Shown: positions 1-64,000 of the stretch, one piece after another
Numbering within the stretch: the stretch's first letter is position 1
Layout: the number at the start of each line of letters is the position of its first letter
Assembly: GCF_002934455.1 (NCBI RefSeq)
Contig: NZ_PTIR01000022.1
Coordinates: 1 to 64,000, forward strand
From: Trinickia symbiotica
GTDB taxonomy: Bacteria; Pseudomonadota; Gammaproteobacteria; Burkholderiales; Burkholderiaceae
Direction: 5' to 3'
Length of the DNA: 64,000 nt
Notes under the pieces: generated by a model
Seen by the model: the letters and a program-made list of their open reading frames with translations, nothing else
What the model was told of the DNA's origin: nothing
Database searches by the model: none
Position numbers and translations under genes: made by a program

Positions 1-1
1 C

Positions 2-226
2 CTGCACGTGAACCAGGCGCTGTTCCCGCGCGACACGGTGCAATCGCGCCTGCCCGATCCCGAATGGCTCGAGCGCTGGCTCGACGAGCAGATCCATTTT
101 GACGACGGCTGGGAGAAGAAGGTCGTCGAGCGCATCCTGCACAACCTGTCTCTACTATTCGATCGCAACCTCGCCAGCGTGCAGGAACTCAACCGCTACC
201 GAAAGGAATGCGCGACCCTGCCGTGA
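2..226 (+). CDS. C-terminal fragment of an unrecognised protein
   Basis: The reading frame is open from the window edge and ends in TGA at 224-226, so only the last 74 residues or so are visible. The fragment is acidic and rich in Trp, Glu and Leu (for example PDPEWLERWLDEQIHFDDGW) and ends in a predicted helical tail (NLSLLFDRNLASVQELNRYR). It has no membrane segment and no motif I can tie to a family. The GTG at 8 is probably an internal codon rather than a start. It is certainly partial; no function is proposed. Confidence 0.55.
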   Translation: MHVNQALFPRDTVQSRLPDPEWLERWLDEQIHFDDGWEKKVVERILHNLSLLFDRNLASVQELNRYRKECATLP

Positions 227-736
227 ACGACAGCGCGGGCCGCAAGCAGCCCTCCATTCACGCGACATTGGCGAGGCCGCCCATCAGCAGCGCCACCACA
301 CCTCTCAGGGTCGCCTGAAAACCCATCGCCGGGTCGACGCTGTTGTAAAACATGCCGACCAGTCAGCCGCTGAGCCCGGAGCATGGCCCACGCCGGTAAC
401 GTCGTTGTGGAGGCAGGGTCCGGACGATAGAACGAATCCGCGGCGATTCGATGCAAGGAAAGAACGACGCGGCCTTGATTGAGCGTGGACGCGACCCGTC
501 CCGCGGCACGGCATCGGCCGCAACAGCGAGTCTGCGATCTGATCTGGCACGTTGCTTGCTCGCGCCCTATCAGCTTGACCGCCTTCTCGGAGTGCTGGGT
601 GAGCGCGGAAGGTGTCGTACATGCGCCTACACCTTCGATGGGGAACTCACTCGTCCCCGATAGACATGTGCTTCCGTTGCAGCGCAAGGGAATCGCAGGT
701 GTCTTTGCCGCCGGTGGAAATCGCTGGAGCCAGAAC
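227..736. other. Intergenic stretch with a permease relic
   Basis: About 510 bases separate the first gene from the hybrid kinase. Several open frames cross it on both strands, but none has a convincing ribosome-binding site or family match. The only recognisable content is the short minus-strand permease-like relic at 261-362, listed separately. The rest (363-736) looks like degenerate former coding DNA plus the leader of the kinase gene; I see no clear promoter or terminator. Confidence 0.5.
261..362 (-). pseudogene. Relic of a LivH-type branched-chain amino-acid ABC permease
   Basis: Read on the minus strand, about 34 codons give LVGMFYNSVDPAMGF followed by QATLRGVVALLMGGLANVA. This matches the conserved stretch of LivH-family inner-membrane permeases between a transmembrane segment and the cytoplasmic coupling loop. 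A TGA stands directly upstream in frame (363-365) and another at 258-260, and flanking sequence in other frames looks like further LivH-like text broken by frameshifts. No start codon or Shine-Dalgarno is present. The family resemblance is from memory of the motif; the relic status follows from the stops. Confidence 0.45.
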
Positions 737-3700
737 ATGAAGCAGAGCGTTGCTTCAACCGTTGATGGACTCGGTGGTACTTTCCTTGCCGGTGGCGAGA
801 TGGGCGAACGCATTCGAGCGTTCGACTGGTCGCAGACGCCGGTGGGCGCCATCGAAGCCTGGTCGCCCGCGCTCAGGACTACGGTGCGCATCATGCTGGC
901 GAACCGGTTTCCCCACATCTTATGGTGGGGCCCGGAATACATTCAGTTCTACAACGATGCCTACCGGCCCATTCCGGGCAAGAAGCACCCGGCGCAGGCC
1001 CTCGGCCGACCGGCGAGCGAGTGCTGGCAGGAGATCTGGCACATCATCGGCCCTTTGATCGACCGGCCCTTTCGTGGCGGGCCCGCGACCTGGGATGATG
1101 ACATCTTCCTCGAGATCAACCGTTATGGGTTCGTCGAGGAAAGCCATTTCACGATTGCCTATAGCCCCGTCCCCGACGACACCGCGCCCGGCGGTATCGG
1201 CGGCGTACTCGCGACGGTCCACGAGATCACCGAACAGGTCGTAGGCGAACGGCGCATTCGTGCCTTGCGCGATTTGGCGGCTCGAGGCAGTGACGCAAAG
1301 ACCGTCCATGAAGCGTGCGCGATCGCCGCGCGGACAATGGGCGCATACGACAAGGACCTGCCGTTCGTATTGCTTTACATTCTCGATCCCGGTAGCGGGA
1401 GTGCGACGCTTGCGGGTGCGGCGGGCATCGTCGAAGGCGACGACGTCGCCCGGTCACGCATCGACTTGGAGGCGCCGGCCGGCGAGCTATGGCCGGTGCA
1501 TACCGCGATGCAGTCTGACGGCATCCAGGTGGTCGAGCACCTCGCTGAGCGGTTCGCCGCAGTCCCCCCCGGGCCATGGTCGGATCCCCCTGAAAAGGCT
1601 GTCGTCATTCCCATTCCCTCGAGTGCCGCTCATGAACCTGTCGGGTTCATGGTGACCGGCATCAGCTCACGCCTGAAATGGGACGAGCATTACCGCGACT
1701 TCCTCTCGCTGGTCGTGACGCAAATCGCCACCGCGATCGCGAACGCTCGCGCCTATGAAGTCGAGAAGCAGCGGGCAGAAGCCCTTGCAAAATTGAATCG
1801 AGCCAAGACGGCATTCCTTTCCAACGTCAGCCATGAGTTTCGTACGCCCCTCACTCTGATGCTGGGACCGATCGAGGATCTTTTGAGCCGGGCCGCGGCC
1901 GAGCTTTCTCCTGGAACAACGGCGCAGCTGGAGATCGTCAACCGCAATGGCTTGCGGCTATTGCGGTTGGTCAATTCGCTGCTCGACTTTTCGAGAATCG
2001 AAGCGGGCCGCATGCAGGCAATTTATGAGCCGACGGACCTGGCGGCGTATACCGCCGATTTGGCGAGCGTCTTCCGTTCTGCTTGCGAACGAGCCGGACT
2101 CAAGCTACGAGTGGATTGCCCACCACTCGCCACTACCGTATCCGTCGATCGGGGAATGTGGGAGAAAATCGTCCTCAACCTGATTTCAAACGCCTTCAAA
2201 TTTACGTTCGAAGGTGAAATCGTCGTCACGCTGCGTCAGCTCGAGAATGTCGCCGAACTGCACGTGCGCGACACCGGCACCGGCATACCGGCGGATGAGC
2301 TTCCCCACCTCTTTGAGCGGTTTCATCGAATCGAGAATGCGCGGGGACGCACCTATGAGGGAAGCGGTATCGGGCTGGCCTTGACCAAGGAACTCGTGAA
2401 GCTGCACGGCGGCGAGATTCGCGTGGAGAGCCGCGTTGGGGACGGCAGCACGTTTGTCGTGACCGTGCCAATCGGCCGGCCTCGCTCGTTACCCGATCCG
2501 ATCGATAACGCACCCGCTCAGCCAGGTGCCGGCAAGGGAGCTCGGCCCTTCGTGGAGGAAGCGCTAGGCTGGTTGCCGGATAACGCGCGAAGCAGGAATT
2601 CCGTGGCCCCCGTATCCGCGCTGAGCCCCTCGGTGATTGCGTCTGCCAACCGGACCGACAAACGCGAGCGCCCCCGGGTGCTCGCCGCGGACGACAATGC
2701 CGACATGCGCGAATACCTGACGCATTTACTCGCCGAGCACTACGAAATCGAAGTGGTACCTGACGGTGCGGAGGCTCTTGCGGTCGCCCGCGCACGTCCA
2801 CCTGACTTGGTCCTCACGGATGTCATGATGCCGAAGCTCGATGGCTTCGGCCTGCTGCGTGCACTGCGTACTGACCCGAAGACCGCGCGCCTTCCCGTCA
2901 TCATGCTGTCGGCTCGCGCGGGGGAAGAGAGCCGGATCGAAGGAATGGAGGCAGGCGCCGACGACTACCTGATCAAGCCGTTCAGCGCGCGCGAGCTGAT
3001 AGCGAGGGTGGGCGCGCATCTGCAGATCTCGCGGCTGCGCCTTGAAACCGACGAGGTGCTGCGCCAGCGTGCCGCGCAATTCAAGACGCTTCTCGATCAG
3101 GCGCCACTGGGCGTCTACCTGGTTGATTCCGACTTCCGCATCCGCGAAGTCAATCCGGTGGCGTTGCCGGTCTTTGGCAACATCCCCGGCGGCGTGATTG
3201 GCCGCGATTTCGACGAAATCCTCCGAATCCTTTGGGGAACCGCGTACGCGGATGAAGTGGTAGGTATCTTCCGGCACACTCTGGCAACGGGGGAGCCCTT
3301 CGTGATGCCCGAACGAGCAGAATTTCGGATCGATCGCGGCGTCTGGGAGTACTACGAGTGGCGGATCAATCGCATTCCGCTTCCTGACGGCCGCCAGGGC
3401 GTAGTCTGCTACTTCCGCGATATCTCGGAGCAAGTCATCACGCGCAAGATGCTCGAGGAAAATCGAGAAGCGCTGAAAATCGCCGCACGCCAAAAAGACG
3501 ACTTTCTCGCCATGCTGGCTCACGAATTGCGAGGGCCACTTGCTCCCCTGGCGAATACGCTCGAGATTCTCAGACGCTCTAACGGTAACGAGGCTTCTGT
3601 CCGTCGGGCGGCGAGCACCATAGAACGCCAGTTGACCCAATTGGTGAGACTCGTCGATGATTTGCTCGACGCCAGTCGGATCAGTCGTGACAAGCTGCAG

Positions 3701-4603
3701 CTTCGCAAAGAGATTGTCGAGCTCGAGCCGATCGTCCGGCAGGCCATCGAAACGTGTCGTCCGTCGATCAATCGCTTTCAGCATGCGCTCACTGTCACGC
3801 TGCCATCGGAGCCCGTGTATTTGAACGCCGATCCGGCCCGGCTGGTTCAAGTGCTCGTCAACCTGCTCAACAACGCGTGCAAGTACACGGAGCAAGGCGG
3901 TCAGATATGGCTGACAGCCGCGAGGCAAGGCGGTGACCTTATCATCAGGCTCAAGGACTCTGGAGTGGGCATCAGCTCCGATGAACTGCCGAAGGTATTC
4001 GAACTGTTCGTTCAGGTCGATCGCTCGTTGGAGCGGGCGCAGGGAGGGTTGGGCATCGGTCTGGCGCTGGTAAAGCGGTTGGTGGAGATGCATGGAGGGA
4101 CTGTCGCGGCGGTAAGCGACGGCCCCGGTCGCGGTAGCGAATTTGTCGTGCGACTGCCGGCCCTCGCCCTGGAAGACCACTCATATGAGGGCTCGGCGCA
4201 GACGAGCGAGGAAGCGCAGCCAAAACGCTGCATCCTCGTTGTCGACGACGATCCCGACTCCGCGGCGTCGCTCGCCGTTCTGCTCGAGCTCACCGGCAAC
4301 GTAACTTATACGGCCGGTGACGGTATAGAAGCCGTTCGAGAAGCTCAACGGTTACGTCCAGACGTCATCCTGCTCGATATCGGTCTACCCAAGTTCAACG
4401 GTTACGAGGCGGCGCGACTCATACGTGAGACGGAATGGGGACGCGACGTCATGCTGATCGCACTGACGGGGTGGGGACAGGACGACGCTGTCCAAAAATC
4501 CAAGGACGCCGGCTTCGACGCCCATATTGTCAAACCCGCCAAATACGCAGAGCTCATGTTGCTGCTCTCTAAGCTTTCCAAAGACGGCGAAACCGCAAGT
4601 TAG
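737..4603 (+). CDS. Tandem hybrid sensor histidine kinase with two receiver domains
   Basis: About 1288 residues. Domains in order: N-terminal PAS-like sensor (about 29-169, starting DWSQTPVG), GAF-like region (174-342), first kinase core with phospho-acceptor His366 in SHEFRTPL and an ATPase domain (473-581, GSGIGLALTKELV), receiver 1 (646-760, Asp695 in LTDVMMPKLDG), PAS (778-900), second kinase core with His929 in AHELRGPL and an ATPase domain (1035-1145, GLGIGLALVKRLV), and receiver 2 (1161-1280, Asp1214 in LLDIGLPK). No membrane segment, so it is a cytoplasmic sensor. The frame extends upstream to 479, but ATG 737 has GGAG eight bases ahead and begins just before the sensor homology. There is no HPt domain and no adjacent response regulator; the output partner is unknown. 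Confidence 0.88.
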   Translation: MKQSVASTVDGLGGTFLAGGEMGERIRAFDWSQTPVGAIEAWSPALRTTVRIMLANRFPHILWWGPEYIQFYNDAYRPIPGKKHPAQALGRPASECWQEIWHIIGPLIDRPFRGGPATWDDDIFLEINRYGFVEESHFTIAYSPVPDDTAPGGIGGVLATVHEITEQVVGERRIRALRDLAARGSDAKTVHEACAIAARTMGAYDKDLPFVLLYILDPGSGSATLAGAAGIVEGDDVARSRIDLEAPAGELWPVHTAMQSDGIQVVEHLAERFAAVPPGPWSDPPEKAVVIPIPSSAAHEPVGFMVTGISSRLKWDEHYRDFLSLVVTQIATAIANARAYEVEKQRAEALAKLNRAKTAFLSNVSHEFRTPLTLMLGPIEDLLSRAAAELSPGTTAQLEIVNRNGLRLLRLVNSLLDFSRIEAGRMQAIYEPTDLAAYTADLASVFRSACERAGLKLRVDCPPLATTVSVDRGMWEKIVLNLISNAFKFTFEGEIVVTLRQLENVAELHVRDTGTGIPADELPHLFERFHRIENARGRTYEGSGIGLALTKELVKLHGGEIRVESRVGDGSTFVVTVPIGRPRSLPDPIDNAPAQPGAGKGARPFVEEALGWLPDNARSRNSVAPVSALSPSVIASANRTDKRERPRVLAADDNADMREYLTHLLAEHYEIEVVPDGAEALAVARARPPDLVLTDVMMPKLDGFGLLRALRTDPKTARLPVIMLSARAGEESRIEGMEAGADDYLIKPFSARELIARVGAHLQISRLRLETDEVLRQRAAQFKTLLDQAPLGVYLVDSDFRIREVNPVALPVFGNIPGGVIGRDFDEILRILWGTAYADEVVGIFRHTLATGEPFVMPERAEFRIDRGVWEYYEWRINRIPLPDGRQGVVCYFRDISEQVITRKMLEENREALKIAARQKDDFLAMLAHELRGPLAPLANTLEILRRSNGNEASVRRAASTIERQLTQLVRLVDDLLDASRISRDKLQLRKEIVELEPIVRQAIETCRPSINRFQHALTVTLPSEPVYLNADPARLVQVLVNLLNNACKYTEQGGQIWLTAARQGGDLIIRLKDSGVGISSDELPKVFELFVQVDRSLERAQGGLGIGLALVKRLVEMHGGTVAAVSDGPGRGSEFVVRLPALALEDHSYEGSAQTSEEAQPKRCILVVDDDPDSAASLAVLLELTGNVTYTAGDGIEAVREAQRLRPDVILLDIGLPKFNGYEAARLIRETEWGRDVMLIALTGWGQDDAVQKSKDAGFDAHIVKPAKYAELMLLLSKLSKDGETAS

Positions 4604-4670
4604 TCGATTCACCCACGCTATAAAACATTGCCTGTGCCTGTAACGGCGCGCGACTCCCGATTGCGCATAT

Positions 4671-4699
4671 TTGAAGCGATCGGGCGTCGCATTTATGAT
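4671..4699 (+). promoter_or_regulatory. Predicted sigma-70 promoter of the MocR-type regulator
   Basis: TTGAAG (4671-4676), a 17-base spacer and TATGAT (4694-4699) make a good sigma-70-type promoter. It would start transcription near 4706, about 60 bases ahead of the regulator ATG at 4766. It is an inspection-based call with no measured start site. Confidence 0.5.
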
Positions 4700-4765
4700 G
4701 CAGATAGGCACCGCCTTCGGGCTTTCGAGCCACGTTTGCGTCACAGTCACAGCATAGGAGCCAGC

Positions 4766-6307
4766 ATGCCGAGCCGCACGCCGACCGCTTTATGGGCCCA
4801 GCAATTTACGCGGTCATCGGCATCTAAGACGAGCCTGCAGGATCAGATCCGACAAATGCTTGTCGCCGCCATCCTCGATGGCCAATTGCAGCCCGATGTC
4901 GCGCTCCCGTCCAGCCGCGAGCTGGCCGATCAGCTCGGCGTCGCACGCAACACCGTCGTGCTCAGTTACCAAATGCTCGTCGACGAAGGTTATCTGATCT
5001 CGCGCGAACGCAGCGGGCACTTCGTCAATCCGGAGATGCTGCGCGGCTCGCCCGACCTGGGCGCGACCCGGGCCGCCGCGCGTGCCGAAGGGCAACCCAT
5101 CGCGGACGAGACGGCGGGACGGCCGCTCTGGCGGCAACGCATCGCGCACCCGCCATCGAATCAACGCAACATCGTCAAGCCCGCGAATTGGCAGCATTAT
5201 GAGTTCCCGTTCATCTACGGGCAATTCGATCAATCGCTATTTCCAACGAACGACTGGCGCGAGTGCTGCATGAAGGCGCTCTCGGTCATGGAAATTCGCA
5301 ACTGGGCGCCCGACCTCATCGAGCGCGACGACGAATCCCTGATCCAGCAGATCCGCACGCGCGTGCTGCCGCGGCGCGGCGTGTTCGCGATGCCGGATGA
5401 AATCGTCATCACAATCGGCTGTCAGCAGGCCTTGTACTTGATCGCCGATCTACTGTGCGACGAAGATACGACTGTCGGCTTCGAAAATCCGGGCTACCCC
5501 GATGCACGCAACATCTTCGAAAACCGGAATGCGCGGTTGCTGCCGCTGGAGGTGGATGAAAACGGCATCGCGCCGGAAGCACTCGACGATACGCTCGCTT
5601 GCTGCGATTACGTATATGTAACGCCGAGCCACCAATGCCCGACGACAGCGACGATGCCGCTGGAGCGGCGCCGCGCGTTGCTCGAGTGTGCCAAGAAGCA
5701 CGACTTCGTGATCGTCGAGGACGACTACGAGAGCGAAAACACCTTCTCCGGCACGCCGCATCCCGCGTTGAAAAGCCTCGATACGGCCGATCGCGTGATC
5801 TATGTCGGCAGTTTGTCGAAGACATTCGCCCCGGGCCTGCGGCTCGGCTACGTCGTCGGCCCGCGCGAGTTGATTCGCGAACTGCGCGCGCTGCGGCGAT
5901 TGATGGTGCGGCACCCGGTGGGCTACGTGCAACGCGCGTTCGCGACGTTTCTCGCACTCGGGCATCATGACGCGCTGCTGCGGCGGCTCGCGCACGCTTA
6001 TCGCGAACGCGCGCAGGCGCTCATGGCGGCGCTCGACGCGCACCTGCCGCAAGCGCGTTACGTGCCCATAACAGGCGGTGCGTCGTCATGGGTCGAGGGG
6101 CCCGCCTGGCTCGACGCGGAACGCCTTGCCGCGGATGCGCAGGCGGTCGGCGTCGTGATAGAGCCCGGCAACGTCTTCTTCATGAACGACGATGCGCAAG
6201 CACGTCGCTGCTTCCGCATGGGCTTCTCGGCCATTGCGCCCGAGAAGATCGAGCCGGGCGTGCGGGCACTTGCGCAATGCGTGCAAGCGCAGCAGCGCAT
6301 GGGTTAG
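4766..6307 (+). CDS. MocR/GntR-family PLP-domain transcriptional regulator (TauR-like)
   Basis: 513 residues. A GntR winged helix occupies about 20-90 (LPSSRELADQLGVARNTVV, then LVDEGYLISRERSGHFV), followed by a fold-type I aminotransferase-like domain to the end. The PLP-binding lysine is retained at residue 352 in SLSKTFAPGLRLGY. ATG 4766 was chosen over earlier in-frame starts because TAGGAG lies five bases upstream and homology begins just after. MocR regulators use PLP or a PLP-amino acid adduct as effector; TauR of this family controls taurine genes in Rhodobacter. The gene ends 24 bases from the convergent soeABC cluster and stands at the edge of the sulfonate island, so a TauR-like role is plausible. 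The family is certain, the target is inferred. Confidence 0.85.
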   Translation: MPSRTPTALWAQQFTRSSASKTSLQDQIRQMLVAAILDGQLQPDVALPSSRELADQLGVARNTVVLSYQMLVDEGYLISRERSGHFVNPEMLRGSPDLGATRAAARAEGQPIADETAGRPLWRQRIAHPPSNQRNIVKPANWQHYEFPFIYGQFDQSLFPTNDWRECCMKALSVMEIRNWAPDLIERDDESLIQQIRTRVLPRRGVFAMPDEIVITIGCQQALYLIADLLCDEDTTVGFENPGYPDARNIFENRNARLLPLEVDENGIAPEALDDTLACCDYVYVTPSHQCPTTATMPLERRRALLECAKKHDFVIVEDDYESENTFSGTPHPALKSLDTADRVIYVGSLSKTFAPGLRLGYVVGPRELIRELRALRRLMVRHPVGYVQRAFATFLALGHHDALLRRLAHAYRERAQALMAALDAHLPQARYVPITGGASSWVEGPAWLDAERLAADAQAVGVVIEPGNVFFMNDDAQARRCFRMGFSAIAPEKIEPGVRALAQCVQAQQRMG

Positions 6308-6331
6308 ACGAACGGCGGCCAAACGGCGCGG

Positions 6332-7279
6332 CTACGACGCGCGCTGATAGTAGATGTTCTGCGGATGCCGCGCATCGGCGAAGAAAAACCAGCGCTCGGC
6401 AAGCAGTCCCACATATTGGATCACGAACGCCGCAGCGAGCGCGACGGCCGCCGCAGCCGATCGCGGCGCCAGCGCACCCACGCCCGTAAGAACGAACGGC
6501 ACCGCGAATGCGCCGATCAAAAAACCGATCTTGACGGCCTGCAGCGTTGCGCCGCTCCTCCCGTGGAAGAATTCGCGCGTGTTGAATGCGCTCGCCGTAA
6601 AGCCCCGGGACTTCTGCTCGACCTTTACGTGGCGAATGCCGGTCGCGCTCTGCACGGTCGACTTCGGTTTGAGGCGCGCGTTGCGCGCAAGCGATGCCAA
6701 GCGTGTCGCGCAACCGGCGACCGTCAGCAAGCAAGCACACGCCGCAAGTACGCTCACGAGCGCAGGCGCAAGCCAAGACGCGCAAGCGGTCGCCAGCGTG
6801 CAGCCGGAGGCGCAGCCGAGCAACGCGAAGTTCACGAGCGTGTATGGGCTTGCCCATTCCTGCAGGAAGCGCAGGCAGGCATAAATCATGGCTGTGCAGA
6901 CGAACAGCGCGACGCTCGCAGCCGCCGCGAGTGCGCCGATTTCAAGCGTAGCGCTTATGCCGGCCCAATGCGCGGCACCGTACGCGGTGGCCAGCGCAAG
7001 AAAAACCGGCAACGCGATGCATTCGCGCGAGAGCCACGACGTACGCCACATCGCGATCGCCCGCCACGCGCGCTCGGGATGCCCGAGATGGAAGAACGAC
7101 GCGGCAAGTCCGAGCGCGCCGAGCACGACCGCCAATGCCGACCCGGACACATAGAACGCCGAAGGCACTGCAACGCCGACGGCACGGGAAGCGGCTTCGA
7201 CGGCGACAAGCGTGAGCAGCAGTCCCTGCGCCGCACCGCAAAGCGTCGTGAGAAAAATGACTGAGAAAGCTGGCCGCAT
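6332..7279 (-). CDS. soeC: Membrane anchor subunit of sulfite dehydrogenase (SoeC/DmsC type)
   Basis: 315 residues, almost entirely hydrophobic, with about eight transmembrane segments, starting RPAFSVIFLTTLCGAAQG as in DmsC-type anchors. It would hold the catalytic SoeAB dimer on the cytoplasmic face of the inner membrane and pass electrons to quinone. ATG 7279 has GGAG five bases upstream and is preferred to the TTG at 7315. It is last of the soeA-soeB-soeC order and follows soeB by 65 bases. DMSO reductase anchors are homologous, so the sulfite role rests on the untargeted SoeA partner and the sulfonate setting. Confidence 0.75.
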   Translation of the reverse strand: MRPAFSVIFLTTLCGAAQGLLLTLVAVEAASRAVGVAVPSAFYVSGSALAVVLGALGLAASFFHLGHPERAWRAIAMWRTSWLSRECIALPVFLALATAYGAAHWAGISATLEIGALAAAASVALFVCTAMIYACLRFLQEWASPYTLVNFALLGCASGCTLATACASWLAPALVSVLAACACLLTVAGCATRLASLARNARLKPKSTVQSATGIRHVKVEQKSRGFTASAFNTREFFHGRSGATLQAVKIGFLIGAFAVPFVLTGVGALAPRSAAAAVALAAAFVIQYVGLLAERWFFFADARHPQNIYYQRAS

Positions 7280-7344
7280 GGGGGCTCCGTCTATGCCAGT
7301 GTATCGATGCGTCAATGCGACGATGGCTGTCGGTTCGCGACCGC

Positions 7345-8085
7345 TTAACGGTGCGCGGCCAATGCCGCGAGATTCACTTCGCCGCGTTCGAGCTGCGCTT
7401 GGAGCGTCGCGTCATCGGGCGCAGCCGCATTCCCGCAGCCGGCGCCATTACCGCAGCCGCACGACGACTCGGCCTTCACGCGCGGCAGATAATGATTCGA
7501 AGGCTTGGTGTCCCACTCGGGCATCAGCGCATAGCCGCCGCGCTCGCGAATCGCACGCGATACCTCCGAGTCCGGGTCGTGAATATCGCCGAATAGCCGT
7601 GCCGATGTCGGACAGGCAAGCACGCACGCAGGCTTACGATCGCGTTCGGGCAACGCTTCGTTATAGATTCGGTCCGCGCAGAGCGTGCACTTCGTCATTT
7701 CCTTGCGGCCCTCGTCCAACTCCCGCGCACCATAGGGGCATGCCCACGCGCAGTATTTGCAGCCGATGCACTTGTCGTAATCGACGAGCACGATACCGTC
7801 CGACTTGCGCTTGTAGCTCGCCCCGGTTGGACAGACCGGCACGCAGGGCGGATCCTCGCAATGCAGGCACGACTTCGGGAAATGGATCGTGTCGGTCATG
7901 GGGAACACGCCGGCTTCGTACGTCTGCACGCGATTGAAGAATGTGCCCGACGGATCATCGTCATAGGGCCGCATGTCGGCGAGGCTGCCCGCCTCGCCCG
8001 ACGTGTTCCATTCCTTGCAGCTCGTCACGCATGCGTGGCAACCGACGCAGACGTTCAGATCGATGACAAGAGCCATTTGAGTCAT
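7345..8085 (-). CDS. soeB: Iron-sulfur subunit of sulfite dehydrogenase (SoeB/DmsB type)
   Basis: 246 residues. Four four-cysteine clusters are visible in order: CVGCHACVTSCKEW, CLHCEDPPCVPVCPTGA, CIGCKYCAWACPYGA, and CTLC with a distal CVLACPTSA. This predicts four [4Fe-4S] centres relaying electrons from the molybdenum subunit to the membrane anchor. The real start is ATG 8085, with GGGAG seven bases upstream; the open frame extends further only as antisense shadow. The ATG overlaps the soeA stop as ATGA, implying translational coupling. An unusual tail after the ferredoxin fold contains extra cysteines (SSCGCGNGAGCGN). There is no signal peptide, consistent with a cytoplasmic enzyme. Confidence 0.8.
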   Translation of the reverse strand: MTQMALVIDLNVCVGCHACVTSCKEWNTSGEAGSLADMRPYDDDPSGTFFNRVQTYEAGVFPMTDTIHFPKSCLHCEDPPCVPVCPTGASYKRKSDGIVLVDYDKCIGCKYCAWACPYGARELDEGRKEMTKCTLCADRIYNEALPERDRKPACVLACPTSARLFGDIHDPDSEVSRAIRERGGYALMPEWDTKPSNHYLPRVKAESSCGCGNGAGCGNAAAPDDATLQAQLERGEVNLAALAAHR

Positions 8086-11039
8086 TGTTCGTCTCCCTGA
8101 GAAGTCGCGCCGTCGTCGGCGGCAGCCCATGCCGCCGCCCGGCGCAGCCGCGCCGCGAACTCGCCTTTGCCGGCGAAATAGGCCTGCACGCGTTGAAGCA
8201 CGCTCGTCGAACCGGGCAGCGGATGCATCGGGGCGAATTGCGGCAGCGTGGTCGAGGCATCGGCCTCGGCCCGATAAATGCGCACGCGCACGTCGTACCA
8301 GCCGGCTTGCCCAGTGATCGGATCCGAGTTGGACATCCGCTCGCCGGCACGCGTATCGCTCGGCAACTCGTCGGTGATCACGTGGTTCAATAAGAAGCCG
8401 CGCTGCGACTCGCCCGCGTTCGGTCCTAGATTCCACGCGCCGGCCGCCTTGCCGATCGCATTCCAAGTCCACACCGTGCCGGGCTCCACCGCCTCGCTAT
8501 AGCGCGCGCGGCAGCGCACCTTCCCCCACGGCGATTCGACATAGATCCAGCCCCCGTCCTCGATCCCCTCTTCCGCAGCCACCGCGGGATTCACGAACAA
8601 ATGGTTCTCCCCGTGAATCTGCCGCAGCCACGCGTTTTGCGAGTCCCAGGAGTGATACATCGCCATCGGCCGTTGTGTGATCGCCGCGAGCGGAAAACGA
8701 TCGAGATCGGTCGTGTCCTGTTCCAGCGGCGGATACCAGAACGGCAGCGGATCGAAATAGCGTTCGATGCGCGCCCTGAGGTGCTCGGGCGGTTGGCGGC
8801 CTTTCGTCTTGCCTTGCGCGGCCAGGCGAAACGTCTGCATCACTTCCGAATAAAGCTGGATCACGATCGGCACTGCGTACTTGCGCATCCCGTTCTCGAC
8901 AGCCCATTCAATATACGGCCCGTTGCAGTTGCGCATGTACTGCAGCGACTCGGGCAACCGATGGTGATAGACGCAATTGTTCTTGGCGTACTGCTCCCAC
9001 TGCTTCGGATTCGGCTCGCCGACGACGGCCTTCGTGCCGTCCTCGCCGCGCCAACCGATCAGAAACCCGGTGCCCGAATCGGGCGCCGTCTGGAAGTTGA
9101 CGATGAAGTCCGGATAGTCGCGAAACTTACGTTTGCCGTCGGCCGTGATGAAAGCCGGAAACTTGAGCCGGCTCGCCAATTCGATCAGCACTTCCTGAAA
9201 CGGTTTGCATTCGCCCGTCGGCGGCACCACCGGCACCCGCACGGAATCCACCGGACCGTCGAATTCAGAGATCGGACGATCGAGCACGGACATCACGTCA
9301 TGGCGCTCCAGATACGTCGTATCGGGCAGGATCAAATCGGCGAATGCGGTCATCTCCGATTCGAATGCGTCGCAAACAACAAGGAACGGAATCTTGTATT
9401 CGCCGTCATCGCGCTTGTCGACCAGCATTTTGCGCACTTCCACCGGATTCATCGACGAATTCCACGCCATATTGGCCATGAAAATAAGCAGCGTGTCGAT
9501 CGGATACGGATCGCCGCGCCAGGCGTTGGTGATGACGGAATGCATGAGCCCATGCACCGCGAGCGGATATTCCCATGAGAACGCCTTATCGATGCGGGCC
9601 GGGGAACCGTCCTCGTGAATGAACAGATCGGTCGGCGCAGCGGGCCAGCCAAGCGGGCCGGTTGCAAGCGGCGTGTTTGGCTTGACGACGGCCGGATCGT
9701 TCGGCGGTTTCGCCGACGGCGGCGCCGCGCGCGGATACGGCGCCTTGTGACGGAAGCCGCCCGGCCGGTCGATCGTGCCGAGCAGTGACATCAGAATCGA
9801 CATCGCGCGAATCGTCTGGAAGCCGTTCGAATGCGCGGCGAGCCCACGCATCGCGTGAAATGCGATCGGCGCACCTTCCACCGTGTCGTGCGTCTTGCCC
9901 CATGAGTCAGTCCACTGAATCGGCAGCACGATCCGCTGCTCGCGCGCGACGGTGGCCATTTCGCGCGCGATACGCGCAATGGTATCCGCGGAGATGCCCG
10001 TGATCTCGGCGGCCCATTGCGGCGTGCAGTGTGCGACTTGGTCACGCAGCAGGGCAAACGACGGTGCGACCGGTGTGCCGTCGGCGAGCGCATACCTTCC
10101 ATCGAGCGCCGGCTGCGCACCTTCAGCGCGATTGAGCACTGGGCGATTCGTGCGCGCGTCCCACCACAAATGATTCTGCGGAAACAGTGCGTTGCCTTCC
10201 GGCGCGTCGGCATCGCGCACGAACAACCCAAACGTATCGGATTCCTCGCGCAGGTCGACGAGCTCGCCCGCATTCGTGAAGCGCTCGACGAATGCGCGGT
10301 CGTATGCGCCCTGCTCGATCAACTCTCGGATCAGGGCCATGAACAGCGCGCCGTCCGTGCCCGGGCGAATCGGGATCCATTCGTCCGCAATGGCCGCATA
10401 GCCGGTACGCACCGGATTGATGGCGATGAAGCGCCCGCCGGCCCGCTTGAATTTCGATAACGCGATCTTCAGCGGATTCGAATGGTGGTCTTCGGCCGTT
10501 CCGATCATGAAGAAGAGCCGCGCGTTGTCGAGATCGGGGCCGCCGAACTCCCAGAACGAGCCGCCGATCGTATAGATCATACCGGCCGCCATGTTCGCCG
10601 AACAAAAGCCTCCGTGCGCCGCATAGTTAGGGGTGCCGAATTGTTTCGCGAAGAGACCCGTCAGGGCTTGCATCTGATCGCGTCCCGTGAAGAGCGCGAA
10701 CTTCTTTGGATCGGTCGCGCGCAGGTGCCCGAGACGCTTTTCGAGCATGTCGAACGCCACCTCCCACGACACCGGGACGAACTGCGCTTCGCCACGCTCC
10801 GCATCGCGCCTGCGCAGCAGCGGCCGCGTGAGGCGCGCGGGCGAGTACTGCTTCATGATCCCCGACGAGCCCTTCGCGCAGATCACGCCCTGGTTCAACG
10901 GGTGGTCAGGGTTGCCGTCGATGTAGCGCACTTCGCCGTCGCGCAAATGCACGCGGATTCCGCAACGACATGCGCACATGTAGCAGGTCGTCGTCTTGAT
11001 CTCGAGCTTCTCGTCCTGGGTGCGCGGATGATGGTCCAT
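8082..11039 (-). CDS. soeA: Molybdopterin catalytic subunit of cytoplasmic sulfite dehydrogenase
   Basis: 985 residues of the DMSO-reductase superfamily. The N-terminus has a [4Fe-4S] motif (CYMCACRCGI, then VICAKGSSG), followed by the bis-MGD domains and a C-terminal cofactor-binding domain (about 830-960, SWDSQNAWLRQIHGENHLFV). ATG 11039 is preceded by AGGAAGG; no twin-arginine signal precedes the cluster motif, unlike periplasmic DmsA or TtrA. That matches SoeA, which oxidises sulfite to sulfate in the cytoplasm. The island also encodes Xsc, which releases sulfite, giving the enzyme an obvious substrate. Other untargeted oxidoreductases of this superfamily remain possible; the family is certain, the substrate is inferred from layout and context. 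Confidence 0.75.
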   Translation of the reverse strand: MDHHPRTQDEKLEIKTTTCYMCACRCGIRVHLRDGEVRYIDGNPDHPLNQGVICAKGSSGIMKQYSPARLTRPLLRRRDAERGEAQFVPVSWEVAFDMLEKRLGHLRATDPKKFALFTGRDQMQALTGLFAKQFGTPNYAAHGGFCSANMAAGMIYTIGGSFWEFGGPDLDNARLFFMIGTAEDHHSNPLKIALSKFKRAGGRFIAINPVRTGYAAIADEWIPIRPGTDGALFMALIRELIEQGAYDRAFVERFTNAGELVDLREESDTFGLFVRDADAPEGNALFPQNHLWWDARTNRPVLNRAEGAQPALDGRYALADGTPVAPSFALLRDQVAHCTPQWAAEITGISADTIARIAREMATVAREQRIVLPIQWTDSWGKTHDTVEGAPIAFHAMRGLAAHSNGFQTIRAMSILMSLLGTIDRPGGFRHKAPYPRAAPPSAKPPNDPAVVKPNTPLATGPLGWPAAPTDLFIHEDGSPARIDKAFSWEYPLAVHGLMHSVITNAWRGDPYPIDTLLIFMANMAWNSSMNPVEVRKMLVDKRDDGEYKIPFLVVCDAFESEMTAFADLILPDTTYLERHDVMSVLDRPISEFDGPVDSVRVPVVPPTGECKPFQEVLIELASRLKFPAFITADGKRKFRDYPDFIVNFQTAPDSGTGFLIGWRGEDGTKAVVGEPNPKQWEQYAKNNCVYHHRLPESLQYMRNCNGPYIEWAVENGMRKYAVPIVIQLYSEVMQTFRLAAQGKTKGRQPPEHLRARIERYFDPLPFWYPPLEQDTTDLDRFPLAAITQRPMAMYHSWDSQNAWLRQIHGENHLFVNPAVAAEEGIEDGGWIYVESPWGKVRCRARYSEAVEPGTVWTWNAIGKAAGAWNLGPNAGESQRGFLLNHVITDELPSDTRAGERMSNSDPITGQAGWYDVRVRIYRAEADASTTLPQFAPMHPLPGSTSVLQRVQAYFAGKGEFAARLRRAAAWAAADDGATSQGDEQ

Positions 11040-11176
11040 CGTCCTTCCTCGTTCGCGGATGGCGTCGCCGGCCCTTCGCAAGGCCCCAACGCTGAATCGG
11101 TACGTCAATGCTACGTTCGCGTGAAGCCGGAAAAAAGTCGTATTCGATGATCGCAACTATCGGCCGGCACGATAGT

Positions 11177-12595
11177 TCATGACACGAGTTCGTGCTCGTC
11201 GACGTACCGCGCGCGCTCGCGCCGGTGTACGAACACCTTGTATCCGCCCAGCAGCAGGCCTAAGCTTGCGACGCCGAGCCAAAGCGGCTTGCGCTGATCG
11301 GGAATGAATGCCATCGCGATCAGGATGCCGATCATGCCGATGATCGACAGCCAGGTCAGATACGGAAAGCCCCACATCTTGACGCGCAGCTTGCCCTCGG
11401 CCTCACGGTCGAGTCGGCCGCGCAAGCGAAGCTGCGAAAGCGCGATCAGCACATACACGAAAATGGCGACGGTGCCGTAGGAATCGACTAAAAATGCGAA
11501 TACGGTATCGGGGGAGATATACGACATCACAACCGAGACGTACCCAAACAAGGTACCTAGCAAAATTGCGCGTACGGGCACGCCGCGTTTGTTGACCGCG
11601 GCAAGCGCGGCCGGTGCGTCGCCGTTGCGCGTCAGCGCGAACAGCATCCGCGAAGCGGCATAAAGGCCCGAATTGAGCGCCGACAGCACCGCGGTCAACA
11701 CAATGGCATTCATGATGTTCGCGGCCGCGGGTAGCCCCATGACGCGAAGCGCGCTGACGTACGGCGTGGCCATGGCCGGCGAATTCCACGGCACGAGCGC
11801 GACCACGAGCGCCACCGACCCGACGTAGAACACGAGCACGCGCGTAATCACGGAGTTCGTCGCCTTCGCCACGGCCTTCGCGGGCTCGCGCGCCTCCGCC
11901 GCGGCGATGGTTACGATTTCGGCGCCGAAGTAAAAGCCTGTCGCCGCCACCGCGCCGCTCATCACGGGCCCAATCCCGAGCGGCATAAACCCGCCGTGCC
12001 CGAGGAGCGTAGGCAGTACCGCGCTCGTGTGCATGGACGCGGGCCAAAAGCCGGTCACGTAGAGGCCACCGAGGAGCAGAAAGACCATGATCGCGCCTAC
12101 CTTGATCGACGAAAACCAGAACTCGAACTCCCCATAGCTGCCCACTGAAATCAAGTTCGTCGCGGTAAGTACGATGAGGAGCACGAGGCTGATGATCCAT
12201 GCGGGCGCGTCGGGGATCCAAAACTGAATGAGCTTGGCTCCTGCAACCGCCTCGAGCGCCACTACGATCACCCAGAAATACCAGTACATCCAGCCGGTCA
12301 GAAAGCCGGCTAGCCGGCCCGGCCCGCGCCGGTTCGCAAATGCGAGTCGCGCGTATTCGTAGAAAGACCCGACGGCGGGCATTGCACACGCCATCTCCCC
12401 GAGCATCCGCATCACGAGGACGACAAGGCCGCCCGTGATCAGGAAGGAAAGGATCGCGGCGGGGCCGGTCTGCTGAATGACCACGCCGCTGCCAACGAAA
12501 AGCCCGGCACCGATCACGCCGCCGAGCGCGATCATCGTCATATGGCGCTGTTTGAGCCCACACTTGAGGTTGCTGCGGTCCATCGTAGGTTGCAT
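11177..12595 (-). CDS. APC-superfamily amino-acid permease (GabP/AAT family)
   Basis: 472 residues with twelve predicted transmembrane segments. The family signature is near the N-terminus (GGVIGAGLFVGSG) with the following SFLITGGLVVLVMRMLGEMA. Start ATG 12595 has GGAG five bases upstream. Members carry GABA, aromatic or other amino acids with protons. It lies between soeA (137 bases downstream) and the TauY-like gene (about 200 bases upstream), all on the same strand. An inference from context is uptake of taurine or a related amino-sulfonate; a conventional amino acid is equally compatible with the sequence. Confidence 0.82.
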   Translation of the reverse strand: MQPTMDRSNLKCGLKQRHMTMIALGGVIGAGLFVGSGVVIQQTGPAAILSFLITGGLVVLVMRMLGEMACAMPAVGSFYEYARLAFANRRGPGRLAGFLTGWMYWYFWVIVVALEAVAGAKLIQFWIPDAPAWIISLVLLIVLTATNLISVGSYGEFEFWFSSIKVGAIMVFLLLGGLYVTGFWPASMHTSAVLPTLLGHGGFMPLGIGPVMSGAVAATGFYFGAEIVTIAAAEAREPAKAVAKATNSVITRVLVFYVGSVALVVALVPWNSPAMATPYVSALRVMGLPAAANIMNAIVLTAVLSALNSGLYAASRMLFALTRNGDAPAALAAVNKRGVPVRAILLGTLFGYVSVVMSYISPDTVFAFLVDSYGTVAIFVYVLIALSQLRLRGRLDREAEGKLRVKMWGFPYLTWLSIIGMIGILIAMAFIPDQRKPLWLGVASLGLLLGGYKVFVHRRERARYVDEHELVS

Positions 12596-12741
12596 GTCTT
12601 CTCCATATCTTGGTAATGAGGGGGGCCCGCTCCCGAGTGATGGCGTATGTGTACGGGCACATCGATGACGCGCGTGCGCGCTACGACGCATGCGCGCCCC
12701 GCCGCATGAATCCGCTCATCGCTTTGTTTTGGTGATGCGAA

Positions 12742-12793
12742 GCCCGGCCTGCCTATGCCGGGCGTGCTTGGCTCACTCGCCGCGCACGGCGAG
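12742..12793 (-). terminator. Pair of GC hairpins behind the TauY-like gene
   Basis: Nine bases after the flavoprotein stop (reading minus) is a perfect seven-base stem with a four-base loop (12776-12782 with 12787-12793, CTCGCCG/CGGCGAG). A second seven-base stem (12742-12748 with 12757-12763, GCCCGGC/GCCGGGC) follows. No U-tract follows, so this may be an imperfect terminator or an mRNA-end stabiliser separating tauY from the permease gene. Confidence 0.4.
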
Positions 12794-12801
12794 CGGCGGG
12801 C

Positions 12802-14217
12802 TCAAGGCCTTTCGTCGCGCCTGAAGTACTCGAGGTAGAGCATGCGCTGCCCGATTCGCCGGAACGGCGCGAAGATATGGCCCGGCAGTGGGCTCGTGAA
12901 GATCGGCAGCGTCAGATGCGAAGCCTTGCCGGCGATGTGCTCGGCGAGCCGTCTGCCCGCTTGCTGCGAGTACGACACGCCGTTGCCGCCGTAGCCGAGC
13001 GCGTAATAGACCGACTGCTTCGGATCAGGCTGGCAAACGCGAGGCATCATGTCGTGGCTGACGTCGACCCAGCCCCACCAGGAAAAATCAATCTGCACAC
13101 CGCGCAGCGCCGGAAACTTGCGCGCCATCCCTTCCTTCAGCAAATCCAGATGGTGCGGGTTCGGCGCGTCCCGGCCGGTGATCGCGCTGCGGCTGCCGAT
13201 CTGCAGTCGCCGGTCGGGCAGGAAGCGGTAATAAAAGCGCAGGGTGCGCGTATCGGTCAGAACCTGTGTCGTGCGGAAATTGCACGCGCGAATCTCCTCA
13301 TCGGTCAGCACACGCGTGACCATCGAGTTCGATAGGATCGGCATCACTTTGCTGCGCAGCGACGGATGCAGTGTCTGCGCCGTGTAGGCACCCGTCGCGA
13401 TCCCCACTGCGCGGGCGCGAACAATGCCGCCCGGCGTATGCAGATGATGCACCCCGCCCACCGTCTTCCAACCGATGACAGGGCTGCTCGTATAGACCCG
13501 AGCGCCTGCCTCGCGTGCGAGCCGCAAATAGCCGAACGCGAGCTTCGCCGCATGAATGCCGATGCCTTCCGGCTCGTGCAAAGCGCCGGCCGCCTCGTGG
13601 TCGTTCAGGAACTCGCGCCGCAACGTATCCGCGCTCAGCAGCTCGGACGGATAGCCGAAAACGTCCTTCCAAACCTTCGCCTCGGCAGCTAGCTTTTGCA
13701 TGATGCGGGGACGATGCGCGATCAGAAAATGGCCGCCCGGCTGCGGGTCGCAATCGATCTCATCCAAGAACGATTTGAAGTGATTGAATCCCTCCAGAAT
13801 CTCATCGTGCATCTTCAACGCGACGTCCTTGCCCCAGCGTTCGATCCACTGCGAGCGCGACAACCGTCCCGATGCGTTTTGCGCCTGGCCGCCGTTGCGG
13901 CTGCTGCAGCCCCAGCTCGTGCGATTCGCTTCGAGCACGACCGCCTTGATGCCATGCTCGCGCGCAAGGCAGATCGCCGTCGCAAGCCCGGTATAGCCCG
14001 AGCCGATGATCGCGACGTCAACATCGATATCTCTCGTGATGGGACCGTCGTCGGCGGGGGGCGTACCGGCCGTCGCCACCCAATAGGTCGGCGCGTATTC
14101 CTTGCCATGCCCGGGGCCGGGCGAAACGAGCGGATCATAGGTCGGGTCGTAGCGCCGATCGACGGGCGCCCCTCCGACGAAACCGCTCGCCGCTCGCTCG
14201 ACTGAGCTGTATTCCAT
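12802..14217 (-). CDS. tauY: FAD-dependent amine oxidoreductase, candidate taurine dehydrogenase large subunit
   Basis: 471 residues of the DadA/glycine-oxidase fold. The Rossmann motif VDVAIIGSGYTGLATAICLA is near residues 48-67, followed by RTSWGCSSRNGGQAQNASG; the substrate domain and a second FAD contact (YALGYGGNGVSYSQQAGRRL) lie in the C-terminal third. No signal peptide. ATG 14217 has AGGAG seven bases upstream. TauY, the large subunit of cytochrome-linked taurine dehydrogenase, belongs to this family and resembles this sequence as I recall it. Its partner TauX is an NTF2-like small protein, and such a gene occurs at 18392. Alternatives are related DAO-family enzymes such as gamma-glutamylputrescine oxidase. 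It is divergent from an IclR gene. Confidence 0.6.
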   Translation of the reverse strand: MEYSSVERAASGFVGGAPVDRRYDPTYDPLVSPGPGHGKEYAPTYWVATAGTPPADDGPITRDIDVDVAIIGSGYTGLATAICLAREHGIKAVVLEANRTSWGCSSRNGGQAQNASGRLSRSQWIERWGKDVALKMHDEILEGFNHFKSFLDEIDCDPQPGGHFLIAHRPRIMQKLAAEAKVWKDVFGYPSELLSADTLRREFLNDHEAAGALHEPEGIGIHAAKLAFGYLRLAREAGARVYTSSPVIGWKTVGGVHHLHTPGGIVRARAVGIATGAYTAQTLHPSLRSKVMPILSNSMVTRVLTDEEIRACNFRTTQVLTDTRTLRFYYRFLPDRRLQIGSRSAITGRDAPNPHHLDLLKEGMARKFPALRGVQIDFSWWGWVDVSHDMMPRVCQPDPKQSVYYALGYGGNGVSYSQQAGRRLAEHIAGKASHLTLPIFTSPLPGHIFAPFRRIGQRMLYLEYFRRDERP

Positions 14218-14498
14218 GATGACGACTCCTAATGATGAATGTGTTGTCTTTGGTCGATCGTGCGCACAGGCTTAGGCGCACCGATCCGTTGAAGAAAGTG
14301 TAGGTAGGCGAATTTGGCGAAGGTAGAACCAGTGGCGCGAATTCGCTTGGACCAGTGCAATGGACGGTCACGGTATGGCGACGCGATGCCCTGGCCGCAT
14401 GGATCAGCGCAAACCAGCATAGTCAACGCGGGCATCCATGGCGCATGCTGGAAAACGGTACAGAATGGTTCGTTTTTATTTGCTTCCGTAGGAGACGC
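14218..14498. promoter_or_regulatory. Divergent promoter region, tauY-like gene and IclR gene
   Basis: This 281-base spacer holds three symmetrical elements: GTGCGC/GCGCAC arms at 14260-14265 and 14276-14281, a perfect ten-base palindrome GCGAATTCGC at 14337-14346, and CCAGCAT/ATGCTGG arms at 14414-14420 and 14445-14451. IclR proteins commonly bind palindromes in such shared spacers. I cannot tell which element, if any, is the operator, and no convincing -35/-10 pair was found. Confidence 0.35.
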
Positions 14499-15311
14499 AT
14501 GCACGTTCCCTCTCCCGTGCAGGGCGAAACCGCCACCCTGGACGACGCACGCGTGCTGCGAGCGCTTGCCGTGCTCGAAACGCTTGCGTTGGCGGGACAA
14601 CCGTACACGCTGTCGCAGCTATCCGTCCGCTTGCACATTCCCAAAGCCACGCTGCTTCGGATGATCGAAGCGCTGGAGGCGCGCGGCTATGTCATGCATA
14701 TGCCGGATTCGCGCGGTCACGATCGGGCGATCGCACTCGGCCCGCGTGCTGCACAGTTCGCGCTGTCGGCGCTTTCGAACAATACGTTTACGAGGGCATG
14801 CCGTGCCGCATTGCGCACGCTGGTCGACGCACTCGGCGAAACCTGCAATCTCACGGCACTCGACAATGATGCGGTGCTGTACGTCGAGCGCGTGGAAACG
14901 ACCGAGCCGTTGCGGCTCGAGATGCGTCCGGGCATGCGCGTGCCGCTGCATTGCACGGCGAGCGGCAAGCTCTTTTTGTCACAAATGACGACCGTGGAGC
15001 GTAACGCCATGCTGGCGCGGATGACGCTCAGCAAGATGACCTACCGGACGCTTACGGATCCGCAACGGCTCGCCGCTGAACTCGAGCGCCTCGCAAAACG
15101 CGACGTCGGGATAGACAACGAGGAATTCGTGCGGGGAATGGTGGCGGTCGCGGTCCCCGTTCGCGCGGCCGCCGGCGGCCGCGTGCTCGCAGCGCTGGCC
15201 GTGCATGCGCCTACCGCGCGCGCCACGCTCGACGATTTGCTCAAAGCCGTGCCGCGGATGCGCGAAGCTGCGAGCCGCCTCGCGCCGCTTCTACAAGGGG
15301 GCGACGGCTAA
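14499..15311 (+). CDS. IclR-family transcriptional regulator
   Basis: 270 residues. An N-terminal winged helix (about 15-75, LSQLSVRLHIPKATLLRMIEAL) is followed by the IclR effector domain (about 100-265), with GETCNLTALDNDAVLYVERV and the PLHCTASGKLFLS signature. ATG 14499 has GGAGA a few bases upstream. The effector domain resembles that of the SauR candidate at 31443 (shared GETCNLT, YV-RVET-PLR, PLHC-ASGKL), suggesting related small-molecule ligands. It is divergent from the TauY-like gene and convergent with the ABC operon. A role in taurine gene control is inferred; the ligand is unknown. Confidence 0.85.
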   Translation: MHVPSPVQGETATLDDARVLRALAVLETLALAGQPYTLSQLSVRLHIPKATLLRMIEALEARGYVMHMPDSRGHDRAIALGPRAAQFALSALSNNTFTRACRAALRTLVDALGETCNLTALDNDAVLYVERVETTEPLRLEMRPGMRVPLHCTASGKLFLSQMTTVERNAMLARMTLSKMTYRTLTDPQRLAAELERLAKRDVGIDNEEFVRGMVAVAVPVRAAAGGRVLAALAVHAPTARATLDDLLKAVPRMREAASRLAPLLQGGDG

Positions 15312-15385
15312 CCGCGAGGCAACGGCGGCAAATCGCGCGCTGCCCGGAGCGCAGCGTGGCGCGCACGCCAGCGCCGCCGGTCTTC

Positions 15386-16123
15386 TCAATGCGCGAGAAT
15401 GCCCATTGCCTGTTTCTTCAACTCCAGGAAATGCGGATCGAAGGCGACTTGCGGCGTACGCGGTCGCTCCAATTCGATAGGGACGTCTAGCGCGACCCGC
15501 CCCGGCCGCGAGGACAGCACGACGAGGCGCGTCCCGAGAAAGATGGCTTCGTCGATGTCGTGCGTGATAAACACGATGGTGCACCTCAGCTGGTCCCAAA
15601 GGGCCGTCAAGAACGTCTGCATGGCGCTGCGCGTCTGCGCGTCCAATGCACCAAAGGGCTCATCCATCAGCAGCACCTTCGGTTTCATCACGAGCGCCCG
15701 CGCAATGGCCACGCGCTGCTGCATCCCGCCCGACAGCTCGTAGGGCTTGTGCCCAGCGAAGTTCTCGAGGCCGATGGTGCGCAATATCTCTGCCGAGGCC
15801 CGATGGCGCTCGGCCTTAGGCACCGAATGGAGAGAAAGCCCGAATTCGATGTTCTCCTCGACGGTGAGCCAGGGGAACAACCCAGCCTGCTGAAACACGA
15901 CGACGCGGTCTTCGCCCGGCTGGTCCTTGACCTCCCCGTCTATGAAGATGTTGCCCTTCGAGGGCGACGTCAGGCCGGCCAGCAGATGCAGCAACGTGGT
16001 CTTGCCGCAGCCGGACGCCCCCAGCACCGTGACGAACTCGCCGCCCTGAAACTGCAGATTGATGTTCTCGAGTGCGGAGGTCGAGCCGAAGGTCTTGTAC
16101 AGGGAATCAATAACGATATTCAA
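15386..16123 (-). CDS. tauB: Taurine/sulfonate ABC importer, ATP-binding subunit
   Basis: 245 residues of the TauB/SsuB nitrate-sulfonate family. Walker A is GASGCGKTTLLHLLAG, the signature is LSGGMQQRVAIARAL, and Walker B is KVLLMDEPFGALDAQTR, with the switch histidine in VFITHDIDEA. It energises uptake at the inner membrane with the permease and binding protein encoded just upstream (42-base gap to tauA). Assignment to taurine rather than alkanesulfonate or another sulfonate is inferred from the island. Confidence 0.8.
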   Translation of the reverse strand: MNIVIDSLYKTFGSTSALENINLQFQGGEFVTVLGASGCGKTTLLHLLAGLTSPSKGNIFIDGEVKDQPGEDRVVVFQQAGLFPWLTVEENIEFGLSLHSVPKAERHRASAEILRTIGLENFAGHKPYELSGGMQQRVAIARALVMKPKVLLMDEPFGALDAQTRSAMQTFLTALWDQLRCTIVFITHDIDEAIFLGTRLVVLSSRPGRVALDVPIELERPRTPQVAFDPHFLELKKQAMGILAH

Positions 16124-16165
16124 GTCCGTCTCCTGCGGATGAAATGACTACTCTTTCGCGCCGGC

Positions 16166-17185
16166 TCAATGAGCGAGCGATTGCGAATATTGCGGCGCGA
16201 CGTTGGCTTCGAAGCTCGACGGCACCGTTTGTATGCGTCCGATCTGGTTGAGGACCTTGGCGGTGTTGACCAACGTCTCGTACGTTGCAGACGTCTTGAC
16301 GCCGGCGCCCGAGCCCATTACCTTCGGCGTCGTCTGATCAGCCCCCGAAAAAAGCTCATAGCCCGCCAGTTCGCTTTTGGCGACGGGCACCGTGACGCCC
16401 GTTTGCTTGGCCATCTCCGCGATCGCCTTATCCGGATCCTTTTGTGTGACTTGATAGCCTTCGTCCAGCGCGGCGACGAACCCTTTCACGAGATCGGGGT
16501 GCGCCTTCGCCCAATCGGCGTTGGCGATGCAGACGTTGTAGCTCGACGCGTTGCGCGGCAAGTCGCCGTCGGTCTTGATGGCTTTGCCGCCCGCCTCCCG
16601 CAGTGCGCTGAACACCGGGTCCCAGACGATGGCGGCATCGATCGCGCCTGTCACCCAAGACGTACGCATTTGCGGGGGCGCCATATTGATTTGCGTCACA
16701 GACGTGTACGGTACGTGCGCCTGAGCCAGGAAAGTCGCCAACTCGAATGACGCTTGCGAGCCAGCCACGATCGCGATCTTCTTGCCTTGCAGGCCCGCGA
16801 CGTCGTGAATGCCGCTTTCGGGCTTAACCACGATGCCAGCTGCGTTCGTATAGCGTTCCTGGTTATAGACAATCGTCATCGGCAAGCCCTGCGCGATGGC
16901 CGTGACGAGCGGCGGTACCCCGAGCCCGCACATGAACGACAGGCTGTTCGACGCCAGCGCGCTCATGGCGGCCGGCCCGGAACTGAAGAGCTTGTAATCG
17001 ACGTCGGCATTCATATGGCGTTCGAACATGTGCTCCGCCATGGAGACCATGTACGGATCAGCGCCGTTGTCCTCGTAGCCAATGACGACTTTCGGCTTTC
17101 CCTGTGCACAGGCTAAACCGGCGATAAGACAGCCGCCGACCCACAGCGCCGCGCTCGCGAGCTGGATTCCGTATTTCGTTTTCAT
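16166..17185 (-). CDS. tauA: Taurine/sulfonate ABC importer, periplasmic binding protein
   Basis: 339 residues. A signal peptide is visible at the N-terminus (hydrophobic stretch ASAALWVGGCLIAGLACAQG, probable cleavage after about residue 25). The mature protein has the TauA/SsuA/NMT1-like fold, with the motif SGPAAMSALASNSLSFMCG and the hinge region MRTSWVTGAIDAAIVWDP. ATG 17185 has GGAG eight bases upstream; the frame is open further upstream but overlaps the permease end. The family fits sulfonate binding; the exact ligand (taurine, isethionate or other) cannot be read from sequence. It is the middle gene of a permease, binding protein, ATPase operon. Confidence 0.8.
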   Translation of the reverse strand: MKTKYGIQLASAALWVGGCLIAGLACAQGKPKVVIGYEDNGADPYMVSMAEHMFERHMNADVDYKLFSSGPAAMSALASNSLSFMCGLGVPPLVTAIAQGLPMTIVYNQERYTNAAGIVVKPESGIHDVAGLQGKKIAIVAGSQASFELATFLAQAHVPYTSVTQINMAPPQMRTSWVTGAIDAAIVWDPVFSALREAGGKAIKTDGDLPRNASSYNVCIANADWAKAHPDLVKGFVAALDEGYQVTQKDPDKAIAEMAKQTGVTVPVAKSELAGYELFSGADQTTPKVMGSGAGVKTSATYETLVNTAKVLNQIGRIQTVPSSFEANVAPQYSQSLAH

Positions 17186-17210
17186 GTCTTGTCTCCACCG
17201 ATGGTTGAAC

Positions 17211-18068
17211 TCAATCATGTCCCCGCCAGGGCACGATCCAATTCTCGAGCTTGCGTATCACCAACTCCATGGCATAGCCGATTACCCCGATGATGACGAT
17301 GCCCACTATCACGACGGCAACTTGCAGCGCTTGTCCCGCGAACTGCACGAGCCATCCCAGCCCGCTGCTGGCGGCAATAAGTTCTGCCGCGACCAGGCAG
17401 GTCCAGGCCACCCCTATACCCACGCGCATTGATGTGAATATCTCCGGCAACGCGGACGGCAACACGATCTTGCGGAAGATTTGCGCGTTGGTCGCGCCCA
17501 AAGTGCGGGCCACGGCAATTCTGAGCGGCGGCGTACTCTTTACGCCCGACATGGTTCCGATGATGATGACCGGGATCGTGCCGACGAGAATGAGGATGGC
17601 CTTCGGCAGCTCTCCGATGCCGAACCAGACAACGAGAAGCGGGATGTAAGCGAGAGGCGGAACTGGTCGAACGAATTGCAGCAGCGGGTCGATGAGGTCG
17701 AAAATGATTTTGTTGCGCGACATCAAAAGACCGACCGGCACGCCGATCGCGACGGCTCCGACGAAACCAATAACGATGCGAAAACAGCTGATCAAAATGT
17801 CGCCGGTCAGCGACTGTCCGCCGTATCCATTTCGGATGATTTCGACGAACGACTGCCAAACCGCTACCGGCGAAGGCAGTGCGAACGGCGGAAATACGCC
17901 GGCCATTGATACGGCCTGCCAGATCAAGACCGATATGATGAGTACGGCGCCGGTCAACCAGTAGGACTTCATGCCGCTGCCGACGCGACGCAGCTTGATT
18001 TTTGCCTCGCTCTGCGCCCTCGAGCGCTCGACAGTCTTCCCGTGTCCAGGTAGGGCTCTTACTCTCAC
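17211..18068 (-). CDS. tauC: Taurine/sulfonate ABC importer, permease subunit
   Basis: 285 residues with about six transmembrane segments and the BPD-type coupling motif ARTLGATNAQIFRKIVLPSA. The start is assigned to GTG 18068 because AAGGAG lies seven bases upstream; the longer GTG at 18089 has no such signal. The N-terminal 35 residues are basic and non-hydrophobic. It is the first gene of the operon, 25 bases ahead of tauA, and is transcribed away from the TauX-like gene. Confidence 0.8.
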   Translation of the reverse strand: MRVRALPGHGKTVERSRAQSEAKIKLRRVGSGMKSYWLTGAVLIISVLIWQAVSMAGVFPPFALPSPVAVWQSFVEIIRNGYGGQSLTGDILISCFRIVIGFVGAVAIGVPVGLLMSRNKIIFDLIDPLLQFVRPVPPLAYIPLLVVWFGIGELPKAILILVGTIPVIIIGTMSGVKSTPPLRIAVARTLGATNAQIFRKIVLPSALPEIFTSMRVGIGVAWTCLVAAELIAASSGLGWLVQFAGQALQVAVVIVGIVIIGVIGYAMELVIRKLENWIVPWRGHD

Positions 18069-18391
18069 TGCCGTCTCCTTAAGTCCCACAAAAAGTATAG
18101 TCAGCGCTGAGACGCACCGATTTCAGTGTTTAGCCCAGCACTCGAGTGCAAACTCGTTCGTTGAGTCAAGGATTGTCAATCAATAAGCGGCCCGGTAGTG
18201 CCACGCAAAAGGATCCGATGGGTCCAGCGCCGCTCGCCGCGGGCAGCTTGGCTTCCGCTGGTGCTGGCCCAACGGAAACCGCCGAACTGGCGCTACCACC
18301 GTCTACAGCCAACCATTAACGTCTCCCTATTGGTGCCGCCTTGTGCCGCTCGCGCGCTTCGCGGCCTGGACCATCCCTCAAGGAGACATGT
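18069..18391. promoter_or_regulatory. Divergent regulatory spacer with 12-base palindrome
   Basis: The 323-base spacer between the ABC operon (minus) and the TauX-like gene (plus) has a perfect 12-base palindrome, GCACTCGAGTGC, at 18138-18149. A minus-strand TATACT at 18094-18099 could be the -10 of the ABC operon, though no good -35 is seen. The palindrome would then lie about 50 bases upstream of the start, a typical activator position. The part nearer the TauX-like gene (18200-18370) shows nothing I recognise. Confidence 0.4.
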
Positions 18392-18796
18392 ATGACAGAA
18401 ACGACCCTCGACGCTTCGCGCGTGACGGCCGACACGCTCGCCGCTTTTTCCGATGCATTCAATCGCCACGATGCCGACGCGTTGATGGGATGGATGACCG
18501 AGGACTGCGTGTTCGAAGCGGCGGCGGGCCCGGAAGTCTATGGGACGCGCTTCGTCGGCCGCGCCGCAGTGCGCGCCGCATTCGAAGCGGTATTTCAGAG
18601 CTTCCCCGACGCGCATTGGGGGCACGGCCGCCACTACGTCATCGGCGAGCGCGGCGTGTCGGAATGGGTGTTCACGGGTACGCACATCGAAGGCTGGCGC
18701 ATCGAAGCCGAAGGCTGCGACCTGTTCGAATTCCGCGACGGGCTAATCGCAGTCAAGCGGGCGTTCCGCAAAGAACGGCCAAAGCAGCCGGCGTGA
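18392..18796 (+). CDS. tauX: NTF2/SnoaL-like protein, candidate taurine dehydrogenase small subunit
   Basis: 134 residues forming a single SnoaL/NTF2-like cone fold: helix DTLAAFSDAFNRHDADALMG, then MTEDCVFEAAAGPEVYGTRF, and a C-terminal strand GCDLFEFRDGLIAVKRAFRK. No signal peptide. ATG 18392 has AAGGAGA five bases upstream, and the nearby ATG 18388 is out of frame. TauX of taurine dehydrogenase is, as I recall, a small protein of this fold, which together with the TauY-like flavoprotein 4 kb away and xsc downstream supports the name. The split of tauX from tauY is unusual. A generic SnoaL-like protein of unknown role is the alternative. Confidence 0.55.
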   Translation: MTETTLDASRVTADTLAAFSDAFNRHDADALMGWMTEDCVFEAAAGPEVYGTRFVGRAAVRAAFEAVFQSFPDAHWGHGRHYVIGERGVSEWVFTGTHIEGWRIEAEGCDLFEFRDGLIAVKRAFRKERPKQPA

Positions 18797-18878
18797 CGAA
18801 TGCAGACCTGCCCTCTCACGCCTTTCGAAACGAATCATTTCATTTCATTCCAAATTCTTCGTCGGCTGGTGCAATGCC

Positions 18879-18923
18879 TTGACCGCAGGTGGGCACTGCC
18901 TAGTATCTGGAACGACATATTCC
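18879..18923 (+). promoter_or_regulatory. xsc promoter with overlapping inverted repeat
   Basis: TTGACC (18879-18884), a 16-base spacer and TAGTAT (18901-18906) form a sigma-70-like promoter about 45 bases ahead of xsc. An inverted repeat, TGGAA at 18908-18912 and TTCC at 18920-18923 separated by seven bases, covers the expected transcription start near 18913. This is a position suited to repression by an IclR- or MocR-type protein. Confidence 0.5.
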
Positions 18924-18948
18924 GTTAAACGATGACCGGAGACACGCT

Positions 18949-20766
18949 ATGAGCGACCAATCCACTTCCCCCCAAGCCCAGGCTAGCGGCCCCCAAGACA
19001 TGACGCCATCCGAAGCCTTCGTCGAGACGCTCGCCGCGAACGGCGTGACCGACATGTTCGGCATCATGGGCTCGGCGTTCATGGACGCGATGGACATCTT
19101 CGCGCCGGCAGGCATTCGCCTGATCCCGGTGGTCCATGAACAGGGCGCCGGCCACATGGCGGACGGCTATGCGCGCGTATCGGGCCGCCATGGTGTCGTG
19201 ATCGGCCAGAACGGCCCCGGCATCAGCAACTGTGTGACCGCGATCGCGGCCGCGTACTGGGCCCACAGCCCGGTCGTGATCGTGACGCCGGAGGCCGGCA
19301 CGATGGGCATCGGCCTGGGCGGGTTCCAAGAGGCGAACCAGTTGCCGATGTTCCAGGAATTCACGAAGTATCAGGGGCACGTCACGCATCCTGCACGAAT
19401 GGCCGAATTCACCGCGCGCTGTTTTGACCGCGCGCAGGCCGAGATGGGCCCGACGCAGCTCAACATCCCGCGCGACTACTTCTACGGCAAAATCAAGGTC
19501 GAAATCCCGCGGCCGCGCAAGCTCGACCGCGGCCCCGGGGGTGAGCAAAGCCTGAACGAGGCGGCCGAGCTCATCGCGCAGGCGAAATTCCCGGTGATCA
19601 TTTCCGGCGGCGGTGTCGTGATGGCCGACGCCGTTGAAGAATGCAAGGCGCTGGCCGAACGTTTGGGAGCGCCCGTCGTCAACAGCTATCTGCACAACGA
19701 TTCTTTCCCGGCGAACCATCCGTTATGGTGCGGCCCGCTCGGTTATCAAGGCTCGAAGGCAGCGATGAAGCTGCTTTCGCGCGCGGACGTCGTCATTGCG
19801 CTCGGCTCGCGCCTCGGACCGTTCGGCACGCTGCCCCAGCACGGGATGGATTACTGGCCGAAGGACGCGAAGATCATCCAGATCGACGCTGACCATAAAA
19901 TGCTGGGCCTCGTGAAGAAGATTTCGGTGGGCATCTGCGGCGATGCAAAGGCCGCGGCGGTCGCGCTCACGCAACGACTGGCCGATCGCGAGCTGGCTTG
20001 TGACGCCACGCGCAACGAGCGCGCGGACCAGATCGCCGGTGAAAAGGCGGCGTGGGAGAAGGAACTGGACGGATGGACGCACGAGCTCGACAGCTACAGC
20101 CTCGACGTGATCGAGGAGAGCAAACGTGAGCGCACCTTCAACGGCGGCCAATACCTCCATCCGCGGCAAGTTTTGCGCGAACTCGAAAAAGCGATGCCTG
20201 AAGACGTGATGGTGTCGACCGATATTGGCAACATCAACTCGGTCGCGAACAGCTACCTGCGCTTCAACAAGCCGCGCAGCTTCTTTGCGGCCATGAGCTG
20301 GGGCAATTGCGGCTATGCGTTCCCGACCATCATCGGCGCCAAAGTGGCGGCACCGCACCGCCCGGCCGTATCGTACGCGGGCGACGGCGCATGGGGGATG
20401 AGCCTCATGGAAACGATGACGTGCGTGCGTCACCAAATTCCCGTCACCGCCGTCGTGTTCCACAATCGCCAATGGGGCGCGGAAAAGAAGAATCAAGTCG
20501 ACTTCTACAACCGCCGCTTCGTTGCGGGCGAACTCGACAATCAAAGCTTCGCCGCAATTGCGCGTGCGATGGGCGCGGAAGGCATCGTGGTCGACCAGCT
20601 CGAGGACGTAGGGCCGGCGCTGAAGCGAGCGATCGATCTGCAGATGAACGAAGGCAAGACGACGATCGTCGAAATCATGTGCACCCGAGAACTCGGCGAC
20701 CCGTTCCGCCGCGATGCGTTGTCCAAGCCGGTGCGCCTGCTCGAGAAGTACAAGGACTACGTCTGA
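18949..20766 (+). CDS. xsc: Sulfoacetaldehyde acetyltransferase
   Basis: 605 residues, a thiamine-diphosphate enzyme of the acetolactate-synthase superfamily at the normal length for Xsc. It converts sulfoacetaldehyde plus phosphate to acetyl phosphate and sulfite in the cytoplasm. The TPP glutamate region VVHEQGAGHMADGYARVSG is near the N-terminus. The TPP/Mg motif YAGDGAWGMSLMETMTCVRH leads into VVFHNRQWGAEKKNQVDFYN, a stretch characteristic of Xsc. ATG 18949 has GGAG seven bases upstream. pta follows 102 bases downstream, the usual partner. This is the point where the taurine, isethionate and sulfoacetate branches of the island meet. Confidence 0.95.
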   Translation: MSDQSTSPQAQASGPQDMTPSEAFVETLAANGVTDMFGIMGSAFMDAMDIFAPAGIRLIPVVHEQGAGHMADGYARVSGRHGVVIGQNGPGISNCVTAIAAAYWAHSPVVIVTPEAGTMGIGLGGFQEANQLPMFQEFTKYQGHVTHPARMAEFTARCFDRAQAEMGPTQLNIPRDYFYGKIKVEIPRPRKLDRGPGGEQSLNEAAELIAQAKFPVIISGGGVVMADAVEECKALAERLGAPVVNSYLHNDSFPANHPLWCGPLGYQGSKAAMKLLSRADVVIALGSRLGPFGTLPQHGMDYWPKDAKIIQIDADHKMLGLVKKISVGICGDAKAAAVALTQRLADRELACDATRNERADQIAGEKAAWEKELDGWTHELDSYSLDVIEESKRERTFNGGQYLHPRQVLRELEKAMPEDVMVSTDIGNINSVANSYLRFNKPRSFFAAMSWGNCGYAFPTIIGAKVAAPHRPAVSYAGDGAWGMSLMETMTCVRHQIPVTAVVFHNRQWGAEKKNQVDFYNRRFVAGELDNQSFAAIARAMGAEGIVVDQLEDVGPALKRAIDLQMNEGKTTIVEIMCTRELGDPFRRDALSKPVRLLEKYKDYV

Positions 20767-20796
20767 GGATTTTTCGATCCCGAAGCAGCGATTCAC

Positions 20797-20816
20797 AACC
20801 GGCCTGCGGGCCGGTT
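20797..20816 (+). terminator. GC hairpin between xsc and pta
   Basis: AACCGGCC (20797-20804) pairs perfectly with GGCCGGTT (20809-20816) around a four-base loop, just after xsc. There is no U-run behind it, so read-through into pta is likely. It may attenuate transcription or protect the xsc message. Confidence 0.4.
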
Positions 20817-20868
20817 TGGCATGACACCGGCTCAAAGGCCGGGGTTTAAAACCGAGGCTAGATTTACG

Positions 20869-21912
20869 ATGAAAGCCCTTAACCGCATCATCGAAGCCGC
20901 ACGCATGTCGCCGATGCGCATCGTGCTCTGCGAAGCCGAAGATCCACGTGTGCTCACCGCCGCCGTTCGTGCGAGCCGGGAGGGCATCGCGCGCATCGCG
21001 CTGGTCGGCAACCCGCTCGCGGTCCGCGCGGCAGCGGAGCGCGCGGCGCTGGCGCTCGACGACAACCTGGTGATCGTCGATCCGGCTGGATCGGAGTGGC
21101 GAGCCGCGTTTGCCGACGAACTGGTCGCACTTCGTCGCAGCAAAGGCATGACGAACGAGCTCGCGCAAAGCGAAGTGCTCAAGCCGCTCGTGTTCGCGGA
21201 CTTGATGGTGCGGCTCGGCTATGCGGACGGCTCGGTTGCCGGCGCCGTCCACACCACCGCCGACGTCGTACGCTCGGCGATTCAGTTGATCGGTCTCGAT
21301 CCGTCGTTCAAGCTCGTGTCGAGCTTCTTTCTGATGATGCTGTGCGAGCCGTTTCACCGCTATAAGGGCGGGCTCGTCTTCTCCGATTGCGCGCTCGTCG
21401 TCGATCCGGACGCGGCCCAGCTGGCCGAGATCGCAATGGCGGCCGCCGACAGCGCGCGCGCACTTTTGATGGAAGAACCGCGCGTTGCGATGCTCTCCTT
21501 CTCGACGAGCGGCAGCGCGCATCATGCGCACGTCGACAAGGTCATCGAGGCAACGCAGCGAGTGAAGGCGTTGCGGCCCGGTCTCGCCATCGATGGCGAC
21601 GTCCAGCTCGACGCGGCGCTGGTCGCCGAGATTGCGGAACGCAAGATCGAGCATTCGCAGGTGGGCGGCCACGCCAACGTCCTGGTTTTCCCGAACCTGG
21701 ACGCCGGCAATATCGGCTACAAGCTCGCTGAGCGCATCGGAGGCGCGAAAGCGATCGGCCCTTTGCTCCAGGGGTTGCACTTCCCTGCCAACGATCTTTC
21801 GCGCGGCTGCAGCGCCGAGGACATCTACTATGTGATCGCGGCTACCGCGGTTCAGGCACAAGCCGCACACGATCGCGCCGGACATCAGTCGAGCGCGCCG
21901 CACGCCGCTTAA
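20869..21912 (+). CDS. pta: Phosphate acetyltransferase (short form, xsc-associated)
   Basis: 347 residues, the single-domain catalytic form without the N-terminal DRTGG regulatory region of long Pta enzymes. It converts acetyl phosphate from Xsc to acetyl-CoA, conserving the energy of the desulfonation step. Family motifs include [39 protein letters not shown] and the C-terminal [20 protein letters not shown] with GPLLQGL. ATG 20869 begins the homology; GTG or ATG starts upstream (20821) lie in the hairpin-containing spacer. The Shine-Dalgarno (GAGG) is weak and distant, consistent with coupling to xsc transcription. Confidence 0.93.
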
Positions 21913-21954
21913 CTTCTTGACCGATGAGCTAGGGCAACGGCGCGTCAACCTCCG

Positions 21955-23694
21955 CTAACGGCGCGCCCCGATCCATTGGGCCAACCTTGCCACCTCTGTC
22001 ATATCGAGTCGAGCCGCCGGATCGAGCGCCGCGCAATACCGGTAGAAAAGGCTCGGGTCGCGCCCAAGCCCTAGCCCGATGATTTCCACGTCGCGCAGCG
22101 TCTCGCGCCGCGCAAGCACATCCCGTAGGTGATTATCGAGGTACGCTGCGCCGTTGGTCTGCGCGGTAGCCGCATCCATGGGGCTGCCGTCGGATATCAC
22201 CACGAGGATGCGCCGCGCGCACGCATGCGCGGCGAGCCGGGTGCAGGCCCACTCGACAGCCTCGCCGTCCGCGCCTTCACGAAAGAGATCGGCTTTGAAG
22301 AAGGCAGCGAGATCAGCGCGCGCACGCCGCCAGGTATCTTCAGCTCGCTTGAACACCATATGGCAAACTTCGTTCAAACGCCCCGGGTGCGGTGGCCGTC
22401 CGCGCGCAAGCCAATCCAGCCGTGCGCGCCCACCATTCCAAGCGCCCGTGGTATAGCCGAGCACCTCCGTGGCCACGCCGGCCTGTTCACAGGCGCGCAC
22501 GAGGACGTCGATGAGCATCGCAACCGGTGCGATATGCGCCTTCACCGACGCCGAACAATCCGTCAAGAAGCCCACCACGCAATCGCCGCGCGGCCTCATC
22601 CGATCCCGTGTAAACAGCCGCCGCTCGCCGGGCGAACTGATGAGCTGCGCGAGACGTCTTCCGTCGATGCGCCCTTCTTCTTCGCCGAATGACCAGCCGT
22701 CCCGCTCGGGCACCGCAAGCGCTGCCTGCAGTACACGTGCGACGCGGGCGATATTGATCCGGGATGCTGCGATGCGCTCATCGAGCCTCTCGCGGTACTC
22801 GCGGAGCAACACCGGGCGCACGAGCGTCCCCGCGCGAACCTCACGATCGTATTGCGTCGTGTAAGCGACATAACCGGGCGATGTGCCGGGCACGCCGCGT
22901 TGACTCGTCGTCGCCCCACCCGGCGCGGCCTCGCTCGATTCCTCGGAATCGAACTCGAAATCGGCCCAGAGCGAAAACGACGTCAACGCGTCGTCGGCAT
23001 CGCGGGCTTTGTCTTCAGAGTCCGAAGCCAATGCGTCGCGCGCCTCATCGAGCATCGACGCCACCTGTTGCGCCAACTGGCATGCATGCGTTGCATAGGC
23101 GCGTTGATCGAATCGATGCCGGCGCAAATCGGCCAAGTGAGTGCCGATTGTCGGCACAATGGCAGCCCGTGTCGCCTCGATCAGATGTTCGGTGTCTTCG
23201 AGCACGGGCCAGCCGGTCACGCGCGACCATACGACTTGTACGACGGTATAAACGAGGATGCCGAGATGATCGTCGGCGAGCCCACTGCGGTTGTACGCTC
23301 TCAACCATCCTTCGAACCGGTCCCGAACGTTGCGCGCGAGGCCCGGCATGCCGGGCAACGACAATGCTTCGCAACGCACCTGCTCGAATAGCTCGAACAA
23401 CAAACGCGCAACGCGATGAGCGGGCGCCATGGATCGATGCATCGCCGGATCCGAATGGAGCAGCCTTACCGCGGCGCCATCGGCCGCACCGCGCAGTGCG
23501 GCCAGATTCTCCTCGTAGGCGTTGCCGCGCAGATGCGGCGCATAAAGCGGGAGCGGAAGCGACTGCCGGCATAGCCGGCCGCCGCGGTAGTGCAGCGCGG
23601 CCTCCCCCGTCAATGCGCGCACGGCCGCTGCGCACAGCGTTTCGACGCGTAGTGCGGCGCATACCGCTTCGGGCGACGGGATCGTCGACATCAT
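21955..23694 (-). CDS. cobT: CobT-like VWA-domain protein (cobaltochelatase subunit family)
   Basis: 579 residues. The N-terminal half is helical, the middle is acidic and low-complexity (about 240-290, [18 protein letters not shown]), and the C-terminal third is a von Willebrand A domain with a MIDAS motif [12 protein letters not shown] and [11 protein letters not shown]. This is the architecture of CobT, which forms a ring complex with CobS to drive metal insertion by CobN. ATG 23694 overlaps the cobS-like stop, so the two are translationally coupled. CobN is not in the window. The pair is embedded in a sulfonate island, so a different metalloenzyme client is possible. Confidence 0.8.
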
Positions 23695-24692
23695 GAGCGC
23701 GGCGGCAGGTCGCCACCTGGCTCGCCGTCCATCTCCGAACCGCAAAGCTCGACGCCGAAGCAACGCTGGTAGTACTCGGCGACGATCGACCGCTCGGATT
23801 CATCGCACTTATTCAAGAACGTTAGGCGAAACGCGAGCGCCGGATCGCGAAAGATCTGGCAGTTCTCGGCCCAATTGATGACGGTGCGCGGCGACATCAG
23901 CGTGGAGAGGTCGCCCGTGGCGAAACCCTTGCGCGTCAGCGCGGCCATGCCGACCATCGATTCGACGAGCGCACGGCCCGCTTCATCGGCCATTTCAGGG
24001 ACGCGCGCCAGCACGATGCCCGCCTCTTCCTCGGGCGGCAAGTAATTGAGCGTCGCCACCACGTTCCAGCGATCCATCTGCGCGTGATTGAGCATTTGCG
24101 TGCCGTGGTAAAGGCCGTTGAGATTGCCGAGGCCCACGGTATTCGTCGTCGCGAACAATCGGAAATACCGATGGGGACGAATCACACGGTTCTGATCGAG
24201 CAACGTGAAGCTCCCATCGCGTTCCAAGATTCGCTGGATGACGAACATCACATCGGGCCGCCCCGCATCGTATTCGTCGAAGATCAGGGCAACGGGTCGC
24301 TGCAGAGCCCAGGGTACGATGCCTTCCTGGAATTCGGTCACTTGCCGGTCGTCACGTACGACGATGGCATCCTTGCCGACGAGATCGAGCCGGCTGATGT
24401 GCCCGTCGAGATTCACGCGAACGCACGGCCAGTTCAAGCGCGCGGCAACCTGCTCGATGTGCGTCGATTTGCCGGTGCCGTGCAGGCCCTGGACCATCAC
24501 GCGCCGGTTGCGTGTGAAGCCGGCGAGGATCGCGAGCGTGACTTCCTCATTGAAGCGATACGCGGGATCGATGTCGGGCACGTGATCGTCACGTTCCGCG
24601 AACGCCGGCACCTTCAGGTTCGAGTCGATGCCGAAATGCTCACGCACGGACACCATGCGATCGGGCATCTCCTTCATGAAATCCGTCGTCAC
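23691..24692 (-). CDS. cobS: CobS-like AAA+ ATPase (cobaltochelatase subunit family)
   Basis: 333 residues, the normal CobS length. Walker A is [20 protein letters not shown], Walker B region is [20 protein letters not shown], and the sensor region is [20 protein letters not shown], all very close to CobS of aerobic B12 synthesis. Start GTG 24692 is set by AGGAG seven bases upstream and by alignment with the CobS N-terminus ([24 protein letters not shown]). The frame upstream is noise. It forms a two-gene operon with the VWA partner and is divergent from the IseJ-like gene. No B12 riboswitch precedes it, unlike both cobalt transporters in this window. Confidence 0.88.
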
Positions 24693-24780
24693 ACCGCTCT
24701 CCTCTCGACCCCACGCATCATCGAATTGCCATCGGATATACGGTGAGAATTTTATCGGCCTGCGGTGGGCCGCCGGTAGC

Positions 24781-24878
24781 ACCAGTGAGCCCATTTCGAC
24801 TGGTACAGCAACCCGAATTCGAGGGATTTCCACCGCCGCTGTCCTTCACTCGTTTTGATCCGGAATCGACGGATTCCG
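24781..24878. promoter_or_regulatory. Inverted repeats between cobS-like and iseJ-like genes
   Basis: The 310-base divergent spacer contains ACCAGT (24781-24786) with ACTGGT (24799-24804), and CGGAATC (24861-24867) with GATTCCG (24872-24878). The second shares a GGAA...TTCC core with the repeat at the xsc start site, with spacing one base longer. Both are operator candidates; neither is demonstrated. Confidence 0.35.
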
Positions 24879-25002
24879 TTTCAGTTCCTCCTGTCCGCGG
24901 CGCTCGGGCTTGCGCCCGCACATGTCTTGCCCGACATTGCATCAGCAAGCAAACCGCGCCGGTGCTGCGCGGCTTGCGCTGGAACGAAAAGAGAGGCTGT
25001 TC

Positions 25003-26640
25003 ATGGATCTGGAAGTCGACTATGTGATCGTCGGCGCAGGATCGGCCGGATGCGTATTGGCCAATCGTTTGAGTGCCGATCCGCGCAATGCGGTGCTTCT
25101 GCTCGAGGCGGGGGGCCCGGACACCAATCCCTGGATTCACGTGCCCGTGGGCTACTTCAAAACCATGCACGATCCCGAACTCGATTGGTGCTATCGGACT
25201 GAACCCGACGAAAACGTCGCCGGACGTCGAATCGATTGGCCCCGCGGCAAAGTGCTCGGCGGGTCGAGCTCGCTCAACGGTCTGCTTTATGTGCGCGGCC
25301 AACGCGAGGATTACGATCGATGGGCCGAACTCGGCAATCGCGGCTGGGGTTATGCCGACGTCCTGCCATACTTCAAGAAATCGGAAGACCAGGAGCGCGG
25401 TGCGGACGCCTATCACGGTGTTGGCGGGCCGCTCAAGGTGTCCGACCTGCGGTTGCGCCGCCCGATCGCCGATCGCTTCATCGCTGCCGCGCAGGAGATC
25501 GGGATTCCCTTCAATCCCGACTACAACGGCGCCCGTCAAGAAGGCGTCGCCTGTTTTCAGCAGACGGCTCACAACGGCTTTCGCTGGAGCACCGCGAAGG
25601 GATTTTTGAAGCCAGCCCGCGCACGCCCGAACTTGCAGGTCCATACGCGTGCGCAGGTATGCCGGATCCTTTTTAGAGGCGCGACGGCCATCGGCGTCGA
25701 ATATCTGCATAACGGCGAGCGCAAGAGTGTGCACGTGCGAGCCGAGGTCATCGTTGCCGCCGGCGCGATCGGCTCGCCGCAGATTCTGCAGCTCTCGGGC
25801 ATTGGCCCCGCGAAGCTCTTGCAACGCGTGGGAGTGCCGGTGCGGGTCGAGCTGCCGGGCGTCGGACAAAATCTGCAGGATCATTTGCAAGTGAGGCTGG
25901 TGTTTCGCACGCGCGAACGCACGCTCAACGACGAGGTCAATCATCCACTGCGCAAGGCTTGGATCGCCATGCAATACGCGCTGTGGCGCACCGGCCCGCT
26001 CACGTTGGCCGCGAGCCAAGTTGTGATCTTCACGCGTTCGAGCCCCGGCGTGGATCGCCCCGACATCCAGTTCCATATGCAGCCGCTCAGTGCCGACAAG
26101 CCCGGCGAAGGCGCGCATCCGTTCTCGGCGTTCACCTCATCGGTTTGTCAGTTGCGTCCCTTCAGCCGCGGTCACGTCGAGATCTGCGCGGCCGACCCGC
26201 TGCGGTATCCCCTTATCCATGCCAATTATTTGTCCGACCAACGCGATCATCCGATCGTGATCGGGGCGATCAAGGTTGCGCGCCGCATCGCGGCCGCACC
26301 TTCGCTCGCGCCGCAGATCGTCTCGGAGTTCACGCCCGGCCCGGAGTATCAGAGCGATGCGGAACTGCTCAAGGCGGCCCGGCGATTCAGCCAGTCGATC
26401 TATCATCCGGCGGGGACCTGCAAGATGGGCCGCGATCCGCTGGCAGTCGTCGACGATCGGCTTCGCGTACACGGGGTCTCCCGGTTGCGCGTGGTCGACG
26501 CGTCGATCATGCCGGAGCTGGTGTCGGGCAATACGAATGCGCCGGTGATCATGATTGCCGAGAAAGCTTCGGACATGATCCTGGACGACCACAGACAACG
26601 AGCGGCATCCATAGTGGAGCCCGCGGAAACGCGAACCTGA
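25003..26640 (+). CDS. iseJ: GMC-family flavin dehydrogenase, candidate isethionate dehydrogenase
   Basis: 545 residues of the GMC (choline dehydrogenase-like) family: FAD motif [18 protein letters not shown] at residues 6-23, GMC signature [18 protein letters not shown], and the C-terminal active-site region HPAGTCKMG followed by [19 protein letters not shown]. No signal peptide. ATG 25003 has GAGAGG six bases upstream. IseJ, which oxidises isethionate to sulfoacetaldehyde, is a GMC dehydrogenase in Cupriavidus, and this gene is flanked by xsc/pta on one side and sau genes on the other. GMC enzymes act on many alcohols, so the substrate is inferred from neighbours. Confidence 0.65.
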
Positions 26641-26693
26641 ACCGCTGGGGCTATCGACGCGGCCCGGATCACGCGAAACGGGCCCGCGCCACA

Positions 26694-28076
26694 TCACCGC
26701 CGCCAACGGAGCGGCCGGCGCAGCGTATGCCGTTCCATCCGCACCCCAGGCATCGCATCGAGAAACGCAAGCGCACTGCCCCGCGCACCGCCCTCGCGCC
26801 GCTCGCGCTCCTCGTCGGCCTCCACAGTGCGAGCGGTGTTGATGAAGAGGGCGGCGACGATACCGAGCGCGAGCAGGCCGGCCGATACCATGAACGGCAC
26901 GTTATAGCTGCCGGTACGCTCGATCAGATAACCGAACGCGACTGGCGAGATCATCCCCGCCACGCCGAAGCCCGTATTCATCATGCCACCCGCTGTACCG
27001 GCATATTTCCCGGCGATGTCGAGCGGCAACGTCCACAAGACCGGGTTCGTGATCTCAAGGAAGAAGAACGAAGCCGTCAGCAGCCATACCGCCTCGATCG
27101 GGCTCGACACGGAAGTCATCGGCAACAGGAATGCGAGTGAGCCGCCCATGCCGACGACGAGCACGGCACAGCGTGCCAAACGCAACCGTCCTGTGATCTT
27201 GAAGATTCGATCGGACACCACGCCGCCGAGCGTGTCGCCGATGACGCCGGCGAGCAACGGCAATGCCGTGAAAAGCGCGAGTTGCTTGAGGTCGAACCCA
27301 CGCGAGTCCTTCAGATAAGACGGCAACCAAGTCAGATAAACCCAAAGCAGCCAGCCGTAACAGAAGTCGACAAAGGTGACAAGCCACATGCGGTGGATCA
27401 GCTTGCGCCACGGGGTTGCCGTTTTCCTGGCGCGCTCGCAATCCCCCGTCCGATAGCCGATCTCGGCGGTTTCCTCAGGCGTGATGCGACGATTCTGCTC
27501 AGGGGAATTCGTAAATACCAACAGATAGAGCACCGTCCATGCAAGGCTTGCAATGCCGAGCAGAATGAAGGCATCGCGCCATCCCCCGGCCACAACGACG
27601 GCCAACACCAGCGGCGGCGTCACTGCGCCGCCAAGACGTGCGAAGCTATGCGTAATGCCCTGGGCGAAGCCGCGCTCGCCAACAGGCATCCAGTAGGTGA
27701 ACGCGCGCGTAGCGGTGGGAAATGCGCCGCCCTCGCCGATACCCAGCGTAAAACGGAGCGCAACCAGCATCGCGACGCTGCCTGCGAAACCCGTTGCGAG
27801 TGTGGCCGCGCCCCAGATGAGAGAAAGGCAGGTCAACACGAGCTTCGGCCCGAACTTATCCGATAGCCAGCCGCCGATGATCTGCATCACTGCATACGGA
27901 TACGCGAATGCGGAAAAAACGAGGCCGAGTTGAACGGTCGTGAGCCCCATCTCATGACGAATCAACGGGCCGGCGACCGCGATGTTCACTCGGTCGATAT
28001 AAGAAATGAAATACATGAGACACATCACAGCCAAGATGATGTGACGCGTCTTCACACGTTGTACGCGGTGTTGCAT
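26694..28076 (-). CDS. sauU: MFS anion:cation symporter, candidate sulfoacetate transporter
   Basis: 460 residues with twelve predicted transmembrane segments, of the ACS family. Family features are MYFISYIDRVNIAVAGPLI in helix 1 and the loop 2-3 motif GGWLSDKFGPKLVL; GIGEGGAFPTATRAFTYWMP follows. ATG 28076 has GGGAG seven bases upstream. It is the last gene of a sauS-sauT-sauU operon, 80 bases after sauT, the same gene set as the sulfoacetate locus of Cupriavidus necator. The C-terminus (from about 430) is basic and cytoplasmic. The sulfoacetate substrate is inferred from the operon. Confidence 0.75.
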   Translation of the reverse strand: MQHRVQRVKTRHIILAVMCLMYFISYIDRVNIAVAGPLIRHEMGLTTVQLGLVFSAFAYPYAVMQIIGGWLSDKFGPKLVLTCLSLIWGAATLATGFAGSVAMLVALRFTLGIGEGGAFPTATRAFTYWMPVGERGFAQGITHSFARLGGAVTPPLVLAVVVAGGWRDAFILLGIASLAWTVLYLLVFTNSPEQNRRITPEETAEIGYRTGDCERARKTATPWRKLIHRMWLVTFVDFCYGWLLWVYLTWLPSYLKDSRGFDLKQLALFTALPLLAGVIGDTLGGVVSDRIFKITGRLRLARCAVLVVGMGGSLAFLLPMTSVSSPIEAVWLLTASFFFLEITNPVLWTLPLDIAGKYAGTAGGMMNTGFGVAGMISPVAFGYLIERTGSYNVPFMVSAGLLALGIVAALFINTARTVEADEERERREGGARGSALAFLDAMPGVRMERHTLRRPLRWRR

Positions 28077-28156
28077 GCTGTTGTCTCCCACTGTCTCTTT
28101 CTAGGTGATGGCGATGTCGATGACGGGCCGCGCGATTGCGGCCAGACCGGCACGCC

Positions 28157-29791
28157 TCAATCGGGCGCCGGCGCCAGCAATTTGAGCCGCTGCACCTTGC
28201 CCGATGGACCGCGCGGCAATTCGCTCACGAAGCGGAATTCCTTGGGCGTCTTATATCGGCCCAGCTCACCCAGACAGTGGGCCCGCAGCTGGTCGGCATC
28301 GGGCGCATTCGCCCCGTCCGCTTCGCGCAGCACGACAAACGCGACGATCTCTTGCCCATAGGCGGAATCGGGCACGCCGACGGCTGCGGCGTCGAGTACA
28401 CCTGGATGGCGCAGCAACGCCTCGTCGATTTCGCGCGGCGCGATGTTCTCGCCGCCCTTGATGATGAGCTCCTTCGAACGGCCGTTGATATAGAAGTAAC
28501 CGTCAGCATCGCGATAGCCGAGATCTCCTGTGCGCAGCCACCCATCAGCCGTGAACGCCTTGGCGGTTTCTTCCGGCCGCTTGTAGTAGCCGCGGGTCAC
28601 CTGCTCGCCACGTAAGACGATTTCGCCGGGTTCGTTCGCTGCGCACTCGCGGCCTTCGCGATCGATTACCTTTGCCTCGGCGCCTGAAGGAAGGCCGACG
28701 CTGCCGATGCGTCGGCGAGCCGGTTCATAAGGATTGCTGAATATCGGCGCGGCCGTCTCCGTCATCCCCATCGTCTCGATAATGCCGATGCCAAAACGGG
28801 CCTCGAACGCGCGGTGATGGTCAGCCGGGAGTGCCGCCGATGCGCTGCGGCAGAACTTGAGCGCCGACAGGTCGAGGCCGCGCGGCTCGTCTCCGTTGAG
28901 CAAGTAGGCGACGATTGTCGGAACCACGTTGATCCATGTGCATCCCAAACGCGCCGCCTCCCGCCAGAACGTGCGCGCGGAAAAGCGCGGCGTCAGCACG
29001 GCCGAGCCTGCGTGGTACAAAGGCGCGAGGATCGTCACGACCAGGCCGTTGATGTGATAAAGCGGCAGCGACGCGAGCACGCGATCGTCGGGGCCTAACC
29101 GATGCTCGGCGCTGATGTTCCGTGCGTTGGCCACCAGGTTGTGGTGGCTCAGCAGCACGCCCTTCGGCGCGCCGGTGGTGCCGGAGGTATACATCAGCAG
29201 TGCGACGTCCGTCGGAGCGGCAGCGTCGCGCCACATCGCTGACTCATCGTCGCCTGTACCGACGCGCGTCGTCTCGGGCACCGCGGAACGCGCCACTTCC
29301 AGAGTCGGCAGAGCAGGTAAGTCGACGGCATCGGGGGCCGTATGGACGAGCGCGATCTCGCGTGTCATGCCCTGCGCGCGCAACTCGGCGCACACGGCGG
29401 TGATCGCGTCGGACGTTTCGCCACAAAAAAAGATCATGCGCGTGTCCGAATGCTCGACGATATAGCGCAGTTGAGACGGCTGACACAACAGATTCAACGG
29501 ATGTGCGATGAGCCCGCTGTACATCGCGCCAAGCAAAAGCGTGGCGGTTTGAACGCCGTTGCCCATGAATACCGTGACTACATCGCCCGGCCGCAAGCCA
29601 GCGAGGCGAAACCGCGCCTCGAGCGTTTGACAGCGCTCGCGTAGCGCCGCGAAGGTCATGGCCGTATCGGCGGGTGCGCCACCTGCCCGCCCGTCGTCGC
29701 CTTCGTCCGGTGCAGCCAGCAAAAACGGTTTGTTCGGATATTGGATCGCACGTGCGTCGATCAACGCACGGACTGTCGTCGCCGCGCTCAT
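28157..29791 (-). CDS. sauT: AMP-forming acyl-CoA ligase, candidate sulfoacetate-CoA ligase
   Basis: 544 residues of the ANL adenylating family. The phosphate-binding loop is LLMYTSGTTGAPKGVLLSHH, the A5 region is IIETMGMTETAAPIF, the hinge is GWLRTGDLGYRD, and the catalytic lysine region is PRGPSGKVQRLKL near the C-terminus. It would activate sulfoacetate to sulfoacetyl-CoA with ATP and CoA. Start ATG 29791 overlaps the sauS stop as ATGA, so ligase and reductase are translationally coupled, which fits channelled use of the CoA ester. Alone it could be any small-acid ligase; the coupling to an acylating aldehyde dehydrogenase and an IclR regulator supports SauT. Confidence 0.8.
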   Translation of the reverse strand: MSAATTVRALIDARAIQYPNKPFLLAAPDEGDDGRAGGAPADTAMTFAALRERCQTLEARFRLAGLRPGDVVTVFMGNGVQTATLLLGAMYSGLIAHPLNLLCQPSQLRYIVEHSDTRMIFFCGETSDAITAVCAELRAQGMTREIALVHTAPDAVDLPALPTLEVARSAVPETTRVGTGDDESAMWRDAAAPTDVALLMYTSGTTGAPKGVLLSHHNLVANARNISAEHRLGPDDRVLASLPLYHINGLVVTILAPLYHAGSAVLTPRFSARTFWREAARLGCTWINVVPTIVAYLLNGDEPRGLDLSALKFCRSASAALPADHHRAFEARFGIGIIETMGMTETAAPIFSNPYEPARRRIGSVGLPSGAEAKVIDREGRECAANEPGEIVLRGEQVTRGYYKRPEETAKAFTADGWLRTGDLGYRDADGYFYINGRSKELIIKGGENIAPREIDEALLRHPGVLDAAAVGVPDSAYGQEIVAFVVLREADGANAPDADQLRAHCLGELGRYKTPKEFRFVSELPRGPSGKVQRLKLLAPAPD

Positions 29792-31233
29792 CGACCAACC
29801 CTCCCGAAATAGTCACCAAGCAACGCATCGACTTCCGGCATTTCCTCGGCTATCGGATACGCGACGCGCGTCACGTTCAGGTAATGATGGAAATCGAGGT
29901 TTCCCGAGAAATTGTTGCGGCCCCAGGTGCCGCAGCCCATCGACAAAGAGAATGGCAAGCCGTTATCGAAGTTGCCGCCCGTCGCGAGACAATGCGCCTG
30001 ATTGACGATCACCCGCGCAACGGGGAGCCGCTCGCCCAATTCGACTGCGAAGTCCGTACGTGCGGTATGCAGCCCGACCGAATGGCCCGCCCCCATGTAC
30101 GCGTAGATACGGCGAATCACGTCTGCAGCGTCGGCGAAGTCACGGGCGCGATAGACCGTCAGCACAGGGGACAGCTTTTCGCCCGAGAACGGGTAGTCGG
30201 CCCCGAAGCCGGTCTCTTCCACCATGAGGAATCGCGGGCCCTGCCCTGCGACTTCTTCGAGACCGGCCGCTTGCGCAATTTGCGCTGCCGATTTTGCGGT
30301 GCAGTGCTCGGACAGTTTGCCGCCGCTCCACATCACAGCTTGCAGCTGCACCTTTTGGGCCGGATCAAGCAACGCGCCTCCGCAGCTGCGCAACTGCGAC
30401 AGCATCTCGTCATACACGGCGTCCTCGATGACGACGCTATTTTCGGACGAACAGCTCGTTGCATTGTCGAACGCCTTGGATAACGCAATCTTTTGCGCAG
30501 CGTCGTGCAAATCCGCTGACCGTTCGACGATCGACGCGACGTTGCCGGCGCCCACGCCGAAGGCGGGCGTGCCGCTCGCATAGGCCATGCGCACGTTCGA
30601 TTGCGAGCCGGTCGCGACGACGAGGTCGGCCTGCTGCATCAGCGCGCCCGTTGCAGCCTTGCTGATGGGTGCAGGCAAGCACTGCACGAGCGCCGGATCG
30701 AGTCCGGCCTTCGCGAACTCGGCGTGAATAAAGCTGATCAGCAACTCGCATGAGGAATGGCCCTTCGGCGAAGGGGCGACGATGACCGCATTGCCGCACT
30801 TGAGCGCGTTGATGATCTTGTTCGCGGGCGTGGCGGCCGGATTCGTGGACGGCGTCACCGCGGCGACGACGCCGACGGCGCGCGCGATCTCGATGATGCC
30901 CTTCGCGGGATCGCTGGCAATGACGCCACAGGTTTTCTGCCCCTTCAGATCGCGCAGCAGCCCAAGCGTCTTGCGCCAGTTCTTGCGGAACTTGTCGTCG
31001 ACGTTGCCAAGACCCGTATCGCGCACTGACAATTCAGCAAGCTGGCGATTGCGGGAGGGCTCCATAATCGCCCATGCGGCGGCGGCCGCTGCCGTATCGA
31101 GCGCAACCTGGCCCGCGAACTCGAACGCGCGCTGCGCCTCGCGTGCGCGCGCAACTAGCGCGGCGACACGCTGCCCCACTGCCTCGTCCGCTGGCGCCTT
31201 AGCGGTTTCGGCTACTGTAGCCCTCACATTCAT
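29788..31233 (-). CDS. sauS: CoA-acylating aldehyde dehydrogenase, candidate sulfoacetaldehyde dehydrogenase
   Basis: 481 residues of the acylating aldehyde dehydrogenase family (related to EutE and the AdhE aldehyde domain). The catalytic cysteine is Cys261 in FDNATSCSSENSVV; NAD-binding region GVVAAVTPSTNPAATPANK lies upstream. Here it would reduce sulfoacetyl-CoA to sulfoacetaldehyde, feeding Xsc. ATG 31233 has GGAG about nine bases upstream; the frame runs open to 31503, but that part overlaps the divergent regulator and is not coding. First gene of the sauSTU operon, divergent from sauR across about 210 bases containing two strong palindromes. Confidence 0.82.
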   Translation of the reverse strand: MNVRATVAETAKAPADEAVGQRVAALVARAREAQRAFEFAGQVALDTAAAAAAWAIMEPSRNRQLAELSVRDTGLGNVDDKFRKNWRKTLGLLRDLKGQKTCGVIASDPAKGIIEIARAVGVVAAVTPSTNPAATPANKIINALKCGNAVIVAPSPKGHSSCELLISFIHAEFAKAGLDPALVQCLPAPISKAATGALMQQADLVVATGSQSNVRMAYASGTPAFGVGAGNVASIVERSADLHDAAQKIALSKAFDNATSCSSENSVVIEDAVYDEMLSQLRSCGGALLDPAQKVQLQAVMWSGGKLSEHCTAKSAAQIAQAAGLEEVAGQGPRFLMVEETGFGADYPFSGEKLSPVLTVYRARDFADAADVIRRIYAYMGAGHSVGLHTARTDFAVELGERLPVARVIVNQAHCLATGGNFDNGLPFSLSMGCGTWGRNNFSGNLDFHHYLNVTRVAYPIAEEMPEVDALLGDYFGRVGR

Positions 31234-31255
31234 ACTCGGCACTCCGATGGAATAA

Positions 31256-31273
31256 ATTGGCGGTATTGCCAAT
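31256..31273 (-). promoter_or_regulatory. Inverted repeat just upstream of sauS
   Basis: ATTGGC (31256-31261) and GCCAAT (31268-31273) form a perfect six-base inverted repeat with a six-base spacer, 22 bases ahead of the sauS start codon. It overlaps the expected leader or transcription start and could be an operator. No partner protein can be named from sequence. Confidence 0.4.
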
Positions 31274-31353
31274 CTATTCGTCGTCGGTCCGCTTCGAGTC
31301 CCGTTTCCCGAGTATTTGTCGACGGCGCTGAGCCTCGCACCGAAAAGTGCAAA

Positions 31354-31380
31354 TTTCGGGACTTCCCCGGGGTCCCGAAA
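31354..31380. promoter_or_regulatory. Strong palindrome in the sauS-sauR spacer, likely SauR operator
   Basis: TTTCGGGAC (31354-31362) and GTCCCGAAA (31372-31380) are perfect nine-base arms around a nine-base GC-rich spacer. The element is about midway between the divergent genes, where an IclR regulator would control its own gene and the operon together. It is the longest perfect inverted repeat seen in the island. The role is inferred from position and symmetry. Confidence 0.55.
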
Positions 31381-31442
31381 ACCGCGAATTGCGATACACA
31401 ATGCAGCTAGCGGCGGCATCACTAGGATGAAGAGGGGAGACG

Positions 31443-32207
31443 ATGTCGACATCCAACCAATCGAACGCGGCAGCAGTGCGCGCGTTTCGCGTGCTCGAAA
31501 CATTGGCGGCGGCAGGCGGCCCGCTCTCCATGACGGACCTCGTCGATACCCTCGGGTTGCCCAAGCAAACCGTCCATCGCATCCTCACTCAACTGACCGA
31601 CGCGTGGCTCGTCACGCGCGGTGCCAGCGACAAGCGTTATGAATGCTCGCCGCGGGTGCGCATGCTCGCCGTCAACGTACTGATGCACGCGGGCCCGGCC
31701 GCGGCGCGTCACGTACTGCTCGAGCAGTTGGTCGCGAAAGTAGGAGAAACCTGCAACTTGACGATGTTGTCGGGGAACGACGTCGTGTATGTGGACCGCG
31801 TAGAGACGGAATGGCCGCTGCGCATGCATCTGCAGCCGGGATCGCACGTGCCGCTCCATTGCTCGGCCAGCGGCAAGCTATTGATCAGCTTCCTGCCGAA
31901 AGACCGGCGAGAGCGGATGATCGATACGCTCCCGCTGCGGGCCTATTCGGAACGAACCATCACCGACCGCGACGCGCTTCGAAAAGAGTTGGCCGTGACA
32001 CGGCGACGCCGGCTCGCGATCAACAACCAGGAGCACCTGCAGGGCCTGATTGCGATTGCGGTGCCGGTGATGCTCGACCGCCATCGGGCCTGCGCAGCCA
32101 TCGCGGTGCAGGCACCGGTGGGACGAGTCACGTTGGACGATCTCCTCGCGTTCGAGCCGGATCTCCGGCGCACGGCCGATGAAACCGCCAAGACTTTCCT
32201 CACATGA
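31443..32207 (+). CDS. sauR: IclR-family regulator, candidate SauR
   Basis: 254 residues. The N-terminal winged helix (about 8-70) contains MTDLVDTLGLPKQTVHRILT, followed by the effector domain with GETCNLTMLSGNDVVYVDRV and PLHCSASGKLLIS. ATG 31443 has AGGGGAG five bases upstream. It is divergent from sauSTU, the arrangement expected of the dedicated sulfoacetate regulator, and its effector domain resembles that of the IclR protein at 14499. Whether it activates or represses is not visible. Confidence 0.75.
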   Translation: MSTSNQSNAAAVRAFRVLETLAAAGGPLSMTDLVDTLGLPKQTVHRILTQLTDAWLVTRGASDKRYECSPRVRMLAVNVLMHAGPAAARHVLLEQLVAKVGETCNLTMLSGNDVVYVDRVETEWPLRMHLQPGSHVPLHCSASGKLLISFLPKDRRERMIDTLPLRAYSERTITDRDALRKELAVTRRRRLAINNQEHLQGLIAIAVPVMLDRHRACAAIAVQAPVGRVTLDDLLAFEPDLRRTADETAKTFLT

Positions 32208-32326
32208 TCGAGGGCAGCCCACCGGCTGATCGGCATGTGAATGGGAAGCAAAGCGCGATCGATTAGACTATATTCCTGGAAACGGTCAAAATTTCCGCGC
32301 GTCCTTTTTAAGGACTGGCTTAACGC

Positions 32327-33901
32327 GTGCGTCCCACGCCGCTTCGTCCGGTGACTCCCCGGGGATGGAAGACGTTGAGGAACGGTAAACAACTGCTTCG
32401 CTGGCTTGAAGACCAGCATTTTTATCGCGGCCTGACAGCGCCTCATGCCATCGTGGCTGCGGGCGTGATAACGGCTTGCTTCATGGTCGCCATCTGCGCT
32501 GTCTCGCTGTATCAGAGCCGACTGGACGCGATGGCGAGAGCCCGGGACACGTCGCGCAACCTTGCCATCATCGCCGAACGAGACATCGAGAGAAATTTCG
32601 AACTGTACGCCCTATCCCTCGATGCGGTCGTAGACGGTATCAACGATCCCGAAGTCATGCAGTCGTCGCCACGGCTGCGCCGGGAAGTGCTGTTCGATCG
32701 CGCCGCAACGGCTACCTATCTTGGCTCGGTACTGGTGCTCGATGCCGCAGGCGATGTGATCATCGATTCGGGAAGCGACGTCCCACGCAAGGCGAATTTC
32801 GCGGACCGGATGTACTTCACGGTGCATCGCGACAACCCGAACGTGGGCGTGTACGTTAGCGACCCTTACTACTCCCGGCTGCGTGGCGGTTCGCCAAGCA
32901 TCGCGCTGAGTCGTCGAATTTCCCGCCCCGATGGCTCGTTCGCCGGTGTGGTGATGGTCGCGATTCAACTGGACTACTTTCATCACCTCTTTGCGGGATT
33001 GTCGCTTGGTCCGCATGGATCGGTCGCGCTAATAGGGCGAAACGGCGCGATGATTATGCGACAGCCCTACGATGTGCACGTCATCGGGCGCAATATCCGA
33101 AATGCCAGCACTTTCCGACATTTCGTCTCCGAACCGGAAGGCAGCTTTTCGGACATTTCGACGATCGATGGCGTGCAGCGGCTCTACTACTTCAAAAATT
33201 TCCCGCATCTGCCGCTCATCATCATGGTGGCCGACGCTCATGCGGACATCTATGCGGCTTGGCGTCGTCGTGCGATAACGATCGGGTCACTGATTGCCGC
33301 GTTTGCAGTCGCATTCATCGGTCTTTCCTTCGCGCTCGGTGCGCAGCTTCAACGCCGGATGCGTGCAGAGTCCGAATTAGCGATGCTTGCGAGGACGGAC
33401 GGATTAACCGGCCTGAACAACCGCCGCACCCTTGGCGAAATACTCGAACACGAATGGCGTCGGGCTCGTCGTACGCGGAGCGTGTTTTCGTTGCTGTTCG
33501 TCGACGTGGACCAGTTCAAGGCCTATAACGACACCTACGGGCATCAAGCCGGCGATGATGCGCTCACCGCTATCGCGAAGTGCATCAGCGAGAATATCCG
33601 CCAACCGGCGGATAGCGCCGCCCGCTATGGCGGTGAAGAGTTCGTGATCGTGTTGCCGGATACCACGCCCGAAAGAGCCGCGCCGATAGCGGAGAAAATC
33701 CGGACGGCGATTAGCGACCTGGGCATCGAACATACGGGTAGCGAATATGGTCGCGTCACAGCCAGCATCGGTGCGGCCGCATGGACGCCGGATGAAGACG
33801 GAGACGTAACGGCAGTCATTCATGCAGCGGATCAAGCCCTATACCGCGCGAAAGCGACCGGGCGGAACAAGGTCGCGCTATTCACTGCCCTCCCCGCATA
33901 A
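32327..33901 (+). CDS. Membrane diguanylate cyclase with periplasmic sensor
   Basis: 524 residues. Transmembrane segment at about 45-65, a periplasmic Cache-like sensor to about 305 (FADRMYFTVHRDNPNVGVYV, DPYYSRLRGGSPSIALSRRI), a second membrane segment at about 315-335 and a C-terminal GGDEF domain. The active site is GGEEF at 435-439, competent in many cyclases. The usual inhibitory RxxD site nine to six residues before GG reads QPAD, so product inhibition through a canonical I-site is unlikely. GTG 32327 is the assigned start; its Shine-Dalgarno is weak. The c-di-GMP made could feed the PilZ domain of BcsA encoded 3.7 kb downstream. Confidence 0.85.
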   Translation: MRPTPLRPVTPRGWKTLRNGKQLLRWLEDQHFYRGLTAPHAIVAAGVITACFMVAICAVSLYQSRLDAMARARDTSRNLAIIAERDIERNFELYALSLDAVVDGINDPEVMQSSPRLRREVLFDRAATATYLGSVLVLDAAGDVIIDSGSDVPRKANFADRMYFTVHRDNPNVGVYVSDPYYSRLRGGSPSIALSRRISRPDGSFAGVVMVAIQLDYFHHLFAGLSLGPHGSVALIGRNGAMIMRQPYDVHVIGRNIRNASTFRHFVSEPEGSFSDISTIDGVQRLYYFKNFPHLPLIIMVADAHADIYAAWRRRAITIGSLIAAFAVAFIGLSFALGAQLQRRMRAESELAMLARTDGLTGLNNRRTLGEILEHEWRRARRTRSVFSLLFVDVDQFKAYNDTYGHQAGDDALTAIAKCISENIRQPADSAARYGGEEFVIVLPDTTPERAAPIAEKIRTAISDLGIEHTGSEYGRVTASIGAAAWTPDEDGDVTAVIHAADQALYRAKATGRNKVALFTALPA

Positions 33902-33946
33902 CCGCGCTGCGACCGTTACTAAAGCCGCATCCGGGACGCAGCAGCA

Positions 33947-34522
33947 CTATGCCGTGTCCCGGTACTCGTAGGACCGAGCCATCCACTTCCAGCCCCCAGG
34001 CGCCGGTCTGAGTTCCGCCACCGACAGCGGGGCAATTTCGATCCTCGACATCGCCTTTGGGCCCGCGCCAAGTGCATGCACAATCGCAGCGCGAATGATC
34101 GCGCTGTGGGTAATTGCAACAAGGTCGTCCGGGAGCGGAAGCTGGTCGAGCCAAAAGCCGACCCGACGCAAGACGTCCTCGTGCGATTCACCACCGTGCG
34201 GCGATGCGGATGGATCGGTTATCCAGGCATTGAGCGCCGCAGGCATCTCTCGGGCTAGCTCCGCAAGTGGCTTTCCGCGCCAGTCGCCGTAGTCGACATC
34301 GCGTAACGCATAATCGATGCGAACTTCCGATGCTAAGGCAGCGGCTGTTTGCTGCGCGCAGCGCACTGGACTGGACAGCACTAACGACGTCTGCGGCCAC
34401 TGGTTGCAAACGGCGGCGGTCCGAGCAAGTCCGTGCGCGTCCAACGGATCGTCGCCTGGGAATTGGCCGACGCGCATCGCGTGGGTAGCGGCGTGTGCGA
34501 TGAGGTAAAGCGAACGGTGCAC
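33947..34522 (-). CDS. Histidine phosphatase family protein with altered RHG motif
   Basis: 191 residues of the phosphoglycerate-mutase-like fold. The N-terminal motif reads LIAHAATHA where most members have LIRHGET: catalytic His10 is kept but the flanking Arg and Gly are both Ala. The second histidine (VAITHSAIIRA) and the DYGDWRG segment are present. GTG 34522 is preferred because GGAGG sits seven bases upstream; ATG 34528 overlaps that signal too closely. It is divergent from the B12-controlled cbtBA, so a cobalamin role resembling CobC (alpha-ribazole phosphatase) is a reasonable inference, though the altered motif leaves activity uncertain. Confidence 0.75.
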   Translation of the reverse strand: MHRSLYLIAHAATHAMRVGQFPGDDPLDAHGLARTAAVCNQWPQTSLVLSSPVRCAQQTAAALASEVRIDYALRDVDYGDWRGKPLAELAREMPAALNAWITDPSASPHGGESHEDVLRRVGFWLDQLPLPDDLVAITHSAIIRAAIVHALGAGPKAMSRIEIAPLSVAELRPAPGGWKWMARSYEYRDTA

Positions 34523-34608
34523 CTTCATGCCTCCATGTGGCTTTTCTGGCAAAAGCTGAAACAGCGCATACGATCAGTTTTCAACACTCGAGTAATCGCG
34601 CGTACAAT

Positions 34609-34705
34609 CGCCCCGACACGATGTGCGGAAGCCGGTGCAAAACCGGCGCGGCCGCGCCACTGTAACCGGCGATCTCCGATCCCGGAAGCCAGACCCGCCA
34701 TCATC
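34609..34705 (+). promoter_or_regulatory. Cobalamin riboswitch upstream of cbtBA
   Basis: The leader contains the paired GCCGGTGC and AACCGGC elements, the conserved B12 box GCGCCACTGTAA (34653-34664) and the closing GGAAGCCAGAC (34684-34694) before a Shine-Dalgarno and cbtB. Order and spacing match the adenosylcobalamin-sensing aptamer class. It lies on the plus strand with only about 45 bases to the cbtB ATG, suggesting control of translation initiation or early transcription. Binding of B12 would shut off the cobalt transporter. Confidence 0.87.
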
Positions 34706-34749
34706 TCCCCCACAACCATTTATCGGGCGCGATCCCCGGAGGTTAAATC

Positions 34750-34959
34750 ATGAATGAAGCAGTCCTGAAGCCCGCCATAGTGCCGGCCCCGATCCCCATG
34801 CGCGAGCTTCTGCCTTGGGTGGTGTTCGTCGGTCTGATCCTGCTACTGGCGATCTACTTTGTCGGCGCTGAAGAAGGCGCGACGTCGATCGTTCCCGGCA
34901 TGTATGTTCACGAATTCGTGCATGACGGCCGGCACCTCCTCGGCTTCCCCTGCCACTGA
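34750..34959 (+). CDS. cbtB: Cobalt transporter subunit CbtB
   Basis: 69 residues with one transmembrane helix (LPWVVFVGLILLLAIYFVGA) and a C-terminal tail with the histidine cluster (HEFVHDGRHLLGFPCH) typical of CbtB. Such proteins are thought to gather cobalt for CbtA. ATG 34750 has GGAGG seven bases upstream. It is the first gene behind the cobalamin riboswitch and is followed by cbtA after 13 bases. Confidence 0.9.
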   Translation: MNEAVLKPAIVPAPIPMRELLPWVVFVGLILLLAIYFVGAEEGATSIVPGMYVHEFVHDGRHLLGFPCH

Positions 34960-34972
34960 CGCGGAGATCACG

Positions 34973-35692
34973 ATGGTCGGAAAGCTGCTCGTACGCGGGA
35001 TGCTCGCAGGCATCGCCGCAGGCCTGCTCACGTTCGGTTTCGCGAAGCTGGTCGGCGAACCGCAAGTTGATCAAGCGATCTCCTTCGAAGAAAAACTGGA
35101 CGCCGCCAAAGGCGAGGCGCCGGAACCTGAACTGGTGAGCCGCCACACGCAGGCCGGCCTCGGACTGCTTACGGGCGTCGTTACCTACGGTGCGGCATTC
35201 GGTGGGCTGTTCGCGCTGACGTTCGCCTATGCATACGGGCGAGCGGGCCGCCTGCCGGCTCGGCCGCTTGCCGCGTGGCTCGCGCTGGCGGCATTCATCA
35301 CGCTTGTGATCGTGCCCAACGTCAAGTATCCGGCCAACCCGCCGTCGGTCGGCGACCCCGGCACCATTAGCTATCGCACCGGCCTCTTCTTCCTGATGAT
35401 CGCAATCTCGATCGCGACGATGGTGTTCTCGATCAACGTGCGCCGCGTTCTACTGGCGAAGCTCGGCCAATGGAACGCGTCAATCATTGCGGGACTCTTA
35501 TTCGTCGCGATCATCGCCGCGGTGCAGCTAGGGCTGCCATCGATTAACGAGGTGCCTGCTGCCTTTCCGGCTGTGGTGCTGTGGAAGTTCCGCGCTGCCG
35601 CGATCGGCATGCAGGTGATCATGTGGGCGACGATCGGCCTGCTGTTTGGCGCGTGGGTCGAACACGGCGAACGCGCCGAGGTGAGTGTCTGA
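34973..35692 (+). CDS. cbtA: Cobalt transporter CbtA
   Basis: 239 residues with about five or six transmembrane segments, starting KLLVRGMLAGIAAGLLTFGF and containing the long loop EPEPELVSRHTQAG and the pair VPNVKYPANPPSVGDPGTI seen in CbtA. It is the membrane component of the B12-regulated cobalt uptake pair. ATG 34973 has GGAG six bases upstream. Two hairpins follow the gene. Confidence 0.9.
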   Translation: MVGKLLVRGMLAGIAAGLLTFGFAKLVGEPQVDQAISFEEKLDAAKGEAPEPELVSRHTQAGLGLLTGVVTYGAAFGGLFALTFAYAYGRAGRLPARPLAAWLALAAFITLVIVPNVKYPANPPSVGDPGTISYRTGLFFLMIAISIATMVFSINVRRVLLAKLGQWNASIIAGLLFVAIIAAVQLGLPSINEVPAAFPAVVLWKFRAAAIGMQVIMWATIGLLFGAWVEHGERAEVSV

Positions 35693-36038
35693 AGCACGTC
35701 TCTATCGGGCCACGAATGCGGCCCGATTGTCGATGAGGTCCGGCGGCAGGCGCTTGCCGGACCTGTACTTTGCGAGCGCGCGCCTCGCGGCTAGTCGTCA
35801 CGTCAGCGCCTTCCTGCTCTGACCGAAAATTATTTGCCAGATCGAATCACGCACCTATACTTCTATTCGCCTGACGATATCCGCGGTCGCAACCATTGAA
35901 TTTCGGCAAATGGAAGTGCGACGAATCAGCAAAATGGCGGAGCAAATGGCTTGAGCTTGGACGATTGCCACTTGGAATCCCCGAATATTCTTTGTTTTGT
36001 TGTCTGGCGAAGCAAAGCAAGGGTTGTCGATACCAGTC
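35693..36038 (+). other. Intergenic spacer with hairpins, cbtA to bcsA
   Basis: This 346-base spacer begins with two hairpins (35704-35764, listed separately). The remainder, about 35820-36030, is much more AT-rich than its surroundings, which fits a promoter region for the cellulose operon. I could not fix a single -35/-10 pair. The Shine-Dalgarno for bcsA is weak (AAGGG far upstream). Confidence 0.5.
35704..35764 (+). terminator. Double hairpin after cbtA
   Basis: ATCGGGCC (35704-35711) pairs with GGCCCGAT (35720-35727), and AGGTCCGGC (35736-35744) pairs with GCCGGACCT (35756-35764); both stems are perfect. They start 12 bases after the cbtA stop. No long U-run follows, so termination may be partial or Rho-assisted. 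Confidence 0.5.
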
Positions 36039-38414
36039 ATGGAAAAGACGTTCAGGGCGGCTGTTGGGAGGTGGTGGGGCCCCCGTGAACAAAACGAAGG
36101 GGAGGCCTCCAGACACGCCGCCCCCGCGCACGCACAGACTCAGTGCCCGCGCGTGCCTGCCTGGGCGGCCGCCGCGGCGTGGGGAAGCTCGCTTCTAGCC
36201 ATCCTCGTGCTCGTCGCCGTCAAGCTCGACCTCACTGCGCAGTTCTGCCTTTCCTTTTCCGTGCTTGGCGGGATGATCGTGCTGCGTCACACATCCAGCC
36301 TCGAGCGCAGCCGCCTCTTCTTCCTGCTGTGCTCGGGTTTCCTGACCTTCCGCTACCTGTACTGGCGCACCACGTCGACGCTCGGCTACAACGGCCTGCC
36401 CGACTTCCTCTTCATGCTGCTGCTGTACGGCGCCGAGCTGTATGGCATCGTGGTGGCCCTGCTCGGCCTCTTCGTCAATAGCCGCCCGCTGCAGCGCACA
36501 GCCGCGCCGCTGATCCGCATGCCGGGCGCGCTGCCGCGCGTCGACGTCTTCGTTCCGACTTACAACGAGCCGCCCGAGTTGCTCGAAGTCACGCTACGCG
36601 CGGCGCTCGATATGCGCTATCCGTGCGAGCTGCTGAACGTCTATTTGCTGGACGACGGCGGCACGCAGCAAAAACTCACGCAGCCGGACGCGGCGAAGGC
36701 GGCGGAGGCGCGAGCGCGGGCCGACGCGATGCGGGCGATGGTCGAGCGCCACGGCGGCATTTACCTCGCGCGCGAGCGCAACGAGCACGCGAAGGCCGGC
36801 AACATCAATGCCGCGCTCACGTGCACCGACGGCGACCTGATCGCGATTTTCGACGCGGACCACGTGCCCACCGCCGACTTCCTGGAAAAGACCGTCGGCT
36901 ATTTTCAGCGCGATGAGAAGCTGTATCTGGTGCAGACGCCGCACTTCTTCATCAATCCCGACCCGCTCGAAAAGAACCTCGGCATGTTCGGCAAGATGCC
37001 GCCCGAGAACGAGATGTTCTATTCGGTCGTACAGCGCGGGCTCGACTTCTGGAACGCGTCGTTTTTCTGCGGGTCGGCGGCAGTGCTCAGACGCCGGTGC
37101 CTCGAGGAGATCGGCGGGATCTCGGGCACGTCGATCACTGAAGATGCGGAGACGGCACTCACGTTGCATGCGCTCGGCTACCACAGCGCTTACGTGAGCG
37201 AGGCGCTGGTCTCCGGCCTGCAGCCCGAGACGTTTGCGAGCTTCATTGTGCAGCGCGTGCGCTGGGCGCAGGGAATGATCCAGCTTTTCCTGTTGCGCAA
37301 TCCGCTGCGGCTGGCGGGACTCTCGCTCCCACAGCGGTTATGCTACTTCTCGAACGCATTTTTCTGGTTCTTCTGTTACGCGCGTCTCGTGTTCGTCTTT
37401 GCGCCCATCATGTACCTGGTGTTCGGGCTGCAGTTCTATAACGCAACGATTCCGCAATTTTTCGCGTACGGCCTGCCGCAGATGATCGCGGCAATCCTCA
37501 CGTCCGACTTCCTGTTCGGCCGCTACCGCTGGACACTGATCTCCGAAGTGTATGAGCTGCTGCAGTCGATATTCTCCCTGCGCGCGATTGTCTCCGTGAT
37601 GCGGCATCCCCGCGCGCCCGGCTTCAACGTGACGCCCAAAGGCGAGCGGATCGACGAAGACACCATTTCAGCGCTGGCCGGGCCGTTCTATATCGTCTAC
37701 GCTTTCGTGCTGATTGGCACCGCCTTCGGCATCTGGAAGCTGCTGCACGGCGCGCCTCACCGCGACGTAATCATCGCCGCGCTCGGCTGGAGCGGCCTGA
37801 ACCTGATCCTGCTGAATGCGTGCCTCGGCGTGCTGTACGAGCGCAAGCAACGGCGAGCCGTGCCGCGCGTGCCGGCCAGTCTCGACGCGATGCTGCATGT
37901 GCCGCCCGCGTCCGCTGATAAAGCTTGCGAGACCGAGGCCGCACCGCCCCTCGCCTGCCGCGTGGTCGATCTATCGGCGGGCGGCCTCAAGCTGGTCATC
38001 CCCGCAGCCGAAGAAACGCGCGTGCCGCGCAACGGCACCGCGACGCTGGAATTATTCAACCCGGCGGTCGGCCGCGTGAGTCGCATCTCGCTCATGGTGC
38101 GCAACACATTCGCCGCCACGGATGGCTCGCTCACGGTCGGCGCGCAGTTCGCGGACACCAGCGTGGCCGGGATGTCGGAGCAGGTCGCCCTCGTGTTCGG
38201 CGACAGCGGCCGCTGGCGCGCGTTCCGGGAAAGCCGCAACCGCCGCGTCGGCATCCTCCGCAGCCTCGGCATCATCGTGAGCCTCGGCACGGTGCACGCA
38301 TTCGGCCACTACCGCGTTTTCTTTGGCGGCATGCTCCGGTACGCCGCGCTGGCGTCGCGCCTCGCATTCGGCCTCACCCGTTCGCTCCGCTTCATCAGAC
38401 AGGCAGACTCATGA
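36039..38414 (+). CDS. bcsA: Cellulose synthase catalytic subunit with PilZ domain
   Basis: 791 residues. Membrane segments flank a family-2 glycosyltransferase with VFVPTYNEPPELLEV, LLDDGGT, IFDADHVPTADF, SITEDAETALTLHALG and QRVRWAQGM, the D,D,D,Q(Q/R)xRW pattern of cellulose synthase. After further membrane helices a PilZ domain carries RKQRRAVPR and DLSAGGLKLVI, the two c-di-GMP contacts. It polymerises UDP-glucose at the inner membrane when c-di-GMP binds. ATG 36039 was taken as the start; its Shine-Dalgarno is poor and a longer frame begins at 35997. bcsB overlaps its stop as ATGA. Confidence 0.93.
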   Translation: MEKTFRAAVGRWWGPREQNEGEASRHAAPAHAQTQCPRVPAWAAAAAWGSSLLAILVLVAVKLDLTAQFCLSFSVLGGMIVLRHTSSLERSRLFFLLCSGFLTFRYLYWRTTSTLGYNGLPDFLFMLLLYGAELYGIVVALLGLFVNSRPLQRTAAPLIRMPGALPRVDVFVPTYNEPPELLEVTLRAALDMRYPCELLNVYLLDDGGTQQKLTQPDAAKAAEARARADAMRAMVERHGGIYLARERNEHAKAGNINAALTCTDGDLIAIFDADHVPTADFLEKTVGYFQRDEKLYLVQTPHFFINPDPLEKNLGMFGKMPPENEMFYSVVQRGLDFWNASFFCGSAAVLRRRCLEEIGGISGTSITEDAETALTLHALGYHSAYVSEALVSGLQPETFASFIVQRVRWAQGMIQLFLLRNPLRLAGLSLPQRLCYFSNAFFWFFCYARLVFVFAPIMYLVFGLQFYNATIPQFFAYGLPQMIAAILTSDFLFGRYRWTLISEVYELLQSIFSLRAIVSVMRHPRAPGFNVTPKGERIDEDTISALAGPFYIVYAFVLIGTAFGIWKLLHGAPHRDVIIAALGWSGLNLILLNACLGVLYERKQRRAVPRVPASLDAMLHVPPASADKACETEAAPPLACRVVDLSAGGLKLVIPAAEETRVPRNGTATLELFNPAVGRVSRISLMVRNTFAATDGSLTVGAQFADTSVAGMSEQVALVFGDSGRWRAFRESRNRRVGILRSLGIIVSLGTVHAFGHYRVFFGGMLRYAALASRLAFGLTRSLRFIRQADS

Positions 38415-40750
38415 GTGTTTCGCTGATTTCCCGCGCCGCGTTCCGCACGATGTGCTGTACGCTCGCGCTGCTATCGGCCGGCGCGGCGCTAGCCACCGAA
38501 CGTGCCGAGCGCATCGCGGCCGCACCCGCGCAGGCCCGCCCCGCCGCCGCGACGCCGGAAGCGAAACCCCCAACCAACACACCCATTGCAGCGGCCATTA
38601 ACGTTTCGCTAGCGACACTCGGCAATCTGTCCGGCCCGTTGCGGCTCGCGGGCACAGCAGCGTCGGGTTCGATCAGCGTGCCGCTGTCGGCCCGAGAAAC
38701 GCTGCGGGAAGCCGCGCTGCACCTCGTCTTGTCCAATTCGGTGTCGCTACTCACCGACCGCTCGCAACTCGCTGTGCGCGTGAACGACAGGACCATTGCG
38801 CAGCTGCAACTGTCGTCGCGGCAGCCGGAGACGACTGCCGACATCCGCATCCCGACCGAGTTGCTGCGCGCCGGCTACAACGCGCTGACCTTCGCAGTCG
38901 CCCAGCATTCGACCGAAAACTGCGAGGACCCGGATGCGCCCGAGCTTTGGACCGAGATCGACACGACCGCGTCGACCCTGCGGATGCAGGCGGAATTGAG
39001 GCCGCTCGCGCCGAAGCTGGCCGACCTCGGCGACCTGATCGATCCGCGGCAGGCGTCGCCGCGTTCAATCGCAATCGTCACGGCCACGAAGCCCCAAAGT
39101 GATCTTCAGCTCGCCACCGGCGGCCTGCTCGCGCAGGGCGTCGCACTCCGGCTGCGCTATCTGGCCGGCGCACCGCGCGTGTTCGAGGCGAAGCCCGGCA
39201 TGGGCGGCGGCGTTGTGCCGGGGCTCGCGCTCGCGCCGCTCGCTGGCTCCGATCTGCTGCTGGTCGGCACGCGCGACGCGTTGCGCGGCTATCTCGACGC
39301 GCAGACCACGGCGCATATCGATGGCGCCTTTCTCGGCGTCTACCCGCGGCCGGACGATCCGCGCCGGTTCATGCTGATCGCAAGCGGTCGCAACGACGAA
39401 GAGGTCAACCGTGCCGCGCGCGCGTTTGCGCACCCCGGACTGCCACTGCCCCAGCGTAGCGAGCTCACCATCGAGTCGCTCGACGAAGCCGCATTGCCGC
39501 CGTGGTCGGCCGGGCGGGTCGTGTCAGGAACGCAGCCGCACACATTACGCGAGCTCGGCTTCAGGAGCCGCACGCTGCGCCGGAGCGAGCGCGCAGACAT
39601 CGACGTCGTGTTGCCGGCCGACATCTACGCGCCCGAAGATGCGCAGGTGGTGCTCGACTTCAACTTCACCGAAGGCGCGAAGATGCGCGAAGACTCGGTG
39701 CTCAACCTCTTTCTGAATGGGCGTTTCGAACAGGTGATCGCCCTCGACCAGCCGCGCGGCGCCGTGATGCGGCACTACCGCGTGGCCATCCCGCTGCGCA
39801 GCTTCCGCTCGGGGCCGAACACGCTGTCGCTGCGGCCCGACTTGGTGCCGCTCATCACCGACCGGTGCGCACTGCGACAGACGGACAACCTCGCGTTGAC
39901 GGTGTTCGACGACTCGACGCTGACGCTGCCGCCCGCGTCGCACTTCACGACGCTGCCCGACCTCAAGCGCTTCGCCGACAGCGGCTTTCCGTACACCGCC
40001 CGTGCGGACGGCTCAGAGCTCGCCGTGCAGATCGCTTCGCGCGACGACAGCAGCATCGCCGCCGCGTGGGCGCTCGTCGGCAAGCTCGCACAACGGCAAA
40101 TGACGCCGCTCACCGCAGCACAAATCACCTTCGGCGAGCCGCTGCCCGGACGGAATACCGTCCTCGTCGGCGCGGCTGGTGCGTTGCCTGCGGCCCAACT
40201 CGCGAATGCACCGTGGACGCCGGGGCGCAGCGTGCGCATTGCGGCCGCGGCCCCAGCCACCACCGAGATGCCGCTCAACGAGCGTGCCGGCAACTGGCTC
40301 TCGCGCCACTGGGGAGGCTTCGTCAACGCGTCCGCGCAGACCGCAGCGCCGGCCGACGTCACGTTGCACGGTACGACGCCGCTGTCGCAGCAACTGCTCG
40401 TCATGCAGTATCGCGGCAAGCCTGGCGCCGCCCTCACCGTGCTGACGGCCGCGAGCGCGGCCGAGCTGCTGCAGGGCGTGACGCGGCTCGTCGAGCCCAG
40501 CTACTGGAACAATCTGGACGGCGACATCGCGCTGCTGACGTTCGACCAGCCCAGCCTGTGGACCGCGCAGATTGGAAGTACCTACGAAACGGGCACGCTC
40601 GGCGCGTGGGACTGGCTCGGCTTCACGCTGTCGCGCCACCCATGGCTCGGCTATGCCGCGCTCGTGCTGCTGCTCGCCGTGTTCGCCGCCTCGACAGCGC
40701 TGTTGCTGCAACGCCATCACCGGAACCGTCACCGTGATGCGGCGCAATAG
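38411..40750 (+). CDS. bcsB: Cellulose synthase periplasmic subunit
   Basis: 779 residues with an N-terminal signal (MCCTLALLSAGAALA), a long periplasmic body of carbohydrate-binding and flavodoxin-like repeats, and one C-terminal anchor helix (WLGYAALVLLLAVFAASTALL) followed by a basic tail. It guides the nascent glucan from BcsA across the periplasm. Translation starts at ATG 38411, overlapping the bcsA stop, and ends 14 bases inside bcsC, so the three genes are coupled. Confidence 0.9.
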   Translation: MSVSLISRAAFRTMCCTLALLSAGAALATERAERIAAAPAQARPAAATPEAKPPTNTPIAAAINVSLATLGNLSGPLRLAGTAASGSISVPLSARETLREAALHLVLSNSVSLLTDRSQLAVRVNDRTIAQLQLSSRQPETTADIRIPTELLRAGYNALTFAVAQHSTENCEDPDAPELWTEIDTTASTLRMQAELRPLAPKLADLGDLIDPRQASPRSIAIVTATKPQSDLQLATGGLLAQGVALRLRYLAGAPRVFEAKPGMGGGVVPGLALAPLAGSDLLLVGTRDALRGYLDAQTTAHIDGAFLGVYPRPDDPRRFMLIASGRNDEEVNRAARAFAHPGLPLPQRSELTIESLDEAALPPWSAGRVVSGTQPHTLRELGFRSRTLRRSERADIDVVLPADIYAPEDAQVVLDFNFTEGAKMREDSVLNLFLNGRFEQVIALDQPRGAVMRHYRVAIPLRSFRSGPNTLSLRPDLVPLITDRCALRQTDNLALTVFDDSTLTLPPASHFTTLPDLKRFADSGFPYTARADGSELAVQIASRDDSSIAAAWALVGKLAQRQMTPLTAAQITFGEPLPGRNTVLVGAAGALPAAQLANAPWTPGRSVRIAAAAPATTEMPLNERAGNWLSRHWGGFVNASAQTAAPADVTLHGTTPLSQQLLVMQYRGKPGAALTVLTAASAAELLQGVTRLVEPSYWNNLDGDIALLTFDQPSLWTAQIGSTYETGTLGAWDWLGFTLSRHPWLGYAALVLLLAVFAASTALLLQRHHRNRHRDAAQ

Positions 40751-43643
40751 GCGCAAATCGCGTGTTGCGCGTCGCACGGGGCAGTACGCAGTCTGGGGAT
40801 GCTTGGCGCTATCGCAGTGGGCCTGGGGCGCACAGGACAATCTGGTCGGCATCGAGCGACATGGTGCGGCGCCCGCAGGCGCCAGCGCGAGCAGCACGGC
40901 AACGACCCAGGCGACACAGCAGCCGCAGCGCAGCCTGGAACGCGCCGCCAACGCGGCCGCGCCGGCGAGCATCGTGCAGACGGAGCAGCGGAACTTGCTG
41001 CCGGCTCCGGCATCCGCGCCCGCGTCTGCTACTCGCGCGACCGCCGGCAACGAGGCTGCGTCCGCGGTAACCGCCGGCGGTACCAACGCTCCTGCCGCGC
41101 CGAGCGCCGACGAGCGTCCGCTCTGGCGACTGCTGCACGAGAAGCGGCTGGCCGAATTCGACCGCAGAGTGGCAGCGCTCGCGCGGGATGTCCCGTCGTG
41201 GAAACCGTCGCGCTCGCTCGTCGGAGAGCGCGCGCGACTGCAGCAGGAAGCCGATATCGCGGCGGCGCTGAACGGCGGCGAACCGGGTGCGCTGCGTTTG
41301 ATGATCGCGCGGGCACCGGATGAGTTCGGTTGCGCTCATATCGACCGAGTCTGGAAGGCAGCTGACCTGTTCGCGCGCACCGGTCACGCCGACGAGATCG
41401 CCCCGCTGTACCGTACGGTTATTCCGAACTGCAAGCCGGACGCCAACCGGATCGCGACGCTGTACCGCGCCGAGCAGACGCTGCCGGCCGCGCAGGCGGA
41501 CGCGCTGATCGAACTCGAAGCGGCGCAGGGCCAGCGCGACGGCGATAACGAAGCGGCCTTCCGGCGCCTGCGCTATCAGCGCGCGGTCGCGAAGCTCGGC
41601 GCCGAAGCGCCGGACAGCGCCGGCTCGGCACAGCAACTAGCGGCGCTGGCACCGTCCATTCGCGCGTATCGCGATGGACCCGCTGCGACGCTCGCCGGCT
41701 GGATCGCGCTTGGACAGCATCGTGTTGCTGAAGCGGATGACTGGCTTACGAGAGCCCTCGTGTACACGCCCGACGATGTCGACGCGACGCTCGGGCTCGC
41801 GCAAACGCGTATCGAAGTGCGCGCTTACGACTCAGCACAGGCGTTGCTCGAGCAGCCGGCACTGCGCGCCGAACCGCGCGCACACAGGGCGCGTGCGCAA
41901 CTCGCGCTTGCACAAGCGAATGCCGCGTATGGGCAGCACCACTACCGCGAGAGCCTGCAGTGGCTCGATCGGGCAACGAGCGAAGGACTGCCCGCTGCGC
42001 AGAGCGCCGCGCTGCATGGCTGGGCCCTCTATGCGATGGGCAAGTATGCGCAGGCCGCCGCGGCGTTCCGCACGAGGTACGAGCAGGATCACGACGACGA
42101 TATGGCCGAAGGGCTCGCGCTTGCCTTGCATGCAATGAAAGAACGCAAGGTGCCGCGTGATTGGGACGACGCGCCTGCCGGCTCAGCCAACATGGGTCCG
42201 GCGGCGAAAGCGGACGGCGAGGGTCGCGTCGCTGCGTACCTCGATGCGCTCGATGCACAGCAGCTCTATTACAGCAAGCAGTTTGTCGCGTCGCAGGCCG
42301 CGTTGCGTGACGCGCTCGCCGGCCCTGCGGATGAGCAACGGATCACGCGTTACGTGCCGGCCGACCTGACTGGCATCGATGCGGCATCGGTCGCGGGTGG
42401 CATCACGTGGGCCGATCACGTCGGCACATCGGGACAGGGGCGGCTCGATACGATCGCGCCTGAGCTCCGCAGTGAGTGGATCCGCAACGGCGCGCAATAC
42501 GAGCTGCGGTACCGGCAGCTGTTCCTGAGTGCGGGAACGACTTCGCTGGATCAGACCGTGCCGGGATTGCCCGATCTCTTCGGTTCCGACCGGCTGTCCG
42601 TGAGTGAGCTGGCCGATTGGAAACGTGCCATGCGCATGCCTTTGCTCGGCGGCAGCGCGCGCGCCGAAGAACTGCAGGGAATGGTATCGGACACGTTGCG
42701 CATCGGCACACTACCGCAATTCGGCTGGCGTCTATCGCTCGGCGCCACTCAGGGCGGGCCCTCCGGTTTCCAGCCCAATACGCTGGCGAGCATTGGCCAG
42801 GAGACGGCGTGGGGCATGTGGTCGGCTTATATGGGCGTCACGCCGGTACGGGACTCGCTGTTGTCGTGGCGCGGCATGCCGCTGACGCTGCCGGACGCTG
42901 ACGGGACAGACAGATGGGGCGCTGTACGCCGTGCGGCGGGCGGCACAAAGTTCCGCTGGCAGTTCGCGCCGCGCTGGACGATCAGCGCCGCGGCGGAAGC
43001 ACAGTGGCTCACTGGAATGAATGTCGTGGGTAATAACGGCGTGTCGGCCGATCTGTCGAGCGGCTACGATTTTCGCGTACCCGGTTTCGACTATTTCAGC
43101 ACGGGACCTGCGGTGCATTACCTCTCGTACCGACGCAACGAGAACTTCTATAGCTGGGGCCAAGGGGGGTACTACAGCCCGCAGTCGTCGATCAGCACCG
43201 GCCTGGCACTCCAATGGCTATCGAACGAGGGACGAAGGTGGCAATGGCAAGGGAACCTCGAAGCCGGCTGGAACAATACCGTTCAGCATACGGAGCGGTG
43301 TTTCCCGCTCGGTCTGCCCAGTTCGCTCGCGGATGAAATTGCGGGAATCTCCGATCCCGACCACTCGGCGGCTGAGAACCAGGCGCGCGCTGCCACCCTC
43401 AGCTGCGCCGGCAGCCACGACCACGGCATCTACACCCACGCGCAAGTGTCGGCCGTGGTCAAACTCTCACCGCTATTGCAGGCGGGCGTGCTTGCGGATG
43501 TGAACGTAACACCGGGTCGCGACAAGCAGTTCGCGGCGCTCGCGTTCGTGCGCTACTTCCTCGCACCGCGGGCCGCCGTCTTCAGCCGCGACCTGCCGCG
43601 CAACACGCGCGATTTCTACATGCAGCTCGACGACAACCATTAA
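40737..43643 (+). CDS. bcsC: Cellulose export porin with TPR domain (BcsC-like)
   Basis: 968 residues, shorter than the 1150 or so of enterobacterial BcsC. After a signal region (QYAVWGCLALSQWAWGAQ) comes a low-complexity Ala/Thr/Ser linker (about 50-125), a TPR-rich helical domain (about 130-500) and a C-terminal beta-barrel domain ending ...DFYMQLDDNH, as in BcsC. It would thread cellulose through the outer membrane. ATG 40737 lies inside the end of bcsB; the frame upstream is shadow. The operon stops here: no bcsD, bcsZ, bcsQ, bcsE, bcsF or bcsG gene is adjacent. Confidence 0.85.
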   Translation: MRRNRRKSRVARRTGQYAVWGCLALSQWAWGAQDNLVGIERHGAAPAGASASSTATTQATQQPQRSLERAANAAAPASIVQTEQRNLLPAPASAPASATRATAGNEAASAVTAGGTNAPAAPSADERPLWRLLHEKRLAEFDRRVAALARDVPSWKPSRSLVGERARLQQEADIAAALNGGEPGALRLMIARAPDEFGCAHIDRVWKAADLFARTGHADEIAPLYRTVIPNCKPDANRIATLYRAEQTLPAAQADALIELEAAQGQRDGDNEAAFRRLRYQRAVAKLGAEAPDSAGSAQQLAALAPSIRAYRDGPAATLAGWIALGQHRVAEADDWLTRALVYTPDDVDATLGLAQTRIEVRAYDSAQALLEQPALRAEPRAHRARAQLALAQANAAYGQHHYRESLQWLDRATSEGLPAAQSAALHGWALYAMGKYAQAAAAFRTRYEQDHDDDMAEGLALALHAMKERKVPRDWDDAPAGSANMGPAAKADGEGRVAAYLDALDAQQLYYSKQFVASQAALRDALAGPADEQRITRYVPADLTGIDAASVAGGITWADHVGTSGQGRLDTIAPELRSEWIRNGAQYELRYRQLFLSAGTTSLDQTVPGLPDLFGSDRLSVSELADWKRAMRMPLLGGSARAEELQGMVSDTLRIGTLPQFGWRLSLGATQGGPSGFQPNTLASIGQETAWGMWSAYMGVTPVRDSLLSWRGMPLTLPDADGTDRWGAVRRAAGGTKFRWQFAPRWTISAAAEAQWLTGMNVVGNNGVSADLSSGYDFRVPGFDYFSTGPAVHYLSYRRNENFYSWGQGGYYSPQSSISTGLALQWLSNEGRRWQWQGNLEAGWNNTVQHTERCFPLGLPSSLADEIAGISDPDHSAAENQARAATLSCAGSHDHGIYTHAQVSAVVKLSPLLQAGVLADVNVTPGRDKQFAALAFVRYFLAPRAAVFSRDLPRNTRDFYMQLDDNH

Positions 43644-43785
43644 CCCAGGACGCCGTTACCCGCTGATTCGTTGACATGCTGGCCGATGCTGATCCGATCA
43701 CAACACGCAGCGCCGGTGCGCAGGCCTCGACCACGAGCGAACCGCCACCACCATGGAACACTCATGCGCCTCTCGTTCGTCCGAC

Positions 43786-44202
43786 TCAATGAATCATCGT
43801 CACAGGCTTGGAGCAGACCCGCCACAGTCTGGCGAACGTGCCCCACCGACGAAAGAAACCGAGACTCGTGCCGTCGAGCACCACCATGTCCGCCTGATCG
43901 TTCGCCGCATGCTCAGCAATCGTACGCTCGCGCGGCCCGAACACGCGCTTGAATGTATAGGGCACCCCCGCATCGTCGAGGATAGCCCGCGTGCGCATCA
44001 GCGCCTCGAGCATCAACCGCTTTTCACGGCGGCGCAACTCGCCGCGCGAATAAAACGCGGCGGCGCGCCCTTGATCCGCCTGCTCCAGCACTTCGATCAA
44101 CTCGACCTCCGACACGCATCGCTCCGCGAATAGAAACGCGGCATGCCGCGCGGCTTGCGGGGCGCCCTCGCGGCACAGTATCGGGATCATCAGCTTTAGC
44201 AA
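43786..44202 (-). CDS. Universal stress protein (UspA family)
   Basis: 138 residues of the UspA fold: N-terminal strand MLKLMIPILC, helix GAPQAARHAAFLFAERC, and a C-terminal strand DMVVLDGTSLGFFRRWGTFA leading to KPVTMIH. The ATP-binding G-2x-G-9x-G(S/T) pattern is not clearly intact. TTG 44202 with GAGG upstream fits the family start better than the ATG at 44190. It lies 114 bases after kdpE on the same strand; KdpD has a Usp-like domain and can interact with a Usp protein in E. coli, so a link to Kdp signalling is possible but inferred. Confidence 0.8.
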   Translation of the reverse strand: MLKLMIPILCREGAPQAARHAAFLFAERCVSEVELIEVLEQADQGRAAAFYSRGELRRREKRLMLEALMRTRAILDDAGVPYTFKRVFGPRERTIAEHAANDQADMVVLDGTSLGFFRRWGTFARLWRVCSKPVTMIH

Positions 44203-44316
44203 TTGCCCACCTCGAAGCGTCGTTGCTCACATCATCATTTCAGCAAAGCGCGCATCAACATGCCGAAAAACTATGGCGCCGCCTCATAAAAATGTCGTCA
44301 AGACCTGCTTCGCAAC

Positions 44317-45021
44317 CTACTTGACGCCGACGAGTCGATAGCCAACACCCGTCTCGGTCACGATGTGCTCGGGCTGCGTTGCGTCGTGCTCGAGCTTGCG
44401 GCGCAGGTTGCCCATATAGATGCGCAGGTAATGCGCGCTGTCCGTGTGCGCCGGCCCCCAGACCTCCTGCAGCAATTGCCTGTGCGTGAGCACGCGCCCG
44501 GCATGACGGATCAGCGACACGAGCAAGCGATACTCGATCGGCGTCAGATGAACCGGCTGTCCCTCGCGCTCGACGCGCCGAAGCTCGAGATCGACGGCAA
44601 CATCGCCGAAGCAGATCTTCGATGTCTCGGCGGTAACTGCCGCATTGCGGTTTTGCCTGCGCAAATGCGCCCGAATGCGTGCCATAAGCTCAGCGACGCC
44701 GAACGGCTTGGTCAGATAGTCGTCCGCGCCCGCATCCAGAGCGGCCACCTTCTCGTCCTCGCGCGTACGCGCCGAAAGGACGATGACCGGTATGGACGAC
44801 CAGTCGCGCAATTGCCGGATCACCTCGACGCCATCAATATCGGGCAGTCCGAGATCGACGATGGCGAGGTCCGGCCGCGCGCTCGCCGCCAATGCCAGAC
44901 CGCGCCGACCATTCTCGGCGTCGAGCACGTGTATGCCCGTGCTTTGCACCGATGCGTGGACGAAGCGGCGGATATGGCTGTCGTCTTCGATGAGAACGAT
45001 GGTAATGGGGGATTCGGACAT
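44317..45021 (-). CDS. kdpE: KdpE response regulator
   Basis: 234 residues: receiver domain (ITIVLIEDDSHIRRFVHASV, phospho-acceptor in DLAIVDLGLPDIDG, conserved Lys in DDYLTKPF) and an OmpR-type winged helix ending HIVTETGVGYRLVGVK. It activates kdpFABC on potassium limitation or osmotic stress. ATG 45021 begins seven bases after the kdpD stop; the longer frame upstream overlaps kdpD and is not coding. Confidence 0.95.
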   Translation of the reverse strand: MSESPITIVLIEDDSHIRRFVHASVQSTGIHVLDAENGRRGLALAASARPDLAIVDLGLPDIDGVEVIRQLRDWSSIPVIVLSARTREDEKVAALDAGADDYLTKPFGVAELMARIRAHLRRQNRNAAVTAETSKICFGDVAVDLELRRVEREGQPVHLTPIEYRLLVSLIRHAGRVLTHRQLLQEVWGPAHTDSAHYLRIYMGNLRRKLEHDATQPEHIVTETGVGYRLVGVK

Positions 45022-45028
45022 CGCTAGG

Positions 45029-47800
45029 TCAGGTAGGCTCGGCATGTTCCACATCGAGGATCGGCGTCTCGGGCGGCGTTTCGTCGGCCGGCAATGTGAA
45101 CCAGAACGTCGAACCGACGACCGTGCCGTCCGCCGCAATCCTGTTTGCCGCACCGATCTTGCCGCCATGCGCCTCGACGATCGCGCGGCAAATGGCGAGG
45201 CCCAGGCCGATCCCTGGCTTCGCCGATTCCTTTTCACCGCGCGTGAACTTCTCGAACACGCGGGTTTCCATGCCGGCCGGCAAGCCGGGCCCGCTATCGT
45301 GGACCTCCACTTTCACGAACCGCGCGTCGCCTTCGTGCGTCACTCTCGCCGAAATCGAGAGCGGCGAATCCGCCGGCGTGTACTTGGCCGCGTTTTCGAA
45401 CAGGTTGGCGAAGAGCCGCTCGACGAGCACGGCATCGAGTTGCACCAGCGGCAGGTCTGCCGGCACTGTCGCCTGCACGCGCCGACCCGCAAGCACGCGC
45501 CTGCAGCCAGCCAGCGCCGAGCCGATCACCTCCTCGACCGAGGACCACTGGCGATTGAGTCGCATGCTGCCTTCCTGCAGTCGCGCCATATCGAGCAGGT
45601 TCGTGACGAGCCCCGTCATGCGCAGCGCTTCGTCGTGGATTGCTTCGGCGAGCTCGCTCACCTGGCGCTCGGCCGCGCCCTTATCTGCCGCCCCCTCGGC
45701 CAATACCGAGGCAAACCCGACGATCGCCGTCAATGGCGTGCGCAGGTCGTGCGAAATGGCCGATAGCAGTGAGTTGCGCAGTCGTTCCGACTCCATACTG
45801 ACGAGGGCGTCCTGCGCGATCTCGACGTAGTGCACCCGCTCAAGCGCGAGCGCAATCTGCGCGGCGAAGGTGTCGATCATTGTCCGCTGTTCCGGCACCT
45901 GAAGCTCGTCCATGCGCGGCGAAAGGAGCGCGATGACGCCGCGTGTGCGCATCGGGGCCCTCAACGGCAGATAGAGAGCCGCTGCGGCCGGGAGCGTGTC
46001 AGTGCCGTGTCCGGCCGGCTTCTGCTGATCGTAGACCCATTGCGCAATATCGGTGTCGAGCTCCGCTTCGTCAATCGTGATGGCCGCGTCGGGATTCTCG
46101 ATCTTCTGCTTCACTTGTTCACCGCTGTCGGGCAGAAGAATCGCCACGCGTGCCTGAAAAACCTCCGCCACATGACGAGAGCCGATCTCGATGATCTGCA
46201 CGGTCGCAAGCGCGGCACCAAGCTCACGCGTCATCGAGAACATCGCGCCCGTACGGCGCTCGCGCATCGTCGCGATGCGAGCCTGCCTGCGCAGGCCCGC
46301 CGTCAGATTGCTGATCGTCAGCGACGTCACGAGCATCACAGCGAACGTTAGCAGATACTGCGTGTCGGAGACCGTGAACGACATGCGCGGCGGCACGAAG
46401 AAGAAATCGAACGACGCCACGCCCAAAAACGAAAATAGCACGCCGGGCCCGCGGCCGAGCCGTGCGGCCGTGAAGATGGTGCCGAGCAGATAGAGCATGA
46501 CGAGATTCGTGAGCGAGATCCTGTCGACCGTGACGCTCTCGAGAACCGTAATCCCCGCACATATCCCAACCGCATAGAGATATGAAGTCGCTTTGGATTG
46601 CCGGCGCTCAAGGCCGAGCCCCGCGAAGCGCGCCGCCGACTCGCGACGTTCGGCTTCTTCGCGCACGGCGCCCGTGTTCACTAGCGTCACGTCGATGTCG
46701 CGCGCAGCGCGAATGAAGCGTTCGGCCGTCGATCGCCGCAACCACGCGCGAAGGCCCCACGAAGACGATGCGCCGACGACCAGCTTCGATACATTGCGCA
46801 TGCGCGCGTAGGCGATCAAGGTCTGCGTCTCGTCCTCGCCCTGAAGCGAGACTGTCTCGGCACCAAGCTCGGACGCGAGCTTCAGCGCATCGAGCGTGCG
46901 TTTGCGTATGGCATCGGGCAGCCGCTGCAGCTTGGGCGTCTCGACATAAACGGCGAGCCAGTCCGCCTTCAGGCTCGAAGCGAGGCGTGCGGCCGCCCGT
47001 ACGAGCGTGGTGCTCTCGGGCCCCGCACCGATGCAGACAATGATGCGCTCGCGCGCCTGCCAGATCCGCTCGATCGATTGATCGGCGCGATACTCACGCA
47101 TCTGCGCGTCGACGCGGTCGGCCGTGCGGCGCAAAGCCAGCTCGCGCAAAGCGATCAAGTTGCCCTTACGGAAGAAGTTGCGAACGGCGTTTTCGGCCTG
47201 GTGCGGCAAATAGACCTTGCCCTCGCGCAAGCGATCGAGTAATTCCTCGGCGGGCAGGTCGACGAGCGTAACCTCGTCGGCGAGATCGAACACGCGGTCC
47301 GGCACCGTCTCCCACACTCGGATACCCGTGATCTGTCCCACGACGTCATTCAGACTCTCAAGGTGCTGAACGTTGACGGTCGTGTAGACGTCGATCCCAG
47401 CATCGAGCAGCTCATGCACGTCTTGCCAGCGTTTCAGATGACGCGAGCCGTGCACGTTCGAGTGCGCGAGCTCGTCGACGAGAATGAGTTCGGGCTTGCG
47501 TGCCAGCGCGGCATCGAGATCGAATTCGGCCAGGAGCCGGCCGCGGTATTCGAGCTTGGCAGGCGGAATGACCGGGAGGCCCTCCAGCAGTGCAAGCGTC
47601 TCCTTCCGGCCGTGCGTCTCGACGATGCCGATGACCACATCGACACCCTCCTCTTTGCGGCGCGCCGCCGCTTGCAGCATGGCAAACGTCTTCCCGACGC
47701 CGGCCGAAGCCCCAAAAAAGATCTTGAGCCGGCCGCGGCGCTGCTTTTCTTCCTCGCGCTGAATCTTGTCGAGCAGCGCGTCGGGATCAGGTCGTTCCAT
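45029..47800 (-). CDS. kdpD: KdpD sensor histidine kinase
   Basis: 923 residues. Order: N-terminal KdpD domain with Walker A GASAGVGKTFAMLQAAARR and ELAHSNVHGSRHLKRWQDV, a Usp-like domain (about 235-370), four transmembrane helices (about 400-500), a GAF-like domain, then HisKA (SAISHDLRTPLTAIVGFASV) and HATPase (GIGLGLAICRAIVEAHGG). It senses potassium and turgor and phosphorylates KdpE. Length and architecture are normal. It is transcribed with kdpFABC, 94 bases after kdpC. Confidence 0.96.
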   Translation of the reverse strand: MERPDPDALLDKIQREEEKQRRGRLKIFFGASAGVGKTFAMLQAAARRKEEGVDVVIGIVETHGRKETLALLEGLPVIPPAKLEYRGRLLAEFDLDAALARKPELILVDELAHSNVHGSRHLKRWQDVHELLDAGIDVYTTVNVQHLESLNDVVGQITGIRVWETVPDRVFDLADEVTLVDLPAEELLDRLREGKVYLPHQAENAVRNFFRKGNLIALRELALRRTADRVDAQMREYRADQSIERIWQARERIIVCIGAGPESTTLVRAAARLASSLKADWLAVYVETPKLQRLPDAIRKRTLDALKLASELGAETVSLQGEDETQTLIAYARMRNVSKLVVGASSSWGLRAWLRRSTAERFIRAARDIDVTLVNTGAVREEAERRESAARFAGLGLERRQSKATSYLYAVGICAGITVLESVTVDRISLTNLVMLYLLGTIFTAARLGRGPGVLFSFLGVASFDFFFVPPRMSFTVSDTQYLLTFAVMLVTSLTISNLTAGLRRQARIATMRERRTGAMFSMTRELGAALATVQIIEIGSRHVAEVFQARVAILLPDSGEQVKQKIENPDAAITIDEAELDTDIAQWVYDQQKPAGHGTDTLPAAAALYLPLRAPMRTRGVIALLSPRMDELQVPEQRTMIDTFAAQIALALERVHYVEIAQDALVSMESERLRNSLLSAISHDLRTPLTAIVGFASVLAEGAADKGAAERQVSELAEAIHDEALRMTGLVTNLLDMARLQEGSMRLNRQWSSVEEVIGSALAGCRRVLAGRRVQATVPADLPLVQLDAVLVERLFANLFENAAKYTPADSPLSISARVTHEGDARFVKVEVHDSGPGLPAGMETRVFEKFTRGEKESAKPGIGLGLAICRAIVEAHGGKIGAANRIAADGTVVGSTFWFTLPADETPPETPILDVEHAEPT

Positions 47801-47894
47801 GGCGCGTCATCCCCTGTTGTTGCCGCGAGCCGGTTGCCGGCACGGCGCATTCATACGCGAATCCTATACCGGCGCCGGCTTCCTGGCGCATTGA

Positions 47895-48476
47895 TTAGTG
47901 CACCGGTTTAAGCTGATCGAGCGCCAAGTTGAGCTTCAGGACGTTCACGCGCGGCTCGCCGAGCACCCCGAGCTGGCGTCCTGAAGTACTCTGCGCGATA
48001 AGCTGTTGGACCTGCTCGAGCGCGAGCCCGCGAGCCTTCGCAACGCGCCCTGCCTGGTAGTCCGCCGCCGCTGGCGATATCTCGGGATCGAGGCCGCTTC
48101 CCGACGAGGTCACGAGATCGACCGGTACAGGAGCCGTGTTGGTTGAATCGGCATCGTGTAGCGCCGCGAGCCGGCCCTTCACTTCATCGGCGAGCGCCGG
48201 ATTCGTCGGACCGAGGTTCGAGCCGCCCGAATTCTGCGCGTTGTACGGATTCGGCGTCGTGGCCGAGAGTCTGCCCCAGAAGTAATAAGGCGCGTCGAAC
48301 TGCTGGCCGATTAGCGCCGAGCCGATGGGTTTGCCGTCTTTTTCGATGATGCTGCCGTTCGCTTGCGACGGAAACATGGCTTGGCCGATCGCGGTCACGA
48401 CGACCGGATAGACGATGCCCGTAATCACCGTCAGCGCGATAAACAACACTAGAGCGGGTCGTAAAAGAGTTTTCAT
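47895..48476 (-). CDS. kdpC: Potassium-transporting ATPase subunit C
   Basis: 193 residues with one N-terminal transmembrane helix ([20 protein letters not shown]) and the KdpC body containing [30 protein letters not shown] and the C-terminal [20 protein letters not shown]. It stabilises the KdpFABC complex. It starts 20 bases after kdpB. Confidence 0.96.
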
Positions 48477-48496
48477 GGTCGTTCAATGGTAAAGGT

Positions 48497-50644
48497 TCAA
48501 GCCCAGCCCATCGCCTTTAGGAACATGTCGATCAGCTTGATGAAGGGGAACGGCAGGATGATGCCGCCAAGACCGTAGATCAGCAGATTACGACGCAGCA
48601 GCGAGGCCGCCCCGAGCGCGCGGTACTTGACGCCCTTCAACGCGAGCGGGATCAAGAAAACAATGATGAGCGCGTTGAAGATCACGGCGGATAGAATCGC
48701 CGATGCCGGCGACGTCAGATGCATCACGTCGAGTACCCGCAGTTGCGGGTACGTCGTCGCGAACGCGGCCGGAATGATCGCGAAGTACTTCGCGACGTCG
48801 TTCGCAATCGAGAACGTCGTCAAGGAGCCGCGCGTCATCAGCATCTGTTTGCCGATCTCGACGATCTCGATCAGCTTCGTCGGGTTCGAGTCGAGATCGA
48901 CCATATTGCCGGCTTCCTTCGCGGCCTGCGTGCCGGTGTTCATCGCCACCGCCACGTCGGCCTGAGCAAGTGCCGGTGCGTCGTTCGTGCCGTCTCCTGT
49001 CATCGCCACGAGCCGCCCTTCGGCCTGATGCGAACGAATCATCGTCAACTTCGCCTCCGGCGTCGCTTCGGCAAGGAAGTCGTCGACCCCGGCTTCAGCG
49101 GCAATTGCCGCGGCCGTCAGGCGGTTGTCGCCCGTCACCATGACCGTCTTGATGCCCATCTTGCGCAGCTCGGCGAAGCGCTCTTTGATACCGCCCTTCA
49201 CAATGTCTTTCAGCTCGATCACGCCGAGCACGCGGGCCGCAGCTTGACTCTCGCCGTGCGCTCCGGCCTTCTCCGCCACAACGAGCGGCGTACTGCCGCG
49301 GCGCGCCACGTCGTCGACGGCCTTTTGCACCTCCTGTGGAAAACGGCCACCACCGTCCTCGACATAGCGACGTACCGCATCGGCCGCACCCTTGCGGATT
49401 TCTCGGTTCGGCATGTCCACACCGCTCATCCGCGTTTGCGCGGTGAAACCGAGGAACTGGGCATGCAGCGTAGCCATGTCGCGCTCGCGGATGTTGAAGC
49501 GCTGCTTGGCGAGCACAACGATGCTGCGGCCTTCGGGCGTTTCGTCGGCGAGCGACGAAAGCTGAGCCGCGTCCGCGAGCGCTTCCTCCGTCACGCCAGG
49601 GGCTGGCAGGAATGTCGAAGCCTGACGATTGCCGAGCGTGATCGTACCCGTCTTGTCGAGCAGCAGCACGTCCACGTCACCGGCGGCTTCGACGGCGCGT
49701 CCCGACGTGGCGATCACGTTCGCCTGCATCATCCGACTCATGCCGGCCACGCCGATGGCCGAGAGCAAGCCGCCGATCGTCGTCGGAATCAGGCAGACGA
49801 GCAGCGCGACGAGCGCGGTGATCGTGACCACATGTCCCATCTTGGCGGCGGCCACCGCGAAGATCGAAAATGGCAGCAACGTCGCCGTCGCGAAGAGCAG
49901 CACGAGCGTGAGCGCCACGAGCAGAATCGTCAGCGCGATTTCATTCGGCGTCTTCTGGCGCTTCGCGCCTTCGACCATCGCGATCATCCGGTCGAGAAAC
50001 GCTTCGCCGGGATTGACCGATACGCGCACCACGATCCAGTCCGATAGCACGCGCGTGCCGCCCGTCACCGACGAAAAGTCTCCACCCGATTCGCGGATGA
50101 CAGGCGCCGATTCACCCGTAATCGCCGACTCGTCGACCGACGCGACGCCCTCGATGACCTCGCCGTCAGCGGGAATCGTATCGCCGGCCTCGACGAGCAC
50201 GACATCGCCTTTGCGCAGGTCCGTCGAGGCCATGATGCGAATCGGCGCCTTCGGATGCGGCTCGCCGAGCTTTTTCGCCGTCACGTTATGCTTCGCACTC
50301 CTGAGCGAAGCGGCCTGTGCCTTCGAGCGCCCTTCAGCCAGTGCCTCGGCAAAGTTCGCGAAGAGCACGGTGAACCAGAGCCAGAGCGCGACGGCGAGAA
50401 TGAATCCGGCCGGTGCCTCGGCCTGGCCTGCGAGCGCGGCAACCCAGAGTATCGTCGTCAGGATGCTGCCGAGATAGACGCAGAACATCACTGGGTTACG
50501 AAGTTGTGTACGTGGCGCGAGTTTCTTGAACGAATCGACGATCGCAGGCTTCACGAGCACCGGGTCGAACATCGAGCGCGCCGCTGTGCGTGCCTGCCCC
50601 AGGTTCTCGGGACGATGCGCAGGCGTTTGATTGACATTAGTCAT
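48497..50644 (-). CDS. kdpB: Potassium-transporting P-type ATPase subunit B
   Basis: 715 residues, a P-type ATPase of the KdpB class. The phosphorylated aspartate is Asp330 in [23 protein letters not shown] and MVTGDN with [18 protein letters not shown] are the actuator and hinge motifs. It powers high-affinity potassium uptake through KdpA. It starts 13 bases after kdpA. Confidence 0.97.
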
Positions 50645-50657
50645 ACGTTCCTCGAAA

Positions 50658-52466
50658 TCAGTGACCCGCGATCAGTTGAAGATGCTCGACGACGGGTCCG
50701 AGCGCGAGCGCAGGCACATAGGTCAGCGCGCCGACCAGCACGAGCGTGCCCAGCAGAAGCACCACGAAGAGCGGGCCGTGCGTCGGCAGCGTGCCCGCCG
50801 TAGCCGCGAGCCGCTTCTTGTTTGCGAGCGCGCCTGCAATCGCCAGCACCGGCACGATCGACGAGAAACGGCCGAACCACATGGCGATCGCGAGCAAGAC
50901 GTTGTAAAAAGGCGTGTTGACGGAGAGGCCGGCAAACGCGCTGCCGTTGTTGTTCGCGGCCGAGCTGAACGCGTAGAGGATTTCCGTGAAGCCGTGCGGT
51001 CCCGGATTCGAGATGCCGGCAGTGCCTTGCGGCGAGAGCACGCCGATCGAGGTGCCCACGAGCACGAGGAACGGCGTGATGAGAATCGCGATCGCCACCA
51101 TCTTCATCTCGAACGATTCGATCTTCTTGCCGACGTATTCGGGGGTGCGTCCGATCATCAGGCCGGCGACGAAAACCGCGAGCAGTGCGAAGACGAGCAT
51201 GCCGTAGAGGCCTGAACCGACGCCACCGAAAATCACTTCGCCCAGTTGTATCAGGAGCAGCGGCACGAAACCACCCATCGGCGTTAGCGAATCGTGCATC
51301 GCGTCGACAGCACCGCACGACGCGGCCGTCGTTGCCACCGTGAAGATGCCCGTCTGCGCGATACCGAACCGAGTTTCCTTGCCTTCCATATTGCCGCCAG
51401 CAGAAAGCGTGGAAGCGCTTTGATCGACGTGCAGCGACGTAAAGACCGGATTGCCTGATTGTTCGGCTGATATTTCGCCCCAGCATGCCACCGCGAAAGC
51501 GATCGTCATCGCGGCGAGCACGGCGTAGCCTTGACGGCGGTCGCCGACCATACGGCCGAATACCACGCAAAGCGCCGCGGGAATGATCAGCATCGCCAGT
51601 ATCTGCAGAAAGTTCGAGAGCGGCGTCGGATTCTCATACGGATGCGCAGAGTTCGCGTTGAAGAATCCGCCTCCGTTCGTGCCGAGCATCTTGATCGCTT
51701 CTTGCGAGGCGACCGGCCCCATGGCAATCGTCTGCTTGTCGGCCTTCACGTCCTGCATGACCGGGTTGCCCTTCGCATCCTTCACGGGATTGCCTTGAGC
51801 GTCTGTCTTCGCAACTTGGTATGTCGTCACCTGCAGCGTGGGAACGTCCTCGTACGACTTAAAGTTTTGGATCGCGCCCTGGCCAATGAGGACCACCGCG
51901 AAGACGATCGCGAGCGGAGCGAGGATGTAGAGCGTGATGCGCGTCAGGTCGACCCAGAAGTTGCCGATCGTCTTGGCCGTATGCCGGGCGAAGCCGCGAA
52001 TCAGCGCGACAACGACGGCGATCCCCGTGGCAGCCGAAAGGAAGTTCTGCACGGTCAGCGCGGCCATCTGCGTCAGGTAGCTGACCGTCGACTCCGGCGT
52101 GTAGTCCTGCCAGTTCGTGTTCGTCACGAAGCTGATTGCCGTATTGAATGCGGCGTCAGGCGTCATGGGACCGAATCCCTGGGGATTCGCGGGCAACCAC
52201 TGCTGAACGCGCAGGAAGCCGTAGACGGCGAGCGCCCCCAGTGCATTGAAGAGCAGCAGAGCCACGGCGTAGGCCTTCCACGACATCTCCGCTTGCGCAT
52301 CGATACCCGCAATCTTGTATATGACGTACTCGATCGGCTTGCCGATCTTCCGCACCGCCAGCGAAGATCCGTCCAGGACGGACGTCATATACCGACCGAG
52401 CGGTATGGCCAGTGCGATCAGTACGGCGATGAACAGCACCGTCTGAAAAATGTCATTCGTGTTCAT
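50658..52466 (-). CDS. kdpA: Potassium-transporting ATPase subunit A
   Basis: 602 residues with ten or so membrane segments and the four pseudo-symmetrical selectivity regions of the SKT superfamily, for example [31 protein letters not shown] and [16 protein letters not shown]. It is the potassium-selective channel of the complex. ATG 52466 overlaps the kdpF stop by one base. A decayed paralogue lies upstream at 52909-53741. Confidence 0.96.
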
Positions 52467-52561
52467 TATTCGAGGTCCTCCGCGCGCAGCAGCGCGTAGA
52501 CGAGATACGCGAGAAGAACCAGCGTCGAGGCTCCGGCGAGCCACATCATCCAGGCGGTCAT
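52466..52561 (-). CDS. kdpF: Small stabilising subunit KdpF
   Basis: 31 residues forming one membrane helix, MMWLAGASTLVLLAYLVYAL, followed by LRAEDLE, the usual KdpF form. The ATG at 52561 overlaps the stop of the preceding small ORF and its TAA overlaps the kdpA ATG, so the chain is tightly coupled. Confidence 0.9.
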   Translation of the reverse strand: MTAWMMWLAGASTLVLLAYLVYALLRAEDLE

Positions 52562-52665
52562 GGCCGGCCTCCCGGCGCGCGGCTGCGCAGTTTCTCGCAA
52601 CCGGCTGCGAGTGCAAGGCAGAGTCCGGTGAAGACCACGATGCCCACGATGTAAGCGAAGTCCAT
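52558..52665 (-). CDS. Small membrane ORF ahead of kdpF
   Basis: 35 codons. One hydrophobic helix (AYIVGIVVFTGLCLALAAGC) is followed by a basic tail (EKLRSRAPGG). ATG 52665 has GGAG about nine bases upstream and the stop overlaps the kdpF ATG as ATGA. Single-helix small proteins are known in front of kdpF in other bacteria, so this may be a further Kdp accessory subunit; no function is established from sequence. Confidence 0.6.
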   Translation of the reverse strand: MDFAYIVGIVVFTGLCLALAAGCEKLRSRAPGGRP

Positions 52666-52679
52666 TTCGACGTTCTCCG

Positions 52680-52781
52680 TTAGTGGATCTCGGCCGCGTA
52701 CTGCGTGCACGAACCGGTGGCAGCATTACGGCACGCGAGCCGCAGAATTGGCGAGTTGCTATCGATGCAGGTCAAGTCCAT
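52680..52781 (-). CDS. Possible leader ORF of the kdp operon
   Basis: 33 codons starting MDLTCIDSNSPILRLACRN, with a GGGAG site eight bases before ATG 52781 and a TAA 14 bases before the next small ORF. It is not hydrophobic and contains three cysteines. Position between the putative kdp promoter and kdpF suggests a leader peptide or an untranslated artefact; codon evidence is too short to decide. Confidence 0.3.
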   Translation of the reverse strand: MDLTCIDSNSPILRLACRNAATGSCTQYAAEIH

Positions 52782-52865
52782 TATCTTGTTCTCCCGTAGC
52801 GGATCAGGACAGCGTGAAGCGTAGACGACCTGCGGTAAACGCCACGATAAGATTGACGGCGCCGA

Positions 52866-52894
52866 TATAAAGAACGTGTAAAAAATTAACTCAA
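52866..52894 (-). promoter_or_regulatory. Putative kdp promoter with KdpE-box-like sequence
   Basis: On the minus strand TTGAGT (52889-52894), a 17-base spacer and TTTATA (52866-52871) resemble a sigma-70 promoter. The spacer contains TTTTTTACAC (52876-52885), which recalls the T-rich KdpE target of the E. coli kdpFABC promoter as I remember it. If that is the KdpE site, the true core promoter may instead lie a little downstream. Confidence 0.45.
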
Positions 52895-52908
52895 TCGCAC
52901 AGTGCGGC

Positions 52909-53741
52909 TCAATGCGGTGCCATCATCGTGATCTGTTCAACGATAGGCCCGAGCGCCAAGGCCGGCAGGTAGGACATCAGCACCATCGGCGCGAGGCCGC
53001 CGAGCGGCGTGAACGAATCGTGCATCGCGTCAACGGAGCCGTCGCCACCGCTCGTGGTCACAGCTGCATAAAGCGCCGACGAAACCACGCCGAATCGCGT
53101 TTCTTTGCCTTCCATGTTGCCGACGGGACCTGCGAACGCAGTCGGCAGATGCGCAATGGCCGATGGCGCAAGCGCGACATCTCCCTGTTGCTCGACGTGA
53201 ATCGTGAGGCCCGCCATCACGACGAATATGACCGCCATTGCTGCGAGAAGCGCCCAGCCCTGCCGACGATCACCCACCGCGACGCCGAACACGGCAATGC
53301 CGGTTGCGCCCGACAGGAAGGTTTGTACCGCGATTCCGAGCATCTGGCTCAAGTAGCTCAGCGTCGATTCGCCCGCATAGCTTTGCCAACTCGTATTCGT
53401 GACGAAGCTGACCGCCGTGTTGAACGCGAGATCGGGGCGACGCTCGGAAGTGATTGTGGATTGAACGGCAGCCAGGACTGGAACCGCTGCAATGCGTAAA
53501 GGAACAATGTGCCGGCACCGCTGAACACTATGAGTGCGACGGCATAGCTTTTCCAGCTCATCTCCGACTTCGGATCGATGCCGGCCGCACGATAGACGAA
53601 CCGCTCGAGCGGATGACCGATACGCGACAGTATCGGCGCATTCCCCTCGACGACGCGGGCCATGTCGAGGCCGAGCGGCTTCGCGAGCCCGATCAATACG
53701 ACGAGAAAGAGGCCCGTCTGGAACCACCCGCTTGCTAACAT
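52909..53741 (-). pseudogene. kdpA: Decayed second copy of kdpA
   Basis: Starts with a good GGAG and ATG 53741 (LASGWFQTGLFLVVLIGLAK) and follows KdpA through QRFQSWLPFNPQ. A one-base deletion in the run at 53434-53437 then shifts the frame; the shifted frame continues DLAFNTAVSFVTNTSWQSY. Two large segments are missing: GATGIAV joins directly to GDRRQGWALLAAM (about 180 residues lost) and GGLAPMVLMS joins YLPALALGPIVEQ (about 120 residues lost). Both joins are in frame. About 275 of 600 residues remain, lacking several selectivity regions, so it cannot be a working channel. Confidence 0.85.
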
Positions 53742-53814
53742 GTCGCTCCCCCGCGAAAGGCGCACGCAGGAAAGCGCACGTCGCCCTCTATTTCATGTCG
53801 CGAAACATCAAGAC

Positions 53815-53849
53815 GGTGAAAAATTCGGGGAGCGGGTCGTAAAAATCAC
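53815..53849 (-). promoter_or_regulatory. KdpE-box-like sequences upstream of the kdpA relic
   Basis: On the minus strand GTGATTTTTACGACCCGC (53832-53849) and GAATTTTTCACC (53815-53826) resemble the T-run plus ACNCCG pattern of KdpE targets. They lie about 80-110 bases ahead of the relic ATG. This suggests that the relic once had its own Kdp promoter; it is weak, pattern-only evidence. Confidence 0.3.
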
Positions 53850-54020
53850 GTAATGAGCCTGAACGACTTGCTCCGTTTTTCGCATGCGCTAGCTGCTATC
53901 GGCGGGTGATCGACGGTCAACTAAAGAGAACGCCAAGCGCATCGGCTGAGAGGTGCTGCTGCTATTCCAGACGAGCACCCGGCGCCCACTCATGTAGACG
54001 GTGCTCGCTGGCTCGCGGCA

Positions 54021-55079
54021 CTACTGGCCGGACTGGTAAGCCGGCAGATCATCATAGCCCTTCACCCGGTAGATGAGGAAAGACGCCACCCAGGCGAAGA
54101 TGAACACACCGATGATGATGAAGCCAAGACTGTTGAAGTTATCGTTGAGGGTGCCGATAGCACTCCAAAATCCGCCTTTGAGACGGAACTGGTCGGCCAG
54201 CAGCCCGAGCGCCTCGATGCCCCCAATTAGCACCGCAACGACGACGGACACGAGCGTGATCGTGAGGTTGTAGTAGAGCTTGCGAATCGGACGTATGAAA
54301 GCCCAGTCATAGGCGCCAAGCATCAGGATGCCGTCGGTGGTGTCGACGAGCGACATGCCGGCTGCGAAGAGCACGGGAAACACGAGTATTACGCTCATCG
54401 ATACGCCTTGCGCGGCCTGGCTGGCTGAAATGCCGAGCAGGCTCACCTCCGTCGCCGTATCGAAGCCGAGACCGAATAGGAACCCGAGGGGCAGCATCCA
54501 CAAAGGCTTTGACACAATACGGAACAGCGGCCGGAACAGTCGCGAAAGTAAGCCTCGGCTGTTCAACAGCAGGTCGAGATCGTTGTGGTCGTACGGTTCG
54601 CCCCGGCGGAGCTTGCCGAAGGCATGCCACACGCCGCGCAGGATGACGATGTTGATCGCGGCGATGAGGAACAGAAACAGCGAGGAAACGCTCGTCGAGA
54701 TGATGCCGCCGATCTCTTTCCACGCCTCGACGCGGCTCTCTAATGCGGCGGCTGTTGCGGCAACGGCGGCGGCGACGATCAGCACCACGGCGGAATGGCC
54801 GAGTGCGAAGAAAAAGCCCACCGTCACGGGACGCTGGCCATCTTGCATCAGCTTGCGCGTGACGTTGTCGATGGCGGCAATATGGTCGGCATCGACGGCA
54901 TGACGGAGGCCGAAGCCATACGCGAGCAGACCGGTGCCGAGAAGCAGCGGATGCGCACGAAAGGCTATGAAGGCCCAGATCCATGCACCGATGTTAAAGG
55001 CTGCAAGAACCGAGTAGATGCCGACGACACGGCGGCGGAGGGCTAGCGGTGGGCAAGGCGTTTTCAGCGCGATGGACAT
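54021..55079 (-). CDS. NiCoT-family nickel/cobalt permease
   Basis: 352 residues with about eight membrane segments. The family signature RHAVDADHIAAIDNVTR (HX4DH in helix 2) is present, together with GFFFALGHSAVV and LGFLFGLGFDTATEVSLLG. ATG 55079 has AGGA eight bases upstream; the longer frame runs into the riboswitch and is not coding. A canonical cobalamin riboswitch directly upstream argues for cobalt as the physiological substrate rather than nickel. Confidence 0.92.
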   Translation of the reverse strand: MSIALKTPCPPLALRRRVVGIYSVLAAFNIGAWIWAFIAFRAHPLLLGTGLLAYGFGLRHAVDADHIAAIDNVTRKLMQDGQRPVTVGFFFALGHSAVVLIVAAAVAATAAALESRVEAWKEIGGIISTSVSSLFLFLIAAINIVILRGVWHAFGKLRRGEPYDHNDLDLLLNSRGLLSRLFRPLFRIVSKPLWMLPLGFLFGLGFDTATEVSLLGISASQAAQGVSMSVILVFPVLFAAGMSLVDTTDGILMLGAYDWAFIRPIRKLYYNLTITLVSVVVAVLIGGIEALGLLADQFRLKGGFWSAIGTLNDNFNSLGFIIIGVFIFAWVASFLIYRVKGYDDLPAYQSGQ

Positions 55080-55180
55080 GTGACAGTTCCTGAGGTCGGG
55101 GCTGTCCTTGCAACGGGCGACCGCGCGAAACGGCGCTGGCGCATTGGGACACCCCGCCCGTTGCGGCTGCATGGACCTCA

Positions 55181-55352
55181 ATCGATGGCAGGTCTCCTGG
55201 CTCGCGGGTTGACACCCTATGCCGGCCTTCCCGGTTTCCCAGTGGCCCTGAATGGCATTTGGCTCGCCGCTCACAGTTGCGGGGGCAGCCGCAGACTCGA
55301 GGCGCTCACGCCTTTACTGCGTTCCCTTTTGATCCCGTCGCCGGGAACCATC
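55181..55352 (-). promoter_or_regulatory. Cobalamin riboswitch upstream of the NiCoT gene
   Basis: Reading minus, the leader runs GGTTCCC, GGGAACGC, then CGCAACTGTGAGCGGCGAG, the B12 box region GCCACTGGGAAACCGGGAAG and the closing GAGCCAGGAGACCTGCC. These are the textbook conserved blocks of the adenosylcobalamin aptamer in order. About 100 bases separate it from the start codon, room for an expression platform. Confidence 0.93.
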
Positions 55353-55388
55353 AGCGCGAGAGCGTAATTGCGGAGCGCTGGCGCGTCA

Positions 55389-55416
55389 AGCGGCCATAAG
55401 TGAGCGGCCATAAGTG
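55389..55416. repeat. Two tandem 14-base repeats
   Basis: AGCGGCCATAAGTG occurs twice head to tail without a gap (55389-55402 and 55403-55416). It lies about 35 bases upstream of the minus-strand riboswitch and could be a protein-binding pair or a replication-slippage product. Confidence 0.7.
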
Positions 55417-55646
55417 AGGGCAATTCAAAAGGATTGGCGGTTTCTGCCCGACCGCCGCGGGGAGCGCGGCAGCTGCCTCTAACAGGAGAAAAAAGGACGC
55501 GCCCTGTAAAGCTCGCGGCTTGGGCAGACACGTCCGGCGGTTGCGCACGACGTGCGCCCGCAACATCTCAAACATCGATCGGCGAGTGGTTGCGTCCCCG
55601 GCACGTAAACTTCGCATAAAAATTGTAGGGCAGACGGCATTTCTCG

Positions 55647-55676
55647 TTGACATCTGTAAAAACCAGCGCCTAGAAT
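55647..55676 (+). promoter_or_regulatory. Near-consensus sigma-70 promoter without an obvious gene
   Basis: TTGACA (55647-55652), an 18-base spacer and TAGAAT (55671-55676) make one of the best sigma-70 matches seen in the window. Transcription would start near 55683 and run plus. The first convincing Shine-Dalgarno and start codon downstream is at 56040, so it either drives a long leader or a small RNA. Confidence 0.6.
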
Positions 55677-55788
55677 GCGCCAGTTTCCAAAAAAGGGGCA
55701 TACGCCTTGGACAGTTGCAGTAGTCGACCTTCGAAAAGTTTGTCTGCTTGACCGGCACGACGCCCCCGCTTGGATTCTTCCGTAGCCG

Positions 55789-55812
55789 CCGTCTTGCCAG
55801 CAGGCAAGACGG
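55789..55812 (+). terminator. Perfect ten-base-pair hairpin downstream of the orphan promoter
   Basis: CCGTCTTGCC (55789-55798) pairs exactly with GGCAAGACGG (55803-55812) around the loop AGCA. It sits about 105 bases after the predicted start of the orphan promoter. No U-run follows, so it may be a structural element of a small RNA or a leader rather than a classical terminator. Confidence 0.45.
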
Positions 55813-56002
55813 TGCGCGTCGCAGTAGCTTCCCTAGTTTCTTTCTCGCGCATCTCATCGATTGGCCGCCGTCCTTGACGCGTGCGTTGTCACGCGCACTC
55901 GTCCCGACAACTTGGCACGTCGAGCCGTTGGCTAGCGTCGCCCCTGATTCACGCCATTTCCGCAAGCACTGAATGCCGCGCGGGCCTGGCGTGCGGTTAA
56001 AC

Positions 56003-56022
56003 GCGTCCGTCAGATCGGACGC
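56003..56022 (+). promoter_or_regulatory. Hairpin just ahead of a Shine-Dalgarno
   Basis: GCGTCCG (56003-56009) pairs with CGGACGC (56016-56022) around a six-base loop. It ends four bases before the GAAGGAG ribosome-binding site (56027-56033) of the small ORF at 56040, a position that could influence ribosome access. Confidence 0.4.
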
Positions 56023-56039
56023 AAACGAAGGAGTTCGCG

Positions 56040-56111
56040 ATGCCCGACCCTGAGCCTAGTCCCTGTATGAATCGCCGCGCGTTCTTGCTGAACGCCGCTC
56101 GCTTCGCCTGA
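56040..56111 (+). CDS. Small ORF with truncated Tat-like signal
   Basis: 23 codons after a strong GAAGGAG at six-base spacing. It reads MPDPEPSPCMNRRAFLLNAA and then stops at TGA 56109. The NRRAFLLNAA segment resembles the start of a twin-arginine signal peptide, so this may be the remnant of an exported enzyme gene whose body was lost, or a leader peptide. Sequence after the stop does not continue a recognisable protein. Confidence 0.4.
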   Translation: MPDPEPSPCMNRRAFLLNAARFA

Positions 56112-56223
56112 CGTCCTGGCCGCACGCGTTCCTCCCGCACGCCCGAGCACTTCGGCCCGCGCGAACTGAAACGAAGGCAGGCCTGGTTGCTGGCGCCACG
56201 TATCAACTGTCGGAGGAATTAAT

Positions 56224-56373
56224 ATGCACTTCGCTCTGCTCCTTTCACAACTCCCGCACGTCGAAGAAGCTCGCCCGCACTACAACGGCATGCTCTCGCT
56301 CGGCTCCCGTTCGCCCGCTACGGCCCGCGTGCTCGCCGCCATCCGGACGGCATTCAAGAAGTTCGCACACTGA
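56224..56373 (+). CDS. Small hypothetical protein
   Basis: 49 codons with a very good GGAGGA six bases before ATG 56224. The product starts MHFALLLSQLPHVEEARPHY and ends with a basic amphipathic helix (ARVLAAIRTAFKKFAH). No family recognised. It lies between the 23-codon ORF and the transducer-like gene on the same strand and may be co-transcribed with them from the promoter at 55647. Confidence 0.45.
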   Translation: MHFALLLSQLPHVEEARPHYNGMLSLGSRSPATARVLAAIRTAFKKFAH

Positions 56374-56569
56374 TACAACCGGGTGTTGCCGTCTGCGTGC
56401 CCGCCGGACGTGGCGCGCTGACGGCAGGCGCGACGTAGCGCAAACGCGCGAGACATCGCACGCGTCCGGTCCCCTCGATCACCACAGCATGGCCTTTGGC
56501 ATGGACGTTGCGGCTCTCCTGCAAGCGCTACGCGGGTCACGTGCGAGGCCCGACCTCAAAGGAGGAGCC

Positions 56570-56944
56570 ATGCAGGCGATCGGAAAGAGAAGATGGGCAA
56601 TCGCCGAGGGCTATTTGCCGCCCTATGGCACAGGAGATAGTCGAGAGCTCGAGAGCCACGAGGCGGCCTGCATCCTCAACGCGGGTGAGCTCGACGCACA
56701 AGTCGAGGTCACGATTTTCTTCAAGGATCGCGATCCCGCGGGCCCGTACCGGCTCACCGTGCCCGCAAGACGCACGCTCCATATGCGTTTCAACGACTTG
56801 AGCGATCCAGAACGAATCCCAACCGGAACGGAGTACTCCGCCGTGCTCGAGTCGAATGTGCCCGTCATCGTGCAGCACACACGGCTCGATTCCCGGCAAG
56901 CGGAGCTCGCGCTTCTTTCCACGATCGCCTTTGGGACCGATTGA
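56570..56944 (+). CDS. Sensory rhodopsin transducer-like protein (ASRT family)
   Basis: 124 residues matching the small soluble beta-sandwich family of Anabaena sensory rhodopsin transducer: GKRRWAIAEGYLPPYGTGDS, ESHEAACILNAGELDAQVEV, KDRDPAGPYRLTVPARRT and VPVIVQHTRLDSRQAELALL. ATG 56570 has AAAGGAGGA five bases upstream, better than the earlier in-frame ATG at 56489. The Anabaena protein relays light signals from a rhodopsin, but many bacteria carry the family without a rhodopsin, as here, and the domain may bind a sugar or other ligand. No rhodopsin gene is in the window. Confidence 0.85.
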   Translation: MQAIGKRRWAIAEGYLPPYGTGDSRELESHEAACILNAGELDAQVEVTIFFKDRDPAGPYRLTVPARRTLHMRFNDLSDPERIPTGTEYSAVLESNVPVIVQHTRLDSRQAELALLSTIAFGTD

Positions 56945-57023
56945 CGCTTCGCAGCTTTGGCGACGCGGGGAACGATTCATGCACTGACTTTCGATCATCC
57001 CAGCTTCCGATTGGCAGGCTCGA

Positions 57024-58340
57024 GTGAATTCGAACGTCGGTAAACGCAGCCCGTCACCGCGCCGCAACAACAAGACCGCGAGCGGCCGGGTCGCTCACAG
57101 CTGGGCTGCCGATACTGGGCCGGGATTGGCAACAGCCGGCGCCGACAACGATCCGGGCGGAATCGTGACGTATTCGCTCGCGGGCACGCAGTTCGGCTAC
57201 GACATGCTCTGGGTATGCGTTCTGTCGTACCCATCGATGGTCGCGCTGCAACTCATTGCATCGCGTGTGGCTGCGATTACCGGCAAAGGGCTGACGACGA
57301 ACATGCGCGAGCACTACGCTCCGCTCTGGTTTTACGTTGCCGTCGCGCGTTTTCTGGTCGCCAATACCGTCAATATTGCAGCCGATATGGTGGCGATGGG
57401 GTTCGCCGCTCGCTTGTTGTGGAACGGATCCGTGCCGTTGTTCACGTTGTTGCTCGGCGCCGGCTCCATCGCGCTTCAGTGGAAAGTTCCGTACGCCCGC
57501 TACGCTAACGTAGTCAAATGGCTGACATTGGGGATGTTCAGCTATGTGGGCGTCCTGTTTACGCTGCATGTGCCGTGGAGCGAGGTCGCGTGGCATGCGC
57601 TGATTCCTCGTGTGAGCTTCACTGAAGAGTACTTCTCGATTTTGCTTGCCGTGCTCGGCACGACGGTCAGTCCATATCTGCTCTTTGCGCAAGCTGAGCA
57701 GGAAATCGAAGAACTCGCGGATCAAAGACCGAAGGACAATTCGAGCGGCGATGAAGATAGGACCGAGCGCCATCTTCGCCGCGTTCGTGCGCAAACGTTC
57801 GTACGAACCGCACTATCGAATGCCGTCGGCTTTTTCATCATGCTTGCGGCGTCGGCGACACTCCATGTCGCGGGGAGCCGGCTCGATACCGCCGACGATG
57901 TCGCCCGCGTGCTTGAGCCGCTGCTGCATGGATCGGCACCCCACGTCCTCGGCCTCGCTCTGATTGGGACCGCGTTGCTGGCCTTGCCGCCGCTCACTGG
58001 CTCCGCTGCCAATGCGGCGGCGAGCATGTTCCGTTGGCAGCGCGGGCAAGAAAGGGACAGGCGTATCGCCTTCACGCAGGCAGGATTGACAACGCTTTGC
58101 GCATTGTCCGGGGTATCGCTCGCTTTGCTGCAATTGAATTTCGTGAAGCTGCTCTATTGGAGCGCCTTGCTCAACGGTCTGACCGTTGCCCCGGTTCTGA
58201 TTCTGCTTTTGCTGCTGAGCACAAAACGCGCGGCGATTGGCGACTTGAGCATGCACTGGTTGCTGCGCGCGCTATCCTGGTTAGCAACGCTGGTGACGAG
58301 CGGCGCGCTGACCGCGCACTTCGTGCTCGAGGTGATCTAA
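57024..58340 (+). CDS. NRAMP-related divalent metal transporter
   Basis: 438 residues with about eleven membrane segments. Helix 1 has GADNDPGGIVTYSLAGTQFG, where classical Nramp proteins have DPGN; helix 6 has GTTVSPYLLFAQAEQEIEEL instead of the metal-binding MPH motif. This pattern belongs to NRAMP-related transporters whose substrate (Mn, Mg or other) differs from standard MntH. A charged loop of about 30 residues (RPKDNSSGDEDRTERHL) follows helix 6. GTG 57024 with AGG upstream is the start. It follows the transducer-like gene by 79 bases and may share its transcript. Confidence 0.8.
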   Translation: MNSNVGKRSPSPRRNNKTASGRVAHSWAADTGPGLATAGADNDPGGIVTYSLAGTQFGYDMLWVCVLSYPSMVALQLIASRVAAITGKGLTTNMREHYAPLWFYVAVARFLVANTVNIAADMVAMGFAARLLWNGSVPLFTLLLGAGSIALQWKVPYARYANVVKWLTLGMFSYVGVLFTLHVPWSEVAWHALIPRVSFTEEYFSILLAVLGTTVSPYLLFAQAEQEIEELADQRPKDNSSGDEDRTERHLRRVRAQTFVRTALSNAVGFFIMLAASATLHVAGSRLDTADDVARVLEPLLHGSAPHVLGLALIGTALLALPPLTGSAANAAASMFRWQRGQERDRRIAFTQAGLTTLCALSGVSLALLQLNFVKLLYWSALLNGLTVAPVLILLLLLSTKRAAIGDLSMHWLLRALSWLATLVTSGALTAHFVLEVI

Positions 58341-58461
58341 ATCGGTATCGGTCTCGTTATCGAGATTAGTGGGTTCGCCGACTATGAGAAGCGCGCTTTC
58401 CGCAGATGATCGGGGAGCCTCATCGACCGGTCTCGAAACTGTGTAACTTTGGGAGCAAACC

Positions 58462-59583
58462 ATGCGTGTCGGCGTGCCTAAAGAAATCAAGAATCATGAA
58501 TACCGTGTTGGGCTTACGCCCGCGAGCGTAAGAGAGCTGACTTCCCGTGGACACGATGTGCTCGTGCAGGCCGGCGCTGGCGAAGCGATCGGGCTCAGCG
58601 ACGAGCAATACCGCTGCGTGGGCGCACACCTCGTCGCCCAAGCCGAGGAAGTCTTCGCGCGGGCCGACATGATCGTCAAAGTCAAAGAGCCACAGCCTCA
58701 CGAATGCCGCATGCTGCGCCCCGAGCAGATCCTTTACACCTATCTACACCTCGCGCCGGACCCAGCGCAGACGAAGGCCCTGGTCGATTCGCGTGCCGTG
58801 TGCATCGCCTATGAGACCATCACGGGTCCCAGCGGTGGGTTGCCGCTACTCGCGCCAATGAGCGAGGTTGCTGGACGCATGGCCGTGCAGGCCGGCGCGC
58901 ATTATCTCGAGATCGCGCACGGTGGGCGCGGCGTACTGTTGGGTGGCGTGCCGGGCGTCTCGCCAGGGCATGTCGTGGTCATCGGCGCCGGCGTGGTCGG
59001 CACGAACGCGTTGCAGATGGCCATCGGGCTGGGGGCGCGCGTGACTGTGCTCGATAAGAGCGTCGATCGCCTGCGCCAATTGGATCTGGTATTCGGCAAT
59101 CGCATCAGTACCGCGTATTCGAACGCGCACAGCATCGAAGAAGCCGTGCTCGACGCGGACGTTGTCATCGGCGGCGTGCTCGTCCCCGGCGCCGCCGCTC
59201 CTAAGCTCGTCACGCGGGAGCATGTGGCGCACATGAAGAAAGGTGCAGTCATGGTCGACGTGGCCATCGATCAAGGCGGCTGTTTCGAGACTTCGCACCC
59301 CACCACGCACGCGCAGCCGGTGTATCTCGTCGACGGTATCGTGCACTACTGCGTGGCCAACATGCCCGGCGCCGTAGCGCGTACTTCGACTTTCGCATTG
59401 AACAACGCAACGATCGGGCACGCGATCGCCCTCGCGGAAAAGGGCTGGAAGCATGCGATGCGGGACGACATACACCTTCGCCGAGGGCTTAATGTCTGCC
59501 AAGGTAATGTGACGCACGAAGCCGTGGCGCGCGACTTGGGATACCCGCATGTCGCGGCGGAAACTCTGCTGGCAGATAAGTAG
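58462..59583 (+). CDS. ald: Alanine dehydrogenase
   Basis: 373 residues, the usual length. It has the N-terminal [20 protein letters not shown] with the substrate-binding Arg and Lys, Lys in [12 protein letters not shown], the Rossmann motif [20 protein letters not shown], and [20 protein letters not shown] in the C-terminal half. It interconverts alanine and pyruvate plus ammonia with NAD. ATG 58462 has GGGAG seven bases upstream. In organisms using taurine:pyruvate aminotransferase, Ald recycles alanine, but that enzyme is not in this window and the gene lies 26 kb from the island. Confidence 0.95.
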
Positions 59584-59900
59584 CTCGGTCTTTCCGCCGG
59601 ATTGCCCTTTACGCCAGCGGAAAATCGGCTCACTCGCCGCAGAAAAAGGCGTCGCAAAGTCGAAGTCGCCCGCGTAAGCAGCCCGCCCGCGCTCGCGAAT
59701 GGCCACTGCGCCGAATACCGATACTTGGATCGCTTTTTCAGCGAGTGCCGAGGTGCTTGGCCATCGCTCCTGGCGCGCTGGTTCCTGCGATACGACGGGT
59801 CGGTTCTATCCGTTCCTCTGCTGGGCTGATTAACTTGTGCATCGCGCTCCGCCCGGCGGGCGCGTGCCACGAAACCGCCTATCGAGACCAGAGGACAAAG
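59584..59900 (+). other. Spacer between ald and purU
   Basis: These 317 bases contain open frames without ribosome-binding sites and no recognisable domain. I looked for riboswitch-like conserved blocks ahead of purU and saw none that I can name. A GC-rich short palindrome (GCCCGGCGGGC, 59851-59861) is the only clear symmetry. Confidence 0.4.
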
Positions 59901-60770
59901 ATGACTGCTCAACGCCCCGACCAATTCGTCCTGACGCTGTCGTGCCCGAGCGCCGCCGGGCAGGTCGCGGCCGCTGTCGGGTTTCTCGACCGGCATCACT
60001 GTTACGTCGACGCGTTGACCGTATTCGACGACGATTTGAGCAACCGCTTCTTTGTTCGCTGCATGTTTCATCCGACCGACGGCACGACGCTGAGCATCGA
60101 TGCGCTGCGCGAAGAATTCGCACCGATCGCCGCCGGCTTCGAGATGCAGTGGGCGATCCACGACGTCAATGCGCGTCCGAAGGTGCTCATCATGGTGTCA
60201 AAGCTCGAGCACTGCCTTGCGGACTTGCTTTTCCGCTGGAGAATGGGCGAGCTGAAGATGGAAATCGTCGGCATCGTATCGAATCACCCCGATTTCCGAG
60301 CCCTCGCCGAGCAGCACGACTTGCCGTTCCACCACTTCCCGATCACGCCGGAGACGAAGGCCCAGCAGGAAGTCAAGTGGCTCGACCTGTTCGAGTCGAG
60401 CGGTGCTGAGCTGCTGATCCTCGCCCGCTACATGCAAGTGCTGTCGCCCGAGACGAGCGCGAAGCTCGCTAACCGCGCGATCAATATTCACCATTCGTTC
60501 CTTCCCGGTTTCAAGGGTGCAAAACCGTATCATCAAGCGCACGCCCGCGGCGTGAAGCTGATCGGCGCAACCGCGCACTTCGTGACCGACGATCTCGACG
60601 AGGGGCCGATCATCGAGCAAGTCGTCGAGCGCGTCGATCATGCTTACCGGCCGGAACAACTGCTTGCGGTTGGGCGGGACGTCGAGTGCATCACGCTTGC
60701 CCGCGCGGTCAAGGCATTCATCGAGCGGCGGGTGTTCCTGAACGGTGATCGCACGGTCGTCTTCCAGTAG
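59901..60770 (+). CDS. purU: Formyltetrahydrofolate deformylase
   Basis: 289 residues. N-terminal ACT domain (FVLTLSCPSAAGQVAAAVGF) and a C-terminal formyltransferase-like hydrolase domain with NIHHSFLPGFKGAKPYHQAH and IGATAHFVTDDLDEGPIIEQ, the catalytic Asn-His-Asp set. It hydrolyses 10-formyl-THF to THF and formate, balancing one-carbon and glycine pools. ATG 59901 has AGAGGA five bases upstream; the longer frame is not supported. Confidence 0.95.
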   Translation: MTAQRPDQFVLTLSCPSAAGQVAAAVGFLDRHHCYVDALTVFDDDLSNRFFVRCMFHPTDGTTLSIDALREEFAPIAAGFEMQWAIHDVNARPKVLIMVSKLEHCLADLLFRWRMGELKMEIVGIVSNHPDFRALAEQHDLPFHHFPITPETKAQQEVKWLDLFESSGAELLILARYMQVLSPETSAKLANRAINIHHSFLPGFKGAKPYHQAHARGVKLIGATAHFVTDDLDEGPIIEQVVERVDHAYRPEQLLAVGRDVECITLARAVKAFIERRVFLNGDRTVVFQ

Positions 60771-60896
60771 CTGAATCAAGCCCTGGCTTTTTCACCTACG
60801 CCTAACCGTTGGCACAAGAATATTGCCGGCGAGCGCACTGTCATCTCAGTTACAAGAACGCTTGCGAGAATCTCCTTCCAACGGAGGATTCTCGAC

Positions 60897-62585
60897 ATGG
60901 CGCAAGAGAAATATCTCGGCAAGCAGCTCGGCGACTGCATCCACACCCTTTCCCGCCGCGACTTTCTCAAGCTCGCGGGCGCATCGGGACTTGCGACGGC
61001 GGCAGGGACGTTCCCGTCACCGAGCAGCGCCGGTCCGTCAAGCCTGGATGGCACCCCCGAGCAGGTCCACTTGACATGGGGCGACGACCCTTGCACGGAA
61101 GTCGTCATCTCCTGGGCTTCCGCTGCGCAAGCCATCAATCCCTGCGCGCGCGTGCGCGGGGCAGACGAGACCAAAGCTCGCTCGATTCCCGCGATTCAGC
61201 GCCTCTATACCGATGGGTTGAACGGCGAGACGGTCTTCACGTACCACGTCCGCGTGCGTTATCTGAAGCCCGGCATGCGCTACGAATACGCTGTGAGCGC
61301 CGACAACGACAGCAACGCGGCCACGCCCTTCACCGCCAGCTTTCAGACCGCTCCGCACGGCCGAGCGCCGTTTCGCTGGACGAGCTACGGCGACCTCGCG
61401 ACGCCAAACACCGCATGGGTCCTGTCGTCGCCGCAAAGCCGGTTTGCCGTGCAGGCCGTCGAGCAGTTCGCGCCGCTCTTTCATTTGTTGAACGGCGATC
61501 TTTGCTACGCGAACCTGAACCCGCAACATCAGCCGGAAGTCTGGCGCGACTTCGGCAACAACAATCAAGCGTCGGCGGCCAATCGACCGTGGATGCCGTG
61601 CCCTGGTAACCACGAGATCGAGTTCAACAACGGGGCCCAAGGCTTCGACTCGTATTTGACGCGCTACATGCTGCCCGACAACGGTACGGCGTTTCCGGGA
61701 CGCTGGTACAGCTTCCGCGTGAGCTCAGTGTTGTTCGTTTCGCTCGATGCGGATGATGTCGTCTACCAGGATGCGGGTGCTTTCGTCGCGGGTCCCGACC
61801 CGCTCGTGCCCGCTCCAGCCACCGGCGAGCAGCCCATCGAACCTGGCACGTCGTTCTACGTTCGCGGATACAGCAACGGCGAGCAAACGCGCTGGCTCGA
61901 AAAAACGTTGCGTAAAGCGGCAGCGGACGAGGATATCGATTGGATCGTCGTGCAGATGCACCAGGATTCCCTCACCACCGCCAAGAACGGCAATGGCTGC
62001 GACAAAGGCATTCGAGAAGCCTGGCTGCCGCTTTTCGATCGTTATGGCGTGGACCTCGTGCTATGCGGGCACGACCACGACTACGAGCGAAGCTATCCGG
62101 TACGCGGCTGCAATCATCGCGCAGGCTTCGATGCGGTGACTGGAGAAGTGGTGGAAACGCTGCAGCCTCGCCCAGTGTTGCCGGCGGATCCGAACACATC
62201 GACCTTCGACACAACGCACGGCACGATCCATTTGATCCTGGGCGGCGGCGGCACGAGCGCGCCCTCCGACGTCTACGCCGAAAACCCGACTAGCGGGAAG
62301 CCGCGTGCGAAGGTCTTCACGAGACCTAACCGCCCCGTTCCGGGCTCGTCGCCGAACACCTATGTGAGAAATCCGGCGGACGCCCTCGAGGACGCCATCT
62401 GGTCTGCGCGACGCGATACCGCAAGTGCATATGGGATCGCCGTGTTCGATCACGATCCAGGCGAGCGCGGCGGAAACACAACGATCACGATGAGCTACTA
62501 CCATGCGGTGGGCGCCGACAAGACGCCGGCGCCTGAATACTCGCTGTTCGAGACGATCGTGTTGATGAAGAAGCGTCGGGGTTGA
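60897..62585 (+). CDS. Tat-exported purple acid phosphatase-like metallophosphoesterase
   Basis: 562 residues. A twin-arginine signal (LSRRDFLKLAGASGLATAAG) at about 18-37 predicts folded export. A fibronectin-like N-terminal domain (QVHLTWGDDPCTEVVISWAS) precedes the metallophosphoesterase core with YGDLA, LNGDLCYANL, CPGNHEIEF, VQMHQDS and LCGHDHDYERSYPVRG, the purple acid phosphatase metal ligands in order; the first motif has Ala where Gly is usual. Such enzymes release phosphate from organic esters in the periplasm or outside. ATG 60897 has GGAGGA upstream. No pho box was identified. Confidence 0.9.
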   Translation: MAQEKYLGKQLGDCIHTLSRRDFLKLAGASGLATAAGTFPSPSSAGPSSLDGTPEQVHLTWGDDPCTEVVISWASAAQAINPCARVRGADETKARSIPAIQRLYTDGLNGETVFTYHVRVRYLKPGMRYEYAVSADNDSNAATPFTASFQTAPHGRAPFRWTSYGDLATPNTAWVLSSPQSRFAVQAVEQFAPLFHLLNGDLCYANLNPQHQPEVWRDFGNNNQASAANRPWMPCPGNHEIEFNNGAQGFDSYLTRYMLPDNGTAFPGRWYSFRVSSVLFVSLDADDVVYQDAGAFVAGPDPLVPAPATGEQPIEPGTSFYVRGYSNGEQTRWLEKTLRKAAADEDIDWIVVQMHQDSLTTAKNGNGCDKGIREAWLPLFDRYGVDLVLCGHDHDYERSYPVRGCNHRAGFDAVTGEVVETLQPRPVLPADPNTSTFDTTHGTIHLILGGGGTSAPSDVYAENPTSGKPRAKVFTRPNRPVPGSSPNTYVRNPADALEDAIWSARRDTASAYGIAVFDHDPGERGGNTTITMSYYHAVGADKTPAPEYSLFETIVLMKKRRG

Positions 62586-62622
62586 GGAGCGATGGGCGAT
62601 GCATCACCCGCCGTCAAATCCG

Positions 62623-62922
62623 TTATCGCCCCGCCCGCTTTCTCCTTCTGACTAGATGAAGAACGAGCATCAAGACCCAAACCCAAAAGAGCAACGTGGC
62701 GATCGGCATCGTCACCAAGCCGGCCCAACCTAGAACCTCCATTGCGTACAGCAGTTCACCGAAGTCGTGACCGAGGATGACGCAAGGATGGATGCTCCCT
62801 TCGTCGAGCCCGCAGCCGTTGGCGTCAGCCACCGCCCCGGCGACCGAAACCGAAATGAGGGGCCACAGGCCAATGAGGAGAATGAGCAATAAGGCGGCAA
62901 AGTAGCGTTTGAGTGGCGTCAT
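62623..62922 (-). CDS. Small two-helix membrane protein, unknown function
   Basis: 99 residues with an N-terminal helix (YFAALLLILLIGLWPLISVS), a short external loop with two cysteines (ANGCGLDEGSIHPCVILGHD) and a C-terminal helix (GLVTMPIATLLFWVWVLMLV) ending in a basic RRRKRAGR. The paired cysteines could form a disulfide in the periplasm. ATG 62922 has only a weak ribosome-binding site. Family not recognised. It follows the lipase chaperone by 34 bases on the same strand. Confidence 0.65.
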   Translation of the reverse strand: MTPLKRYFAALLLILLIGLWPLISVSVAGAVADANGCGLDEGSIHPCVILGHDFGELLYAMEVLGWAGLVTMPIATLLFWVWVLMLVLHLVRRRKRAGR

Positions 62923-62956
62923 CGTATAGACCCGCTCTCGAGCAAGTTCAGTGATG

Positions 62957-63778
62957 CTACCGCAACGGGTTCCCGTCGTGCGCTCGCCGCCGGTCGGCAA
63001 AGCTCGTGACCGCCTTTTCGAGTACGCGCAGCATGTACTGGCGATGATGATCTTCCGCTTGCTTGTCGTGCCAATGCGGGACCGGATATCGCGGCGCCTG
63101 CGCTGGCGCCTGCGGCGCTTCGCTATCTTCCAGGCGCTGCCGCCACTCTTGCAGGACCTGGTCGAGCTGCGCGTCGTCGTTCTGATACCAGGCTTGCACG
63201 ATATCGTCGCCGAGTATGCTTCTGCGCAAACGGTCGCGCTGCTGGCGCCAAATTGCAATGCGGTCGATATCGATAGCGGATGCGTCCCCGACATGCCCCA
63301 GGTTTTGCGCCGCAAGCAAATCGTCATGCGCTTTCATATAGGTCTGATAGCGTTCGACGATTCCGACCGCTTCGCCATACGCGGCCGTCGGTAGTTTGCC
63401 TTTCAGATAGCGCCTCAATTGATCTACGCGATCGTCATCCGCGTTCTGCAGCAGAAACGAATCGATCAGATCGAGCAATGCGCCGTTGAGGATCAGCCGA
63501 TGGCCTTCGCCGATTGCCAGGCCTGAGTCGCTCAGAGCAACGCTCTCTGTCGCGCCGGCCGAATCTCCGAGCCCGAAAGCCGTGGCCCCTGCGATCGGCG
63601 CACGGGACTGACTCGTCGCAACGAGCTGCTGCTCCCCACGCCTGAGATGCAGCACACCTATCGATAAGGCGAGGATCGCTGCAGCGACGACGCAGACGTG
63701 TCGCCCGTACCGGGCCTTTTCCGCTTGGCGCTGAATCAGCATCGATATCCCATGACCGAGCCATGCAGACGGGACCAT
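62957..63778 (-). CDS. lifO: Lipase chaperone (LifO/LimK family)
   Basis: 273 residues, shorter than the 340 or so typical. An N-terminal membrane anchor (HVCVVAAAILALSIGVLHL) is followed by the helical chaperone body. The RxxFDY motif region reads LILNGALLDLIDSFLLQNAD, degenerate in the key residues, then RRYLKGKLPTAAYGEAVGIV and ERYQTYMKAHDDL, and later IAIWRQQRDRLRRSILGDDI, which match the family pattern. It folds a secreted lipase in the periplasm. The gene upstream (63818 onward, partial) encodes a secreted-looking protein that could be the client. ATG 63778 or 63742 is the start. Confidence 0.72.
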   Translation of the reverse strand: MVPSAWLGHGISMLIQRQAEKARYGRHVCVVAAAILALSIGVLHLRRGEQQLVATSQSRAPIAGATAFGLGDSAGATESVALSDSGLAIGEGHRLILNGALLDLIDSFLLQNADDDRVDQLRRYLKGKLPTAAYGEAVGIVERYQTYMKAHDDLLAAQNLGHVGDASAIDIDRIAIWRQQRDRLRRSILGDDIVQAWYQNDDAQLDQVLQEWRQRLEDSEAPQAPAQAPRYPVPHWHDKQAEDHHRQYMLRVLEKAVTSFADRRRAHDGNPLR

Positions 63779-63817
63779 CGATCCCGCTGCATGACTATGC
63801 TGGTGAAAACGACGGCG

Positions 63818-64000
63818 TCAGAACGAGCAGGCCGGAACGCTGCCGGTCGTCGTGAAGCTCGACGTGGTCACGCCGGTCCCCGACGGAACATCGTTCGAGT
63901 TGTACAGGCCGACATTTGCGTACTGGTCGCCGCTTTGCGCGGTGGCATCAAGGCTGACATTAGCCAGATAGGCGTTGACCGGGTAGCTCGAGTTACGCCC
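63818..64000 (-). CDS. C-terminal end of a probable secreted protein
   Basis: 60 codons are visible before TGA at 63818; the gene enters from the right edge. The sequence is rich in Ser, Thr, Asn, Gly and Tyr (SYPVNAYLANVSLDATAQSG, NVGLYNSNDVPSGTGVTTSS) with few charges, like an extracellular beta-rich domain, and ends ...SVPACSF. It lies 39 bases before the lipase chaperone gene on the same strand, the place where the client lipase is usually encoded, although this tail does not resemble the Burkholderia LipA C-terminus as I recall it. Confidence 0.5.
   Translation of the reverse strand, partial: GRNSSYPVNAYLANVSLDATAQSGDQYANVGLYNSNDVPSGTGVTTSSFTTTGSVPACSF

Follow-up and report, generated by a model that had tools for sequence, protein, structure and literature searches.

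The C2 sulfonates isethionate and sulfoacetate are both desulfonated by sulfoacetaldehyde acetyltransferase (Xsc). The SauRSTU cluster of Cupriavidus necator H16, said to have been described in JBC in 2010, reportedly consists of an IclR regulator, an acylating dehydrogenase, an AMP ligase, and an MFS transporter. Similarly, Xsc performs the desulfonation step for taurine (PMC5320631). According to the regulon text of the same study, tauABC, tauXY, xsc, and pta are under a MocR regulator, joined by BisC, HybA, and DmsC in some Rhodobacterales and by GabP in Burkholderia, and the molybdoenzyme is read there as the electron acceptor of TauXY.

The window, that is, the whole 64,000-nt stretch of DNA analyzed here, contains a bona fide collection of C2-sulfonate genes at positions 4766-32207, hereafter the island. 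Profile matches recovered every gene that a first-pass annotation had reported, and three island genes that it had not mentioned were added: a cobT-cobS-like pair (21955-24677), a GabP-like permease, and a second IclR regulator. When synteny was compared, the order MocR-soeCBA-(gabP)-DAO-IclR-tauBAC-tauX-xsc-pta-cobT-cobS-GMC-sauUTS-sauR was kept in 8/8 same-genus genomes with xsc, except that the GabP match is missing in two and an additional IclR-like match lies behind MocR in two; xsc is missing from at least two same-genus genomes. This conserved order argues against chance assembly, and the island is best explained as a conserved dissimilation unit for C2 sulfonates. Like the TauR regulons, as their text gives them, it combines tauABC, tauXY, xsc, and pta with molybdoenzyme subunits, GabP, and a MocR regulator, whereas sau and ise modules and cobST are not named in that text, tables aside (PMC5320631). 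The tau, soe, and gabP grouping is already published there, and the island adds one more of that sort. The novelty implied by the earlier view that such modules are usually separate loci is not supported, because tauABC, tauXY, xsc, and pta already stand with BisC/DmsC/HybA or GabP in those regulons and soeA lies near xsc in 11/25 loci with remote Xsc.

Based on curated models, the predicted identities of Xsc and SauS are firm, while for every other enzyme we infer the substrate. The xsc gene (18949-20766, +) belongs to group A in the tree and scores 1076 bits against TIGR03457 (cut-off 676), which bears out its first-pass name; no solved Xsc structure other than BbmA was found at E up to 1e-60. 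It is followed by pta, phosphate acetyltransferase (20869-21912, +; PF01515; TIGR00651 346 bits, cut-off 311). The acylating sulfoacetaldehyde dehydrogenase gene sauS (29788-31233, -) scores 792 bits against NF047625 (cut-off 600). The sauSTU/R arrangement proposed earlier is indeed present: an IclR-family SauR candidate (31443-32207, +; PF01614) is divergent from sauS, the AMP-forming acyl-CoA ligase (28157-29791, -; PF00501), which overlaps sauS by 4 bp, and the MFS transporter, a SauU candidate (26694-28076, -; PF07690), so that the minus-strand block runs from 31233 to 26694. The ligase is a plausible SauT candidate from its family and context, and its substrate is predicted. Compared with SauRSTU of C. 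necator H16, the island has the same four gene types, with a SauS that passes the equivalog model, but joins sau with taurine, isethionate-type, and soe genes.

For taurine, the SnoaL/NTF2-like protein (18392-18796, +; PF12680), a TauX candidate, and the DAO flavoprotein, a TauY candidate (12802-14217, -; PF01266), are a plausible TauXY, judged by family and by the adjacency of the two genes in 39/41 named loci holding both; unlike in those loci, they lie apart in the window. The importer is TauABC-like, with all three components under curated cut-offs: the ATPase TauB (15386-16123, -; best PRK11248, 251 bits, cut-off 357), the TauA/SsuA-like binding protein (16166-17185, -; TIGR01728, 148 bits, cut-off 163.5), and the permease TauC (17211-17972, -; best PRK10160, 219 bits, cut-off 342). 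The GabP-like amino acid permease (11177-12595, -) is likewise under its cut-off (TIGR01773, 535 bits vs 678). The GMC dehydrogenase (24997-26640, +; PF00732/PF05199) is a plausible IseJ candidate from its GMC/choline-dehydrogenase family and xsc context; it passes PRK02106, a subfamily model for choline dehydrogenase (615 vs cut-off 605), and stays under betA (525 vs 732), and in Caballeronia NK8 xsc-pta is followed by iclR-GMC-MFS.

The molybdoenzyme trio comprises a SoeC-like membrane anchor of the DmsC family (6332-7279, -; PF04976; no NCBIfam match), a SoeB-like 4Fe-4S subunit (7345-8085, -; PF13247 and others, the NCBIfam matches listed all under cut-off), and a SoeA-like molybdopterin subunit (8082-11039, -; PF00384/PF04879/PF01568), whose closest solved structure is Thermus 2vpw (E 6.5e-41). 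The SoeABC hallmarks are all present, namely the Mo subunit, the 4Fe-4S subunit, the DmsC-type anchor, and the absence of a Tat signal, and the large subunit starts without a twin-arginine motif, in line with the untargeted trio at 6332-11039 described in the first pass. Family and context make sulfite oxidation a plausible prediction. Collectively, TauXY, the IseJ-like GMC dehydrogenase, and SauTS would each yield sulfoacetaldehyde, Xsc would turn this into sulfite and acetyl phosphate, from which Pta would form acetyl-CoA, and the SoeABC-like trio would oxidize the sulfite. The claim of three entry routes, a common trunk, and a detoxifying step in one locus stands insofar as these modules are all plausible and the unit is conserved; IseJ, SauT, and SoeABC are assigned by family and context.

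The first island gene in 8/8 same-genus genomes encodes a MocR-type (GntR/aminotransferase) regulator (4766-6307, +; PF00392 and PF00155). This TauR candidate passes the PdxR equivalog model (NF052282, 359 vs cut-off 320), so the name TauR comes from context only. The published TauR operator CTGGACYTAA has one match in the window versus 1.78 expected, and its spaced half-site has 52 versus 50 expected; thus, the published motif is not enriched. One box is common to three promoters in the window: GGTAGAACCAGT (14322-14333, +), which a second CCAGT box follows at a distance of 23 bp, lies between the DAO gene and the IclR-family regulator gene (14499-15311, +; PF01614), GGTAGCGCCAGT (18286-18297, -) between tauC and tauX-xsc, and GGTAGCACCAGT (24775-24786, +) between cobS and the GMC gene. 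The combined box GGTAGNRCCAGT has three window matches and none in 100 shuffles, a value that is not a fair test since the box was built from its own three sites; other loci provide the fair check. There, TAGNRCCAGT is enriched before tauX (11/45 named loci vs 0.4 expected) and before remote xsc, and shows no enrichment before close xsc (2/80 vs 0.7 expected), soeA, or pta. Before cobS it occurs in 3/66 named loci versus 0.6 expected, one of the three being same-genus, and its enrichment there is not clear outside the genus. A taurine-type candidate operator box precedes cobS in the window's genus. Additionally, a palindrome upstream of the GMC gene, CGGAATC-N3-GGATTCCG, has zero exact matches in 216 loci.

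Between pta and the GMC gene lie a CobT-like VWA protein gene (21955-23697, -; PF06213 and PF11775) and a CobS-like MoxR-type AAA+ ATPase gene (23691-24677, -; PF12556 and PF07728), both of an Xsc-associated type. A Walker A/B ATPase and a VWA protein with a MIDAS (here DCSAS), encoded by neighboring genes on one strand, are the hallmarks of MoxR-AAA+/VWA systems, and all are found here; in 66/66 named loci the two genes share a strand, with a median of 66 bp between matched stretches. Walker A/B is present in 78/78 CobS-like rows from xsc loci. The predicted structure of the CobT-like protein (mean pLDDT 80.4, pTM 0.55) shows a helical domain, a low-confidence linker, and a VWA domain. Like cobaltochelatase CobST (9uka, 9ujv), the pair has an AAA+ subunit with the CobS N-terminal domain and a helical-linker-VWA subunit. 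It also resembles the rubisco activase CbbQO (PMC4660213) and NorQD (PMC9976466), MoxR motors with VWA adaptors which remodel or mature one enzyme each; in contrast, the pair stands on the CobST side of the superfamily, in another sequence family, and its proposed client is a ThDP enzyme.

The named xsc loci comprise the closest 80 out of 590 and are thus biased to close Xsc; flanks are complete for 56 of them, and two (L066 and L067) share one contig. CobS lies within about 10 kb of xsc in 66 of these 80 loci, and in 12 of the remaining 14 it is carried elsewhere in the genome. The xsc-linked pair occurs in 24/27 named genera and 12/13 named families from two phyla, and in the Xsc tree 80/80 linked rows fall into one group A subclade (96 rows, local support 95). 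Among 398 Burkholderiaceae genomes, 148 have Xsc and CobS, 5 Xsc only, 7 CobS only, and 238 neither (Fisher p 4e-93, kinship not corrected for). The pair is present in 148/149 Xsc genomes outside the diverged A' clade and in 0/4 inside it; G004, G252, and G325 are counted as outside on an E-value of 0, and G389 on two fragments at 89-90% identity. As for the seven genomes with CobS only, a contig ends within or next to the expected locus in five: three of these retain xsc fragments at the contig end, and in two the pair itself is terminal, on the expected xsc side. Of the other two, one is 78% complete, and one has decayed xsc, cobST, sau, and GMC genes. Counts from the two analyses must not be summed, as named loci and genome sample overlap (L031 is genome G088, of the window's genus, and L098 is G646; with one short stretch per locus checked, further overlaps are likely).

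For remote Xsc, the pair is adjacent in 0/25 loci, several of them on short contigs. In the phylum sample, 19/19 remote-Xsc genomes hold CobS, at least about 118 kb from xsc where both share a contig (G710 and G775 are omitted from the linkage count). Similarly, all 7 plasmid records with a CobT match of at least 80% of the query fall among the 10 with close Xsc, and no such match was found among 145 records with remote Xsc. Group-A Xsc without the pair occurs in G149 (2 contigs, 99% complete), in G833 and G966 of one genus, in a Sulfuritalea MAG, and in one fragmented Burkholderia; moreover, the pair was not found on three Rhodococcus DK17-type plasmids, where the plasmids alone were searched. 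An Xsc signature of pair dependence was sought and rejected: 18 sites split CobST+ Xsc from A', but at the majority of these sites pairless Xsc outside A' has the residues of CobST+ Xsc. Thiazole synthase (thiG) genes were observed within or next to several xsc clusters.

It could be argued that the pair is an ordinary vitamin B12 cobaltochelatase CobST beside xsc by accident. It is strongly similar to the solved structures of CobS (9ujv, E 1.9e-144) and CobT (9uka, E 1.6e-70), the CobS-like protein misses the cobaltochelatase cut-off only narrowly (TIGR01650, 539 bits vs 558.55), and the public annotation of the CobT-like gene in Caballeronia NK8 reads 'cobalt chelatase'. However, the CobT-like protein falls far below its own model (TIGR01651, 277 bits vs 759), CobN is absent from 13 of 18 genomes chosen among pair carriers, and the source genome (G000) owns a separate cobW-cobN-ChlI-VWA set on contig C34. 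In the CobS tree, 17/19 unlinked rows, presumed to be true cobaltochelatases, form one clade (SH-aLRT 100) with zero xsc-locus rows inside. The MIDAS letters differ as well, DCS[GA]S in 83/84 xsc-locus rows against DNSGS in 16/18 others; as exceptions, the linked pair of G929 carries DNSGS, and G837 has a DCSGS-type CobT and no Xsc. A neighboring cob cluster was rejected as an explanation for the position of cobST, as the island is followed by GGDEF, phosphatase, and CbtA genes and then by cellulose synthase and kdp instead. Together with xsc linkage across 12 families, these observations make an ordinary cobaltochelatase very improbable.

That the pair matures another pathway enzyme, Pta, TauXY, SoeABC, or GMC, is unlikely but deserves more weight. 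Pta is linked about as often as CobS (65 of the 80 closest loci), pair and pta form one operon away from xsc in G838, and NorQD exemplifies MoxR/VWA pairs that mature metalloenzymes (PMC9976466), the class to which SoeA belongs. Yet within the same 10 kb SoeA was found in 4, GMC in 24, and DAO in 41 of the 80 loci, against 66 for CobS, and SoeA was rejected as client for being so seldom beside the pair. In 12 CobS-linked loci no Pta match lies in the locus, and the pair is kept where Pta belongs to another lineage, as in Amycolatopsis and G838, whose Xsc is of group A. A more general stress or sulfite-protection chaperone, accompanying xsc on account of the sulfite set free at that step, would fit the Xsc genomes that manage without the pair and the degradation of thiamine in solution by metabisulfite (PMC11206890); we consider it quite improbable, since the pair is bound to one Xsc subclade and none of the 25 remote-Xsc loci is linked to it, though the same sulfite is expected there.

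Collectively, the pair is linked to xsc and co-occurs with it, stands apart from the CobS presumed to be true cobaltochelatase subunits, and keeps its motor and MIDAS motifs intact, and the genome has a second chelatase set. Read from sequence, they strongly suggest a partnership of the pair with Xsc, of which no description was found in the literature, and point to Xsc as its client. We consider it probable that the island holds a dedicated MoxR-AAA+/VWA machine, not a cobaltochelatase, with this lineage's Xsc as the most likely client, matured or reactivated. The CobS-like ring would supply ATP-driven force and the CobT-like VWA protein would dock the client, for example to open the ThDP enzyme for ThDP/Mg loading or replacement. 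As a speculation, the damage under repair might be ThDP attacked or trapped by Xsc's own sulfite. A narrower version, tentative and rather unlikely, is that the pair acts as a reactivase of Xsc, doing for a thiamine enzyme what rubisco activase does for rubisco: it would open Xsc to swap ThDP that is regularly cleaved or trapped because Xsc frees sulfite beside it, and the thiG genes would serve the same need.

If one large Xsc lineage needs an ATP-driven partner, the 'cobalt chelatase' genes beside xsc, such as those of Caballeronia NK8, would be misnamed. If so, recombinant Xsc of the pair-linked lineage may miss a component, and a ThDP-enzyme client would be added to the MoxR/VWA family.

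All genes named by the first-pass annotation were found in the island (4766-32207) of contig C22, which belongs to a 6.7-Mb genome whose nearest relatives in the Xsc comparison are Burkholderiaceae. Two island proteins pass curated equivalog cut-offs for their named function, Xsc (1076 bits versus 676) and SauS (792 versus 600). Family and context suggest the identities of the MocR regulator (whose score exceeds the PdxR model cut-off), the SoeABC-like trio, the GabP-like permease, TauY (the DAO gene), TauX (the SnoaL gene), the tauABC-like importer, pta, the GMC dehydrogenase, the MFS and AMP ligase genes and the two IclR regulators. Although separated in the window, SnoaL and DAO genes are same-strand neighbours in 39 of the 41 named xsc loci with both, which supports the TauXY assignment. 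The synteny comparison bore the island out: its order is identical in 8/8 same-genus genomes with xsc (GabP match missing in two, an additional IclR-like match in two) and is kept, without soe, in G051 from another genus. G361 and G085 also join tau, xsc, cobST and soe genes, in orders different from the window, and sauS, sauT and sauU had no match in the stretches examined. In one small genome, G306, xsc, cobS, cobT, sauS/T/U and the GMC gene are broken or partial at locus L148, where the island modules seem to decay jointly. Two xsc copies per locus or genome occur at L071 and L083 and in G091, G249, G290, G315, G331 and G374. Directly beyond the island lies a CbtA-type cobalt transporter gene (34859-35692), around which no cobalamin genes were seen.

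According to the available part of PMC5320631, TauR regulons group tauABC, tauXY, xsc and pta, joined by BisC, DmsC and HybA in some Rhodobacterales and by GabP in Burkholderia. Moreover, soeA stands beside xsc in 11 of 25 remote-Xsc loci. Taurine use with a SoeABC-like molybdoenzyme is therefore a known combination. The added sau and GMC modules are a regional variant, and the island, confirmed as such, is another example of an already known type.

What the first-pass annotation overlooked within this island is a cobT-like gene (21955-23697, minus strand) and a cobS-like gene (23691-24677, minus strand) between pta and the GMC gene, a pair that seems at first sight to interrupt it. Among the 80 closest of 590 named xsc loci, 66 have CobS no further than about 10 kb from xsc, and pta is equally frequent (65); restricting the count to the 56 loci whose flanks are complete gives 50 and 51, respectively. 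Of the named taxa, these 66 loci cover 24 of 27 genera and 12 of 13 families, including Vibrionaceae, Shewanellaceae, Halomonadaceae, Nocardiaceae and Pseudonocardiaceae, and in all 66 the two genes share a strand (median gap 66 bp). Twelve of the 14 loci without nearby CobS carry it elsewhere in the genome (77-87% identity); the other two genomes gave no match at E up to 1e-20.

The pair and Xsc also co-occur across genomes. Of 398 genomes from Burkholderiaceae, 153 have Xsc (E up to 1e-150), 155 have CobS (E up to 1e-60) and 148 have both. Four of the five Xsc-only genomes have the diverged A' Xsc (73-74% identity), including G017, with a CobS relative elsewhere in the genome (34% identity); the fifth, G149, has an Xsc at 90%. 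The seven CobS-only genomes comprise three with xsc fragments at a contig end, two with the pair at a contig end on the xsc side, one of 78% completeness, and G306, where xsc, cobST, sau and GMC genes decay alike. A phylum sample of 398 genomes yielded 26 with Xsc (E up to 1e-120), whose identities are bimodal. All seven with close Xsc (81% or more) have CobS on the same contig, within 5 kb of xsc in five and about 22 and 29 kb away in two; all 19 with remote Xsc (45-48%) have CobS about 118 kb or more off or on another contig. No linked pair was found at 25 remote-Xsc loci (18 from 17 phylum-sample genomes and seven from the class sample), some of which lie on 7-14 kb contigs. In the class sample (303 genomes), five of seven close-Xsc genomes, the window genome included, have the pair, linked in G000, G479 and G929 and unlinked in G838 and G1046; it is absent from G833 and G966, of one genus, and from three A' genomes. 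Five class-sample genomes have CobS (E up to 1e-80) without Xsc (E up to 1e-120); among them, only G837 has DCSGS as the first DxSxS motif in CobT. On plasmids, CobT matches covering 80% or more of the query occur in seven records, all among the ten with close Xsc, the other three being Rhodococcus DK17 relatives, and in none of 145 with remote Xsc; 13 further records hold partial matches.

The solved structures closest to the pair are CobS and CobT, with CbbQ far more distant; in the model predicted for the CobT-like protein, a low-confidence linker joins a helical domain to a VWA domain. All 78 xsc-locus CobS rows carry Walker A and B. A role as cobaltochelatase is nevertheless very unlikely. 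CobN was not found in 13 of 18 pair-bearing genomes picked for diversity, and the window genome has its own chelatase set on another contig, C34 (cobW, then CobN, then a ChlI-type gene and a VWA gene). Curated cobaltochelatase cut-offs are missed narrowly by CobS and by far by CobT. In a quick CobS tree of 97 rows, whose long branches leave inner order unsure, 17 of the 19 unlinked rows group in a single clade (SH-aLRT 100) that lacks xsc-locus rows; these 17 are presumably true cobaltochelatases. Furthermore, the MIDAS motif (DxSxS of the VWA domain) is DCS[GA]S in 83/84 xsc-locus CobT rows, G929 being the sole exception, and DNSGS in 16/18 unlinked rows; the unlinked exceptions, L185 and L187, come from the close-Xsc genomes G1046 and G838. 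The window genome holds another, different CobS/CobT-like AAA+/VWA pair on contig C3 (L139 7226-10361; CobS 32% identical), clustered with dehydrogenase and MFS genes and, judging from the translations, with a four-carbon-acid kinase-like gene; it is possibly another enzyme-specific pair.

Of the enzymes in the island, Xsc is the likeliest client. In a FastTree phylogeny of 132 Xsc rows, 80/80 rows with a linked pair fall in one group A subclade (96 rows, local support 95), outside which branch A', G833/G966, and G838 and G1046, whose unlinked pairs are of DCSGS type. Inside it, three rows are without the pair: L147 (G149), L106 from a Sulfuritalea MAG, and L033 from a fragmented Burkholderia, whereas L034, the sister of L033, has it. 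Pta follows less well, being of other lineages in Amycolatopsis and G838. SoeA, DAO and GMC genes are less often near xsc (4, 41 and 24 of the 80 closest named loci). A point against Xsc as client is G838, where the pair is in an operon with pta, distant from xsc. A separate Xsc clade (L143-L146, L161-L163; 67-74% identity) has neither the pair nor close pta in the stretches examined.

The motor of CbbQO is its AAA+ protein, and rubisco is bound by the VWA protein (PMC4660213, in its available part); in NorQD, the ring is plugged by the VWA protein, and the client is activated only if ATP is hydrolysed and the VWA domain is intact (available part of PMC9976466). If the pair works in a comparable way, it would open Xsc. 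Xsc frees sulfite at its thiamine cofactor, and the accessible text of PMC11206890 describes degradation of thiamine in solution by metabisulfite. The thiazole synthase gene thiG occurs at five of the 80 closest named loci: in Azoarcus and Aromatoleum (three loci) it separates xsc from tauX, and in Janthinobacterium (two) it is close to xsc. It is also present at a Rhodococcus plasmid xsc locus without the pair. These six genes, in or by the xsc/tauXY cluster (L093 13307-14128, L069 13237-13983, L072 13321-14094, L075 7862-8671, L100 7873-8619 and L215 3112-3888), were checked with Pfam at three loci. Actinobacterial TauR regulons likewise include thiG, as given in part of PMC5320631. Such proximity fits heavy cofactor use and proves nothing.

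Three copies of GGTAGNRCCAGT occur in the window, all between divergent genes (DAO/IclR, tauC/tauX-xsc and cobS/GMC), and the box was defined from these same sites. TAGNRCCAGT precedes tauX in 11/45 named loci (0.4 expected) and 3/3 A' loci, and xsc in 5/25 remote loci (0.2 expected), two with a 23-bp direct repeat. Based on this enrichment at other loci, the box looks like a taurine operator; it does not match the published TauR consensus and is not enriched before close xsc (2/80), soeA or pta. It precedes cobS in only 3/66 loci (0.6 expected), one of the three same-genus, and the cobS wiring is therefore local.

No link between the pair and Xsc appeared among the openly licensed papers listed as matches, nor in the available parts of PMC4334477 and PMC5320631, and one may have been noticed elsewhere. 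What most merits attention in the island is its conserved CobST-like partner of Xsc.
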